A DNA stretch of 44,719 bases from an uncultured Oscillospiraceae bacterium (GTDB taxonomy: Bacteria; Bacillota; Clostridia; Oscillospirales; Oscillospiraceae), in contig CANPXW010000009.1 of NCBI GenBank assembly GCA_947587025.1, positions 1 through 44,719 of the forward strand, in the 5' to 3' direction. Numbering within the stretch: position 1 is the first letter of the stretch; each line of letters begins with the position of its first letter. A program made the position numbers and the translations under genes. Below are positions 1 through 44,719 of the stretch, piece by piece. The notes under the pieces are model-generated. The model was not told the origin of the DNA and ran no database searches. It was given only the letters and a program-made list of their open reading frames with translations.

Positions 1-497
1 TCCACGCAGCGCTTCCAGGTGACGGTCTTGGGGTCGATGTGCAGGGCGTTGCCCTGATAGATGTGGTTATCCAGCATGGCGGCCAGCAGGTTGTTGGCCG
101 CGCCGATGGCGTGAAAATCGCCGGTGAAGTGCAGATTGATGTCCTCCATGGGCACCACCTGGGCGTAGCCGCCGCCGGCGGCGCCGCCCTTGACGCCGAA
201 CACGGGCCCCAGAGAGGGCTCCCGCAGGGCCAGGATGGCGTTCTTGCCGATGCGGCGCAGGCCGTCGGCCAGACCGATGCTGGTGGTGGTCTTGCCCTCG
301 CCTGCGGGGGTGGGGGTGATGGCGGTGACCAGGATCAGCTTCCCGTCAGGCCGGGGGGACTCGTCCAGCAGGGCGTAGTCCACCTTGGCCTTGTATTTTC
401 CGTAGGGCTCCAGGTATTTTTCGTCCACGCCGGCCTTCTCGGCGATGGCGGTGATGGGCTGCATCTGACAGGCCTGGGCGATCTCGATGTCGGTCAT
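1..497 (-). CDS. fhs: Formate--tetrahydrofolate ligase, N-terminal part (runs off the window)
   Basis: Joins formate to tetrahydrofolate using ATP, giving 10-formyl-THF, the one-carbon donor for PurN and the AICAR transformylase; cytoplasmic. Only about 165 N-terminal residues are inside the window and the C-terminus lies beyond position 1. The frame reads through the family P-loop PAGEGKTTT (about residues 64-72) and the conserved segments [22 protein letters not shown] and [14 protein letters not shown], typical of FTHFS. The ATG at 495-497 is preceded by GGAGGA at 503-508. It lies 30 bp after guaB as the last visible gene of the purine operon. Placing fhs under a ZTP-type riboswitch is logical because ZMP accumulates when 10-formyl-THF is short. 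Truncation is due to the window edge, not a mutation. Confidence 0.95.
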
Positions 498-527
498 AGG
501 GGTCCTCCTTTTACAGTCAGGTATGTC

Positions 528-2030
528 TTACTTGATGGAGCTGGTGGTGCGCAGGGTCACGTCGTGATAGCCGCCCTCCACGATGCTGGTGGCGGACACC
601 AGGGTCAGCTTGGCGTCCCGCTGCAGTTCGGGGATGGAGGTGACGCCGCAGTTGCACATGGTGGACTTGACCTTGTAAAGGGTCTTCTGCACGTTTTCAT
701 GCAGGCCGCCGGCGTAGGTGACGTAGCTGTCCACGCCCTCCTCGAAGCTGAGGCCCTCCGCCCCGCCCAGGTCATAGCGCTGCCAGTTCCGGGCCCGGTT
801 GGAACCCTCGCCCCAGTATTCCTTCACGATGGTGCCGTTGATGTTCAGCTTGGGAGTGGGGCTCTCGTCGAAGCGGGCGAAGTACCGGCCCAGCATGACG
901 AAGTCCGCGCCCATGGCCAGCGCCAGGGTGATGTGGTGGTCGTACACGATGCCGCCGTCGGAGCAGATGGGCACATAGATGCCCGTCTCGGCATAATACT
1001 CGTCCCGTGCCTTGGCCACCTCGATCAGCGCCGTGGCCTGGCCCCGGCCGATGCCCTTGGTCTCCCGGGTGATGCAGATGGAGCCGCCGCCGATGCCCAC
1101 CTTGACGAAATCCGCCCCGGCCGCCGCCAAAAAGCGGAAGCCGGCCTCGTCCACCACGTTACCCGCGCCCACCTTCACCGCGTCGCCGTAGCGCTCCCGG
1201 ATCCAGGCGATGGTCCGCTTCTGCCAGACGGAGTGGCCCTCGGAGGAGTCGATGCACAGCACGTCCGCACCGGCGTCGATCAGCGCCGGCACCCGCTGGG
1301 CGTAGTCCCGGGAGTTGATGCCCGCGCCCACCATCAGCCGCTTGCCCGCGTCCAGCATCTCGTCGGGGTTCTCCTTGTGGCTGTCGTAGTCCTTGCGGAA
1401 GACGAAGTACTGCAGACACCCGTCGTCAGACACGATGGGCAGGGCGTTGAGCTTGTGGTCCCAGATGATGTCGTTGGCCTCCTTGAGGCTGGTGCCCTCG
1501 GGGGCGGTGACCAGCTTCTCCCGGGGGGTCATGAAGTCCCGGACCAGCTCCGTGGTCTCCATGCGGCTGACCCGGTAGTCCCGGCTGGTGACGATGCCTA
1601 AGAGCTTGCCGTTGGCGGTGCCGTCCTCGGTCACGGCCACGGTGGAGAAGCCGTTTTTCGCCTTCAGGGCCAGGATGTCCCCCAGGGTGGCGTCGGGAGT
1701 GACGTTGGAGGCGCTGACCACGAAGCCGGACTTATAGTTCTTCACCCGCGCCACCATGGCCGCCTCGTCCTCGATGGACTGAGAGCCATAGATGAAGGAA
1801 AGGCCCCCTTCCCTGGCCAGGGCGATAGCAAGGGTGTCGTTGGACACGGACTGCATGATGGCCGACACCATGGGGATGCTCAGACGGATGGCCGGCTGCT
1901 CCCCCCGGCGATAGCGCACCAGGGGCGTTTTCAGGCTGATCCGGTCCGGCACACAGTTTTCAGAGGTGTAGCCGGGTATCAGCAGGTACTCGCTGAAGGT
2001 GTGAGAGGGCTCGCTGCAATAGTACGCCAT
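528..2030 (-). CDS. guaB: IMP dehydrogenase, Tritrichomonas-like type with CBS pair
   Basis: Oxidises IMP to XMP with NAD+, the committed step to GMP. The 500-residue chain is full length: a TIM barrel interrupted by a CBS pair (about residues 100-215), the catalytic loop [12 protein letters not shown] with Cys319, and the phosphate-binding SDGG at 357-360. The mobile flap reads [15 protein letters not shown] (405-419) instead of the usual bacterial RGMGS form, putting Arg418 and Tyr419 at the catalytic dyad. As I remember the T. foetus enzyme, it uses the same numbering (Cys319, Arg418, Tyr419), so the two seem collinear. It has a good Shine-Dalgarno (AAAGGAG) and starts 12 bp after purL. 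Function is certain; the link to the parasite enzyme is from memory. Confidence 0.97.
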
Positions 2031-2042
2031 ATGCTTCTCCTT

Positions 2043-5000
2043 TCAATTCGCGCGGAAGTATTCCACTGCGGAGCGGAACAGACCCATGTCATACGCTCCG
2101 GGAACGTTCTTATAGAGGTCCGGGCCGATGCGCTCGCAGTGGCCCATCTTGCCCAGCACCCGCCCGTCGGGGCTGGTGATGCCCTCGATGGCGTATACGG
2201 AGCCGTTGGGATTGTGGTCCGTGTCCATGGAGGGCACGCCGGCCAGGTCCACGTACTGGGTGGCGATCTGTCCGCCCGCCGCCAGGGCGCGCACCGTCTG
2301 CTCCGAGGCCAGGAACCGGCCCTCGCCGTGGGAGATGGGCACGCAGTACACCTGGCCGGGCTGGGTGGCCGCCAGCCAGGGGCTCTTGTTGGAGCAAATG
2401 CGCGTGCGCACGATGCGGGACTGGTGCCGGCCGATGGTGTTGTAGCTCAAAGTGGGGCAGTCCGCGTCGGTGTCCACGATCTTGCCAAAGGGCACCAGGC
2501 CCAGCTTTATCAGCGCCTGGAAGCCGTTGCAGATGCCCAGCATCAGCCCGTCCCGCTGCTCCAGCAGCCGCTCCACCTGCCGGCGGATGGCGTCGCTGCG
2601 GAAGAAGGCGGCGATGAACTTGGCGCTGCCCTCCGGCTCGTCGCCGCCGGAGAAGCCGCCGGGCAGCACGATCATCTGGGCCCGCTCGATGGCGGCGGCG
2701 GCGCGCTCCACGCTGTCGGCCGCGTCCGCTGCGGTCAGGTTGCGCACCACCAGCACCTCCGCCTCGCCCCCGGCCTCGGTCACGGCACGGGCGGTGTCGT
2801 ACTCGCAGTTGGTGCCGGGGAACACCGGGATGAATGCCCGGGGCCGGGCGTGCTTCACTGTGGGGGCGGCGCGGCCGGACGCGGTATAGGAAAACGCCTC
2901 CACACTGCCGCTCTCGCCGGTGCGGGTGGGGTACACGTCCGCCAGCACGGCCTCGTTGAGGGCCAGCAGCTCGTCGATGGGGGCGCTGTCCGCGCCCAGG
3001 TCGATGACGGGCTGGGCGGCGGTGACGCCGATGCGCCGGGCATAGGGACAGTCGGTATCCGACTCCAGCTCCGCCACAACGGCCCCGTAAAACGGGATAT
3101 GCCACATCTGGCCCGTCAGCTCGCCGTTTGCTTTGAACCCGATCCGGCTGCCGAAGGACATCTTCATCACCGCCTCGGCGGCGCTCTCCTCGATGGCCCA
3201 GGCGGCTTTCACCTTACCCTGCTGGGCCAGAGCGTGGAACGCCTCCCAGGCGGCCTTGGTGTGCTCCGGCTCGTCGCCGCCGAACACATACACCGGATGG
3301 CCCGCCGCCTTGAACTCCGGCGAGAGCACGTCCCCGGCCATGATGGGGGCGATGGCGAAGGAAATGAGGGTGGGCGGCACGTCCCTGTCCATGAAGGAGC
3401 CGGACATGGAGTCCTTGCCGCCGATGGCGGCACAGCCGTAATCCAGCTGGGCCTCCATGGCCCCCAGCAGCGCGGCAAAGGGCTTGCCCCAGCGCTCCGG
3501 GTCCTCCCGCAGCTTCTCGAAAAACTCCTGGAAGGTGAGATAGGCGTCCTTGTAATCCGCGCCGGCGGCCACGATCTTGGTCAGGGACGTGACCACGCTG
3601 TCCATGGCACCGGCGTAAGGGTCCACGGTGAGCCGGTCGGGGTCGCAGCCCCAGGCCATCACGCTGGCCTGGTCCGTATGCTGGCCCGGCAGCACCGGCA
3701 GCAGCGCCGCCATGGCCTGGGCCGGGGTGGTTTGGGTCTTGCCGCCGAAGGGCATGAGCACGCTGCCCGCGCCGATGGTGCCGTCGAACCGCTCCGTGAG
3801 CCCCCGCCGGGAGGCGCACTTGAGGCTCCCGGCCATCTGGCGCAGGCTGGCAAACCGGGGCTGGCCCATGGCGGTCCGGTCCGCTTCCGGGACGGACACC
3901 GCCGCGTGCTTCACCGCGCCGTTGGTGTTGAGAAACGCCCGGGACAGGTCCGCGATGGTCCGGCCCTTCCAGGTCATCACCATCCGGGGGCTCTCCGTCA
4001 CCACCGCCACCCGGTAGGCCTCCAGGTTCTCCGCCTGGGCGGCGGCGATGAAGGCGTCCGCGTCCTGGGGAGCCACCACCACGGCCATGCGCTCCTGGCT
4101 CTCGGAGATGGCAAGCTCCGTGCCGTCCAGGCCCTCGTACTTTTTGCGCACCGCGTCCAGGTCGATGGCCAGGCCGTCCGCCAGCTCGCCGATGGCCACG
4201 CTGACGCCGCCGGCGCCGAAGTCGTTGCAGCGCTTGATGAGCCGGGTCACGTTCCCGTCCCGGAACAGGCGCTGTATCTTCCGCTCCTCGGGGGCGTTGC
4301 CCTTCTGCACCTCGGAGGCCATGGTGACCAGGGACTTCCGGTCATGGCTCTTGGAGGAGCCGGTAGCCCCGCCGATGCCGTCCCGGCCGGTGCGGCCGCC
4401 CAGCAGGATGACCACGTCTCCCGGCGCGGGCTCCTCCCGGCGGACGTTCTCCGCCGGGGCGGCCGCTACCACCACGCCGCACTCCAGGCGCTTGGCCACG
4501 TACCCCTCGTGGTACATCTCGGCCACGTGGCCGGTGGCCAGGCCTATCTGGTTGCCGTAGGAGGAATAGCCCGCTGCGGCGGTCTGGGCCAGCTTGCGCT
4601 GGGGCAGCTTGCCGGGCAGGGTATCGCCCACCGCCGCCCGGGGGTCGCCGCCCCCGGTCACCCGCATGGCCTGGTGCACATAGGCCCGGCCGGACAGGGG
4701 GTCCCGGATGCAGCCGCCGATGCAGGTGGCCGCGCCGCCGAAGGGCTCGATCTCCGTGGGGTGGTTGTGGGTCTCGTTCTTGAACATGAGAAGCCAGTCC
4801 TGGGTCTGGCCGTCCACCTGGGCGGGCACATGGATGGAGCAGGCGTTTATCTCCTCGCTCTCGTCCAGCTCGGGCAGCTGCCCCCGCTTTTTCAGCACCT
4901 TGGTGCCCAGGGTGGCGATGTCCATCAGGGTCTGAGGCCGCGCGGCGGCCTTCGACCGGCCGTAGACCTCCTCCCTGGCCGCCAGATACCGCTCATAGGC

Positions 5001-5741
5001 GGCCTTTACGGCCGGGTCGGCCACGTCCACCGCGTCCAGATGGGCGGAGAAGGTGGTGTGGCGGCAGTGGTCGGACCAGTAGGTGTCCACCACCCGCACC
5101 TCGGTGAGGGTGGGATCACGATGTTCCTCATTTTTGAAGTAATCCTGCAGGAACTTCAGATCGTCCAAGTCCATGGCCAGGCCCAGAGAATCCAGCAGGG
5201 CCGTCAGCGCCGGCTCGTCCATGGCGGTGAAGCCCTCCACCGTCCCCACGTGGTCGGGCACGGCGTAGGTCCGCTCCAGCGTTGCCGGCTTGTCCATGGA
5301 GGCACGGCGGCTCTCCACCGGGTTTATCACGTAGCCGCTGATCTTCTCCACGTCCTCCGGTGCAAGCGCGCCCTTGAGCAGATACACCTTGGCATAGGAC
5401 ACCAGCGGCCGCTCCGCCCCGGCCATCAGCTGGATGCACTGGGCGGCGGAATCGGCCCGCTGGTCGAACTGCCCCGGCAGGGCCTCCACCGCCAGGGCGG
5501 TCCACTGCCCCGCCGGCATGGGGAAGGTCTCGTCGTACACCAGGTCCACCTGGGGCTCGGAAAAGACCACGGACCGGGCCCGGTCGAACACCGCCCGGTC
5601 GATGCGGTCGGCGTCGTACCGGTTGAGGATACGCACATCCTCCAGGGCCTTCACCCCCAGAAAGTCCCGCAGATCCGCCAGCAGGCCGGCGCTCTCCGGG
5701 GACACGCCCGGCTTTTTCTCTACATATATCCGATAGACCAT
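2043..5741 (-). CDS. purL: Phosphoribosylformylglycinamidine synthase, single-chain large type
   Basis: Converts FGAR, glutamine and ATP to FGAM. At 1232 residues it is the fused form, close to the roughly 1300 residues of the proteobacterial enzyme, so no separate PurS or PurQ is needed. Visible landmarks are the linker motif DTYWSDHCRHTTF near residue 267, the glycine-rich AIRS-type domains (for example NDFGAGGVSVAIGELADG) and a C-terminal class I glutaminase domain with FPGTNCEYD, the nucleophile elbow GICNGFQ and SHGEGRF with the catalytic His and Glu. It starts 8 bp after purD and ends 12 bp before guaB. The reverse strand also stays open over the whole gene, which is a composition effect. 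Confidence 0.97.
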   Translation of the reverse strand: MVYRIYVEKKPGVSPESAGLLADLRDFLGVKALEDVRILNRYDADRIDRAVFDRARSVVFSEPQVDLVYDETFPMPAGQWTALAVEALPGQFDQRADSAAQCIQLMAGAERPLVSYAKVYLLKGALAPEDVEKISGYVINPVESRRASMDKPATLERTYAVPDHVGTVEGFTAMDEPALTALLDSLGLAMDLDDLKFLQDYFKNEEHRDPTLTEVRVVDTYWSDHCRHTTFSAHLDAVDVADPAVKAAYERYLAAREEVYGRSKAAARPQTLMDIATLGTKVLKKRGQLPELDESEEINACSIHVPAQVDGQTQDWLLMFKNETHNHPTEIEPFGGAATCIGGCIRDPLSGRAYVHQAMRVTGGGDPRAAVGDTLPGKLPQRKLAQTAAAGYSSYGNQIGLATGHVAEMYHEGYVAKRLECGVVVAAAPAENVRREEPAPGDVVILLGGRTGRDGIGGATGSSKSHDRKSLVTMASEVQKGNAPEERKIQRLFRDGNVTRLIKRCNDFGAGGVSVAIGELADGLAIDLDAVRKKYEGLDGTELAISESQERMAVVVAPQDADAFIAAAQAENLEAYRVAVVTESPRMVMTWKGRTIADLSRAFLNTNGAVKHAAVSVPEADRTAMGQPRFASLRQMAGSLKCASRRGLTERFDGTIGAGSVLMPFGGKTQTTPAQAMAALLPVLPGQHTDQASVMAWGCDPDRLTVDPYAGAMDSVVTSLTKIVAAGADYKDAYLTFQEFFEKLREDPERWGKPFAALLGAMEAQLDYGCAAIGGKDSMSGSFMDRDVPPTLISFAIAPIMAGDVLSPEFKAAGHPVYVFGGDEPEHTKAAWEAFHALAQQGKVKAAWAIEESAAEAVMKMSFGSRIGFKANGELTGQMWHIPFYGAVVAELESDTDCPYARRIGVTAAQPVIDLGADSAPIDELLALNEAVLADVYPTRTGESGSVEAFSYTASGRAAPTVKHARPRAFIPVFPGTNCEYDTARAVTEAGGEAEVLVVRNLTAADAADSVERAAAAIERAQMIVLPGGFSGGDEPEGSAKFIAAFFRSDAIRRQVERLLEQRDGLMLGICNGFQALIKLGLVPFGKIVDTDADCPTLSYNTIGRHQSRIVRTRICSNKSPWLAATQPGQVYCVPISHGEGRFLASEQTVRALAAGGQIATQYVDLAGVPSMDTDHNPNGSVYAIEGITSPDGRVLGKMGHCERIGPDLYKNVPGAYDMGLFRSAVEYFRAN

Positions 5742-5749
5742 ACGCTCTC

Positions 5750-7018
5750 TCAGTCCTCCAGCGCTCTCAGTGCCCGCCGGCCGATGTCCCGGCGGTGATA
5801 GGCGTTGGCAAAATGTACTCTCTCCACGTCGGCATAGGCCGCGTCGATGGCCGCAGGCAGGGTGTCCGCCACTGCGGTCACGCCCAGCACCCGGCCGCCG
5901 TTGGTCAGCAGCTTCCCGCCTTCCAGCTTCGCCCCGGCCACGTACACCTGGGCGGAGATGCCCTCGTCATAGGTGATCTCATAGCCCTTCTCGTAGTGCT
6001 CCGGGTAGCCGGAGCTCGCCAGGATGACGCAGCAGGCGCTTTTCTCCGAAAACCGCACCTCGGTCTCCGCCAGGGTGCCGTTCCGGCAGGCCATCATGGC
6101 CGTGAGCAGGTCCGACTCCATCAGCGGCAGCACCACCTGGGTCTCCGGGTCGCCGAAGCGGCAGTTGTACTCGATGACCTTTGGCCCGTCGGGGGTGAGC
6201 ATCAGCCCGAAGTAGAGGCAGCCCTTGAACGGCCGGCCCTCGGCGGCCATGGCGTCAATGGTGGGCTGGAAGATGGTCCGCATGCACACCTCGGCGATGT
6301 CCTTGGTGTAATAGGGGTTGGGGGCCACGGTGCCCATGCCGCCGGTGTTGAGGCCCTCATCGTTGTCATGGGCCCGCTTGTGGTCCATGGATGACACCAT
6401 GGGCTTGACCGTTTTCCCGTCGGTAAAGGCCAGCACGGACACCTCCGGGCCGGTGAGGAATTCCTCCACCACGATCTGGTCGCCGCTGGCGCCGAACTTC
6501 CGCTCCTCCATGATGGAGCGGACGGCCTGCACCGCCTCCTCCCTGGTCTGGGCGATGAGCACGCCCTTTCCAAGGGCCAGGCCGTCGGCCTTCACCACCG
6601 TGGGCAGCGGGGCGGTCCAGACATATTCCAGCGCTGCGGCCGCGTCGTTGAACACCTCGTAGGACGCGGTGGGGATGCCGTACTTCTTCATCAGGTCCTT
6701 GGAGAACACCTTGCTGCCCTCGATGACGGCGGCGTTCTTCGCCGGGCCGAAGCAGGGCACCCCCGCAGCCTCCAGCGCGTCCACCATCCCCAGCACCAGG
6801 GGGTCGTCCGGGGTGACCACCGCAAAGTCTATGGCATTTTCCTTTGCAAAGCGCACGGCGCCCTCGATGTCCTTGGCGCCCACGTCCACGCACACCGCGT
6901 CCGCGGCGATACCCCCGTTGCCGGGCAGGGCGTAGATCGTCTCCACGGCGGGGTTTTCTTTCAGCTTGCGTATCACGGCGTGTTCCCGGCCGCCGCTGCC
7001 GATGACCATCAGTTTCAT
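5750..7018 (-). CDS. purD: Phosphoribosylamine--glycine ligase
   Basis: Makes GAR from phosphoribosylamine, glycine and ATP, the second step of purine synthesis. The product of about 422 residues begins with the family N-terminus MKLMVIGSGGREHAV and carries the ATP-grasp segment VVKADGLALGKGV, then EYNCRFGDPETQ near the metal-binding site. The reading frame continues upstream of this ATG, but only 7018 fits: GAGAGGGAG sits just before it, and the upstream part encodes no family sequence. It lies 25 bp after the MutS-like gene and 8 bp before purL. Confidence 0.96.
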   Translation of the reverse strand: MKLMVIGSGGREHAVIRKLKENPAVETIYALPGNGGIAADAVCVDVGAKDIEGAVRFAKENAIDFAVVTPDDPLVLGMVDALEAAGVPCFGPAKNAAVIEGSKVFSKDLMKKYGIPTASYEVFNDAAAALEYVWTAPLPTVVKADGLALGKGVLIAQTREEAVQAVRSIMEERKFGASGDQIVVEEFLTGPEVSVLAFTDGKTVKPMVSSMDHKRAHDNDEGLNTGGMGTVAPNPYYTKDIAEVCMRTIFQPTIDAMAAEGRPFKGCLYFGLMLTPDGPKVIEYNCRFGDPETQVVLPLMESDLLTAMMACRNGTLAETEVRFSEKSACCVILASSGYPEHYEKGYEITYDEGISAQVYVAGAKLEGGKLLTNGGRVLGVTAVADTLPAAIDAAYADVERVHFANAYHRRDIGRRALRALED

Positions 7019-7043
7019 AATCTCCCTCTCTTGCATCCAAATC

Positions 7044-8627
7044 TTATTCCCACTCGCCTGTTTCCAAATATCTCTTCGCCCGCCGCTCCGCCTTGGCCAC
7101 GAGCGCGGCGTCAAAGCCCATCATCCCCAGAAGCCGGATGGCGTTCCGGGACCGGGCCGGTCCCTCCCGGAGCCGGTAATCGAAATCCATCGAACCCTCG
7201 CCCACCGTCTCCGCAAAGTGGCACAGCCGGCACTTTCCCGCCAGCAGGGCGCACAGCTCCAGATCGTGGGTGGCCGCCAGACACAAGACCCCCGCGTCAA
7301 AGAGCGTCTCCAAAATGGCGCTGGACGCCGCGATGCGCTCTGCGGTGTTGGTGCCACGCAGGACTTCGTCCACCACGCACAGGATGGGGCTTTCCCACTC
7401 CGCCGCCGTCAAAATGCGGCGGATGGACTTGATCTCCGTGACGTAATAGCTCTCCCCTGCCAGCAGGTCGTCCTCCAGGGCCATGGACGAATAAAGGGTA
7501 AACGCGCCGCCCTGGTAGCTCTCCGCCGCTGCCGTGCACAGGCTCTGGGCCAGCAGGACGCTCAAAAGCGCCGTGCGCAGATAGGTGCTCTTGCCGGAGG
7601 CGTTGGAGCCGGTGAGCAGTATGGGCCCGCCCAGGTCCAGATCGTTGGGCACAGCGGCGTCCAGCAGCGGGTGGACCATGCCCCGGATATGCAGCTGGGC
7701 CGAGCCGTCAAAGGCGATGTCCGGCACGGCGTACACGTCCATGCCCGCCCGCCAGGAGGCAGCCGCGATGGCCGTATCCAGCCGTCCCAGGCCCTCGATG
7801 ACGGCCATCAGGTCCTTTTGATGGAGCCACAGCTTGTTTTTCAGGTACTCATAGGTGATCAGGTCCAGCAAAAACAGCGAGGCCAGCAGGTCCCCCGCGT
7901 TGCCGGTGTCCATGCCGGACACGCCGCCGGTGCGCAGTACGAACCGCAGCTTTTTCAACGCCCCGTAGGCGTCCGTCAGCTCCCGGTCCAGATCCGGTAT
8001 GCCCAGCTTTTGGACCCGCCGCAGGGCGAAAACCTCCGCCACCGAGTAGTTGAGGGTATCGAATTCCCGGCGCACCCGCCGCAGCGCGAACTCCCGGAGC
8101 ATCATATTGAAGGACATGAGCAAAAGCGCCGCCATGATCGGCACGACGCCCAGCGCCCCCAGCACAAGGCTGACCGCGAACGCCGCCGACAGGGCCGTAT
8201 AGAGGATGAACCGGCCCCGGCCTCTGGCCTCCGGCGCGAACGCTGTGCAAAGGTCCGACCGCCGGGTCCGGCCCAGCTTGTCCAAAACGACCTGTACCTC
8301 CAGGCGCTTTTCCGGCTGGGCCTCCATGAACGCGATGAGCCTGGCCCGGCTGCCGTATTCCTCCCCGGTCAGGGCCGGGTGGCGCAGGGTGTCGTAGAGC
8401 ACCTGCTCCCCCGGCGTGGACAGGCCCGGGTCGATGCGCCGGAACACCCGGTCCATATCCAGGTCATGCCAGGTGACGTCGTCCACGCTGTAGCCGTCCT
8501 CCCGCTCCCGGCGGTAGTCCGACCAGGCCCGGATGCGCTCCATGTCCCCGTCGGCAAAGTACACGTCCGGCTTCTTCCCGAAGGCCGCCTCCAGCCTGCG
8601 GCGTCTTTTCCTGTCAGCGCCGAACAT
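7044..8627 (-). CDS. Membrane-anchored MutS-family ATPase of unknown role
   Basis: A 527-residue protein with a MutS domain V ATPase at its C-terminus: Walker A GSNASGKST (about 340-348), Walker B CVVDEVLRGTN with Asp420-Glu421, and the ATHDLEL switch near 453. It has no mismatch-recognition domain. Two hydrophobic stretches (about 140-177) look like a membrane hairpin, followed by a helical lever-like region. The family is known in Firmicutes and Bacteroidetes as MutS-related membrane proteins without an assigned function. It starts 8 bp after the AICAR transformylase gene, with a GGGG ribosome site, and is followed by purD, so it is co-transcribed with purine genes. A role in mismatch repair is not supported; the role in this operon is unknown. 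Confidence 0.85.
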   Translation of the reverse strand: MFGADRKRRRRLEAAFGKKPDVYFADGDMERIRAWSDYRREREDGYSVDDVTWHDLDMDRVFRRIDPGLSTPGEQVLYDTLRHPALTGEEYGSRARLIAFMEAQPEKRLEVQVVLDKLGRTRRSDLCTAFAPEARGRGRFILYTALSAAFAVSLVLGALGVVPIMAALLLMSFNMMLREFALRRVRREFDTLNYSVAEVFALRRVQKLGIPDLDRELTDAYGALKKLRFVLRTGGVSGMDTGNAGDLLASLFLLDLITYEYLKNKLWLHQKDLMAVIEGLGRLDTAIAAASWRAGMDVYAVPDIAFDGSAQLHIRGMVHPLLDAAVPNDLDLGGPILLTGSNASGKSTYLRTALLSVLLAQSLCTAAAESYQGGAFTLYSSMALEDDLLAGESYYVTEIKSIRRILTAAEWESPILCVVDEVLRGTNTAERIAASSAILETLFDAGVLCLAATHDLELCALLAGKCRLCHFAETVGEGSMDFDYRLREGPARSRNAIRLLGMMGFDAALVAKAERRAKRYLETGEWE

Positions 8628-8635
8628 GTCCCCTG

Positions 8636-9814
8636 TCAGTGGTGGAACAGCCGCATGCCCGTGAAGGCCATGACGATGCCGTATTTATCCGCCGTCTCGA
8701 TCACGTTGTCGTCCCGGATGCTGCCGCCGGGCTCGGCGATATAGGCCACGCCGGACTTTCTCGCCCGCTCCACGTTGTCACCGAAGGGGAAGAAGGCGTC
8801 GCTGCCCACGGTCACGCCGGACTGGCCAGCGATCCAGGCCTTCTTCTCCGCCGCCGTCAGCGGCTCGGGCCGCTGGGTGAACACGTTCTGCCAGGCCCCG
8901 TCGGCCAGCACGTCCTCGTACTCGTCGGAGATATACACGTCGATGGCGTTGTCCCTGTCGGGCCGGCGGATGCCGGGCTTGAAGGGAAGGCTCAGCACCT
9001 TCTCATGCTGCCGCAGATACCAGTTGTCCGCCTTATTGCCCGCCAGGCGGGTGCAGTGGATGCGGCTCTGCTGGCCCGCGCCCACGCCGATGGCCTGACC
9101 GTCCTTGACATAGCAGACGGAGTTGGACTGGGTGTACTTGAGGGTGATGAGGGCCACGGTCATGTCGATGACCGCCTCCGGGGGCAGGGTCTTGTTCTTC
9201 GTCACGATGTTGGCGAAGGCCTCCGCCGTGACCTTATAATCGTTTCTGCCCTGCTGGAAGGTGATGCCGTACACGTCCTTGCGCTCCACCGGGGCGGGGA
9301 CGTAGGCGGGGTCGATCTCGACCACGTTATAATTGCCCTTTTTCTTGGTCTTGAGGATGGCCAAGGCCTCGTCGGTATAGCCGGGGGCGATGACGCCGTC
9401 GGACACCTCGTCCTTGAGATACCGGGCCGTAGCCCCGTCGCAGACCTCGGAAAGCGCCGCCCAGTCGCCGTAGGAGCACAGCCGGTCCGCGCCCCGGGCC
9501 CGGATGTAGGCGCAGGCGATGGGGGAAAGCTCTGCGTCCGGGTCCACGAAATAAATCTTCTTATCCACGTCGGAGAGGGGCTTGCCTACGGCGGCTCCCG
9601 CCGGAGAGACGTGCTTGAAGCTGGCGGCGGCTGGCAGGCCGGTGGCCTCAGAAAGCTCCTTCACCAGCTGCCAGGAGTTGAAGGCGTCCATGAAGTTGAT
9701 ATAGCCCGGCTTGCCGTTGAGCACCCGGATGGGCAGATCGCTGCCGTCGGCCATGAAGATGCAGGAGGGCTTCTGGTTGGGGTTGCAGCCGTATTTCAGT
9801 TCCAGTTCGTTCAT
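8636..9814 (-). CDS. purH: Stand-alone AICAR transformylase (PurH C-terminal domain only)
   Basis: Transfers the formyl group of 10-formyl-THF to AICAR (ZMP), giving FAICAR. The 392 residues match only the transformylase half of PurH: NPNQKPS near the start, the catalytic Lys67-His68 in SFKHVSPAGAA, the KYTQSNSVCYVKDGQ block, and the C-terminal SDAFFPFGDNVERA and AEPGGSIRD segments. The MGS-like IMP cyclohydrolase domain of normal PurH is absent, and that activity is supplied by the preceding purO-type gene 12 bp upstream. It consumes ZMP, the presumed ligand of the operon's leader riboswitch. Confidence 0.95.
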   Translation of the reverse strand: MNELELKYGCNPNQKPSCIFMADGSDLPIRVLNGKPGYINFMDAFNSWQLVKELSEATGLPAAASFKHVSPAGAAVGKPLSDVDKKIYFVDPDAELSPIACAYIRARGADRLCSYGDWAALSEVCDGATARYLKDEVSDGVIAPGYTDEALAILKTKKKGNYNVVEIDPAYVPAPVERKDVYGITFQQGRNDYKVTAEAFANIVTKNKTLPPEAVIDMTVALITLKYTQSNSVCYVKDGQAIGVGAGQQSRIHCTRLAGNKADNWYLRQHEKVLSLPFKPGIRRPDRDNAIDVYISDEYEDVLADGAWQNVFTQRPEPLTAAEKKAWIAGQSGVTVGSDAFFPFGDNVERARKSGVAYIAEPGGSIRDDNVIETADKYGIVMAFTGMRLFHH

Positions 9815-9826
9815 ATCCTCTTCCTC

Positions 9827-10531
9827 TCAGTCAGCGTGTTTGTTGACGATCACCGTGTCCCGCTCCCCCGTCTCCAGGTCGATGCAGGACACGTACAGGG
9901 AGACCTTGTTCGCCTCGTTCAGCGCCGCCCATACCTGTTCGCTGATGGTCCTCGCGTCGGAGGCGGCGAGGGACATCGGGGCGGGCTCGCCCTGGTAGGA
10001 AGGCAGCGGGTCCCCGTCGGATGCGTAGGTGTGGATGATGTGGGCAAGACCGGCTTGGGGCTTATCGTACTCATAGAAATACCGGCAGCAGCAGGCCGGG
10101 TCCCCGTCCAGGCTCTTGAGGATGGAGAGCTTATAGCTGCCGTCGGGGGCCACCAGGCCGGAGATGCGGGGGGTCCAGTTGGGCCCGTCGGGCTCGAAGG
10201 TGCGGGTGCGAAGGGCGGCGGCGAAGCTCTGCCCCGCCAGCAGGGCGTCCCGGATGGTGTCGGTCTGGTCGCCGTTGGTGACCACGGTGCCCCGGCCGAC
10301 GATGCGCACCGGGTGGTAGATGATGAGGCTGGGGTCGACCATCTTGGCCGGGTCATGGGCCTGGGTGCGGATGCCGTCGTCGGTCTGGACGAACACCCGG
10401 TTGCGGCTGTTGACGCTGCGGCCCATGATGAAGTAGACGATCACGGCCTTTTTGCCGTCGGGGCTGCGGCCCAAGGCGATGCCCCGGCCGGGGTAGGTGC
10501 GCGCGCCGAGATAGGCTGCCAGGTCAGTCAT
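9827..10531 (-). CDS. purO: IMP cyclohydrolase, archaeal PurO type
   Basis: Closes the FAICAR ring to IMP, the last step of the pathway. The 234-residue product shows the PurO-family signature: ARTYPGRGIALG near residue 10, YFIMGRSVNSRNR around 33-45, then YHPVRIVG and TNGDQTDTI. It is unrelated to the MGS-fold cyclohydrolase domain of PurH. I place the start at 10,531, where the ATG overlaps the purN stop by 8 bp with an AGGAG sequence just upstream; the longer open frame only re-reads purN in another frame. The neighbouring transformylase-only gene supports the assignment. PurO is best known from methanogens, with some clostridial homologues. Confidence 0.9.
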   Translation of the reverse strand: MTDLAAYLGARTYPGRGIALGRSPDGKKAVIVYFIMGRSVNSRNRVFVQTDDGIRTQAHDPAKMVDPSLIIYHPVRIVGRGTVVTNGDQTDTIRDALLAGQSFAAALRTRTFEPDGPNWTPRISGLVAPDGSYKLSILKSLDGDPACCCRYFYEYDKPQAGLAHIIHTYASDGDPLPSYQGEPAPMSLAASDARTISEQVWAALNEANKVSLYVSCIDLETGERDTVIVNKHAD

Positions 10532-11141
10532 GCTCTTTCCTCCTTGCGATGTCTGCGGCGACCATCTGCGCCGCCTGGGGCAGGATGATCCACTCCGCCT
10601 GTTCCATGACACGCCGCTGGAGTATCTCCGGCGTGTCGCCATCTTCCACCATGACGGGCTTCTGGGCGATGATGCGCCCCCCGTCGGGTATCTCGTTGAC
10701 GAAATGCACCGTGGCGCCGGTGACCTTCACGCCCCGCTTCAGGGCCTCCTCGTGGACCTTCAGGCCGTAATAGCCCTTGCCGCAGAAGGAGGGGATCAGC
10801 GCCGGGTGGACGTTCAAAATGCGCTCCGGGAACCTATCGGTGAAGCTCTTGCTGAGGATGCTCATAAAGCCCGCCAGCACGATCATCTCCGCGCCGTGCT
10901 CGGCCAGGGCTTTCAATATGGCCGCCTCGAATGCCTCCTGGCCGCCCAGCTCGCGTCGGGAGCAGACCACGGTCGGCACCCCGGCCTTCTCCGCCCGGGT
11001 CAGGGCATAGGCCCCCGGCTGGCTGGATACCACCAGCACGATGCGGCCAGGCGCCAGCTTTCCGGCGGCCTGGGCGTCCAGCAGGGCCTGCAGATTGGTG
11101 CCGCCGCCGGAGACGAATACGGCGATGCGCGTCTCGGTCAT
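10524..11141 (-). CDS. purN: Phosphoribosylglycinamide formyltransferase (folate-dependent)
   Basis: Formylates GAR using 10-formyl-THF. The 205 residues carry the N-terminal VFVSGGGTNLQALL loop, MIVLAGFMSILS, and the catalytic core ILNVHPALIPSF with the conserved Asn and His, followed by the downstream Asp in EIPDGGRII. It overlaps purM by 4 bp (ATGA, 11,138-11,141) and purO by 8 bp, so it is tightly translationally coupled. A formate-dependent PurT is not seen in the window. Confidence 0.96.
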   Translation of the reverse strand: MTETRIAVFVSGGGTNLQALLDAQAAGKLAPGRIVLVVSSQPGAYALTRAEKAGVPTVVCSRRELGGQEAFEAAILKALAEHGAEMIVLAGFMSILSKSFTDRFPERILNVHPALIPSFCGKGYYGLKVHEEALKRGVKVTGATVHFVNEIPDGGRIIAQKPVMVEDGDTPEILQRRVMEQAEWIILPQAAQMVAADIARRKEHD

Positions 11142-12184
11142 ACCAGCTGCACCCTCTCTCCGCCGGACACCACCGTGCCCAGCACATAGGCGTCCTCACC
11201 CTGCTCCTGCAACAGCGCCAGCGCCCGGTCCGCGTCGGCCTCGGCCACAGTGACGGTCATGCCCACGCCCATGTTGAAGGTGTTGAACATGTCCCGCTCG
11301 GGGATGCCGCCTTTTTTGCGGATGAGCTCGAACACGGGCGGCGTGCGCACGTCCGCACGGGCGATGCGCACGCCCAGGCCCTCGGGGATGCTCCGGGGGA
11401 TGTTCTCGTAAAAGCCGCCGCCGGTGATATGGCTGACGCCCTTCACCGTCACCGCCTCCATCAGGGCCAGCACGGGCTTGACATAGATGCGGGTGGGGAC
11501 CAGCAGCGCCTCGCCCAGGCTCATGCCCAGCCGGTCGTACTGCATGTCCAGCACGCCGGGGCGCTCGTCCAGGTCGAATATCTTCCGCACCAGCGAAAAG
11601 CCGTTGGAGTGCACCCCGCTGGAGGGCAGGGCCAGCAGCACGTCGCCGGGGGCGGTCTTGGTGTTGTCCAATATCCTGCTCTTGTCCACCACGCCCACGG
11701 TGAAGCCGGCCAGATCGTAGTCGTCCGGGTCCATGACGCCGGGGTGCTCGGCGGTCTCGCCGCCCACCAGGGCGCAGCCGGCCTGCACGCAGCCCTCGGC
11801 CACCCCCGCCACGATGGCGGCGATGCGCTCGGGCACATTTTTGCCGCAGGCGATGTAGTCCAGGAAGATGAGGGGCCTGGCCCCGGCGCACACCACGTCG
11901 TTGACGCACATGGCCACGCAGTCGATGCCGATGGTGTCGTGCTTGTCCAGGTACTGGGCGATGCGCAGCTTGGTGCCCACGCCGTCGGTGCCGGAGATGA
12001 GCACCGGGTGCTCCATCCCCGCCAGGTCCGGCTCGAACAGTCCGCCGAACCCGCCGATGCCCCCCAGCACGCCGGGGGTGCGGGTGCGGGCGATATGTTC
12101 CTTCATCAGCTCCACCGCCTTGTATCCGGCGGTGATGTCCACGCCGGCGGCGGCGTAGCTGGCGGAATAACTCTCCTCAGGCAT
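11138..12184 (-). CDS. purM: Phosphoribosylformylglycinamidine cyclo-ligase (AIR synthetase)
   Basis: Closes the imidazole ring: FGAM plus ATP gives AIR. The 348-residue sequence begins with SYSASYAAAGVDITAGYKAVELMK, typical of the family, and has the glycine-rich ISGTDGVGTKLRIA and VGGETAEHPGVM motifs and HITGGGFYENIPR. It overlaps purF by 8 bp at its start and purN by 4 bp at its end, with AAGGGG as ribosome site inside the purF tail. Length and motifs are normal. Confidence 0.97.
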   Translation of the reverse strand: MPEESYSASYAAAGVDITAGYKAVELMKEHIARTRTPGVLGGIGGFGGLFEPDLAGMEHPVLISGTDGVGTKLRIAQYLDKHDTIGIDCVAMCVNDVVCAGARPLIFLDYIACGKNVPERIAAIVAGVAEGCVQAGCALVGGETAEHPGVMDPDDYDLAGFTVGVVDKSRILDNTKTAPGDVLLALPSSGVHSNGFSLVRKIFDLDERPGVLDMQYDRLGMSLGEALLVPTRIYVKPVLALMEAVTVKGVSHITGGGFYENIPRSIPEGLGVRIARADVRTPPVFELIRKKGGIPERDMFNTFNMGVGMTVTVAEADADRALALLQEQGEDAYVLGTVVSGGERVQLV

Positions 12185-13622
12185 TTTCTTCGCCCCTTCC
12201 CTCGCTTATTTTGTACTCAAAGCGGCTCTTGGCGCTGTTCTGGGGTATCATGGTGGGATAGCGGTTCGTAAAGCAGGCGTCGCAGAAGCCCTCGCACGCC
12301 TGGCCGCCCAGCAGCCAGGGCAAGTCCTCCGCCGGCAGGTATCCCAGACTGTCCGCGCCGATGATGGAGCATATCTCCTCCACCGTGTGATGGCAGGCGA
12401 TCAGGTTGTCCCGGGAGTCGATGTCGGTGCCGTAGTAGCAGGGATTCAAAAACGGCGGCGCGGAGATGCGCATATGCACCTGGGCGGCTCCGGCCTCCCG
12501 CAGGAGGCTGACGAACCGGCCGCTGGTGGTGCCCCGGACGATGGAGTCGTCCACCACCACCACACGCTTGCCCCGGACCACGCTGGAGACCGGGTTTAGC
12601 TTGATGCGCACCATGTCCTCCCGGGTGGACTGGCCGGGGGCGATGAAGGTGCGGGCGATGTAGCGGTTTTTGATAAAGCCCACGCCGTAGGGGATGCCGG
12701 AGGCACGGGCATAGCCCAGGGCCGCGTCCAGGCCGGAGTCGGGCACGCCGATGACCACGTCCGCGTCCGCCGGGTGGCGCAGCGCCAGCCGCTCCCCCGC
12801 CCGCACGCGGGCCTCGTGCACGCTCACGCCGTCCAGCACCGAGTCGGAGCGGGCGAAGTAGATGTACTCAAAGATGCAGGTCTTCTTGGGGGCCTTGCCG
12901 CAGTGGTCCCGGATGCTCTCCACCCCGTCCTTGGAGAAGACCACGATCTCGCCGGGGTCCAGGTCCCGGATGAACCGGGCGTTGACCGCCTCCAGGGCGC
13001 AGGTCTCCGAGGCGACGATATACGTCCCGTCCTCCCGCTGGCCGTAGCACAGGGGCCTAAAGCCGTTCTCGTCCCGGACCGCCAGCAGCTTGGAGGGGCT
13101 CATCACCACCATGGAGTAGGCACCCTTTATCAGGAACATGGCCTGGTTGACCGCCTGCTCGATGGAGGGGGCGGTGAGCCGCTCCTTGGTGATGACGTAG
13201 GAGATGACCTCCGTGTCGCTGGAGGAGTGGAAGATGGAGCCCTGCAGCTCCAGGGCCTTTCGCAGCTCGGCGGAGTTGACCAGATTGCCGTTGTGGGCCA
13301 GGGCCATGCGGCCCTTGATGTGGTTGACCACCATGGGCTGGCAGTTCTCCCGGCCGTTGCCGCCGGTGGTGCCGTAGCGGACGTGGCCCACGGCCATGTT
13401 CCCCTCCGGCAGGCCGCCCAGCACCGGGTGGGTGAACACCTCGCTGACCAGGCCCAGGTCTTTATAAAAGCTGAACAGCCCGTCGTCGCCCACCACGATG
13501 CCGCAGCTCTCCTGGCCCCGATGCTGCAGGGCGTACAGGCCGTGGTAGGTCATGGGCGCGACAGCCGTGCGGTCCGGCGCAAAGACGCCGAACACGCCGC
13601 ATTCCTCGTGCAGGTTACCCAT
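12177..13622 (-). CDS. purF: Amidophosphoribosyltransferase (iron-sulfur type)
   Basis: First committed step: PRPP plus glutamine gives phosphoribosylamine. The 481 residues start MGNLHEECGVFG; Cys8 would be the glutaminase nucleophile, exposed after removal of a short propeptide. The phosphoribosyltransferase motif VVVVDDSIVRGTTS is intact. Cysteines in KKTCIFEY, LNPCYYG and EGFCDACF match the 4Fe-4S ligands of the Bacillus-type enzyme, which makes it oxygen-labile. It lies between purC (10 bp gap) and purM (8 bp overlap) and has AAAGGAG upstream of the start. Confidence 0.97.
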   Translation of the reverse strand: MGNLHEECGVFGVFAPDRTAVAPMTYHGLYALQHRGQESCGIVVGDDGLFSFYKDLGLVSEVFTHPVLGGLPEGNMAVGHVRYGTTGGNGRENCQPMVVNHIKGRMALAHNGNLVNSAELRKALELQGSIFHSSSDTEVISYVITKERLTAPSIEQAVNQAMFLIKGAYSMVVMSPSKLLAVRDENGFRPLCYGQREDGTYIVASETCALEAVNARFIRDLDPGEIVVFSKDGVESIRDHCGKAPKKTCIFEYIYFARSDSVLDGVSVHEARVRAGERLALRHPADADVVIGVPDSGLDAALGYARASGIPYGVGFIKNRYIARTFIAPGQSTREDMVRIKLNPVSSVVRGKRVVVVDDSIVRGTTSGRFVSLLREAGAAQVHMRISAPPFLNPCYYGTDIDSRDNLIACHHTVEEICSIIGADSLGYLPAEDLPWLLGGQACEGFCDACFTNRYPTMIPQNSAKSRFEYKISEGRGEENA

Positions 13623-13632
13623 AAAGCTCCTT

Positions 13633-14340
<708 letters not shown>

Positions 14341-14366
14341 GGGAATATCCTCCATTTGAAAAAATG

Positions 14367-14861
14367 TCAGTGGTTGAACCGCTCTTCCACGGCGGCGTTT
14401 TTGGCCAGGACCTTTTCCGTCTCGGCGGCCCGGTAGGCGGCCAGCTTGTCCGCCAGGGCCTCGTCGGACAAGGCCAGCATCTGCACGCAAAGCAGGGCGG
14501 CGTTGACGGCTCCGTCTATCGCTACGGTGGCTACCGGGATGCCGGAGGGCATCTGCACCGTGGACAGCAGAGCGTCAACGCCGTCTAAGTTTTTGGACTT
14601 TAAAGGGATGCCCACAACGGGCAGGATGGTGTTGGCCGCGATGGTCCCGGCCAGGTGCGCCGCCATGCCGGCGGCCGCGATGATGGCCCCGAAGCCGGCC
14701 TGCCTCGCCCCTCGGGCAAAGTCCCGGGCCTCCGCCGGGGTCCGGTGGGCGGAGAAGATGTGCACCTCGAAGGGCACGCCGAATTCCGCCAGCTTCCCGG
14801 CGGCCTTCTCCGCCACGGGCAGATCGCTGTCGCTGCCCATGATGATGGCTACTTTTTTCAT
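14367..14861 (-). CDS. purE: N5-carboxyaminoimidazole ribonucleotide mutase / AIR carboxylase
   Basis: Produces CAIR for PurC. The 164 residues show GSDSDLPVA near the start, the catalytic [10 protein letters not shown] segment around 40-50 and the [14 protein letters not shown] core, closest to class I PurE; the usual HLPG is HLAG here. No purK is found next to it, so it may use CO2 directly or rely on a distant purK. It is the first gene of the operon, preceded by AAGGAGTG and by the leader with the riboswitch-like RNA. Confidence 0.95.
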
Positions 14862-14879
14862 TTAAAGCACTCCTTAAAA

Positions 14880-14919
14880 GCAGTCAGAGCAGTCCTCTCT
14901 CTTCGGAACAGGACTGCCC
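14880..14919 (-). terminator. Leader hairpin, candidate riboswitch expression platform
   Basis: In the purE transcript GGGCAGTCCT can pair with AGGACTGCTC (plus strand 14,910-14,919 with 14,887-14,896), a 10-bp stem with one GU pair. GACTGC occurs again at 14,880-14,885, directly before TTTT, so a longer-loop alternative would place the U-run next to the stem. The 5' arm shares GGGC with the 3' hairpin of the aptamer, so the two structures exclude each other. The U-tract is short, so attenuation is plausible but not certain. Confidence 0.5.
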
Positions 14920-14985
14920 AGACGGTCGGCAAAAAACAACGAAATTGGCTCCCTTGCGTGCCTCGCGTACCGTCAGTTGCCAACT
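14915..14985 (-). promoter_or_regulatory. Putative ZTP (pfl-type) riboswitch in the purE leader
   Basis: In transcript direction the leader has TTGGC pairing with GCCAA (14,979-14,983 with 14,945-14,949), enclosing CTGACGG and GGGAGC. After a short U-rich linker comes GCCGACCGTCTGGGC. The two-part layout with CTGRCGG, GGGAGC and a 3' CCGNCTGGGC hairpin matches the ZTP riboswitch. ACGG (14,970-14,973) is complementary to CCGT (14,922-14,925), the expected pseudoknot. ZTP riboswitches usually turn on purine and one-carbon genes when ZMP/ZTP rises. Assignment is by motif memory; a covariance-model search was not possible. Confidence 0.8.
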
Positions 14986-15010
14986 CCTTACTTGTGTACT
15001 TGTCGTGACC

Positions 15011-15040
15011 ATTATAACAAAGGAGCGGAGGGAAAGTCAA
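15011..15040 (-). promoter_or_regulatory. Sigma-A promoter of the purine operon
   Basis: On the minus strand, -35 TTGACT (15,035-15,040) and -10 TATAAT (15,011-15,016) are 18 bp apart. Transcription would start near 15,004, just upstream of the riboswitch-like element and about 140 nt before the purE ATG. Confidence 0.85.
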
Positions 15041-15116
15041 TTCTTCCCGTCCGCCCCGGTATGACATTTTTCCGCCCATAAAATGGTAATTTTTAGCTAT
15101 TCTGCCCAGTCCGTTT

Positions 15117-16397
15117 TTACAGGCTCTCCACCGTACCGATGAACAGGGGCATGTTGGTCTGGCAGTCGATGAGCATATAGAGGAAGGGCCGGTCCAGATA
15201 TACCCGCTCTTCCGGCCCCAGTGCGCTGGCCGCCTCTACCTCCACGGCGGTGGCCGCGCCGGCCTGGGTGCCCCGCTCGTCCACGTTGATGAACGTCTTG
15301 TGCATCACCCGGCTGATATACAGCTCGTTCCCCTGGCAGGTCCCCAGCCGGGAGAAGTCGGCCCTGTCCGGGTCGAAGGCGTCGGTCACGCCCAGCGCCG
15401 CCAGGGTCTCGGACAGCTCCGCGCCGTACTCCATGCTGAATTTGGGGATGGCCGTGTTCACGAACACGTCGTTTTGCGCTTCAGCGAGCATTTCGCGCAG
15501 GTGCGCGCCGGTGAGATGCGCGGCGTAGTCGGCCACAGTCATGCCCTCCTCCGGCAGCAGCGCCGCGAAGGCCAGGGTGCGGCCCTGGTAGTACTTGATG
15601 AAGCCCTTTGCGTGCTCGTCCTGCAAAAAGCCCAGCTCCGTGCTGTACATGAACTGCGCGTCCTGCTCCGACCCGTCGGCGGCGGTGAAAGTGTCGGACT
15701 GCACCTGATCCTCCCGGTAGATGTCCTCCCAGACGCCGTCGAAGCTCAGAGCGTTGACCAGGTAGGACACTGCCTCGGCGGGCACCTCGTCCACGATGCC
15801 GTCGATGCGCCCGGCGGTGTGCTCCGCCACCCAGGCGTTGATCTCGTCGGCCAGCGCTGGGGAAAACGCCCGCTCATAGACGCCCGCGCCGTAATAGCTC
15901 CCGTTGGTCTGCAGAAAATCCGGCTCCACCGTCAGGCCCCCGGCGGCGTTGAGCCAGATGCCGTTGGCGATGTGCACCGCCGCCCCCTCCTCCTGGGGCA
16001 GAGCTTGGGCGCAGGCGTACATCCAGGCGTTGAGCGTGTCCATGTCCGCCCCGAAGGCCGCCTCCAGCTGGGCCAGGGTGTCCCCCGCCGCGCCGTTGGC
16101 TGTCATGGCCAGGGCCTGGAGCACCGACAGCGGGGAGACCAGGGTATTGCCGCCGCCCAGGCTCTCCTGGAACAGCTTCACGCCAAACTGGGCCAGCCCG
16201 TCGGCGGTATCGCCGTCGTTCAGGTCCACGGCCGTATCCGGCTTCGCCGCCTCTACGCCCGCCATCAGGTCGCCGGAAGCGGTCACGTCCGGCTCCACAG
16301 CCGGGGGCGGCTCCACCGGGTCCAGAGGGTCATCCGGCCGCTGGACGCAGCCGGCCATCATGGCCATCACCAGGGCCAGTGCAAAAACGCGCCTCAT
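15117..16397 (-). CDS. Serpin, secreted lipoprotein protease inhibitor
   Basis: A 426-residue serpin. It has a lipoprotein signal peptide with lipobox MAGC (Cys17), a Pro/acidic linker, then the serpin fold from about residue 65 (NTLVSPLSVLQALAMTANGA, the helix B region). The hinge of the reactive-centre loop reads ERGTQAGAATAV, with small residues at P12-P8, as expected for an inhibitory serpin. Counting from the hinge puts Ala-Ser at P1-P1', which would suit elastase-like proteases; this is inference. The C-terminus DRPFLYMLIDCQTNMPLFIGTV is typical. It would be displayed on the outer face of the membrane. A terminator separates it from the dehydrogenase upstream; no clear own promoter was identified. 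Confidence 0.93.
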   Translation of the reverse strand: MRRVFALALVMAMMAGCVQRPDDPLDPVEPPPAVEPDVTASGDLMAGVEAAKPDTAVDLNDGDTADGLAQFGVKLFQESLGGGNTLVSPLSVLQALAMTANGAAGDTLAQLEAAFGADMDTLNAWMYACAQALPQEEGAAVHIANGIWLNAAGGLTVEPDFLQTNGSYYGAGVYERAFSPALADEINAWVAEHTAGRIDGIVDEVPAEAVSYLVNALSFDGVWEDIYREDQVQSDTFTAADGSEQDAQFMYSTELGFLQDEHAKGFIKYYQGRTLAFAALLPEEGMTVADYAAHLTGAHLREMLAEAQNDVFVNTAIPKFSMEYGAELSETLAALGVTDAFDPDRADFSRLGTCQGNELYISRVMHKTFINVDERGTQAGAATAVEVEAASALGPEERVYLDRPFLYMLIDCQTNMPLFIGTVESL

Positions 16398-16446
16398 AAA
16401 AACGCCTCCTTATTTCCTATTCTGTCCCATATGACAGCGTTTCTAT

Positions 16447-16477
16447 GAAAAAGTTCCCCGCGCGGGGGAACTTTTTC
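16447..16477. terminator. Bidirectional terminator between dehydrogenase and serpin genes
   Basis: AAAAAGTTCCCC and GGGGAACTTTTT form a perfect 12-bp inverted repeat with a 5-base loop, giving a GC stem and U-run in both directions. On the minus strand it ends the dehydrogenase transcript just after its stop codon at 16,479. Confidence 0.85.
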
Positions 16478-16478
16478 C

Positions 16479-17696
16479 TTATTCGCAGTCCAGCACGATC
16501 TTGAACGCCCCCGGCGGGTCGGCCAGGGCCAGGCGGTAGGCGTCCTTGTACCGCTCCAGGGGGAAGTGGTGGCTGACGAAGCCGTCCACGGTGTATTTTC
16601 CGTCCCGTATCCACCGCTGGGTCAGATCGAAGGTGTAAAGCCGCTCCCCCTCCCAGGTCTCCATGCCGTGGGAGTCCACGCCCACGATGCGCAGCTCCTG
16701 CCACCACACCGGCGTCTCGTCGTATTTTATGGCGCTCATGTGGTGGCCCAGCTTCACCAGCGTGCCCCGGGCCCGCAGCAGCCGCACGGCCAGGGTGTTG
16801 GCCCAGCCGCCGCCGATGCAGTCGTAGACCCGGTCGAAGCCGCCGAAGAAGAACCGGTTTTTCCGGCTCATGCCCTGGTAGACGGGGCTGCCGTTGCAGG
16901 CGGCGGAGGCCGCCTCCAAGGCGTCACCCTGCAGGATGTGGTCCGCCCCCAGAGCCCGGGCGAAGTCCAGCTTGTCCTGCCTGCGGCTCATGGCCCATAT
17001 CTCGCAGTCCGGCTGGATGACCTTCAGGGCCTGGACCACGCACAGGCCGATGACGCCGCAGCCCATGACCACGATCTTCTCCCCCGCCTGGGGCCGGTCC
17101 AGCAGCACCGCGTGCACCGCCACGCTGGCCGGCTCCACCATCACCGCCTGGTCCGCCGTCAGCTCCGGCAGGAGCTTATAGAGCTGCTGCTGGGGGGCGA
17201 TGAAGCTGTCCGACCAGCCAGCGCCGGTCCAGGCTAGGTCGAACCGGGGCTTGGCGCCGTAATTCTCGCAGAGGCTGTAGTTGCCCTCGGCGCAGTTTCG
17301 GCACCGGGGCAGGTCCTTGTTGTCGCACCCGGCCATGTAGGCCCGGATGCCCACCCGGTCGCCCACCTGCACGTCCGTGACGGCGGGCCCCGCCTCTACC
17401 ACCACGCCCACGTTCTCGTGGCCCAGGAAGGTCTTGCGGCTGGCGGGGATAGGCTCCAGGGCAGAGCTGGTGCCGGTGGTAGCCTTGAAGAAGCTCACGT
17501 CCGTGCCGCACACGCCGCAGGCGATGTTTTTCACCCGCACCCAGTTGTCCGCCGGCAGGGGCGGGTCGGGGATGTCGGTCTTGAACTTCACCGCGTTGAT
17601 GCCGGTGAACAGCAGGCCCCGGGCGGCCTTGAAGCGGGCGGCCGCCTTGGTGGCCAGCACCCGTGGTATGTCCTTGTCGAAGTATATCGTCTTCAT
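16479..17696 (-). CDS. Zinc-dependent alcohol dehydrogenase family protein
   Basis: A 405-residue medium-chain dehydrogenase/reductase. Catalytic zinc ligands are visible as Cys60 (ACGVCGTD) and His93-Glu94 (LGHEN), structural zinc ligands as Cys124, Cys132, Cys135 and Cys143, and the NAD(P) motif GCGVIG lies in the Rossmann domain. Extra segments, including the N-terminal extension and FFFGGFDRVYDCIGGGW, make it longer than the usual 340-350 residues, recalling glutathione-independent formaldehyde or sugar-alcohol dehydrogenase relatives. The substrate cannot be told. It is monocistronic, with its own promoter at 17,723-17,751 and terminator at 16,447. Confidence 0.88.
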   Translation of the reverse strand: MKTIYFDKDIPRVLATKAAARFKAARGLLFTGINAVKFKTDIPDPPLPADNWVRVKNIACGVCGTDVSFFKATTGTSSALEPIPASRKTFLGHENVGVVVEAGPAVTDVQVGDRVGIRAYMAGCDNKDLPRCRNCAEGNYSLCENYGAKPRFDLAWTGAGWSDSFIAPQQQLYKLLPELTADQAVMVEPASVAVHAVLLDRPQAGEKIVVMGCGVIGLCVVQALKVIQPDCEIWAMSRRQDKLDFARALGADHILQGDALEAASAACNGSPVYQGMSRKNRFFFGGFDRVYDCIGGGWANTLAVRLLRARGTLVKLGHHMSAIKYDETPVWWQELRIVGVDSHGMETWEGERLYTFDLTQRWIRDGKYTVDGFVSHHFPLERYKDAYRLALADPPGAFKIVLDCE

Positions 17697-17722
17697 AGCG
17701 CGCTCCTGTCGTTGATGGGAAA

Positions 17723-17751
17723 ATCATACCATATCCAACGTGGGAAGTAAA
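17723..17751 (-). promoter_or_regulatory. Promoter of the zinc dehydrogenase gene
   Basis: Minus-strand TTTACT (17,746-17,751), 17-bp spacer, TATGAT (17,723-17,728), followed by a 26-bp leader with CAGGAGCG before the ATG. Confidence 0.7.
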
Positions 17752-17773
17752 CAGGACAGCAGGGTAAACGGCG

Positions 17774-17803
17774 TGCCGGTCCCCTCGGGTAAGGAGACCG
17801 GCA
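17774..17803. terminator. Hairpin after the XRE regulator gene
   Basis: TGCCGGTC (17,774-17,781) and GACCGGCA (17,796-17,803) form an 8-bp stem just downstream of the regulator stop. In the gene's own direction no U-run follows, so termination would be weak; a U-rich stretch follows only on the plus strand. Confidence 0.45.
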
Positions 17804-17813
17804 AAACATGTTT

Positions 17814-18140
17814 TTATTTTGACAGGTACTGCGTGAATGAATCCAGCATGAACGCCACCAGGTCGATCTGCTGGGGCGAGGCGTTCTTACACAGCTCCAG
17901 CAGCGCGTCCAGGTCCCTGCTGCCGGAGCTGGGCAACGCGTCCGCCAGAAGATAGGACGGGGATACGCCCAGCTGGCGGCACAGCGACTCGAACAGCGGC
18001 AGGCTGGGCATCTTTGCCCCGCACTCGATCTGCCGCAGATAGGCCGCGTTGATGTTGCACAGCTCCGACAGCCGCTCCCCGGTAAGACCGGCGTCCTTTC
18101 TGGCTGTTTTGATACGGCTGCCCAACAGAACCTTATCCAT
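17814..18140 (-). CDS. XRE-family transcriptional regulator
   Basis: A 108-residue DNA-binding protein with an N-terminal Cro/cI-type helix-turn-helix (about residues 6-60: SRIKTARKDAGLTGERLSEL, then INAAYLRQIECG) and a short C-terminal helical region of the SinR/repressor kind. The start at 18,140 has GGGGG six bases upstream; an in-frame ATG at 18,167 would add nine residues but lies within a candidate operator half. It is divergent from the SGNH/MBOAT pair, and the perfect dyad at 18,234-18,258 plus a degenerate copy at 18,153-18,174 are its likely binding sites, implying repression of the pair and autoregulation. Confidence 0.88.
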   Translation of the reverse strand: MDKVLLGSRIKTARKDAGLTGERLSELCNINAAYLRQIECGAKMPSLPLFESLCRQLGVSPSYLLADALPSSGSRDLDALLELCKNASPQQIDLVAFMLDSFTQYLSK

Positions 18141-18152
18141 ACCAAGCCCCCA

Positions 18153-18174
18153 TTTGTTAGCTGTCAAGCTATAG
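18153..18174. promoter_or_regulatory. Degenerate copy of the XRE operator
   Basis: TTTGTTAGCT followed by GTCA and AGCTATAG repeats the left half of the perfect dyad at 18,234 and part of its right half. It overlaps the region just before the regulator start codon, so it would serve autorepression. Confidence 0.55.
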
Positions 18175-18201
18175 TTCGCATACCATAAGATTACATTTTC
18201 C

Positions 18202-18230
18202 TTGACAGAATAAATAGGCGCTGTTAAAAT
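18202..18230 (+). promoter_or_regulatory. Sigma-A promoter of the SGNH/MBOAT pair
   Basis: TTGACA (18,202-18,207), 17-bp spacer, TAAAAT (18,225-18,230). Near consensus, so the default state would be strong expression unless the operator directly downstream is occupied. Confidence 0.82.
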
Positions 18231-18233
18231 CTG

Positions 18234-18258
18234 ATTTGTTAGCTATCAGCTAACAAAT
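18234..18258. promoter_or_regulatory. Perfect 25-bp operator dyad
   Basis: ATTTGTTAGCT, ATC, AGCTAACAAAT: an 11-bp perfect inverted repeat around a 3-bp centre. It begins 4 bp after the -10 box and covers the expected transcription start, a classic repressor position. The adjacent XRE gene is the obvious candidate. Confidence 0.8.
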
Positions 18259-18285
18259 ATTATCTGACAGATTTAGGCAGCATAC

Positions 18286-19308
18286 ATGAGACAGAAAGCC
18301 TTACATAATTGGCTCATTTGGCTTGGTAAAGCTCTTTTGGCGGGCGTCATCGCGTTCATCGCGCTGACGCTGTTTTGCACGTTTTACGATAATCTGCCTG
18401 TCCACTACGCGACCACCGACGGCGTAACGGACTATCATTGGCAGCCGCATCATCATTACATCCGCTGCACAGAGGGTCTTTCCTGGGGCAGGACAAATAA
18501 TGAAGGATATATCAATATCGTCGACTACACCAATGGCGACCCGATAGACGTTCTCGTTATGGGCTCATCACACATGGAAGGTATGCAAGTACCTATGGGG
18601 ATGTCCGCTGCGGCAAAGCTGGACGCCCTCATGCCGGACGCCCGCGTGTACAACATCGGCATTTCCGGACACAATCTGCTCGTTTGTGCTCAGAATCTCT
18701 CAACCGCCGTGCAGAAGTATGCACCATCAAAATACATTATCATAGAGACGATGACTCTGCAATTCTCCAACAGCGATCTGAGAAAAGCGCTCTCCTGCGA
18801 ACTGTCCGAGATCCCTTCTTATACCGGCGGTATCATCGGTCTTCTTCAGCAAAACCAGCTCTTCCGCCGGATATACCACCAGTTGAGAGGCTTTATCGGC
18901 TGGGGAAATGACGAAGATATAGACGAGGCCGATGCCGCGACCGCTTCTAAAGATGACCCCTCAGATCCCGCGCTGCTCTCCGCCCTTCTCTCCCAGATGG
19001 CCGATACCACCGCCTCTTCCGGGGCCAAGCTCATCATCGCCTACCACCCCAGCATCACGCTGGATAAGGACGGCTCCATCACCTTCTCTACCACACAGGC
19101 AGAGTCAGATGCCTTTGCCGGCATGTGCGCGGAAAATGGCGTGTATTTTCTGGATATGCGGGACCGGTTCCAGCGGGAATATGACGAAGATCACGTCCTT
19201 CCCTACGGTTTTTCCAACACCTCCGTCGGCTCCGGCCATCTGAACCGGCACGGCCACGAGATGATGGCCGAGGAGCTGTACGCGCTGATGCAGGAGGTGG
19301 GCCTGTGA
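18286..19308 (+). CDS. SGNH-fold (AlgX/DltD-like) acyl-transfer partner, membrane anchored
   Basis: A 340-residue protein with one N-terminal membrane segment (about 11-32) and an extracytoplasmic domain. It shows block I GSSHMEG (nucleophile probably Ser95), an INIGISGHN-like second block near 128, and C-terminal LNRHGH, consistent with an SGNH hydrolase/acyltransferase catalytic triad. Such proteins work with MBOAT proteins to O-acylate exported polymers. Its stop overlaps the GTG start of the MBOAT gene by 4 bp. The first two thirds are visibly poorer in GC than the neighbouring genes, which may indicate different ancestry. The acyl acceptor is unknown. Confidence 0.82.
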   Translation: MRQKALHNWLIWLGKALLAGVIAFIALTLFCTFYDNLPVHYATTDGVTDYHWQPHHHYIRCTEGLSWGRTNNEGYINIVDYTNGDPIDVLVMGSSHMEGMQVPMGMSAAAKLDALMPDARVYNIGISGHNLLVCAQNLSTAVQKYAPSKYIIIETMTLQFSNSDLRKALSCELSEIPSYTGGIIGLLQQNQLFRRIYHQLRGFIGWGNDEDIDEADAATASKDDPSDPALLSALLSQMADTTASSGAKLIIAYHPSITLDKDGSITFSTTQAESDAFAGMCAENGVYFLDMRDRFQREYDEDHVLPYGFSNTSVGSGHLNRHGHEMMAEELYALMQEVGL

Positions 19309-20693
19309 GCTTCGCCTCCCCTGTCTTCATCGTGTTTTTCGCGGTGGTCCTGGCCGGCGCGGCTATCCTGCAGAAGGCACGCTCGCCCCGGCCGCGCCAG
19401 GTGTTCCTGCTGCTGGCCAGCTATTTCTTCTACGGCTGGTGGGACTGGCGGTTCTGTTTCCTGCTGCTTTTCGTCACCGTCGCCAGCTACCTCACCGCCC
19501 TGGCCAAGGACAGCAAGCCGGCCTTTACCCTGGGCGTCATCGTTCCTCTGGCGGTGCTGGGCTTTTTCAAGTACTTCAACTTCTTCCTCTCCTCCGCCTC
19601 CGCGCTGCTGGGCCGGGACCTGGGGGCGCTGCGGATCATCCTGCCGGTGGGCATCTCCTTTTACACCTTCCAGGCTCTCAGCTACGTCATCGACGTGCAC
19701 CGGGGCAGACTGCCGGTGGAACGGGATTTCATCCGCCTGGCCCTGTACCTGAGCTTCTTCCCACAGCTGGTGGCCGGACCCATCGTCCGGGCGGCGGACT
19801 TTCTGCCGCAGCTGGACCAGGACCGGCGGGTGACGACGGACCGGCTGAAGACCGGTCTGCAGCTGATGGCCTTCGGACTGTTCAAAAAGATCGTGCTGGC
19901 GGACCACATGTCCGTATTTGTGGACGATATATTCCACGCGCCGGCGGCCTTCCACTGGGCCACGCTGCTGCTGGGCGTGGTATCCTACTCCGTACAGATC
20001 TACTTTGACTTCTCTGGCTACTCGGACATCGCCATCGGCTGCGCCAGGTGCCTGGGCTACGATTTTCTGCCCAATTTTGATCTGCCCTATATCTCCCAAA
20101 ACGTCACCGAGTTCTGGCGGCGGTGGCATATCAGTCTGTCCACCTGGCTGAAGGAGTATCTGTACATCCCCCTGGGCGGGAACCGGAAGGGTACGTTCAA
20201 GCGTTATGTCAACCTTATGCTCACCATGCTGCTGGGCGGGCTGTGGCACGGGGCCAGCTGGACGTTCGTGTTCTGGGGCGGGCTGCACGGCGCGGCGCTG
20301 GTGGTGGACAAGCTCCGGCCCCACCGGGAGCATGGCGCGATTGGCAAGGCGCTGGGCACATTATTGACCTTCGCTTTTGTGTCCTTTGCCTGGATATTCT
20401 TCCGGGCGGAGACCTTTGCAGACGCCTGGACGGTCATCCGGGGCATCGCCACAGCCCAGGACGGCATCCGCCAGCCCTTTTTCTGGTCCTTCGTATCTCT
20501 GGCGGTGCTGGCGGTCTTCACCGCCGGCGCGGTCATCCGGGCAAGGCGGACCGGCGCGGAGCCGGTAACAGGCTTTTATCCTGTCTTGCCTCTGGACAAG
20601 GTATGGGGTCTGGCAGTATTTTTCACCGTTCTGGGGCTCATCCTTGGCCTGGCCTATACCGGCGAGAACCCCTTTGTGTATTTCCAGTTCTGA
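19305..20693 (+). CDS. MBOAT-family O-acyltransferase (AlgI/PatA-like)
   Basis: A 462-residue polytopic membrane protein with about ten hydrophobic segments. Family landmarks are LPVGISFYTFQALSYVID (113-130), SFFPQLVAGPI, QIYFDFSGYSDIAIG (231-245), EFWRRWHISLSTWLKEY with His275, and GGLWHGASW with the catalytic His315. It would pass an acyl group, often acetyl, across the membrane to the SGNH partner for modifying a cell-surface glycan. The start is GTG at 19,305 with AGGAGG upstream. It ends before a strong terminator at 20,703. The pair forms a two-gene operon under the XRE-controlled promoter. Confidence 0.93.
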   Translation: MSFASPVFIVFFAVVLAGAAILQKARSPRPRQVFLLLASYFFYGWWDWRFCFLLLFVTVASYLTALAKDSKPAFTLGVIVPLAVLGFFKYFNFFLSSASALLGRDLGALRIILPVGISFYTFQALSYVIDVHRGRLPVERDFIRLALYLSFFPQLVAGPIVRAADFLPQLDQDRRVTTDRLKTGLQLMAFGLFKKIVLADHMSVFVDDIFHAPAAFHWATLLLGVVSYSVQIYFDFSGYSDIAIGCARCLGYDFLPNFDLPYISQNVTEFWRRWHISLSTWLKEYLYIPLGGNRKGTFKRYVNLMLTMLLGGLWHGASWTFVFWGGLHGAALVVDKLRPHREHGAIGKALGTLLTFAFVSFAWIFFRAETFADAWTVIRGIATAQDGIRQPFFWSFVSLAVLAVFTAGAVIRARRTGAEPVTGFYPVLPLDKVWGLAVFFTVLGLILGLAYTGENPFVYFQF

Positions 20694-20702
20694 TATGGAG
20701 AC

Positions 20703-20737
20703 AGCAAAAGACCCGCTCGGTGAGCGGGTCTTTTGCT
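20703..20737. terminator. Bidirectional terminator between MBOAT and C69 peptidase genes
   Basis: AGCAAAAGACCCGCT and AGCGGGTCTTTTGCT form a perfect 15-bp inverted repeat with a 5-base loop. It serves both convergent genes (stops at 20,693 and 20,750). Confidence 0.88.
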
Positions 20738-20749
20738 GCTATGCTTTTC

Positions 20750-22303
20750 TTACTTGCCGCTGATCTGCTCGTACAGGTCCACGGCGGTCTGGTGGGCCTC
20801 CTGGGCCATGGTCTCGCTGGAGGCGGTCATGTTGTCGGCCAGCTCATCCATGTCCTCCCCAGACCCAAGGGCGTCAGTCAGCTCGGTCTGGATCTGGTCG
20901 AACTCGGCGTAGATGTCCGCCTGCAGGTCCGCGTAAGCGTCCTTCACGGCCTGCTGCTGGCTCTCGTCCACGTACAGCACGTAGTTGCTCACCACGTCGA
21001 AGGACCAGTACATGCTGTCCGCCCAATCGGCGGGCTGGACCATGAAGCCCTCGGTGCCGTCCCGCAGGGTCTTGGGATAGTAAGGAGTGCTGCCATCCGG
21101 CTCCTCTTCCACGAACTCCGCCTCGCCCAGGGTGACCTGGTAGGGCTCGTAGGTGTCCTTGGTCAGTATCGGCCAGTAGGGCACGAACACGGTGTAGGCC
21201 CCGTCGTCCATGGCCACCCACTCCACAGTGCCGGCCTCGGCGGGCACGTCGGCGTCCAGCTGGAACACATGGATGTCCAGGTTGGCGTCCCGGGCCACTT
21301 TCTCCACGTCGTAGTAGTCGATCACGTCCTGCAGGGTGAAGGTCCGGTCGGCCTCGATGTTGGTATACAGGGGCACGATCTCGCCGTCCTTGACGTTGCT
21401 CAGGCAGAAGTCCTCGTAGGCCAGGTCGTCCACAGTGTACTCATACCCGGCGTTCACGTAGTTCAGGCAGTTGGGCATACGCGCGTCCATGTAGTCCTCG
21501 CTGTAGCTGGCCCGGTAGTCTATCTGGTTGGCCTCCTCGTCGCCCACGAAGGTGCCGGCGTCCTGGGCCACCTTGATCAGGTCCGGGGTGGCTATCACGT
21601 TCTCGTCGTCCAGGTCGACGAGGCCGAACAGGCTCATGTTGGGGTTGACCAGGATAAGGTCGCTGGGCAGCTTCATGGCGATGTACTGGGTGCCGGTGCA
21701 GTTCTCGATGTACCAGACCTCGTTCTGGTCGCCGATCATGATGGAGGAGCCGCCGCACATGCCGTACTCGTCATAGATGCCCATCAGCAGGTCCAGGCCG
21801 TCCTTGGCGCTTTCCGCCTGGCTGAGCACCACGGTGACGATCTCCGCCTCCTCGATGCCGGTGTCCAGATAGGGGTCGGCCTCTTCCATGGCCTCGTTGG
21901 GGTAGATGCTCACCGTGGCGGTCATGCTCACGCCCTTCTCGTTGGTGCCGCCGGCCTCATAGGGAGTGTGCTCGTGATCCCCGCCGCAGTCGGGGCACAC
22001 GCCGCCCAGGTTGTCGTCACGGAAGGCGGTGTAGGCGTAGCTGTCCTTCTCGAAGGTGTACTCGAAGCCGTAGCAGCCGGAGTACGCGTCGCCGGCCTTG
22101 TGGTTGCCGGCGGGGCTGACGTAAAAGACCTTGTTGTAGCTGTTGGAGATGTCCTCGCTGCGGGCGAAATAGGCGTCGCCGTCATCCGTCAGGTCGGAGC
22201 CCACGTAGATGGACGTACAGGCCAGCGCGCTGACGGACAGGCTGCCCACCAGGGCCAGAGCCAGCGTCACGGCAAGAAGTTTCTTCAGCATCTTCATTTT
22301 CAT
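20750..22303 (-). CDS. Secreted C69-family peptidase (PepD-like dipeptidase)
   Basis: A 517-residue N-terminal-nucleophile hydrolase. A signal peptide ends in VSALA just before Cys29 (CTSIYVG), so signal cleavage would itself create the N-terminal catalytic Cys. Family blocks AYFARSEDIS, AGGTNEKGVSMTATVS and SIMIGDQNEVWYIE are present. An insert around 103-112 reads CPDCGGDHEH, a possible metal-binding knuckle. The C-terminal tail (about 440-517) is helical and acidic. It likely cleaves dipeptides or short peptides outside the membrane. Three in-frame ATGs cluster at the start; 22,297 has the better ribosome-site spacing. It is monocistronic with its own promoter. Confidence 0.92.
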   Translation of the reverse strand: MKMKMLKKLLAVTLALALVGSLSVSALACTSIYVGSDLTDDGDAYFARSEDISNSYNKVFYVSPAGNHKAGDAYSGCYGFEYTFEKDSYAYTAFRDDNLGGVCPDCGGDHEHTPYEAGGTNEKGVSMTATVSIYPNEAMEEADPYLDTGIEEAEIVTVVLSQAESAKDGLDLLMGIYDEYGMCGGSSIMIGDQNEVWYIENCTGTQYIAMKLPSDLILVNPNMSLFGLVDLDDENVIATPDLIKVAQDAGTFVGDEEANQIDYRASYSEDYMDARMPNCLNYVNAGYEYTVDDLAYEDFCLSNVKDGEIVPLYTNIEADRTFTLQDVIDYYDVEKVARDANLDIHVFQLDADVPAEAGTVEWVAMDDGAYTVFVPYWPILTKDTYEPYQVTLGEAEFVEEEPDGSTPYYPKTLRDGTEGFMVQPADWADSMYWSFDVVSNYVLYVDESQQQAVKDAYADLQADIYAEFDQIQTELTDALGSGEDMDELADNMTASSETMAQEAHQTAVDLYEQISGK

Positions 22304-22351
22304 ATCCTCGCTTTCCTCCGGCTGCGATGTCCGCCGGCGATCTTGTATGCA

Positions 22352-22380
22352 ATTATATTCCGTCGCCTATGCGCGGTCAA
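22352..22380 (-). promoter_or_regulatory. Promoter of the C69 peptidase gene
   Basis: Minus-strand TTGACC (22,375-22,380), 17-bp spacer, TATAAT (22,352-22,357). Transcription would start about 40 bp before the start codon. Confidence 0.82.
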
Positions 22381-22387
22381 GAATAAA

Positions 22388-22424
22388 ATCCACCAAAATC
22401 CACTAATTATTCACATATATTCAC
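22388..22424. repeat. Four phased ATYCAC repeats upstream of the C69 promoter
   Basis: ATCCAC at 22,388 and 22,398 and ATTCAC at 22,409 and 22,419 give periods of 10, 11 and 10 bp, placing all copies on one face of the helix, 8 bp upstream of the -35 box. This layout is typical of activator sites for OmpR-type regulators. The cognate protein is unknown. Confidence 0.6.
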
Positions 22425-22436
22425 GTTAAAATAAAT

Positions 22437-22462
22437 AAAAAGACCGCCTTGGCGGTCTTTTT
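22437..22462. terminator. Terminator of the catabolic/TRAP operon
   Basis: AAAAAGACCGCC, TT, GGCGGTCTTTTT: a perfect 12-bp hairpin 51 bp after the dctM stop, with a U-run in both directions. Confidence 0.87.
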
Positions 22463-22513
22463 ATGCAGTATATTTTGATTTGTATTCATTTTAGCGCCCT
22501 GCGGGCGGCAAGA

Positions 22514-23800
22514 TCACTTCAGCATCATCTTGGGCAGGAACGTGATGATGCCGGGGCATGCCATCAGCAAGGCCAGTATGACGAGGGCGCAGAGGATATA
22601 GCACCAAAGATGCCGGTTGACTACGCTCCCGATCGTCGTTTTACGCAGGCCGGCGGCCACGTACAGGTTCATGCCGACCGGCGGCGTCGTCAGGCCGATG
22701 CCGAGGTTGATCACCATGATCACGCCGAAGGCCACCGGATCGACGTTAAAATGCCCCAGGATGGGAACCAGCAGCGGGGCCATGATCAGGATTGCGGGAG
22801 GCGTATCCATAAAGGTACCGATGATCAGCAGCAGGATGGTGATCAGCAGCAGGAACGTGAACTTGCCGTTGGCGATGCCGAGAATGAAATTCGTCACAGT
22901 CGTCGGGATCATCTCGTAAGTCATGACATAGCCGAAGAGCGTCGCTGCCGCGACCACGAACATGATCATGGATGTAGTCACGACCGAGCCCTTCAGTATC
23001 TTGACGATCGCGGACAGTGTCAGCTCCTTATAGACAAAGAGCCCGACGATCAGACCGTAAAGGATCGCGACGGCCGCTGCCTCTGTCGCCGTGAAGGCGC
23101 CCGTATAGATACCGCCGAGCACGATGAGCGGCATCAGCACCGCCCAGATCGAGTCGACGAACGCTTTGCCCACTTCCCTGATAGAGAACTTGTGCAGCAC
23201 CAGAGAATCCTTGTGCTTGCTGCCCCACCAGATGCCGTAGGAGGACATACCGCAGGCGAGCAGGATACCGGGGATGATGCCGCCCAGGAACACCTCACCG
23301 ACCGAGACCCCGCTGGAGACTCCGTAGAGGACCATGGGGATGCTGGGGGGTATGACCACGCCGAGCCAGCCGGCGCAGGCTGCCGTCGCCAGACTGAAGT
23401 TCAGCGGATAACCGTCCTTTACCATAGCGGGGACCATGATCCCCCCGATCGCGGCGACGGTCGCCGTCGACGAGCCCGAGATCGCCCCGAAAAAGGCGGA
23501 CGCCAGGAACGTGACTGCGGCAAGGCCGCCCGGCAGCCAGCCGACCAGAGACGTCGCCAGCCGGACCAGGCGTTTTGACACGCCGCCCTTATCCATCAGT
23601 CCTCCGGCGATGACAAAAAGCGGGATCGCCATCAGGCTGTATGCATCGACGGCGACGAAAAACCGCTGGATGACCACCGTCAGCTTTGTGCCCATGAAGA
23701 ACTCCATGGGCACGATGCCGCCAAACGCCAATGAGATCGCAATAGGGACCCCGATCAGCGCCAGCAATGCAAATGTCCCGAAAATCGCAAATACGACCAT
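22514..23800 (-). CDS. dctM: TRAP transporter large permease subunit
   Basis: A 428-residue integral membrane protein with about twelve hydrophobic segments, forming the transport channel of a tripartite ATP-independent transporter that uses an ion gradient. Family features include AIPLFVIAGGLMDKGGVSKRLV near residue 57, the FGAISGSSTATVAAIGGIMVPAM block near 110, and GLTTPPVGMNLYVAAG near the C-terminus. It lies 13 bp after dctQ with AAAGGAG upstream, and is the last gene of the operon before a strong terminator. The substrate depends on DctP and is unknown; the operon's enzymes suggest a hydroxylated or branched carboxylic acid. Confidence 0.95.
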   Translation of the reverse strand: MVVFAIFGTFALLALIGVPIAISLAFGGIVPMEFFMGTKLTVVIQRFFVAVDAYSLMAIPLFVIAGGLMDKGGVSKRLVRLATSLVGWLPGGLAAVTFLASAFFGAISGSSTATVAAIGGIMVPAMVKDGYPLNFSLATAACAGWLGVVIPPSIPMVLYGVSSGVSVGEVFLGGIIPGILLACGMSSYGIWWGSKHKDSLVLHKFSIREVGKAFVDSIWAVLMPLIVLGGIYTGAFTATEAAAVAILYGLIVGLFVYKELTLSAIVKILKGSVVTTSMIMFVVAAATLFGYVMTYEMIPTTVTNFILGIANGKFTFLLLITILLLIIGTFMDTPPAILIMAPLLVPILGHFNVDPVAFGVIMVINLGIGLTTPPVGMNLYVAAGLRKTTIGSVVNRHLWCYILCALVILALLMACPGIITFLPKMMLK

Positions 23801-23813
23801 GTTTGCTCCTTTC

Positions 23814-24386
23814 TTATTGGAAATTCTGATCGATGTCCTCTTCCGGCTCGAGCAGGCCTTCTCCTTCCTTTGCGATAAAGTCGTTCCAGAAGACCATGAG
23901 GCTGCGGATGAAGCTCATGGCGAACCCGACCAGGAGGATGCAGTAAACGATCCACATCGGCAGGCGCATGGCAGGGGACAGCTGATGCATCCTTTTGCTG
24001 TACGAGACGAACGCATATGCCTCAAACGTGAGGAGCCCGTAGGCGAACATTGCGACCAGCGACGCGATGACGCGCAGGACCTTCGCGGCTTTGGCGGGAA
24101 GAGAATTCACAACGCCGTCGATGCCCAGATGGGCCTTCTGACGCACGCCGATGCTGATCCCGATAAACGCGACGATGATCATGGAATACCTTGATATTTC
24201 TTCGCCGTACAGGTTGGGCATCTTCAGGATGAAGCGCATCACCACGCCGATGAGGATGACCGTCGTCATGACGATCATGAACGTGATCGTTATCACATCC
24301 TCGATCTTCGTCATGACCGTATCCAGCGTTCTCATGCCCTTTGTGACACCACGGACCCTTGGCTGCTCGCTGTTTTGTCGTTTCAT
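23814..24386 (-). CDS. dctQ: TRAP transporter small permease subunit
   Basis: A 190-residue protein with four hydrophobic segments (near 35-55, 70-85, 108-130 and 148-170), the layout of DctQ. Visible features are the GVVMRFILKMPNLYGEEISRY segment, in which the N(L)xxGEE pattern is typical of the family, and a charged N-terminus. It pairs with DctM to dock the periplasmic-type binding protein. A hairpin-containing 108-bp gap separates it from dctP; it precedes dctM by 13 bp. Confidence 0.9.
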   Translation of the reverse strand: MKRQNSEQPRVRGVTKGMRTLDTVMTKIEDVITITFMIVMTTVILIGVVMRFILKMPNLYGEEISRYSMIIVAFIGISIGVRQKAHLGIDGVVNSLPAKAAKVLRVIASLVAMFAYGLLTFEAYAFVSYSKRMHQLSPAMRLPMWIVYCILLVGFAMSFIRSLMVFWNDFIAKEGEGLLEPEEDIDQNFQ

Positions 24387-24441
24387 ATAGGCGATCCTTT
24401 CATTATAGTCTAGCCACCGTTTTGAAAACGCACTTATTCAA

Positions 24442-24476
24442 ATATGCGGCGATCTCTTTAGGAAACCGCCGCATAT
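24442..24476 (-). promoter_or_regulatory. Hairpin between dctP and dctQ
   Basis: ATATGCGGCG (24,442-24,451) and CGCCGCATAT (24,467-24,476) form a perfect 10-bp stem. No U-run follows, so it more likely stabilises the dctP mRNA or causes partial attenuation, a common way to make more binding protein than permease. Confidence 0.6.
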
Positions 24477-24494
24477 CTTAAGCTCTTCCTGCGA

Positions 24495-25652
24495 TCAGGC
24501 TGCGTTTCTCACGGCATCGATCTCTTCCTGGGGGATGATGTCCGCGACCGAAGCATAAACGGGCTCGACGATCGCGTCGATCCACGCCTGCCGGTCGGTG
24601 ACCTTCTGGACAGTGCAGCCGGCCGCTTCCATGGCCGCGATGCCTTCCTCCTCCTGACGGACGGTCTCATCCCACTGGACCTGGACGGACTCCTCCGCGA
24701 CCTCGCGGATGAGGTCCTGATACTCCTGGGGCATGCCGCTGAGCACTTCCTTGCTCATGATGAAGGGAGTCGGGGTGAAGCACATATCCAGGATCTCAAA
24801 GTACTTCGCCACATCCTGGAAGTTGTTGGGCACCAGCGCGGTGACGGACGTGCACACGCCGTCGACCGTGCCGTTCTGCAGCGCGGTATAGACCTCGCCG
24901 AAGGCCATCGGGACAGGGTTGGCGCCGATCTCTTCAAAGATGCTCATATAGACCTGGTTCTCCATCGTGCGGATGTTCAGACCGGTGGTATCCTCGGGAA
25001 GCTCGGTCTCCTTGTTGGCCAGGATGTCGAAGAAGCCGTTCTCATAGTAGCCCAGGCCAACGATGTCGTAGTCCTCCAGCTTCTCGAACTTTTCTTTGCC
25101 GAACTCGCCGCCCAGGACCTTGTAAGCGTGCTCTCTGTCATTGAACAGGAACGGCAGGTTGAAGATCTCAAAGGAGGGGTCGAAGTTCGCCAGCACGCCG
25201 ACGCCGACGATGGCCATGTCAACGGTGCCCATCTGAACGCTCTCCGCCAGGTCTCTCTCGTTGCCCAGCTGGGAGGAGGGATGCACTTCGACGGTAATCT
25301 TTCCGTTGGAACGCTTTTCGATCTCATCGGCGAACCACGCCGCGCCGATGTGATAGGAGTGGGTGCTGGTCTGCACGTGGCCCAGCTTCAAATTGTAGGT
25401 GGGGCCGTCCTTGAAGGCGTCGTCCGCCGCGCTGTCGGCCTCGGGCTCCTCTTCGGCCTCCTCGGCAGGCGCGGCTTCCTCGGCTTCCTCGGTCTCGGGC
25501 TCGCTGGCCTCCTCGGTGGTCTGCTTCTCTTCGCTGCTGGCGTCGGGCTCGCTGGTCTCGGCGCTCTTGTTGGAAGAGCAGGCGGCGAACAGCGCGCACA
25601 TCATGGCGACACACAGGAGCATGGCAAGGATCTTCTTCATCTTCATTTTCAT
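24495..25652 (-). CDS. dctP: TRAP transporter substrate-binding lipoprotein
   Basis: A 385-residue DctP-family protein that captures the substrate outside the membrane. It has a lipoprotein signal with lipobox LFAAC (Cys25), then a linker of about 50 residues that is almost entirely Glu, Asp, Ala and Ser (30-80). The binding fold starts near 85 (LKLGHVQTSTHSYH). Arg228 in GLNIRTMEN is at the place of the arginine that binds carboxylate in the family, so a carboxylic acid substrate is expected. A ribosome site AAGGAG is only 2 bases before the first ATG; an in-frame ATG at 25,646 has better spacing and may be the true start. It lies 33 bp after the lactonase-like gene. Confidence 0.93.
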   Translation of the reverse strand: MKMKMKKILAMLLCVAMMCALFAACSSNKSAETSEPDASSEEKQTTEEASEPETEEAEEAAPAEEAEEEPEADSAADDAFKDGPTYNLKLGHVQTSTHSYHIGAAWFADEIEKRSNGKITVEVHPSSQLGNERDLAESVQMGTVDMAIVGVGVLANFDPSFEIFNLPFLFNDREHAYKVLGGEFGKEKFEKLEDYDIVGLGYYENGFFDILANKETELPEDTTGLNIRTMENQVYMSIFEEIGANPVPMAFGEVYTALQNGTVDGVCTSVTALVPNNFQDVAKYFEILDMCFTPTPFIMSKEVLSGMPQEYQDLIREVAEESVQVQWDETVRQEEEGIAAMEAAGCTVQKVTDRQAWIDAIVEPVYASVADIIPQEEIDAVRNAA

Positions 25653-25685
25653 TTCTCCTTTTTTGATTTTTTATAGTTTTTTGAT

Positions 25686-26438
25686 TTACTCGTAAGGGTA
25701 TACCGGGTGTTCGAACACGCAGAAGTCGTGGCCGGGCAGGATCTCCGCGTCAAGGCGCAGCATCTTGCGGAAGGTCTCGTAGTATTCCGCCAGATCCACA
25801 TGGATGGACGACGGGATCGGCAGGCCGAATTTCCTCGTCTCCCAGCAATCCATCGTGGCGATGCAGTCGCAGGCGATCAGATAGCGCTTGCTGCCGGTCT
25901 CTACCAGCACGCCCTGAGAGCCGGGAGTGTGGCCGGCGAGGGTCACCAGGGTGATGCCCGGCAGGATCTCCACGTCTCCGTCGATGATCTCAAAGCGGCC
26001 GGCGGAGGAGAGCCACGGGGGCGTCAGCCCCATTTGCATCGCCTCATAGAACACATACTGGCTCGGCGTGGGCGTGATGGCGAATTCCACTTCCCGCTTC
26101 TGGACGAAGATCTTCGCGTTGGGGAACTTGTCCAGGTTATAGGCGTGGTCCCAATGCAGATGGCTGCACACCAGCAGCTTGATGTCCTCCGGCTTCACGC
26201 CGTGGGCGGCGAGCTGGTTTTCGATCTGCATCTGCTCCGGGCGTTCCAGGATATGGTGATACTTTTTCGACCATTCCGGATCGCACGCGCCCGTATCCAC
26301 CAGGACCCACTCGTCATCCGTGCGGATCAGATACGCGATCAGCGGAGACGGCTCAAAGTCCTCCGGCGCCACAGCGGGGGTGCGCAGCACCTTTTTCAGG
26401 GTACCGACATGCAGGGGGTAGATCTTGATGTCGTTCAT
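25686..26438 (-). CDS. Metallo-beta-lactamase-fold hydrolase, lactonase-like
   Basis: A 250-residue hydrolase of the N-acyl-homoserine-lactonase-like branch. Zinc ligands are visible as SHLHWDH (His93, His95, Asp97, His98), a His in AGHTPGSQG, the bridging Asp in ACDCIA and His in LPGHD. In this operon the likely job is opening a lactone or hydrolysing a thioester or ester of the imported compound; quorum quenching is less likely given the catabolic context. The start is preceded by AGGAGG. It stands between the zinc dehydrogenase (27 bp) and dctP. Confidence 0.85.
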   Translation of the reverse strand: MNDIKIYPLHVGTLKKVLRTPAVAPEDFEPSPLIAYLIRTDDEWVLVDTGACDPEWSKKYHHILERPEQMQIENQLAAHGVKPEDIKLLVCSHLHWDHAYNLDKFPNAKIFVQKREVEFAITPTPSQYVFYEAMQMGLTPPWLSSAGRFEIIDGDVEILPGITLVTLAGHTPGSQGVLVETGSKRYLIACDCIATMDCWETRKFGLPIPSSIHVDLAEYYETFRKMLRLDAEILPGHDFCVFEHPVYPYE

Positions 26439-26465
26439 CCTCTTTTCCTCCTGTTTTTGTTTGTT

Positions 26466-27527
26466 TCAGACCAAGGGGACCCGTTCCTTCAGCCCCGGCC
26501 GAAGCAGGATCTTGATCTCTTTTCCGTTCTTGTCCAGCGAGGCGTCGAGCGCCTCCTGGGTCTGCTCCAGGGGCCAGACGCTGGTGACGATCTGCCGCAG
26601 CTCATCGTTGAGATCCCCGCGATTGATCAGATTCGCCGCCTCCGCAAAATCGTTCAGATGATGCATGTTGACGCAGAGCATGTCGACTTCCTTCTTCACC
26701 AGCTTGCCAAAGTCAACGGACCGGTTCGGGTTCGGCAGGGCGACCGGGACGACTCTGCCCTTCGGCCGGACCACATCGAACGCCAGATCCCAGCCCGGCT
26801 GCGAGCCGGAGACCTCGAAGACCATGTCCACCCCGCCGTCGGTGGTGTCCGCGACGATCTTGCGGACGTCCTCCTTCAGGGAGTTATACACCTCAAAGCC
26901 CATGGCGCGCATCTGCTCGATGCGGTTTTCGCTGATCTCCGTATAGATGATACGGGACGCGCCGTTATGCCTCGCCAGGATGCCGATCAGCATGCCGATG
27001 GCGCCGGCGCCGATGATGAGCGCGGTGTCGCCCAGGCCGATGCCGCTGTTGCGGACGTCAAAGACGCCTATCGCCAGAGGCTCGGCGATGCTCGCGACGA
27101 TCGGGTCCACATCGGGGTCGATGGGGAACAGCTTGTCCACATCGCGCTCCAGGAACTCCGCGAAGGTACCGCCCGGACGGCGGATCGCGCCGTACTGCGC
27201 GGAGCAGATGCTGAACCGCCCCTCCATGCACTGGTCGCAGACGCCGCAGGGAGCGTTCTGGGGACCGACCACCAGATCGCCGACCTTGACGCGGCACGGA
27301 AGGTTGTCCGGGTTATTGATCTCGACCACCTCTCCGTAATACTCGTGGCCATAGGCGCGGGGCTGCTCCGGGCTGGCCCCGTAAGCGTTCCGCGCGATAA
27401 GGCCCGGATCTCCTCCGCAGATGCCGGCGTAGATCACGCGGATGAGAGCCTGTCCCGCCTTGGGCACCGGTTTTTCTATGTCTGTGTAAGACCCCTGTGC
27501 CGGACCTGTAACAACGTACCCTTTCAC
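26466..27527 (-). CDS. Zinc-dependent medium-chain dehydrogenase
   Basis: A 353-residue polyol or threonine dehydrogenase-like enzyme. It has the catalytic zinc Cys in GICGGDP, where CGxD is usual but the Thr/Ser before Asp is replaced by Gly, then His-Glu in YGHEYYGEV. Structural zinc cysteines are in CGVCDQCMEGRFSIC, and the NAD motif is GAGAIGM. It probably oxidises a secondary alcohol of the substrate, possibly to the ketone used by the transketolase. The start is GTG at 27,525-27,527 with AAGGAGG 7 bases upstream. It is followed by the lactonase-like gene and preceded by a related Rossmann-only protein. Confidence 0.9.
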   Translation of the reverse strand: MKGYVVTGPAQGSYTDIEKPVPKAGQALIRVIYAGICGGDPGLIARNAYGASPEQPRAYGHEYYGEVVEINNPDNLPCRVKVGDLVVGPQNAPCGVCDQCMEGRFSICSAQYGAIRRPGGTFAEFLERDVDKLFPIDPDVDPIVASIAEPLAIGVFDVRNSGIGLGDTALIIGAGAIGMLIGILARHNGASRIIYTEISENRIEQMRAMGFEVYNSLKEDVRKIVADTTDGGVDMVFEVSGSQPGWDLAFDVVRPKGRVVPVALPNPNRSVDFGKLVKKEVDMLCVNMHHLNDFAEAANLINRGDLNDELRQIVTSVWPLEQTQEALDASLDKNGKEIKILLRPGLKERVPLV

Positions 27528-27561
27528 GATAGAAACCTCCTTATCTGTCTTATTCTGCCGC

Positions 27562-28062
27562 TCACATCGCGAGCAGCCGCTCGGCTATCCGAAGGCTGTC
27601 GGCGTCGTAGCTGGTGACGCCGATGAAATGGATCTGATCCCGGATAGAGTCGCATACGTGGAAATAATAGGGCTCTGCCGGCGCCTTCATCAAGGCTACG
27701 CACGCGCCGCGTTTGGCCGTCTTCAGCATCAGATCATACATGGCCAGATCTCCGGTGGACTCGATCACGATGTCGAACTTCCTGGAGCTGGTCACATCCT
27801 TGATCATCGCCCCCACGTCGCCCTCGTCCGTCCGGAAGGGGATGAAGCCCTTCTCCTTGATCAGCTCCTCCTGCTCCTTGTCTGCGGCGCAGAAAACGAC
27901 CGCCGCCGCGCCCGTGTTCTTCGCGACCTGCCCGCACAGGAGCGACACCTCGTCAAGACCTGTGATCAGGACAAACTTCCCGTACCGGAATTCGCATCGC
28001 TTGAGTGCGCAGACCGATAACGCCAGGGATTTAACATCCGTTTCGACGCTGTACTTTGCCAT
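27562..28062 (-). CDS. Rossmann-only relative of medium-chain dehydrogenases, function unknown
   Basis: A 166-residue protein resembling only the cofactor-binding half of a zinc alcohol dehydrogenase (FVLITGLDEVSLLCGQVAKN, then FDIVIESTGD, then GACVALMKAPAEP). The catalytic zinc domain is missing, and the glycine motif reads GLDEVS instead of GxGxxG, so NAD binding as in the family is doubtful. The frame is intact with a strong AAGGAGG before the ATG at 28,062, so it seems to be a maintained gene and not a decaying fragment. It precedes the full-length dehydrogenase by 34 bp and may be a partner or regulatory subunit. No confident function. Confidence 0.75.
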   Translation of the reverse strand: MAKYSVETDVKSLALSVCALKRCEFRYGKFVLITGLDEVSLLCGQVAKNTGAAAVVFCAADKEQEELIKEKGFIPFRTDEGDVGAMIKDVTSSRKFDIVIESTGDLAMYDLMLKTAKRGACVALMKAPAEPYYFHVCDSIRDQIHFIGVTSYDADSLRIAERLLAM

Positions 28063-28113
28063 ACCAAGTTCCTCCTTATCTGTATTTTGGGTCATTCTTT
28101 GTGTTCTATGTGT

Positions 28114-29064
28114 TCAAAGCAGGCCTTTGACCGCCGCGATCACGCCGTCCGTCCCGTAGCCGTACTTCTTGTGCAGCTGCGGCGACAGGCCATAGGAGGG
28201 ATACACATCGGGGATGCCGAGGCGCTTGAGCTTGCAGCTGATCCCCTCGTCCGCCAAGGTCTCCGCCACGGCGCTGCCCAGACCGTTGTAGACGGAATGG
28301 TCTTCCACCGTCACGATGCGGCCGGTGGCAGCGGCGGCCTCCAGGATGGCCTGCTTGTCCAGGGGCTTGAGCGTGTGCATATCGATCACGCCCACGTCGA
28401 CGCCCTCCTTTTCGAGCCGCATGGCAGCCTCCACGGCATAGCGCAGCACAAGGCCGAACGAGATGATGGTGGCGTCCTTTCCGGGCCTGGCCACGATGGC
28501 CTTGCCGATCTTGAACTCGTAATCCTCGCCGTATATCTCCGCGTCGTTGGTGCCCTCGCCCATGCGGATGTACATCGGCCCGTCATAATCCACAGAGGCA
28601 TGGAACACCTTGCGCATCATGGTGACGTCCGAGGGGCAGACGACGGTGCTGTTGGCGATGCCGCGAATGATGCCGGCGTCCTCCAGCCCGGAATGGGTCG
28701 GGCCGGTGATCGCGATGCCGCCGTACGCAGCCACGAGGCGCACGTTCAGGCCCATGTAGCAAACGTCCGTGCGGAACTGCTCTATGGCGCGCATGGTCAG
28801 AAACGGCGCGAAGGAGGAGCAGTACGGGATCTTTCCGTTCATCGCCAGGCCGGCCGCCATGCCCACCATGTTCTGTTCGGAGATGCCAACGTTAAAATAC
28901 CGGTCCGGGAAGCTCTTGCGGAAATTCTCCGTGCAGACCGAGCGCGACAGGTCCGCTGTGAGCGCGACCACGTTGGGATTGGCGGCACCGATCTCCGCCA
29001 GCGCTTCGTGCCAGATCGGCCTGCTGTTCGCGTGGACCTTTTCCGTCGGGTCAAAAAGTTTCAT
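28114..29064 (-). CDS. Transketolase-like enzyme, C-terminal subunit
   Basis: A 316-residue protein holding the pyrimidine-binding and C-terminal domains of a split transketolase. The catalytic glutamate for ThDP activation is in YFNVGISEQNMVG; AYGGIAITGPTHSGLED and VEDHSVYNGLGSAVAETL follow. It forms a heterotetramer with the subunit encoded just before it, with a 4-bp overlap (ATGA). Split transketolases are common in catabolic operons, for example for apulose phosphate or sulfosugars. No kinase is encoded here, so its sugar or acid substrate remains open. Confidence 0.92.
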   Translation of the reverse strand: MKLFDPTEKVHANSRPIWHEALAEIGAANPNVVALTADLSRSVCTENFRKSFPDRYFNVGISEQNMVGMAAGLAMNGKIPYCSSFAPFLTMRAIEQFRTDVCYMGLNVRLVAAYGGIAITGPTHSGLEDAGIIRGIANSTVVCPSDVTMMRKVFHASVDYDGPMYIRMGEGTNDAEIYGEDYEFKIGKAIVARPGKDATIISFGLVLRYAVEAAMRLEKEGVDVGVIDMHTLKPLDKQAILEAAAATGRIVTVEDHSVYNGLGSAVAETLADEGISCKLKRLGIPDVYPSYGLSPQLHKKYGYGTDGVIAAVKGLL

Positions 29065-29930
29065 CCTTCATACCTCCCGCTGAGCGCTTGATAAGCTTCC
29101 TCGATCTCTTTGAGGGCGATCTGATACTGTTCTTCCGTCACGGCGTTGTTGTGGAAGCGGGCCTCGTTCTCCATGAACGACACGCCCTTTCCCTTCACGG
29201 TGTGGGCGATCACGGCCGTCGGCACGTCGCTCTCCGCCGGAGGGAGACTTTCAAAGGCGTCGAGCACCTGCTGCATGTCGTTGCCGTCCTCGACGAGGAT
29301 GACGTTCCAGTTGAACGCCTTGAATTTGCCCGCCAGCGGCTCCAGCGGCATCAGATCTTCCGTCGGCCCGTCCAGGCTGAGCATGTTCCGGTCCACGACG
29401 GCGACCAGATTGCCGAGCTTGAACTGCGCGGCCGCCAGCGCCGCCTCCCAGTTGGAGCCCTCTTGCAGCTCGCCGTCGCCCAGCATGCAGAAGACGCGGA
29501 AATCCTTGTGATCCATCTTCCCGGAGAGGGCGATGCCCGCCGCGATCGGCAGCCCGTGGCCCAGAGAGCCGGAGGAGCTGTCCAGCTCGTGGCACGCTGC
29601 CTTGCAGGGGTGCATGCCGAATCTCGTCTCGAAGCCGGTGCGATAGGTGGCGAAGATTTCCTCCCTGGTGAAGTACCCTCTCTGCGCCATCGCCAGATAC
29701 ATGGCTCCGCCGCCGTGGCCCTTGCTGAGGATGAAGCGGTCCCTGTCCTCCCAGTCCGGCCTCTGCGGGTCGATGCGCATGACCTGCTGGAACAGGGCGA
29801 TCATGAGCTCCGCGCAGGAAAAATCTCCGCCCAGATGCATCTTCCCCCGCTCGTGTGCCAGCTCCAAAATGCTCCTGCGGTGTTCGTAGGTCAGCTTGTT
29901 CAGCTCCCGCAGCCGTTCTTTTTCTGCCAT
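29061..29930 (-). CDS. Transketolase-like enzyme, N-terminal subunit
   Basis: A 289-residue protein with the pyrophosphate-binding domain of transketolase: KMHLGGDFSCAELMIAL near residue 30, LSKGHGGGAMYLAM, SGSLGHGLPIAAGIALSG, and the ThDP motif GDGELQEGSNWEAAL. I chose the ATG at 29,930 because it opens the family sequence and has AAAGGG upstream; the frame extends further but into the neighbouring gene. It follows the 3-hydroxyisobutyrate-dehydrogenase-like gene by 19 bp and overlaps the C-terminal subunit gene by 4 bp. Confidence 0.92.
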   Translation of the reverse strand: MAEKERLRELNKLTYEHRRSILELAHERGKMHLGGDFSCAELMIALFQQVMRIDPQRPDWEDRDRFILSKGHGGGAMYLAMAQRGYFTREEIFATYRTGFETRFGMHPCKAACHELDSSSGSLGHGLPIAAGIALSGKMDHKDFRVFCMLGDGELQEGSNWEAALAAAQFKLGNLVAVVDRNMLSLDGPTEDLMPLEPLAGKFKAFNWNVILVEDGNDMQQVLDAFESLPPAESDVPTAVIAHTVKGKGVSFMENEARFHNNAVTEEQYQIALKEIEEAYQALSGRYEG

Positions 29931-29949
29931 TCGTTCCGTCACCCTTTCT

Positions 29950-30801
29950 TCATTTTTCAAATAGTTTGCACATCGCTGCCAATTCCTGGTCGTCATAGGC
30001 GGAATTGGCCAGCATCAGCTCGTAGGTCAGCGCCGCCAGCGGCGTCGGGACCCCTTCCGCCAGCGACAGGGCGTTTTTCAGGTCCTTCCGGCTGAGGGAC
30101 AGCTTGAATCCGCCGCCGAACTGCTGCTCCTGCATCTTCTTCCAGCGCCTTTCAAAGGCTGAGGAGGTGCCGGTGCTGGCGCAGATCACGTCATAGAGCC
30201 TGTCCATATCCAGGCCCTGCGCCTGGGCGATGCGAAAGACCTCGCCCGTCGCTGCGGTGTTGACCGCCAGCAGAAGGTTGTTCAGGTTCTTGAAGGTCTT
30301 TCCCATGCCGCAGCCGCCCAGCTGGAAGATGGTCTTTCCCATGGCCTCGAACAGCGGGCGCACCTTTTCCTGAGCGCTCTGGTCGCCGGAGGCAAAGATG
30401 GTCAGCGTGCCCTTTTCCGCGCCGGCCGTCCCGCCGCTGACAGGCGCGTCCACCACGGGCACGCCCCTCTGCTCATAGTAGAGCTCCACCTGCTGGATGG
30501 TCTGCGTCTTGCAGGAGGACATATCGATGATGACCGCTCCGGGGGCCAGCGCGCCGGCGAAGGCGTCATCCATCAGAAATCCCGCCACCTCGGCGTCGCC
30601 GGGCAGAATCGTGATGACAGCGTCCGCGTCCCGGACGGCCTCTCCCTTTTCGCCGCAGAGCCGGAAGCCGTCAAACCCCTTCAGCTGCTCGACGAACTTC
30701 GCGCTGCGATGGACGGCCGTGCGCACCTCATGCCCGGCGCGGAGCAGATTCATCGCCATCGGCAGGCCCATGGCGCCCATTCCAAAAAAAGCGACTTTCA
30801 T
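29950..30801 (-). CDS. 3-hydroxyisobutyrate dehydrogenase-family oxidoreductase
   Basis: A 283-residue NAD(P)-dependent beta-hydroxyacid dehydrogenase. It has the N-terminal GMGAMGLPMAMNL dinucleotide motif, the substrate loop DAPVSGGTAGAEKG (118-131), and the catalytic Lys171 in KNLNNLLLAVN. Relatives act on 3-hydroxyisobutyrate, tartronate semialdehyde or sulfolactaldehyde-type substrates. Here it may reduce a semialdehyde or oxidise a hydroxy acid. The start at 30,801 has GGGAG upstream, and the gene follows the aconitase X large subunit by 5 bp. Confidence 0.9.
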   Translation of the reverse strand: MKVAFFGMGAMGLPMAMNLLRAGHEVRTAVHRSAKFVEQLKGFDGFRLCGEKGEAVRDADAVITILPGDAEVAGFLMDDAFAGALAPGAVIIDMSSCKTQTIQQVELYYEQRGVPVVDAPVSGGTAGAEKGTLTIFASGDQSAQEKVRPLFEAMGKTIFQLGGCGMGKTFKNLNNLLLAVNTAATGEVFRIAQAQGLDMDRLYDVICASTGTSSAFERRWKKMQEQQFGGGFKLSLSRKDLKNALSLAEGVPTPLAALTYELMLANSAYDDQELAAMCKLFEK

Positions 30802-30806
30802 ATCTC

Positions 30807-32024
30807 TCACTCCCATATCCCAGTGATCGCCGCGTTGATGCAGCGTTTTTCATCTCCGTACCAGACGTCCATTCCGTTTCCGCCCGGGGCGTAAAACGCC
30901 ATCTTGGGCGAGTGGGTCGCCAGCGTTTTGAAGCCAAGCAGCTCGGGCGCGCTCAGCACGACGCAGAGGTCCTGGGTGAGCACGCCGCCCGCCGCCTCGA
31001 TCGTCTGCGCGTAGCCCAGCTGCTGCGCCATCCCCTTCACCGCCGCGTTCGTGTGGACCCAGAGGGTGACGCCGTCGTGCACCTTCCTGCCGTCCAGCAG
31101 CTGGGCGATCTGGCGCACCTGCTTGAGCGAGCAGTGGGGGCAGCCGAGAGCCACCAGATCCACCTGTCTGCTCTTGCCGCAGTTCAGGTTCTCATAGCCC
31201 TTCTCAAGCTCCTTTTCGCCCAGCTCGATCACCTCGTACTTCCGCCCTCCGAAGGCGGTCTCCACGTCCGGCGCCTCGGGCGTTATCCCCACCGCGTGGA
31301 ACATCGCCACGCCGCCGGCGGAGGCGAGAGCCGCGCCGAAATAGACCAGCTCCTCCGTGCTCGGCGCCTGGAAGCCGTCGAACACCGGGATCCTCTCCCC
31401 GATCATCTTCCCGACATAGTTGCCCAGAGCGCCATAGTCCGCGATCCCGTTCAGCTTTGCCGTGACCTTGAAGAGCACGTCGCCCTTTCTGTTCTCGTCC
31501 AGGTGCAGGCCATAGCAGGGCGTGAAGCCTGTGACGGCGGCGGCCCACGCGCTGGGCCCGCCTTCCCGGTTGTCCCGCGCGCCGATCACCGAATTGGTGA
31601 AAACGACGGCCGAGGATTCCGCCCACGCGATATGCTCCCCGAAGCGCGGCAGGAAGCTGTAATAGTACGGCACGCAGGAGGACGTTCCGTAGCAGCCCAT
31701 CGCCTCGTATCCCCGCTGGATGCGCAGCTGAGGCTCGACCCACTCCGGGGGCAGCCCAAGATCGCGGCTCCGGTCCACGCCGATAACGTTCATCGTCGTG
31801 GGGACCACCACGCGGGCGCCTTTGCGCGCCATGTCCTCCACCCATTCCATCCCGGCGATACCGTGGGATTTCAGGGACAGGCCGGCGCAGTGCGCGCTTT
31901 TGATGGGGATGAGCTCTTCCGCGCCGTAAATATCGCCCAGCGCTTTGAGCATCTCCATGGCGGTCTGTACAGGCTCGCCCAGCTCGCCGTCGAGCATACG
32001 CTTCTGCTGATCTGTCAGTCTCAT
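30807..32024 (-). CDS. Aconitase X, large (catalytic) subunit
   Basis: A 405-residue protein of the former DUF521 family. Typical segments are IKSAHCAGLSLKSHG near 45, EAMGCYGTSSCVPY, TNSVIGARDNREGGPSAW, the FHAVGITPEAP block and a cysteine pair in LGCPHCSL. Known members are dehydratases with an iron-sulfur cluster: cis-3-hydroxy-L-proline dehydratase in bacteria and phosphomevalonate dehydratase in archaea. The enzyme needs the small subunit, encoded directly upstream with a 4-bp overlap. No proline-related gene is nearby, so the substrate is probably a hydroxy acid of this operon's pathway. Confidence 0.92.
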   Translation of the reverse strand: MRLTDQQKRMLDGELGEPVQTAMEMLKALGDIYGAEELIPIKSAHCAGLSLKSHGIAGMEWVEDMARKGARVVVPTTMNVIGVDRSRDLGLPPEWVEPQLRIQRGYEAMGCYGTSSCVPYYYSFLPRFGEHIAWAESSAVVFTNSVIGARDNREGGPSAWAAAVTGFTPCYGLHLDENRKGDVLFKVTAKLNGIADYGALGNYVGKMIGERIPVFDGFQAPSTEELVYFGAALASAGGVAMFHAVGITPEAPDVETAFGGRKYEVIELGEKELEKGYENLNCGKSRQVDLVALGCPHCSLKQVRQIAQLLDGRKVHDGVTLWVHTNAAVKGMAQQLGYAQTIEAAGGVLTQDLCVVLSAPELLGFKTLATHSPKMAFYAPGGNGMDVWYGDEKRCINAAITGIWE

Positions 32025-32446
32025 GTCTCACCCTCCCCCTTTTTCAGGATCGTGACGGTCCCGTTGGTCGCGTCGACCCGGACAAAGTCGCCGTCTTCGA
32101 TCAGCGCGTAGGGGTCCTCCTCCATGTGGTCCACCACCGGTATCTTCCCCATGATAGCGCCGGCCGCGATGATCGTCTCCGTGTTCAGATTGATGATGGC
32201 TGCGGGCGCCGTGCCCTCCTTTGCCACCTGATAGACCACATAGGAGCCGCCGGTCGAGCCCTTTCCGTAGGGAAAGATCAGCACCTTCCCCGCGAAGGAC
32301 TTCCCCTCCAGTTCATGCGCCCGCTCCGTGATAGTGCCCGTCGGCACGTCCACGCCGAAGTTGAAGCCGATCGGCTGTCTGCAAACCAGCGCCGGACCTT
32401 CTCCATACCCCTTGCTGATGCATCTGCAAGCTACTTTTTTCTCCAT
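32021..32446 (-). CDS. Aconitase X, small (swivelling-domain) subunit
   Basis: A 141-residue protein of the former DUF126 family, the swivelling beta/alpha domain that closes the aconitase X active site. Visible motifs are GTITERAHELEGKSFAGKVLIFPYGKGSTGGSYV and IINLNTETIIAAGAIMGKIPVVD; the KGSTGGSYV loop is the conserved substrate-binding part. I place the start at 32,446, with AAGGGG upstream and 4 bp after the PrpF stop; an earlier in-frame ATG lies inside PrpF. In many bacteria the two subunits are fused; here they are separate. Confidence 0.9.
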   Translation of the reverse strand: MEKKVACRCISKGYGEGPALVCRQPIGFNFGVDVPTGTITERAHELEGKSFAGKVLIFPYGKGSTGGSYVVYQVAKEGTAPAAIINLNTETIIAAGAIMGKIPVVDHMEEDPYALIEDGDFVRVDATNGTVTILKKGEGET

Positions 32447-32450
32447 TTCT

Positions 32451-33608
32451 CTACCCCTTGTCAAAGATCTCGTTCTTCACATATGCGACGCCATCCAATA
32501 GCTTTCTGGCCGTCCGCTCATATGCCAGCTGCGTAAAAGCGCCGTCCTCCCCGCGCTGGGCGTTCACCCGGATGCTGCCGCCCGGATGGCCGATGCGCAG
32601 CTCCGTCCGGGACCGCGCCTGCTCGGACAGCTGCCGCCAGACCAGCGTTCCCGGGATGCGCGCCGCCGCGCCCGTGCAGACGGTGCCGGTCCCCGGATAG
32701 GTCTTGTGCATGTGGAGCATGAAGCTCAGGCGCGCGGTGATGTCTATCTCGTCCGCCTCCACCATGTGCCCGTCGATCTCGCTCTGATACGACTGCGGGG
32801 GGCTGACCAGCGCGAAGAACGGGGCGTACGGATTGGCGGTCGCCTCCTGGGCGGTCTTTGCCAGACCGATCTTGACCGTACAGGCCGCGCGGATGGCCTC
32901 CATCTTCGCGCACAACTCTCTGTCCGCCTCGATCTGCCTGCACAGCTCGGTCCCCTTCAGTCCCAGCGTCTTGGCCTCGACGAAGACGACGACGTTGCCC
33001 GCGTCCACGATCGACATTTCCACCTCTCCGCAGCCGGGGACCTGGATGCGGTCGACAGGGTTTCCCGTCGGCAGGACCTTTCCGGTCGTAGAGCCGGCCG
33101 AGTCGAAAAAGTCCAGCAGGATCGGCGCTCCGGTCCCGGGCACGCCGTCGATGCGGCAGTCGCCGGACACCTGCGCCTTGCCCCCGCACACCGGCACGTC
33201 CGCGATCAGCACGCAGTCCGTGTTCACCTGGTGTATCCGCACGCGGGCCACCGGTCCGTCCGTCTTGACGATGCCCTCGTCTACCGCGAACGCGCCGACT
33301 GCAGAGGAGATATTCCCGCAGTTGCCGCCGTAATCGACCAAGTCGCTGTCAAAGCTCACCTGCGCGAACGTGTAGTCGAGGTCCGTATCCGGCCTGCTCG
33401 GCGGTCCGATGATGGCCAGCTTGCTCGTCAGCACCTCCGCGCCGCCCAGGCCGTCGATCTGCCGGGGGTCCGGGCTGCCGAAGACCGCCTGGATGACGCG
33501 CTTGCGTTCATCCGCTCCGGCGGGAAGCTCGTTTTCCCGGATGAAGATGCCTTTGCTGGTGCCTCCGCGATAGATGGACACTCTGATCTGCTGCATTTGC
33601 GGATGCAT
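32451..33608 (-). CDS. PrpF-family double-bond isomerase/tautomerase
   Basis: A 385-residue protein of the PrpF family, which moves a C=C bond in unsaturated di- and tricarboxylates: 2-methylaconitate isomerase (PrpF), 3-methylitaconate isomerase (Mii) and oxalomesaconate tautomerase (GalD). It has the N-terminal RVSIYRGGTSKGIF, the catalytic Cys97 in GGNCGN, and a C-terminal RIGHPGGSIRV matching the second acid/base half. It lies 3 bp after the hydratase small subunit and 4 bp before aconitase X. The combination of PrpF-like isomerase and LeuCD-type hydratase recalls Mii plus dimethylmaleate hydratase in nicotinate fermentation. Confidence 0.9.
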   Translation of the reverse strand: MHPQMQQIRVSIYRGGTSKGIFIRENELPAGADERKRVIQAVFGSPDPRQIDGLGGAEVLTSKLAIIGPPSRPDTDLDYTFAQVSFDSDLVDYGGNCGNISSAVGAFAVDEGIVKTDGPVARVRIHQVNTDCVLIADVPVCGGKAQVSGDCRIDGVPGTGAPILLDFFDSAGSTTGKVLPTGNPVDRIQVPGCGEVEMSIVDAGNVVVFVEAKTLGLKGTELCRQIEADRELCAKMEAIRAACTVKIGLAKTAQEATANPYAPFFALVSPPQSYQSEIDGHMVEADEIDITARLSFMLHMHKTYPGTGTVCTGAAARIPGTLVWRQLSEQARSRTELRIGHPGGSIRVNAQRGEDGAFTQLAYERTARKLLDGVAYVKNEIFDKG

Positions 33609-33611
33609 GGC

Positions 33612-34112
33612 TCAGTCCTCCTTCGCTTTCTTCTTCAGGTACCCCATCAGTCCGCCGCAGTCGAGCAGCTCAACGATGTGGGGCGGCAGCGCGTCGCAGA
33701 CCAGCTCCAGCCCCTGGGTCACATCCAGCACGACGCCCCGCTGCAGATCGACCTGCAGCTCGTCGCCGTCGTGTATCAGATACGCCTGCTCGCAGACGAG
33801 CGCCGGCAGGCCGATATTCAGACAGTTGCGGTAAAATATCCTGGCAAAGAATTCGGCTATCACCACGGATACGCCGCACTCCTTCAGCGCGATCGGCGCG
33901 GTCTCCCGGCTGGAGCCGGAGCCGAAATTCTTGCCGGCCACGACCATGTCCCCCGGCTGTACCTTCGCGCTGAAATCCTTATCCACGCCCTCCATGGCGT
34001 GGGCGGCGATGTCCCGATAGCTCATCTCCATATACTGAGCGGGAGAGATCAGGTCCGTATTGATGTGGTCTCCGAACTTATGCGCCTTTCCGCACAGCTT
34101 CTTCTTTTCCAT
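33612..34112 (-). CDS. Aconitase-family hydratase, small subunit (LeuD/DmdB-like)
   Basis: A 166-residue swivelling-domain protein of the isopropylmalate isomerase/homoaconitase type. It shows [16 protein letters not shown] near the start, the substrate-binding [14 protein letters not shown] (about 60-75) and [16 protein letters not shown]. It forms the active hydratase with the LeuC-like subunit. The ATG at 34,112 has GAGGGGAG upstream; an in-frame ATG at 34,130 would overlap the previous stop by 4 bp and cannot be excluded. It is followed 3 bp later by the PrpF-like gene. Confidence 0.9.
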
Positions 34113-34126
34113 CCTGCGCTCCCCTC

Positions 34127-35389
34127 TCAATGACAGTGCTCTCTGGGATCCGCCAGCCGTCCCTCCAGCGCGGACGCCGCCAGCGTAGCGGGAGAGGCCA
34201 GATAAACGAAAGCGTCCTTGCTGCCCATCCGGCCCTTGAAGTTCCGGTTCGTCGTGGATACGCAGTTCTCGCCGTCCGCCAGCAGCCCCGAGTGCACGCC
34301 CAGGCAGGCGCCGCAGGTAGGCGCGAGTATCACGGCGCCCGCTTCGGACAGGTCTGCGAGCAGACCCCGCTTCTCCGCCTCGTCCCAGATGGCTTTGGAG
34401 GAGGGCGAGACCAGCAGCCGGCAGCCGGCGGCGACTTTTTTCCCCCGCAGGATACCGGCGGCGGCCTCAAGATCGTGCAGCCGGCCGCCCGTACAGGAGC
34501 CCAGATACGCCTGGTGGATGGGCACGCCCTTCACCTCGTCGATGGGATGGACGTTGTCCACCTCGTGCGGGCACGCCACCTGCGGCGGGAGCTCTCCCGC
34601 GTCAAAGTCCAGCGACTGGGCGTATGCGCAGTCGTCGTCACTGCGCAGCGCGTATCCCTTCGCCTGGCACCCGTGCTCCCGCAAATAGCGGTAGGTGGTC
34701 TCGTCTGCCGCGATCAGGGCCGCCTTCGCGCCGGACTCCACGCCCATGTTCGCGATGCACATCCGCTCGTCCATCGGCAGCCGCTCTATCGTATCCCCGC
34801 AGAACTCCAGCGTCTTGTAAGTAGCGCCAGCGTGGCCCAGCACGCCGATCGTCTTCAGGATGATGTCCTTCGCCATCACCGCCGGGGAGAGGGAGCCCGT
34901 CCAGCACACCCTGATGCTCTCCGGCACCCGCAGCCATATCTCCCCCGTCGCCAGGACCCCCGCCATCTCGCTGGAGCCGATACCGGTCCCAAAGCACCCG
35001 AACGCGCCGGCCGTGCACGTATGGGAATCCGTTCCCACCTGGAGCGTCCCAGGAAGGCTGAATCCGTGCTCCGCCAGGACCTGATGGCAGGGCCCGAGCC
35101 CCTCGAAGTAATTATCGACCCCGTGGTCTCTGGCCCACTTTCTCGTATACGACACGATGTTGGCCTGCAGGATCGTGGCGGCGGGCACGTAGTGGTCGCA
35201 TATCACGACGGCCTTCTCCGGCTGCTTTATCTTCCCGCCGAGCTGGCTGAGCGCGTCGTCAAGGATGCGCGGTCCGAGGATGTCGTCCATCATGGCGCAG
35301 TCCACCTGTGCCATCACGATGTCGCCCGCCTTTACGGACGTCTGGCAGCTGCACCGCGCAAGTATCTTCTCCGACATGGTCTGTCCCAT
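34127..35389 (-). CDS. Aconitase-family hydratase, large subunit (LeuC/DmdA-like)
   Basis: A 420-residue 4Fe-4S dehydratase/hydratase. Cluster ligands are Cys299 (GSCTGG), Cys359 and Cys362 (TCGACLG); the VGTDSHTCTAGAFG block (118-131) and TTNRNFKGRMGS (379-390) are also present. The length and two-subunit form match isopropylmalate isomerase, homoaconitase and dimethylmaleate or citraconate hydratases. No leucine biosynthesis gene is nearby, so leuC is not a suitable name; addition of water to an unsaturated dicarboxylate in this catabolic operon fits better. The start is preceded by AAGGAGGAG. It ends in a 3-bp overlap region with a possible longer start of the small subunit. Confidence 0.92.
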   Translation of the reverse strand: MGQTMSEKILARCSCQTSVKAGDIVMAQVDCAMMDDILGPRILDDALSQLGGKIKQPEKAVVICDHYVPAATILQANIVSYTRKWARDHGVDNYFEGLGPCHQVLAEHGFSLPGTLQVGTDSHTCTAGAFGCFGTGIGSSEMAGVLATGEIWLRVPESIRVCWTGSLSPAVMAKDIILKTIGVLGHAGATYKTLEFCGDTIERLPMDERMCIANMGVESGAKAALIAADETTYRYLREHGCQAKGYALRSDDDCAYAQSLDFDAGELPPQVACPHEVDNVHPIDEVKGVPIHQAYLGSCTGGRLHDLEAAAGILRGKKVAAGCRLLVSPSSKAIWDEAEKRGLLADLSEAGAVILAPTCGACLGVHSGLLADGENCVSTTNRNFKGRMGSKDAFVYLASPATLAASALEGRLADPREHCH

Positions 35390-35417
35390 GATCGCGCTCC
35401 TCCTTTCAACAGCCCCT

Positions 35418-36311
35418 TCAGGCCGGTCTTTCCTGGATAAGGATATGATGCCCGCTGTAGTTGCCCGGTATCTTTTCCACCTGGAGCTTCGCCGCCCTCA
35501 GCAGCGCTCTCTGGTCGATCCCCGTCTCATAGCCCTCTCTGTCCAGCAGATACACCAGATCCTCCGTCGCGGTGTTCCCCGTGGCCCCCGGAGCGAACGG
35601 ACATCCGCCCAGTCCGCCCAGCGTGGTCTGCACGGTGTCGACGCCGCAGCGTATGGCCTCGTAGCTGTTGAGGATGCCCATGTTCCGGGTATCGTGGATA
35701 TGCGCCGAAAAATGCGCCTCCGGGAACGCCTCCATCAGCTCCGAGAACGCCTGCCTGACCTGGACCGGATAGGCGACGCCGATCGTATCGCAGATATTGA
35801 AGTCCCTGACACCGATGCGTTCCAGCTTACCGACGAACTCCACCAGCCGTCCGACGTCCATCTGTCCTTCAAAGGGGCAGCCGAACGCCGTGGCCACGTC
35901 TATCTCGACCTTCAGCTCCGGGAAGGCGTCCAGGATGCGCTCGAGCTCGTCAAAGGACTGCTGATGCGTCCGCCGGACGTTGTTCATGTTATGGCTGGCG
36001 CTCAGGGAGATCACCGTGGACACGCTATCCAGGCCCGCCTGCACTGCGGCTTCCGCGCCGCGAAAATTCGGCACCAGCGCGAAGAAGGAGACGTCCGGAT
36101 ACTTTTCCAGAAGGGTCCGGGTCACCTCCGCCGCGTCGTGCATCTGCGGGATGGCCTTCGGACTGACGAAGCTGGTGCACTGTATCCTCTTTACGCCGGC
36201 GTCAACGATGGCGCCGATGATCTCCAGCTTCGTCTCCGTGGGGATCATGTGGCAGCTCACGCTTTGGAAGCCGTCGCGGGGACCTGTCTCTACTATGTTG
36301 ATATGCTTCAC
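35418..36311 (-). CDS. HMG-CoA lyase-family acyl-CoA lyase
   Basis: A 297-residue TIM-barrel lyase. Arg12-Asp13 (GPRDGFQ), SFVSPKAIPQM, the metal-binding His204 and His206 (AHIHDTRN), and the G-loop Cys237 (GLGGCPFAPGATGN) are all present, so it should be an active retro-aldol lyase of 3-hydroxy-acyl-CoA: HMG-CoA, or a relative such as citramalyl-CoA. The start is GTG at 36,309-36,311, with GAGGAG about 10 bases upstream; the longer open frame only overlaps the CoA-transferase gene. Together with that transferase (14 bp upstream) it would activate and split the final hydroxy acid to acetyl-CoA or pyruvate-type products. Confidence 0.92.
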   Translation of the reverse strand: MKHINIVETGPRDGFQSVSCHMIPTETKLEIIGAIVDAGVKRIQCTSFVSPKAIPQMHDAAEVTRTLLEKYPDVSFFALVPNFRGAEAAVQAGLDSVSTVISLSASHNMNNVRRTHQQSFDELERILDAFPELKVEIDVATAFGCPFEGQMDVGRLVEFVGKLERIGVRDFNICDTIGVAYPVQVRQAFSELMEAFPEAHFSAHIHDTRNMGILNSYEAIRCGVDTVQTTLGGLGGCPFAPGATGNTATEDLVYLLDREGYETGIDQRALLRAAKLQVEKIPGNYSGHHILIQERPA

Positions 36312-36325
36312 TGTTTTGGTTCTCC

Positions 36326-37522
36326 TCAGAGGACATGTTCTTCCGCCAGGGCCGCGATCTGTTCCTCCGTCATGCCGAGCCGCTGCTTCAGGATGAGCGC
36401 GTTGTCCTCGCCCAGCAGCGGGGCGGGTTTGCGGATCGAGGTCTTCTGGTTCGTGAATTTCAAATGGCTGTTCGTCAGCTTCATGGTCCCCGCCACCGGG
36501 TGATCGCATTCCACGAACATCTCCCGCGCGCCGGCGATGTGCGGGTCGGCCACCACCCGATCGATGGTGTTGATCGGTCCGGCCGGGATACCGGCCTGGA
36601 GGAGCTGCTCCACGATGTCGTCGATCTTTCTCTCCTTCGTCCAGCCCTCGATGATCTGCTTGAGCTGCTCGTGGTTCTCCACCCGCTTCAGGTTCCGGTC
36701 AAATTTTTCATCCTCCAGGGCCGGGATGCGCAGCACTCCCTTCAGCAGCCCGTACAGCTTATCGTTCCCGCAGGCGATGATCACATAGCCGTCCGCCGCG
36801 CGGAAGGAGTCGTAGGGATAGATCGCCTCGTAGCGGTTGCCGATCTGCTCCGGCACGCGGCCCGTGCAGAGGTAGATCATGTTGATGATCTCCAGGGCCG
36901 ACACCATGCCGTCCACCAGCGAGATGTCCACCTTGTCGCCCACGCCCGTTTTCAGCCGGCTGCAATAGGCCGCCAGCACGCCGATGCAGCAGCTCAGGCC
37001 GCCTACCACGTCGGCGATCGCCGTGCCTGTCCTGGTCGGCGGCGTATCGGGCCACCCGGTGGTGCTCATCAGACCGCTCATGGCCTGCCCGATGATGTCA
37101 TATCCCGCCCGCTCCGAGTACGGACCATAGTGGCCGAAGCCCGATATGCAGCCGTAGACGATCGCCGGATTGACCTTGCGCAGCTGCTCGTAGCCAAGGC
37201 CCAGCTTGTCCATCACGCCCGGACGGTAGTTCTCCAGCACGATGTCGCTCTGCTTTACCAGCTCCAGGAAGATGCTCTTGCCCTTTTCGCTCTTGAGGTT
37301 CAGCGTCATGCCGTACTTATTGCGGTTCAGATTCATAAAGTACGCGCTCTCGCCGTTCACCACCGGCGCGTTCGCCCTCGAATCGTCCCCGCAGCCGGGG
37401 AGCTCGATCTTTATCACCTCGGCGCCCATATCGGCCAGCATCATCCCGCAGTAGGGCCCTGCCAGGACCCGCGTCAGATCGAGTACTTTTACCCCGCTCA
37501 ATATACCCTGTGTTTTGTTCAC
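36326..37522 (-). CDS. Class III (CaiB/BaiF-family) CoA-transferase
   Basis: A 398-residue family III CoA-transferase. It has the N-terminal VLDLTRVLAGPYCGMMLADMGAEVIKIE, NLNRNKYGMTLNL, and the expected catalytic Asp171 in TAIADVVGG, then IPAGPINTIDRVVADPH near the C-terminus. It moves CoA between carboxylates without ATP. As the first gene of the operon it likely activates the acid that the HMG-CoA-lyase-like protein then cleaves. The start is GTG at 37,520-37,522 with GGAGG and AAAGGA upstream. Donor and acceptor acids cannot be read from the sequence. Confidence 0.93.
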   Translation of the reverse strand: MNKTQGILSGVKVLDLTRVLAGPYCGMMLADMGAEVIKIELPGCGDDSRANAPVVNGESAYFMNLNRNKYGMTLNLKSEKGKSIFLELVKQSDIVLENYRPGVMDKLGLGYEQLRKVNPAIVYGCISGFGHYGPYSERAGYDIIGQAMSGLMSTTGWPDTPPTRTGTAIADVVGGLSCCIGVLAAYCSRLKTGVGDKVDISLVDGMVSALEIINMIYLCTGRVPEQIGNRYEAIYPYDSFRAADGYVIIACGNDKLYGLLKGVLRIPALEDEKFDRNLKRVENHEQLKQIIEGWTKERKIDDIVEQLLQAGIPAGPINTIDRVVADPHIAGAREMFVECDHPVAGTMKLTNSHLKFTNQKTSIRKPAPLLGEDNALILKQRLGMTEEQIAALAEEHVL

Positions 37523-37580
37523 TTTCCTTTTTTCCTCCGCTTTTCTTCATTGAAAAGTCTGCGAATCGTAAAAGACCTTG

Positions 37581-37595
37581 TGTATGAATCATACA
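37581..37595. promoter_or_regulatory. 15-bp dyad over the catabolic operon promoter
   Basis: TGTATGA, A, TCATACA: a perfect 7-bp inverted repeat that contains the -10 box of the operon promoter. Position suits a repressor, or a site that blocks the polymerase until inducer is present. Confidence 0.55.
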
Positions 37596-37616
37596 GTCAA
37601 TTTCCGTGCATTTCAA
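37588..37616 (-). promoter_or_regulatory. Sigma-A promoter of the 15-gene catabolic operon
   Basis: Minus-strand TTGAAA (37,611-37,616), 17-bp spacer, TATGAT (37,588-37,593). Start near 37,581, about 60 bp before the GTG of the CoA-transferase gene. The hexamers are identical to those of the divergent regulator promoter. No GG/GC -24/-12 sigma-54 element was seen. Confidence 0.75.
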
Positions 37617-37637
37617 TCTATTTTGTCTATGTTATAT

Positions 37638-37681
37638 AAAATGTTTCATAATATACCCCTTCTTGCCCCTTGAAACATTTT
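37638..37681. promoter_or_regulatory. Long-spaced inverted repeat between the divergent promoters
   Basis: AAAATGTTTCA (37,638-37,648) and TGAAACATTTT (37,671-37,681) are perfect 11-base complements separated by 22 bp. The right arm overlaps the regulator's -35 box, and the dyad centre lies about 79 bp upstream of the operon start. This fits one regulator activating the operon and repressing itself. Confidence 0.6.
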
Positions 37682-37698
37682 TACGTCTGTGCTATGAT
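37670..37698 (+). promoter_or_regulatory. Sigma-A promoter of the PrpR-like regulator
   Basis: TTGAAA (37,670-37,675), 17-bp spacer, TATGAT (37,693-37,698), about 43 bp before the start codon. Confidence 0.75.
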
Positions 37699-37747
37699 TT
37701 TAACAGGCGCACAGAGCCCATCTATTTTGGGGAGGAGATCGTGGGAT

Positions 37748-39637
37748 ATGAAGCGGCCATACAGCATCTGCTTTCTGGGATATGAGAACCTGAGCGACAT
37801 CGCGCGCAAGGTCATCCAGGAGGGGTCATTTCAGGACGCGGACGTGCTGCTGCTGGAGTGCACGCCCGACAATCTTTCCGAGCAGCTGGAATACGCGGTC
37901 CAGCACGGCTGCGAGGCCTTCATCGCGGGCTCCTCCAACGCGGCGGAGTTCCGCCGCATCTCCAACATGCCTCTGACGGAGATACAGATACAGATCTTCG
38001 ATTACGTGCTGGCGCTGAAAAAAGCGTTCGCGATCGGGGAGCTGCCGGTCCTGTTCACATACCGCTTTTCCAAGGCACCGGATATTTCCCTGCTCCAGAC
38101 CGTGTTCGACAGGCGCTTTCTGTATATCACCTACGAGGACACCTACGACCTGACGCAAAAACTCAGCGGCACCGACGGCGACGTCGTCATCGGCGCGTCC
38201 CTCGTCACGTCCCTGGCGCAGAGCTACGGCAAAAAGAGCGTGTTCCTGTACCCCGGCAGTCGCTCGGTCGAGGACGCCTTCCGGCGCTGCCAATCCTCCA
38301 TGCGCAGTCTCTATACCCACAACCGCAACCAGGTCATCTACAGCAGCATCATCAACAACGACGTCAACGGCATCATCTTCGCCAACGAAAAGGGAGACGT
38401 CATCCTCTATAACCCAGCGGCGGAAAAGCTCACCGGGGTGCCCGCCCAGCAGATCAGGAAGCGGAACTTCGAGGACCTTTTCCCGTGGGCCGGTCTGAAA
38501 GAGATCATGGAGTCCGACGACAGCCAGCTCCGGCGGACCGTCGCTCTGAACGGCCAATATGTGGAATTGACGTCCATCAAGGTGTCGGTCAACGGGAACG
38601 TGCTGGGAGCGCTGATGCTGCTGTCGCATACGCCCGCGCCGCTCTCCGCCCCTGCGGAGCCGGACAAAAAGGCCGGCGAGCGCAACGCGCTGCAGTTTTC
38701 ATTTTCCCAGTTCACCTGCGTTTCCGCGCAGATGGCCCAGGCCATAGAGGACGCCAAGGCATACAGCGTCCACCCGGAGCCCTGCGTCATCGTCGGAGAA
38801 GCCGGCACAGGCAAGGTCACGTTCGCCAGCGCCATGCACGCCTATGGTCCGCGCAGCATGCACCCCATCCGCCTCGTCAACTGCGCCACCATCGAGCCCC
38901 GGTACGCCGCCCAGTACTTTTGGGGAAGAGAGGATTTTTCCGGGCAGGTCGTCAACCAGGGGATACTGGAGCGCTGCGACCACGGGACCCTGGTCCTTGA
39001 GCGCATCGCAGACGCCGACCCGGTGGTGCAGGACTGCCTTGCGCACGCGCTCAAGACGCGGCAGCTCCAGCGCCTGAACGGGACACGGTCCATCCCACTG
39101 GACGTGCGGCTGATAACTCTGGTGTCCCCCCAGGAGTGGGACTCGCTCCAGCAAAGGCTCACCCCCGAACTGTATTACGCGCTGACCCCGTTCATCCTGC
39201 GTCTGCCAGCTCTCCGGGAGCGTCCCGAGGACATCTCCCCTCTCTTTGAGGGATTCGTCAACGACAACCTCTCCCTGCGAACGAACTCCTTTTCCGCCTC
39301 CAAGTCGCTGTCCACGATCTTCCGGGAGTACTCGTGGCCGGGCAATCTCAGCGAGCTGAAGAACGTCGCCTGCCGCTTCGCGTTCCAGATAGAAAAGCTG
39401 GGCAAGCTAAGCCCCTATATGCAGCGCCGCACGCTGATCTCAGCCATCGGCGAGGACGAGCTGTTTTACGACATCACCCGCCCGTTCGGCGATCTGAACG
39501 CGCTGAAGGATCTCCCCGGGGAGCTGCTGCGCTTGAACGAGAAGCTCAAGCACGTCCTGGCATACAACAACGACCAGATCGCCAGCAGGCTGAACATCAG
39601 CCGAACGACGCTGTGGAGGCTGCTGAACAACCCCTGA
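37748..39637 (+). CDS. PrpR-like transcriptional regulator with degenerate AAA+ domain
   Basis: A 629-residue regulator. Regions in order: PrpR-N-type sensor (about 5-190), PAS (about 197-295), AAA+ of the NtrC family (about 325-555) and a C-terminal Fis-type HTH (DQIASRLNISRTTLWRLL, 609-626). Walker A is near normal (GEAGTGK, 350-356), but Walker B reads HGTLVLERIAD with no Asp-Glu, and the GAFTGA loop is replaced by REDFSGQ. It should therefore not drive sigma-54 polymerase; a TyrR-like mode at sigma-A promoters is more likely. The start at 37,748 has GGAGGAG 10 bases upstream. It is divergent from the catabolic operon and presumably senses its substrate. Confidence 0.88.
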   Translation: MKRPYSICFLGYENLSDIARKVIQEGSFQDADVLLLECTPDNLSEQLEYAVQHGCEAFIAGSSNAAEFRRISNMPLTEIQIQIFDYVLALKKAFAIGELPVLFTYRFSKAPDISLLQTVFDRRFLYITYEDTYDLTQKLSGTDGDVVIGASLVTSLAQSYGKKSVFLYPGSRSVEDAFRRCQSSMRSLYTHNRNQVIYSSIINNDVNGIIFANEKGDVILYNPAAEKLTGVPAQQIRKRNFEDLFPWAGLKEIMESDDSQLRRTVALNGQYVELTSIKVSVNGNVLGALMLLSHTPAPLSAPAEPDKKAGERNALQFSFSQFTCVSAQMAQAIEDAKAYSVHPEPCVIVGEAGTGKVTFASAMHAYGPRSMHPIRLVNCATIEPRYAAQYFWGREDFSGQVVNQGILERCDHGTLVLERIADADPVVQDCLAHALKTRQLQRLNGTRSIPLDVRLITLVSPQEWDSLQQRLTPELYYALTPFILRLPALRERPEDISPLFEGFVNDNLSLRTNSFSASKSLSTIFREYSWPGNLSELKNVACRFAFQIEKLGKLSPYMQRRTLISAIGEDELFYDITRPFGDLNALKDLPGELLRLNEKLKHVLAYNNDQIASRLNISRTTLWRLLNNP

Positions 39638-39657
39638 TACCCATCCTCGGAAAAACG

Positions 39658-39689
39658 CGACAACGGATGGCTCGCGCCATCCGTTGTCG
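39658..39689. terminator. Bidirectional terminator between regulator and lipoprotein gene
   Basis: CGACAACGGATGG and CCATCCGTTGTCG form a perfect 13-bp stem with a 6-base loop, flanked by AAAAA and TTTTT. It ends the regulator and the convergent Bce module. Confidence 0.88.
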
Positions 39690-39710
39690 TTTTTATATGT
39701 GGTCTCAGCT

Positions 39711-40172
39711 CTATTTTATGGTCAGCTCCACGCTGCCGGTGAAGTGGTCCAGCTCCAGGTTGAAATAGTTGCTGCCGGGGGCCAGATAGGCCGTCTCGGT
39801 GACCTCTCCCGGCCCGTCGGCGATGGTCACCGGGCTGTCCGCGCCGCACATCCATATGAGCTTGGCGCTCCCCTCGCCGTCTATGGCGATGGTCACCTCC
39901 ACGTGCTCCTGGGCCCGGTGCTCCAGCATGGTCCCGCCGAAGGGGCACTCCCGGCCGGTGAAGTCCTCGTACTGGGCCGTGTACGTGCCGGTATACTTGT
40001 CCCCGCCGAAGGTGCGCTCCCCCTGGAGGGAGAGACTGCTGCTCAGGCCCACGTTGCCCGCCAGGGACACCGCCTGGCCGTACAGGTCCATCACCGTGTC
40101 CTTGCTGCAGCCGGGCAGGAACGCCCCCATCACCAGCAGCACCACGAAGAAAAACGCCGTTATCTTTGCCAT
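39711..40172 (-). CDS. Small lipoprotein of the Bce-type module
   Basis: A 153-residue lipoprotein with signal peptide and lipobox FLPGC (Cys22). The rest is rich in Gly, Thr and Glu, apparently beta-structured (GERTFGGDKYTGTYTAQYED, ending TGSVELTIK), with two further cysteines. I do not recognise a named domain. It starts 14 bp after the BceB-like permease with AGGAGGG, so it is the last gene of the ABC operon and may help in peptide binding or membrane protection. The start at 40,172 is chosen on signal-peptide form and ribosome site. Confidence 0.75.
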   Translation of the reverse strand: MAKITAFFFVVLLVMGAFLPGCSKDTVMDLYGQAVSLAGNVGLSSSLSLQGERTFGGDKYTGTYTAQYEDFTGRECPFGGTMLEHRAQEHVEVTIAIDGEGSAKLIWMCGADSPVTIADGPGEVTETAYLAPGSNYFNLELDHFTGSVELTIK

Positions 40173-40186
40173 ACCCTGTCCCTCCT

Positions 40187-42214
40187 TCACATGCTCACCA
40201 GCTTATAGTACGTCCGGGCGGTGAGGGCGTACACCACGGCGTACAGCGCCGCAAACAGGCCAAAGCTGCCCAGCACACACCACAGGTAAAAGTCCGTGCC
40301 CACCAGGTTAAAGAGCGACAGCACCCGGTTGATGATGGGGAAGGCGAAGGCGGTATGCACCCCCGCCGTCACCAGGGGCAGGAAGAACACGATGAGCACC
40401 TGGGCGTGGATGGTGCGCTTGACCTCCAGCCGGCTCATGCCCACCTTCTGCATGATCTGGAACCGCTCCCGGTCGTCCCGGCCCTCCGACATCTGCTTGT
40501 AGTAGATGATGAGGATGGCCGCCATGGTGAACAGCAGCCCCAGGAACATGCCCAGGAAGAAGAGACTTCCGTACAGGCTCACGAAGTCCTGCCGCTCCCA
40601 GGCCCGGCACTCGTAGGTGCCGGAAAGGTCCACGGACTCGTCCTCCGACGCTTTTGTCCAGGCCGCCCGGATGGCCAGCCGGGCGTTCAGGGCCGTTTGC
40701 TCGTCATGGCCGGGCACGTCGAAGCCGTAGAACCGGTACATCTGATAACTGCCGTCGTACTGGTACCGCTCCGATTCCGACACACCCCTCGACTCGGCCA
40801 TGGCGGCGTCGATATGCGCAAGCTCCTCCCTGTCCGATACCACGATGTACCAGGTGCTGGTGAGATTGGCGGTCAGATTGCCGTACTTCACCATGGGCTC
40901 CACCTGCGCCTTCACGGTATAGGTCCTGCCCAGCAGCTCCAGGGTGCCCCCGGCATAGTCCGTCCGCTCCACCTTGAGCAGTATCTCGTCCGGGCCCAGG
41001 GTCATGCTCTGGCCGGTGCAGCGGTTATAATCGTCCAGGTCTATCACCATCACGTCCGCCAGGGAGCTCTCCGTACTGAGGGCATAGTCCGTGGTGACCT
41101 CCAGCCCGCCGGGCACGCTGTAAGCGGCGTAGGTCAAGTAATCGTATTCCACCTCGGCCTCCGGCGGGATGTCCGCGTCCGCCACCGCCATTTTGACCAT
41201 TTCGATGGTCGCGGGGTCACTTCTGGAGATGTTCACGTCATAGGGATAGCGCTCGTGCAGGGACGTATCCATACCCAGCATGAGGCACGAGGTGCCGGAC
41301 ACCATCACCAGCACCATGGTGCTGAGGATGCAGATATTGGCCAGGCCCACCGCGTTCTGCTTCATCCGGTACATCATGCCGGACACGGCGGTGAAGTGCC
41401 GGGTCTTATAATAGTACCGCTTGTTTTTCTTCAGCAATTTGAGCAGCGCCACGCTGCCGGCGGTGAACAGCAGATAGGTCCCGATGATCACCAGCACCAC
41501 CGCCACGAAGAACAGGAACATGGCCTGTATCACGTCCGTGGTGGTGACGGCGATATAGTACCCCGCCCCCAGGCACCCGGCGCCTATGAGGGCCAGCAGC
41601 CACTTGGCCCTGGGCTCCCGCTCCCCGGCGTGCTCGGCCTGCAGCAGCTCCACCGGCCGGGCCACGTACACCTGCCGGATGCTGTAGAGGAATATGAGCA
41701 GGAATATGGCCGCGAAAATGGCGGCCGTAACGCCGATGACCACCAGCAGCAGCCGGGGTCCGGCAAAAAAGCCCGTGGGCGCAGCCACGCCCAGCAGCTT
41801 GGCCACCACCAGCAGCAGCAATTTGGTCAGCGCAACGCCCAGCACCAGCCCCAGGCCCACGCTGGCCAGGGCCGTGTACAGCGTCTCGAAGGCAATGACC
41901 CGGGCCAGGTGGCGCTTTTCCAGGCCCAGCACATTGAAAAGCCCGAACTCACGCTTGCGCCGCTTGATGAGGAAGCTGTTGGTGTAAAAAAGGAATATCA
42001 CCGCGAACAGCCCCACCACGACCACGCCGTACCGGATGACCACCTGGATGGTGACGGCCCCGGTCATGGACTGGAGGCTGGGGCTCACCGCCAGGGCCAG
42101 GATGATGAAGAACATGCCCACCGTCAGCACAGACGCCAGCAGAAACGGGCCGTAGCTGCGGGCGTTTTTCCGCAGATTCTGCCGGGCCAGCCGGGAGAAG
42201 AAGCGACTATTCAT
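40187..42214 (-). CDS. BceB-like ABC transporter permease
   Basis: A 675-residue FtsX-domain permease with ten predicted membrane segments: one near residue 25, groups near 60-230 and 285-305, and three near the C-terminus (about 545-665). A large extracellular domain (about 310-535) lies between, the layout of BceB/VraG-type transporters for bacitracin, lantibiotics and defensin-like peptides. The N-terminus NSRFFSRLARQNLRKNARSYGPF is typical. It overlaps the ATPase gene by 8 bp. In known systems such a permease also acts as the sensor for the histidine kinase, which lacks its own large sensor domain here. Confidence 0.93.
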   Translation of the reverse strand: MNSRFFSRLARQNLRKNARSYGPFLLASVLTVGMFFIILALAVSPSLQSMTGAVTIQVVIRYGVVVVGLFAVIFLFYTNSFLIKRRKREFGLFNVLGLEKRHLARVIAFETLYTALASVGLGLVLGVALTKLLLLVVAKLLGVAAPTGFFAGPRLLLVVIGVTAAIFAAIFLLIFLYSIRQVYVARPVELLQAEHAGEREPRAKWLLALIGAGCLGAGYYIAVTTTDVIQAMFLFFVAVVLVIIGTYLLFTAGSVALLKLLKKNKRYYYKTRHFTAVSGMMYRMKQNAVGLANICILSTMVLVMVSGTSCLMLGMDTSLHERYPYDVNISRSDPATIEMVKMAVADADIPPEAEVEYDYLTYAAYSVPGGLEVTTDYALSTESSLADVMVIDLDDYNRCTGQSMTLGPDEILLKVERTDYAGGTLELLGRTYTVKAQVEPMVKYGNLTANLTSTWYIVVSDREELAHIDAAMAESRGVSESERYQYDGSYQMYRFYGFDVPGHDEQTALNARLAIRAAWTKASEDESVDLSGTYECRAWERQDFVSLYGSLFFLGMFLGLLFTMAAILIIYYKQMSEGRDDRERFQIMQKVGMSRLEVKRTIHAQVLIVFFLPLVTAGVHTAFAFPIINRVLSLFNLVGTDFYLWCVLGSFGLFAALYAVVYALTARTYYKLVSM

Positions 42215-42974
42215 GCTCCCCGCCTCCCGTGGCCAGCAGCGTGAGGGTGTCGGCGATCTTCTGGTACATCTGCTCGTTGGTGTTGCCGCCCCTGTAGATC
42301 TGGTGGAACAGCTGGCCGTCCTTGATGAAGAGCACCCGCCCGGCGTGGCTGGCGGCCTTGGTGGAGTGGGTGACCATAAGGATGGTCTGCCCGTCCCGGT
42401 TCAGGTCCGCGAACAGGTCCAGCAGCGCGTCGGAGGACTTGGAGTCCAGCGCGCCGGTGGGCTCGTCCGCCAGCAGCAGCTTCGGGCCGGTTATCACCGC
42501 CCGGGCCACGGCGGTGCGCTGCTTCTGGCCGCCGGAGACCTCGTAGGGGTATTTGTTGAGGATGTCCGTGATGCCCATGCGCTGGGCGATGGGCTGCAGG
42601 CGCTTTGCCATGTCCACGTACCCCATGCCCGCCAGCACCAGGGGCAGGAAGATGTTGTCCCGGATGCTGAAGTTGTCCAGCAGATTGAAGTCCTGGAACA
42701 CGAACCCCAGGCTGTCCCGCCGGAAGGCCGCCAGCTCGTTCTCCTGGATGGAGGCAAGGTCCCGCCCCTCCAGCATCACGCGGCCAGCCGTGGGCCGGTC
42801 AAAGGCCGCCAGCATATTGAGCAGCGTTGTCTTGCCGGAGCCGGACTCGCCCATGATGGCCGCATACTCCCCCTGCTCCAGCTCGAAGGACACGTTGGAA
42901 AGGGCCCTGACCTGGTTGGCGCCGAAGCGGCCGGTGTAGGTCTTGCCCAGGTTCTCCACTTTCAGAATCGTCAT
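42207..42974 (-). CDS. BceA-like ABC transporter ATP-binding protein
   Basis: A 255-residue ATPase with Walker A GESGSGKTT, Q-loop VFQDFNLLDN, signature VSGGQKQR, Walker B LLLADEPTGALD and switch His in VTHSTKAA, of the MacB/LolD/BceA group. The true start is the ATG at 42,974 with AAAGGAGGT upstream; the frame stays open much further into an untranslated, palindrome-rich region that encodes no family sequence. It is the first gene of the ABC operon, with a candidate promoter and response-regulator site upstream. Confidence 0.95.
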   Translation of the reverse strand: MTILKVENLGKTYTGRFGANQVRALSNVSFELEQGEYAAIMGESGSGKTTLLNMLAAFDRPTAGRVMLEGRDLASIQENELAAFRRDSLGFVFQDFNLLDNFSIRDNIFLPLVLAGMGYVDMAKRLQPIAQRMGITDILNKYPYEVSGGQKQRTAVARAVITGPKLLLADEPTGALDSKSSDALLDLFADLNRDGQTILMVTHSTKAASHAGRVLFIKDGQLFHQIYRGGNTNEQMYQKIADTLTLLATGGGEHE

Positions 42975-43000
42975 TGTAAAACGACCTCCTTTACGTGTCC

Positions 43001-43006
43001 ATTCTA
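43001..43006 (-). promoter_or_regulatory. -10 box of the ABC operon promoter
   Basis: Minus-strand TAGAAT 27 bp before the ATPase start codon. The matching -35 (TTTTGG, 17 bp upstream) is poor, as expected for an activator-dependent promoter. Confidence 0.5.
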
Positions 43007-43060
43007 GCAAAACATCCGGGCCGCCAAAATCGATTCCCGTGACATTTTGACGCCCGGATA

Positions 43061-43074
43061 TGACAGTTTTGTCA
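43061..43074. promoter_or_regulatory. BceR-type operator
   Basis: TGACA, GTTT, TGTCA: a perfect 5-4-5 inverted repeat about 70 bp upstream of the expected ABC transcription start. It fits the TNACA-N4-TGTNA type of site described for BceR-like regulators (from memory). A degenerate copy, TGACATTTTGACG, lies at 43,040-43,052. Confidence 0.7.
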
Positions 43075-43076
43075 CA

Positions 43077-43226
43077 TCGCGAAAATGCAAGCATTTTCGC
43101 GAAAAGGCTGCGGCTCGCTGCAGCGCACTCGCTTCGCTCGCACGTTTGCGAGCCGAGGAGTATTTTTTCCGAGGCGCATGTCCCCGGAAAAAATGATCTC
43201 ATTTTCTTTGCGCCTGCGGGCGCAAA
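43077..43226. repeat. Cluster of inverted repeats, possible REP/MITE-like element
   Basis: Four consecutive perfect dyads lie in 150 bp: TCGCGAAAATGC with GCATTTTCGCGA (43,077-43,102), CGGCTCGC with GCGAGCCG (43,111-43,155), ATTTTTTCCG with CGGAAAAAAT (43,162-43,194), and TTTGCGCC with GGCGCAAA (43,207-43,226). GCTCGC-like words repeat inside the second. No conserved coding frame and no clear terminator U-run were seen. It fills most of the gap between the kinase and ATPase genes. Confidence 0.6.
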
Positions 43227-43251
43227 CTCTGCGAGGCGCGCCAGTTTTGTC

Positions 43252-44256
43252 TCACTCCACCCCCAGCTCGTCGCGGTGCAGGTCCAGGCAGAACACGCTG
43301 CCCGCTCCCGGCTCCGACTGGGCCCACAGCCGATGGTGGAGCATATCCGCCGCCCGGCGGCACAGGTACAGCCCCAGCCCCGTGGCGGTCCTGTCGGTCC
43401 GGCCGTTGTAGCCGGTGAAGCCCTTTTCAAAGATGCGGGGCAGGTCCTCGGCGGCGATGCCGATGCCGGTGTCCGCGATGCGCAGCACCGGGCCCGGCTC
43501 CACCGTGACGGTCACGCCGCCGGTATCGGTATACTTCACCGCATTGGACAGCAGCTGCCCGATGATGAAGGCCAGCCACTTCTCGTCGGTGAGCACGGTG
43601 ACATCGCAGCCGTCGTAGCGCAGATACAGCCGCTTTTGCACGAACTGGGGCGCGAACTTGTGCACGCACTGGCGGATGACGCCGTCCAGCGCACAGGGGC
43701 GTATCACCAGGTCCGAGCCGCCCTCGTCCAGCCGCAGATAGTTCAGGGCCATGTCCGCGTACTGCCGCACCCGGAAGAGCTCCGCCTCCAGCGCCCGGTG
43801 CTCCGGGGTATCCTCGGCCTGCAGTGTCAGGTCCATGACGGCGATGGGCGTCTTGATCTGGTGCACCCAGGCGGTGAACCAGTCCATCAGCTCCCGCCGG
43901 GAGGTCTGCTGCCGCTCGTCCAGGGCGGCGTACTCCCGGCGCAGCCGCTCGGCCATCTGCCGGAAGTCCTCCTCGCCAGGGTCGGCAGCCGCCGGCAGCG
44001 GCCCGTCGGCCACGGTCAGGTTCTCCATGGCCGTCATCCGCTCCTGCCGCCGGCGCAGGTACCGCCGGAAGTGGAGCGCCAGCAGCGCCGCCCCCACCAG
44101 AGCGCACAGCACCGCCGCGTACAGCGCCGCCTCCGCCGGCGCGCCGTACAGGAAAAGCACCAGGGCAAAAATGAGCGCGAACAGCGCCTGGGCCGCAGCG
44201 AACCGCCAATAGGCCCGCAGATAGGCCCCTATGAGCCGGTACCATTTCACGTCCAT
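43252..44256 (-). CDS. BceS-like intramembrane-sensing histidine kinase
   Basis: A 334-residue kinase with two N-terminal membrane segments (about 19-38 and 42-61) joined by only a few residues, so there is no extracellular sensor domain. The H-box WVHQIKTPI has the phosphorylated His132. The ATPase domain shows QLLSNAVKYT (N box), IADTGIGI (G1) and ATGLGLYL (G2). Kinases of this kind receive the signal from their BceAB transporter. It starts 4 bp after the response regulator gene with which it is co-transcribed. Confidence 0.94.
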   Translation of the reverse strand: MDVKWYRLIGAYLRAYWRFAAAQALFALIFALVLFLYGAPAEAALYAAVLCALVGAALLALHFRRYLRRRQERMTAMENLTVADGPLPAAADPGEEDFRQMAERLRREYAALDERQQTSRRELMDWFTAWVHQIKTPIAVMDLTLQAEDTPEHRALEAELFRVRQYADMALNYLRLDEGGSDLVIRPCALDGVIRQCVHKFAPQFVQKRLYLRYDGCDVTVLTDEKWLAFIIGQLLSNAVKYTDTGGVTVTVEPGPVLRIADTGIGIAAEDLPRIFEKGFTGYNGRTDRTATGLGLYLCRRAADMLHHRLWAQSEPGAGSVFCLDLHRDELGVE

Positions 44257-44260
44257 GCCC

Positions 44261-44719
44261 TCACCCCACGATGTAGCCCGCGCCCACGCGGGTGGCGATG
44301 AAGTCGGCCAGGCCGGCCTCCTCCAGCTTTTTCCGCAGCCGGGTCACGTTCACCGTCAGCGTGTTCTCCTCCACATAGGCGTCCATCTGCCACAGCCGGG
44401 TCATGAGGGTGTCCCGGCTGACCACCTTGCCCTTGTTCTCCATGAGGGTCTGCAGGATGCGGAACTCGTTTTTCGTCAGCTCCACCCGCCGGCCCTCATA
44501 GCTGAGGCTGGCGTCGTTCAGATTCAGCACCGCCCCCCGATGCTCCAGCACCGGGGTCTTGCCGCCCATGTCGTAGGCCCGGCGCAGCACCGCGTGCAGC
44601 TTGGCCATCATCACGTTCAGGTCCACCGGCTTGGGCAGAAAATCGTCCCCGCCCATGGTCATGGCCATGACGATGTTCATGTTGTCCGAGGCGGAGGAGA
44701 TGAACACCACCGGCACGCT
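44261..44719 (-). CDS. OmpR-family response regulator, C-terminal part (cut by window edge)
   Basis: About 152 residues are present: the end of the receiver domain (PVVFISSAS, with the switch Ser/Thr region, and the conserved Lys in FLPKPVD) and a complete winged-helix DNA-binding domain (LTKNEFRILQTLMENKGKVVSRDTL, then VNVTRLRKKLEEAG and ATRVGAGYIV). The N-terminus with the phosphorylated Asp lies beyond the window. It is a BceR-like partner of the kinase 4 bp downstream, and its likely target is the TGACA-N4-TGTCA site before the ABC genes. Confidence 0.93.
   Translation of the reverse strand, partial: SVPVVFISSASDNMNIVMAMTMGGDDFLPKPVDLNVMMAKLHAVLRRAYDMGGKTPVLEHRGAVLNLNDASLSYEGRRVELTKNEFRILQTLMENKGKVVSRDTLMTRLWQMDAYVEENTLTVNVTRLRKKLEEAGLADFIATRVGAGYIVG

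Follow-up and report, generated by a model that had tools for sequence, protein, structure and literature searches.

Gene content and signals of the operon

We analyzed a window of 44,719 nucleotides, a single contig from a metagenome-assembled genome (80% complete) of an uncultured Oscillospiraceae bacterium (a gut-type anaerobe). Gene families were assigned with Pfam and NCBIfam profile searches, and the layout of the open reading frames together with the profile matches confirmed the operon, in which 16 genes run in the same direction on the minus strand (positions 22514–37522). All of the gene families named in an earlier, sequence-only reading were found where it had placed them. Its count of fifteen genes has to be raised to 16 once the separate gene for the Rossmann half of a Zn-dehydrogenase (177 aa) is counted. 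When the starts of the lyase gene and of the gene for the first transketolase half are re-called, the intergenic gaps range from −14 to +34 nt, with the exception of 108 nt before the DctQ gene. For the lyase gene, GTG 36311, which is preceded by GAGGAG, is the most probable start, rather than ATG 36509. The operon has three layers: a core (CoA-transferase, lyase, hydratase, and isomerase), aconitase X (AcnX) with a hydrolase, and middle dehydrogenase and transketolase genes.

Upstream, on the minus strand, there is a sigma-70-like promoter match (TTGAAA-17-TATGAT, 37616–37588, 10/12 consensus), and an intrinsic-terminator-like hairpin (22464–22435, minus strand, a T-rich tail behind a 13-bp stem) lies 3' of the DctM gene; such matches are frequent in the window, with 10 promoter-like matches versus 4.6 in shuffles and 18 terminator-like matches versus 11.4. 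The span originally given for the locus (22514..39637) also takes in a divergent PrpR-like regulator on the plus strand (37670..39637; PrpR_N-PAS-AAA+; PF06506, PF00989, PF00158). It does not fit the pattern of a sigma-54 enhancer-binding regulator: GREDFSG stands at the position of the GAFTGA motif (GAFTGA in 16 and GSFTGA in three of 19 related regulators), and no −24/−12-like site, allowing up to two mismatches, was found in 37522–37670.

The core module and its conservation

All of the enzyme genes described below lie on the minus strand. The operon begins with a class III CoA-transferase of 398 aa (36326..37522; CoA_transf_3, PF02515, 6e-126), which shares 73% identity with one L065/UBA6096 copy and bears the motif GTAIADVVGG, presumably containing the catalytic Asp; its predicted role is to activate a hydroxy-diacid with CoA. 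The HMG-CoA-lyase-type lyase (35418..36311; HMGL-like, PF00682, 2e-42) scores 273 bits with NF004283, the NCBIfam model of hydroxymethylglutaryl-CoA lyase (cut-off 246 bits), and contains ETGPRDG, HIHDTR, and GGCPFAPG, which we take to be the catalytic motifs of the family. It is predicted to be an (R)-citramalyl-CoA-type lyase.

The LeuC/DmdA-type large subunit of the hydratase (34127..35389; Aconitase/LeuC Pfam, 7e-100) is closest among solved chains to isopropylmalate/citramalate isomerase (384 bits), followed by homoaconitase (346 bits) and aconitase (132 bits), and the LeuD/DmdB-type small subunit (33612..34130; Aconitase_C/LeuD Pfam, 2e-18) is likewise closest to the small subunit of isopropylmalate/citramalate isomerase. 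The substrate loop of LeuD reads AQYMEM (PxYMEL in most core relatives), which matches none of the loops of known activity with which it was compared (YLVY and YLRT). Because this loop contains an acidic residue (YMEM/YMEL) that is absent from the three characterized hydratases aligned, the substrate of LeuCD may differ from citraconate. The PrpF-family isomerase (32451..33608; PF04303, 3e-122) is Mii-like: among solved proteins it matches 3-methylitaconate isomerase best (3g7k, 392.7 bits), followed by 2h9f (unnamed, 279 bits), 2pvz (265 bits), and 5k87 (263 bits), and with the NCBIfam models of PrpF and 4-oxalomesaconate tautomerase it stays under the cut-off. It is predicted to catalyze the allylic isomerization of an itaconate-type acid.

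We compared 80 PrpF loci with their fetched flanks, 20 of which fall within the window's clade in a PrpF tree and 60 outside. The lyase (at least 40% identity) was found at 16 of the 20 loci inside the clade and the CoA-transferase (at least 50% identity) at 15 of the 20, and neither was found at any of the 60 loci outside. CoA-transferase, lyase, LeuC, and LeuD occur together at 14 of the 80 loci, every one of them in the same clade. The core thus recurs in other anaerobes, among them the cultured Anaerospora hongkongensis and Eubacterium multiforme. Another relative, L060, comes from goat omasum. The β-hydroxyacid dehydrogenase (0/20 clade loci versus 15/60 others) and the lactonase-like hydrolase (2/20 versus 11/60) are both rarer inside the clade than outside, and so neither marks the core.

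Aconitase X, the hydrolase, the importer, and the middle genes

The small (swivel) subunit of AcnX (32021..32464; PF01989, 1e-29) retains the catalytic-site Ser and Thr, and AcnX also retains the three cluster Cys residues, Glu129, Ser130, Ser131, Lys361, and Tyr365 (TkAcnX numbers); the large (catalytic) subunit lies at 30807..32024 (PF04412, 1.7e-142). In these two subunits and residues it resembles the type II enzymes phosphomevalonate dehydratase and cis-3-hydroxyproline dehydratase, but its pocket fits neither activity fully and its gene context is that of branched acids. Of the residues expected for cis-3-hydroxyproline dehydratase, Asp203 and Trp35 of the AtAcnX pocket are replaced by Ala and Asn; of those expected for phosphomevalonate dehydratase, Asn79(L) is kept but Leu27(S), Val64(S), and Asn53(L) of TkAcnX are all changed. 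In the small subunit, Asn and Gly take the place of two hydrophobic TkAcnX residues, Leu27 and Val64, which suits a more polar substrate, and AcnX is predicted to be a β-hydroxyacid dehydratase. A study of the family (PMC8184944) describes subclasses IIc–IIf as lacking the landmark residues of both known activities and as needing characterization.

The metallo-β-lactamase-fold, lactonase-like hydrolase (25686..26438; PF00753) is nearest among solved proteins to AHL lactonases, then to 4-pyridoxolactonase, and its HLHWDH, H170, D191, and H237 are invariant in the window and nine relatives. AcnX was found at none of the 80 PrpF loci within the fetched flanks, and a close AcnX is missing from three of the four core-bearing genomes searched. 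Two other genomes, G1324 and UBA6096, encode AcnX that is 80% and 79% identical (large subunit), and both place it beside core genes and the hydrolase, which supports the earlier pairing of AcnX with PrpF. The G1324 order is CoA-transferase-PrpF-AcnXs-AcnXL; the 13-kb stretch that also includes LeuCD and the hydrolase has 7/16 operon families, and the nearest lyase is 1.1 Mb away. In UBA6096, 11/16 families lie within 26 kb.

The middle genes encode a 3-hydroxyisobutyrate-type β-hydroxyacid dehydrogenase (29950..30816; PF03446+PF14833), a transketolase N-terminal half (29061..29942, start uncertain; Transketolase_N, PF00456; GDGELQEG), a pyrimidine-binding and C-terminal transketolase half (28114..29064; PF02779+PF02780; GISEQNM), the Rossmann half (27562..28095; PF00107, ADH_zinc_N, only), and a full-length Zn-dependent dehydrogenase (26466..27527; PF08240+PF00107). 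The nearest solved relatives of the β-hydroxyacid dehydrogenase are two 3-hydroxyisobutyrate dehydrogenase entries, then 2-hydroxymethylglutarate dehydrogenase. A search of the other 399 family genomes at E ≤ 1e-15 gave no match to the Rossmann half, which sits between the transketolase and the full Zn-dehydrogenase. None of these five genes occurs in the stretches examined around the G1324 and UBA6096 AcnX, and any position given to them in the route is therefore conjectural. Neighborhood conservation, put forward earlier as a check, gives a mixed outcome: the core and AcnX genes stay together, the middle five do not, and a single conserved set of all the genes is not supported.

The operon ends with the genes for the TRAP importer, DctP (24495..25652; PF03480), DctQ (23814..24386; PF04290), and DctM (22514..23800; PF06808), the last of which is 56% identical to the UBA6096 copy. 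DctP is nearest to solved 4pdd (34% identity), and the sugar-acid binder 7bbr (29%) outscores the binding protein of the Pseudomonas itaconate cluster, PA0884 (24%). Because DctP is nearer to 4pdd and 7bbr than to PA0884, itaconate itself is probably not the acid imported.

Proposed route and its alternatives

We give close to an even chance to the interpretation that the operon serves to degrade a branched hydroxy-dicarboxylic acid, or the lactone of one, anaerobically via an itaconate-type intermediate; we found no described pathway for such a catabolic operon in the open-access literature, as had been supposed. The substrate would be imported by the TRAP transporter, the hydrolase would open the lactone, and AcnX would dehydrate a β-hydroxy acid to an alkylidene- or methylene-succinate (itamalate to itaconate in the simplest case). 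The Mii-like PrpF would then catalyze a 1,3-shift (itaconate to citraconate), LeuCD would hydrate the product to an (R)-citramalate-type acid, CoA would be transferred onto this acid, and retro-Claisen cleavage by the lyase would yield acetyl-CoA together with a 2-oxoacid, which for a C5 substrate would be pyruvate. This order of isomerization, hydration, CoA transfer, and cleavage, proposed earlier, fits the core module of other genomes. The β-hydroxyacid dehydrogenase might act between formylsuccinate and hydroxymethylsuccinate, by analogy with a related enzyme that handles 2-formylglutarate in nicotinate fermentation. Possible roles of the split transketolase and the Zn-dehydrogenases are the salvage of a sugar-like part or its entry into the route. 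The substrate and every reaction are inferred from what we observed, namely the families, the layout, the conservation of core and AcnX, and the catalytic motifs.

LeuCD-type enzymes make (R)-citramalate, and the known (R)-citramalate pair consists of a class III CoA-transferase and an HMG-CoA-lyase-family lyase. The operon has the same pairing, but ties it to PrpF, LeuCD, and AcnX. PMC8307300 lists (R)-citramalyl-CoA lyase (EC 4.1.3.46) and its CoA-transferase (EC 2.8.3.20) as known. PMC6689899 describes TIM-barrel HMG-CoA lyases as (S)-specific and matches (R)-HMG-CoA to the (S) citramalyl group; HMG-CoA-lyase-type enzymes therefore fit (R)-citramalyl-CoA. The predicted stereochemistry of the hydratase and lyase steps would thus agree, both being of the (R)-citramalate type. 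The aerobic Ict-Ich-Ccl itaconate pathway shares with the operon the logic of a C5 branched diacid, a CoA-transferase, and a lyase that yields acetyl-CoA and pyruvate, and the Pseudomonas itaconate cluster, according to PMC9875883 and PMC13307414, also encodes a lactonase and TRAP import. In contrast, isomerization and hydration in the operon would act on free acids, ahead of CoA transfer, and its lyase belongs to the HMG-CoA lyase family, for which (R) rather than (S) specificity is expected; Pfam found neither Ich (itaconyl-CoA hydratase) nor a CitE-type lyase among the 16 genes. A more specific proposal, which we regard as tentative and on balance unlikely, is that the PrpF-LeuCD-CoA-transferase-lyase core is the first itaconate-type fermentation route, running through free acids and (R)-citramalyl-CoA and fed from lactonized precursors by AcnX as a new itamalate- or itatartarate-type dehydratase.

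The absence of the middle five genes around both AcnX-bearing relatives would also be expected of a composite operon, in which core, AcnX, and hydrolase serve a branched diacid and the importer, transketolase, and Zn- and β-hydroxyacid dehydrogenases are a joined aldonate (sugar-acid) pathway. The closeness of DctP to the sugar-acid binder points the same way, as do split transketolases being common (the genome of Dorea D27 has eight matches, and that of UBA6096 two elsewhere). However, all 16 genes share one direction and are closely spaced, with a single promoter match before them and a single terminator-like hairpin after them, and DctPQM also occurs in the UBA6096 island and in L095 and L096, which are PrpF-LeuCD clusters without transketolase. 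We consider a composite operon fairly unlikely.

An improbable alternative is a hydroxylated route, in which itatartarate is formed from 2-hydroxyparaconate and cleavage yields acetyl-CoA and hydroxypyruvate, the latter serving as C2 donor for transketolase and being reduced by the β-hydroxyacid dehydrogenase. Lactonase, transketolase, and dehydrogenase would all be accounted for in a single scheme; the dehydrogenase matches 2-hydroxy-3-oxopropionate reductase best in NCBIfam, without reaching the cut-off (185 versus 341 bits), and the acidic LeuD loop and polar AcnX pocket would suit a hydroxyl group. A 2-hydroxyparaconate lactonase of another family is encoded in the Pseudomonas itaconate cluster (PMC9875883). 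However, the acidic loop also occurs at core loci without lactonase or transketolase, and AcnX, PrpF, and LeuCD would have to invert a stereocenter. We know of no precedent for such a three-enzyme inversion.

The lower part of nicotinate fermentation uses Mii, DmdAB, and Dml, with Hgd. The operon resembles it in its Mii-type PrpF, LeuCD-type hydratase, and a dehydrogenase related to 2-hydroxymethylglutarate dehydrogenase, and a corresponding C6 route would run from 3-methylitaconate via dimethylmaleate to 2,3-dimethylmalate, whose CoA ester would yield propionyl-CoA and pyruvate. PrpF is closest to Mii among solved proteins, and in the G548 cluster (nicotinate-type by eye) PrpF is 52% and LeuC 44% identical. 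The 16 genes, however, lack the ICL-type 2,3-dimethylmalate lyase, the B12-dependent 2-methyleneglutarate mutase, and nicotinate genes; they include instead the CoA-transferase and HMG-CoA-lyase-type enzyme, and PrpF falls in a separate clade. Relatives of the G548 cluster's mutase, enamidase, and nicotinate dehydrogenase (all three named by eye) and of an ICL-type lyase were each found at 0/20 clade loci, versus 13, 10, 4, and 26 of the 60 outside, and the LeuD loops differ, which makes this route distinctly improbable. A tricarboxylate route, in which the forage acid trans-aconitate is isomerized, hydrated, and cleaved as citryl-CoA, is very improbable: aconitase-superfamily and PrpF enzymes do act on such acids and L060 is from goat omasum, but LeuD has Glu/Met in place of the Arg/Thr of homoaconitase (YLRT), in which the Arg presumably binds the extra carboxylate, and LeuC favors citramalate isomerase over aconitase (384 versus 132 bits).

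Breakdown via an itaconate-type intermediate would place an AcnX that lacks most landmark residues of the known activities in a pathway context. According to a 2025 paper, no itaconate-fermenting bacteria are known so far. The operon core is a candidate for such a fermentation, and as it supplies both candidate genes and cultured organisms (A. hongkongensis and E. multiforme), itaconate fermentation is now open to direct test.

Layout and regulation of the operon

Profile matches to Pfam and NCBIfam families for 16 genes on the minus strand (37522 to 22514) bear out the gene-family list of the sequence-only reading, and the operon is real. With re-called starts, the intergenic gaps are −14 to +34 nt, except for 108 nt before DctQ. 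A sigma-70-like promoter match lies upstream and a terminator-like hairpin downstream, in a stretch where such matches are about 2 and 1.6 times as frequent, respectively, as in shuffles. GC content is 61.7% in the operon, 64.5% in the left flank, and 64.0% in the right flank. Motifs that we take to be catalytic were found in the lyase, the CoA-transferase, and both transketolase halves. A search of the remaining 399 family genomes for the free-standing Rossmann half of a Zn-dehydrogenase (177 aa; 27562–28095) gave no hits at E ≤ 1e-15. The source MAG (2.32 Mb in 154 contigs, the window lying in contig C9) is 79.9% complete and 2.0% contaminated. A C69-family dipeptidase (20750–22303; Peptidase_C69, 3.5e-45), with an N-terminal start that by eye resembles a signal peptide, adjoins the operon end.

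The divergent regulator (37670–39637, plus strand) contains PrpR_N, PAS, and AAA+ domains. It carries GREDFSG at the position where relatives longer than 500 aa carry GAFTGA (16/19) or GSFTGA (3/19), and a search upstream of the operon found no −24/−12-like site. Sigma-54 control is therefore not supported, and the PrpR-like regulator probably does not act with sigma-54.

A core gene set within one PrpF clade

An alignment of three PrpF sequences was scanned against genome contigs, and the best 80 of at least 535 confirmed stretches were kept; loci truncated by contig ends were scored as misses in all counts. The full core (CoA-transferase at ≥50% identity, lyase at ≥40%, LeuC at ≥50%, LeuD, and PrpF) was present in 14 of these best 80. 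These 14 loci are spread over several families of Bacillota, plus a single strain of Pasteurellaceae, Testudinibacter. Core-bearing type strains include Anaerospora hongkongensis and Eubacterium multiforme. The lyase, LeuCD, and PrpF also occur together in a MAG of the Fusobacteriaceae (locus L070).

In a quick maximum-likelihood PrpF tree of 83 rows (the best 80 plus the window, L022, and L154), one clade of 23 rows (SH-aLRT 96) holds all 19 rows labelled for the lyase and none labelled for an ICL-type lyase; L154 is labelled hmgl despite having its lyase at another place in the genome, and L093 and L095 are labelled "other" although an ICL-type gene was found in both. Labels change 4 times on the tree, against a shuffled mean of 17.3 (0/500 shuffles as low). 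The window's clade contains 20 of the best 80 loci and excludes 60. The lyase was found in 16/20 loci inside and 0/60 outside, the CoA-transferase in 15/20 and 0/60, LeuC at ≥50% identity in 16/20 and 1/60, and a YM[ED] loop in LeuD in 15/20 and 1/60. Where the loop is readable in clade loci it reads YMEL, YMEM, or YMEY, the exceptions being YMDA (L074) and HMAL (L076); YMEM also occurs in L062, just outside the clade, and GMEE in L129, also outside it. The reference loops are YLVY in citramalate isomerase and YLRT in homoaconitase.

The same counts gave no support for a wider set. Inside and outside the clade, respectively, the beta-hydroxyacid dehydrogenase was found in 0/20 and 15/60 loci, the lactonase-like hydrolase in 2/20 and 11/60, and the transketolase halves in 2/20 and 0/60, and AcnX (aconitase X) was absent from the fetched flanks of all 80. 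A transketolase adjoining the core in Dorea D27 (L068) was set aside because that genome has eight transketolase matches, and one in L060, 3′ of the PrpF gene among seemingly unrelated genes, was not used.

Paired genes encoding GGGtGRT and NifU-like proteins occur in 5/20 core-clade loci and 0/60 others among the best 80 (loci listed for the pair: L060, L065, L067, L068, L071, and L153; also genome G1324), and possibly supply Fe-S for AcnX or LeuCD. The core is apparently incomplete in the stretches seen of a Yersinia ruckeri plasmid (L017, 5557–8090) and Edwardsiella piscicida (L076, 9496–14687), where LeuC is short or missing and the CoA-transferase and lyase are not nearby.

Few genomes related to the window's carry PrpF. 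At E ≤ 1e-60 it was found in 1/295 from the order, which is the genome of the window itself, in 7/391 of the class at 1e-40, and in 3/35 of the genus at 1e-20, the window's genome included. The two other genus matches (G1074 and G1062) are 43–45% identical and have neither the core CoA-transferase nor the lyase beside PrpF; that of G1074 adjoins LeuCD about 42–45% identical, and that of G1062 lies on a 5-kb contig.

Relatives of enzymes from a nicotinate-type cluster (G548), named by eye, were absent from the 20 clade loci and present among the 60 others of the best 80: the mutase in 13, the enamidase in 10, and the nicotinate dehydrogenase in 4. ICL-type lyase relatives likewise occurred in 0/20 against 26/60. 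The claim that no known pathway has this gene set held up in the open-access literature, where we found no published pathway with the set or anything like the core. The core is a conserved catabolic module of the Mii/citramalate kind, apparently undescribed.

A second type of cluster (L096, L122, L127, L132, and partly L093 and L095) combines MmgE/PrpD, a lactonase-like hydrolase, PrpF, an ICL-type lyase, and LeuCD, the ICL-type and most MmgE/PrpD names being assigned by eye; several carry a TRAP importer. It looks to follow the same logic as the window operon, except that MmgE/PrpD replaces AcnX and the ICL-type lyase replaces the CoA-transferase and HMG-CoA-lyase-type lyase.

Aconitase X and its neighborhood

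The large subunit (AcnXL) was searched for in 400 family genomes, 398 phylum genomes, and four core-bearing genomes. Outside the window, matches of at least 79% identity came from two genomes, G1324 (80%) and UBA6096 (79%; small subunit, AcnXs, 82%), and the next best was 48% over a part. Among the four core-bearing genomes, UBA6096 alone has a close AcnX; the L061 and L060 genomes have matches of 38% and 30%, and the L063 genome has none.

In both G1324 and UBA6096, AcnX lies close to core genes. G1324 has LeuC-LeuD at one end and CoA-transferase-PrpF-AcnXs-AcnXL with a Mem_trans-family transporter at the other, 13 kb from LeuC to AcnXL. On the opposite strand are an SSS-type transporter (by eye) and the NifU-like and GGGtGRT proteins, and a hydrolase and then a regulator lie between these and the CoA-transferase; the best-matching gene of the HMG-CoA-lyase type (55%) maps to 1.84 Mb. 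The UBA6096 contig (that of L065) shares 11 families with the window operon within 26 kb. It begins with a regulator, CoA-transferase, hydrolase, transporter (by eye), and flavin-type oxidoreductase (Oxidored_FMN and Pyr_redox domains; presumably akin to enoate reductases), continues with NifU-like, GGGtGRT, PrpF, LeuC, LeuD, lyase, and regulator genes, and ends with a second CoA-transferase, an aldehyde dehydrogenase, an Fe-alcohol dehydrogenase, and DctPQM, with AcnXL-AcnXs on the other strand.

The expectation that the whole operon would be conserved thus stood for the core and AcnX, which keep near each other in both genomes, and failed for the five middle genes: the beta-hydroxyacid dehydrogenase, transketolase, and Zn-dehydrogenases are absent from both stretches. 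These five may be part of a second pathway. UBA6096 has two transketolase matches elsewhere in its genome.

More distant AcnX (20/398 non-window genomes at E ≤ 1e-60) gave no substrate clue; other genes stood alongside in the 10 of 20 neighborhoods read. AcnX about 45% identical in L050, L051, L052, L053, and L055 lies beside RraA-like and often dihydroorotate-dehydrogenase-like genes (by eye), with a LeuC-like gene in L050 and L051, and is perhaps another AcnX pathway.

Proposed route and substrate

Compared with TkAcnX, the window's large subunit retains all three cysteines of the cluster along with Glu129, Ser130, Ser131, Lys361, Tyr365, and Asn79, and its small subunit keeps Ser62 and Thr63; Asn53 is replaced by Ser and, in the small subunit, Leu27 by Asn and Val64 by Gly (positions from PMC8184944; small-subunit numbering is offset by one between paper and chain). 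The hydroxyproline-enzyme residues Asp203 and Trp35 are absent from the window's AcnX, and the pocket residues make hydroxyproline or phosphomevalonate dehydratase activity unlikely. According to PMC8184944, AcnX of types IIc–IIf lack the landmark residues of both known activities. A CAGLS string with Ser53 and Asn35 is common to the AcnX of the window, G1324, and UBA6096; Asn35 alone also occurs in a Cupriavidus locus (L049).

By structure, the two AcnX substrates known are carboxylic acids bearing a hydrogen on the alpha carbon and a hydroxyl on the beta carbon, and itamalate (hydroxymethylsuccinate) and itatartarate have the same pattern. In the proposed route, the substrate would be imported, its lactone opened, and the acid dehydrated by AcnX; PrpF would then catalyze a 1,3-shift and LeuCD a hydration, and CoA transfer and cleavage would yield acetyl-CoA and a 2-oxoacid. 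The LeuCD product is presumably (R). By family assignment, the lyase (PMC6689899, PMC8307300) and the hydratase concur on the (R) series. Enoate-reductase-like flavoproteins, in 3/20 clade loci and 9/60 others of the best 80, could make methylsuccinate as an electron sink.

PA0884-0886 is a transporter according to PMC9875883, from which, with PMC12599236, we infer that PA0884 binds itaconate. The window's DctP is closer to 4pdd and to 7bbr, a binder whose only ligand information used here is "sugar acid" in the entry title, than to PA0884; the structure model in the fold comparison derives from seven sequences (mean pLDDT 78.6). On this comparison, the compound imported by the TRAP system is probably more hydroxylated than itaconate. 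Family membership alone would also allow C6 or tricarboxylate substrates. Our best guess at the substrate is itaconate-type acids.
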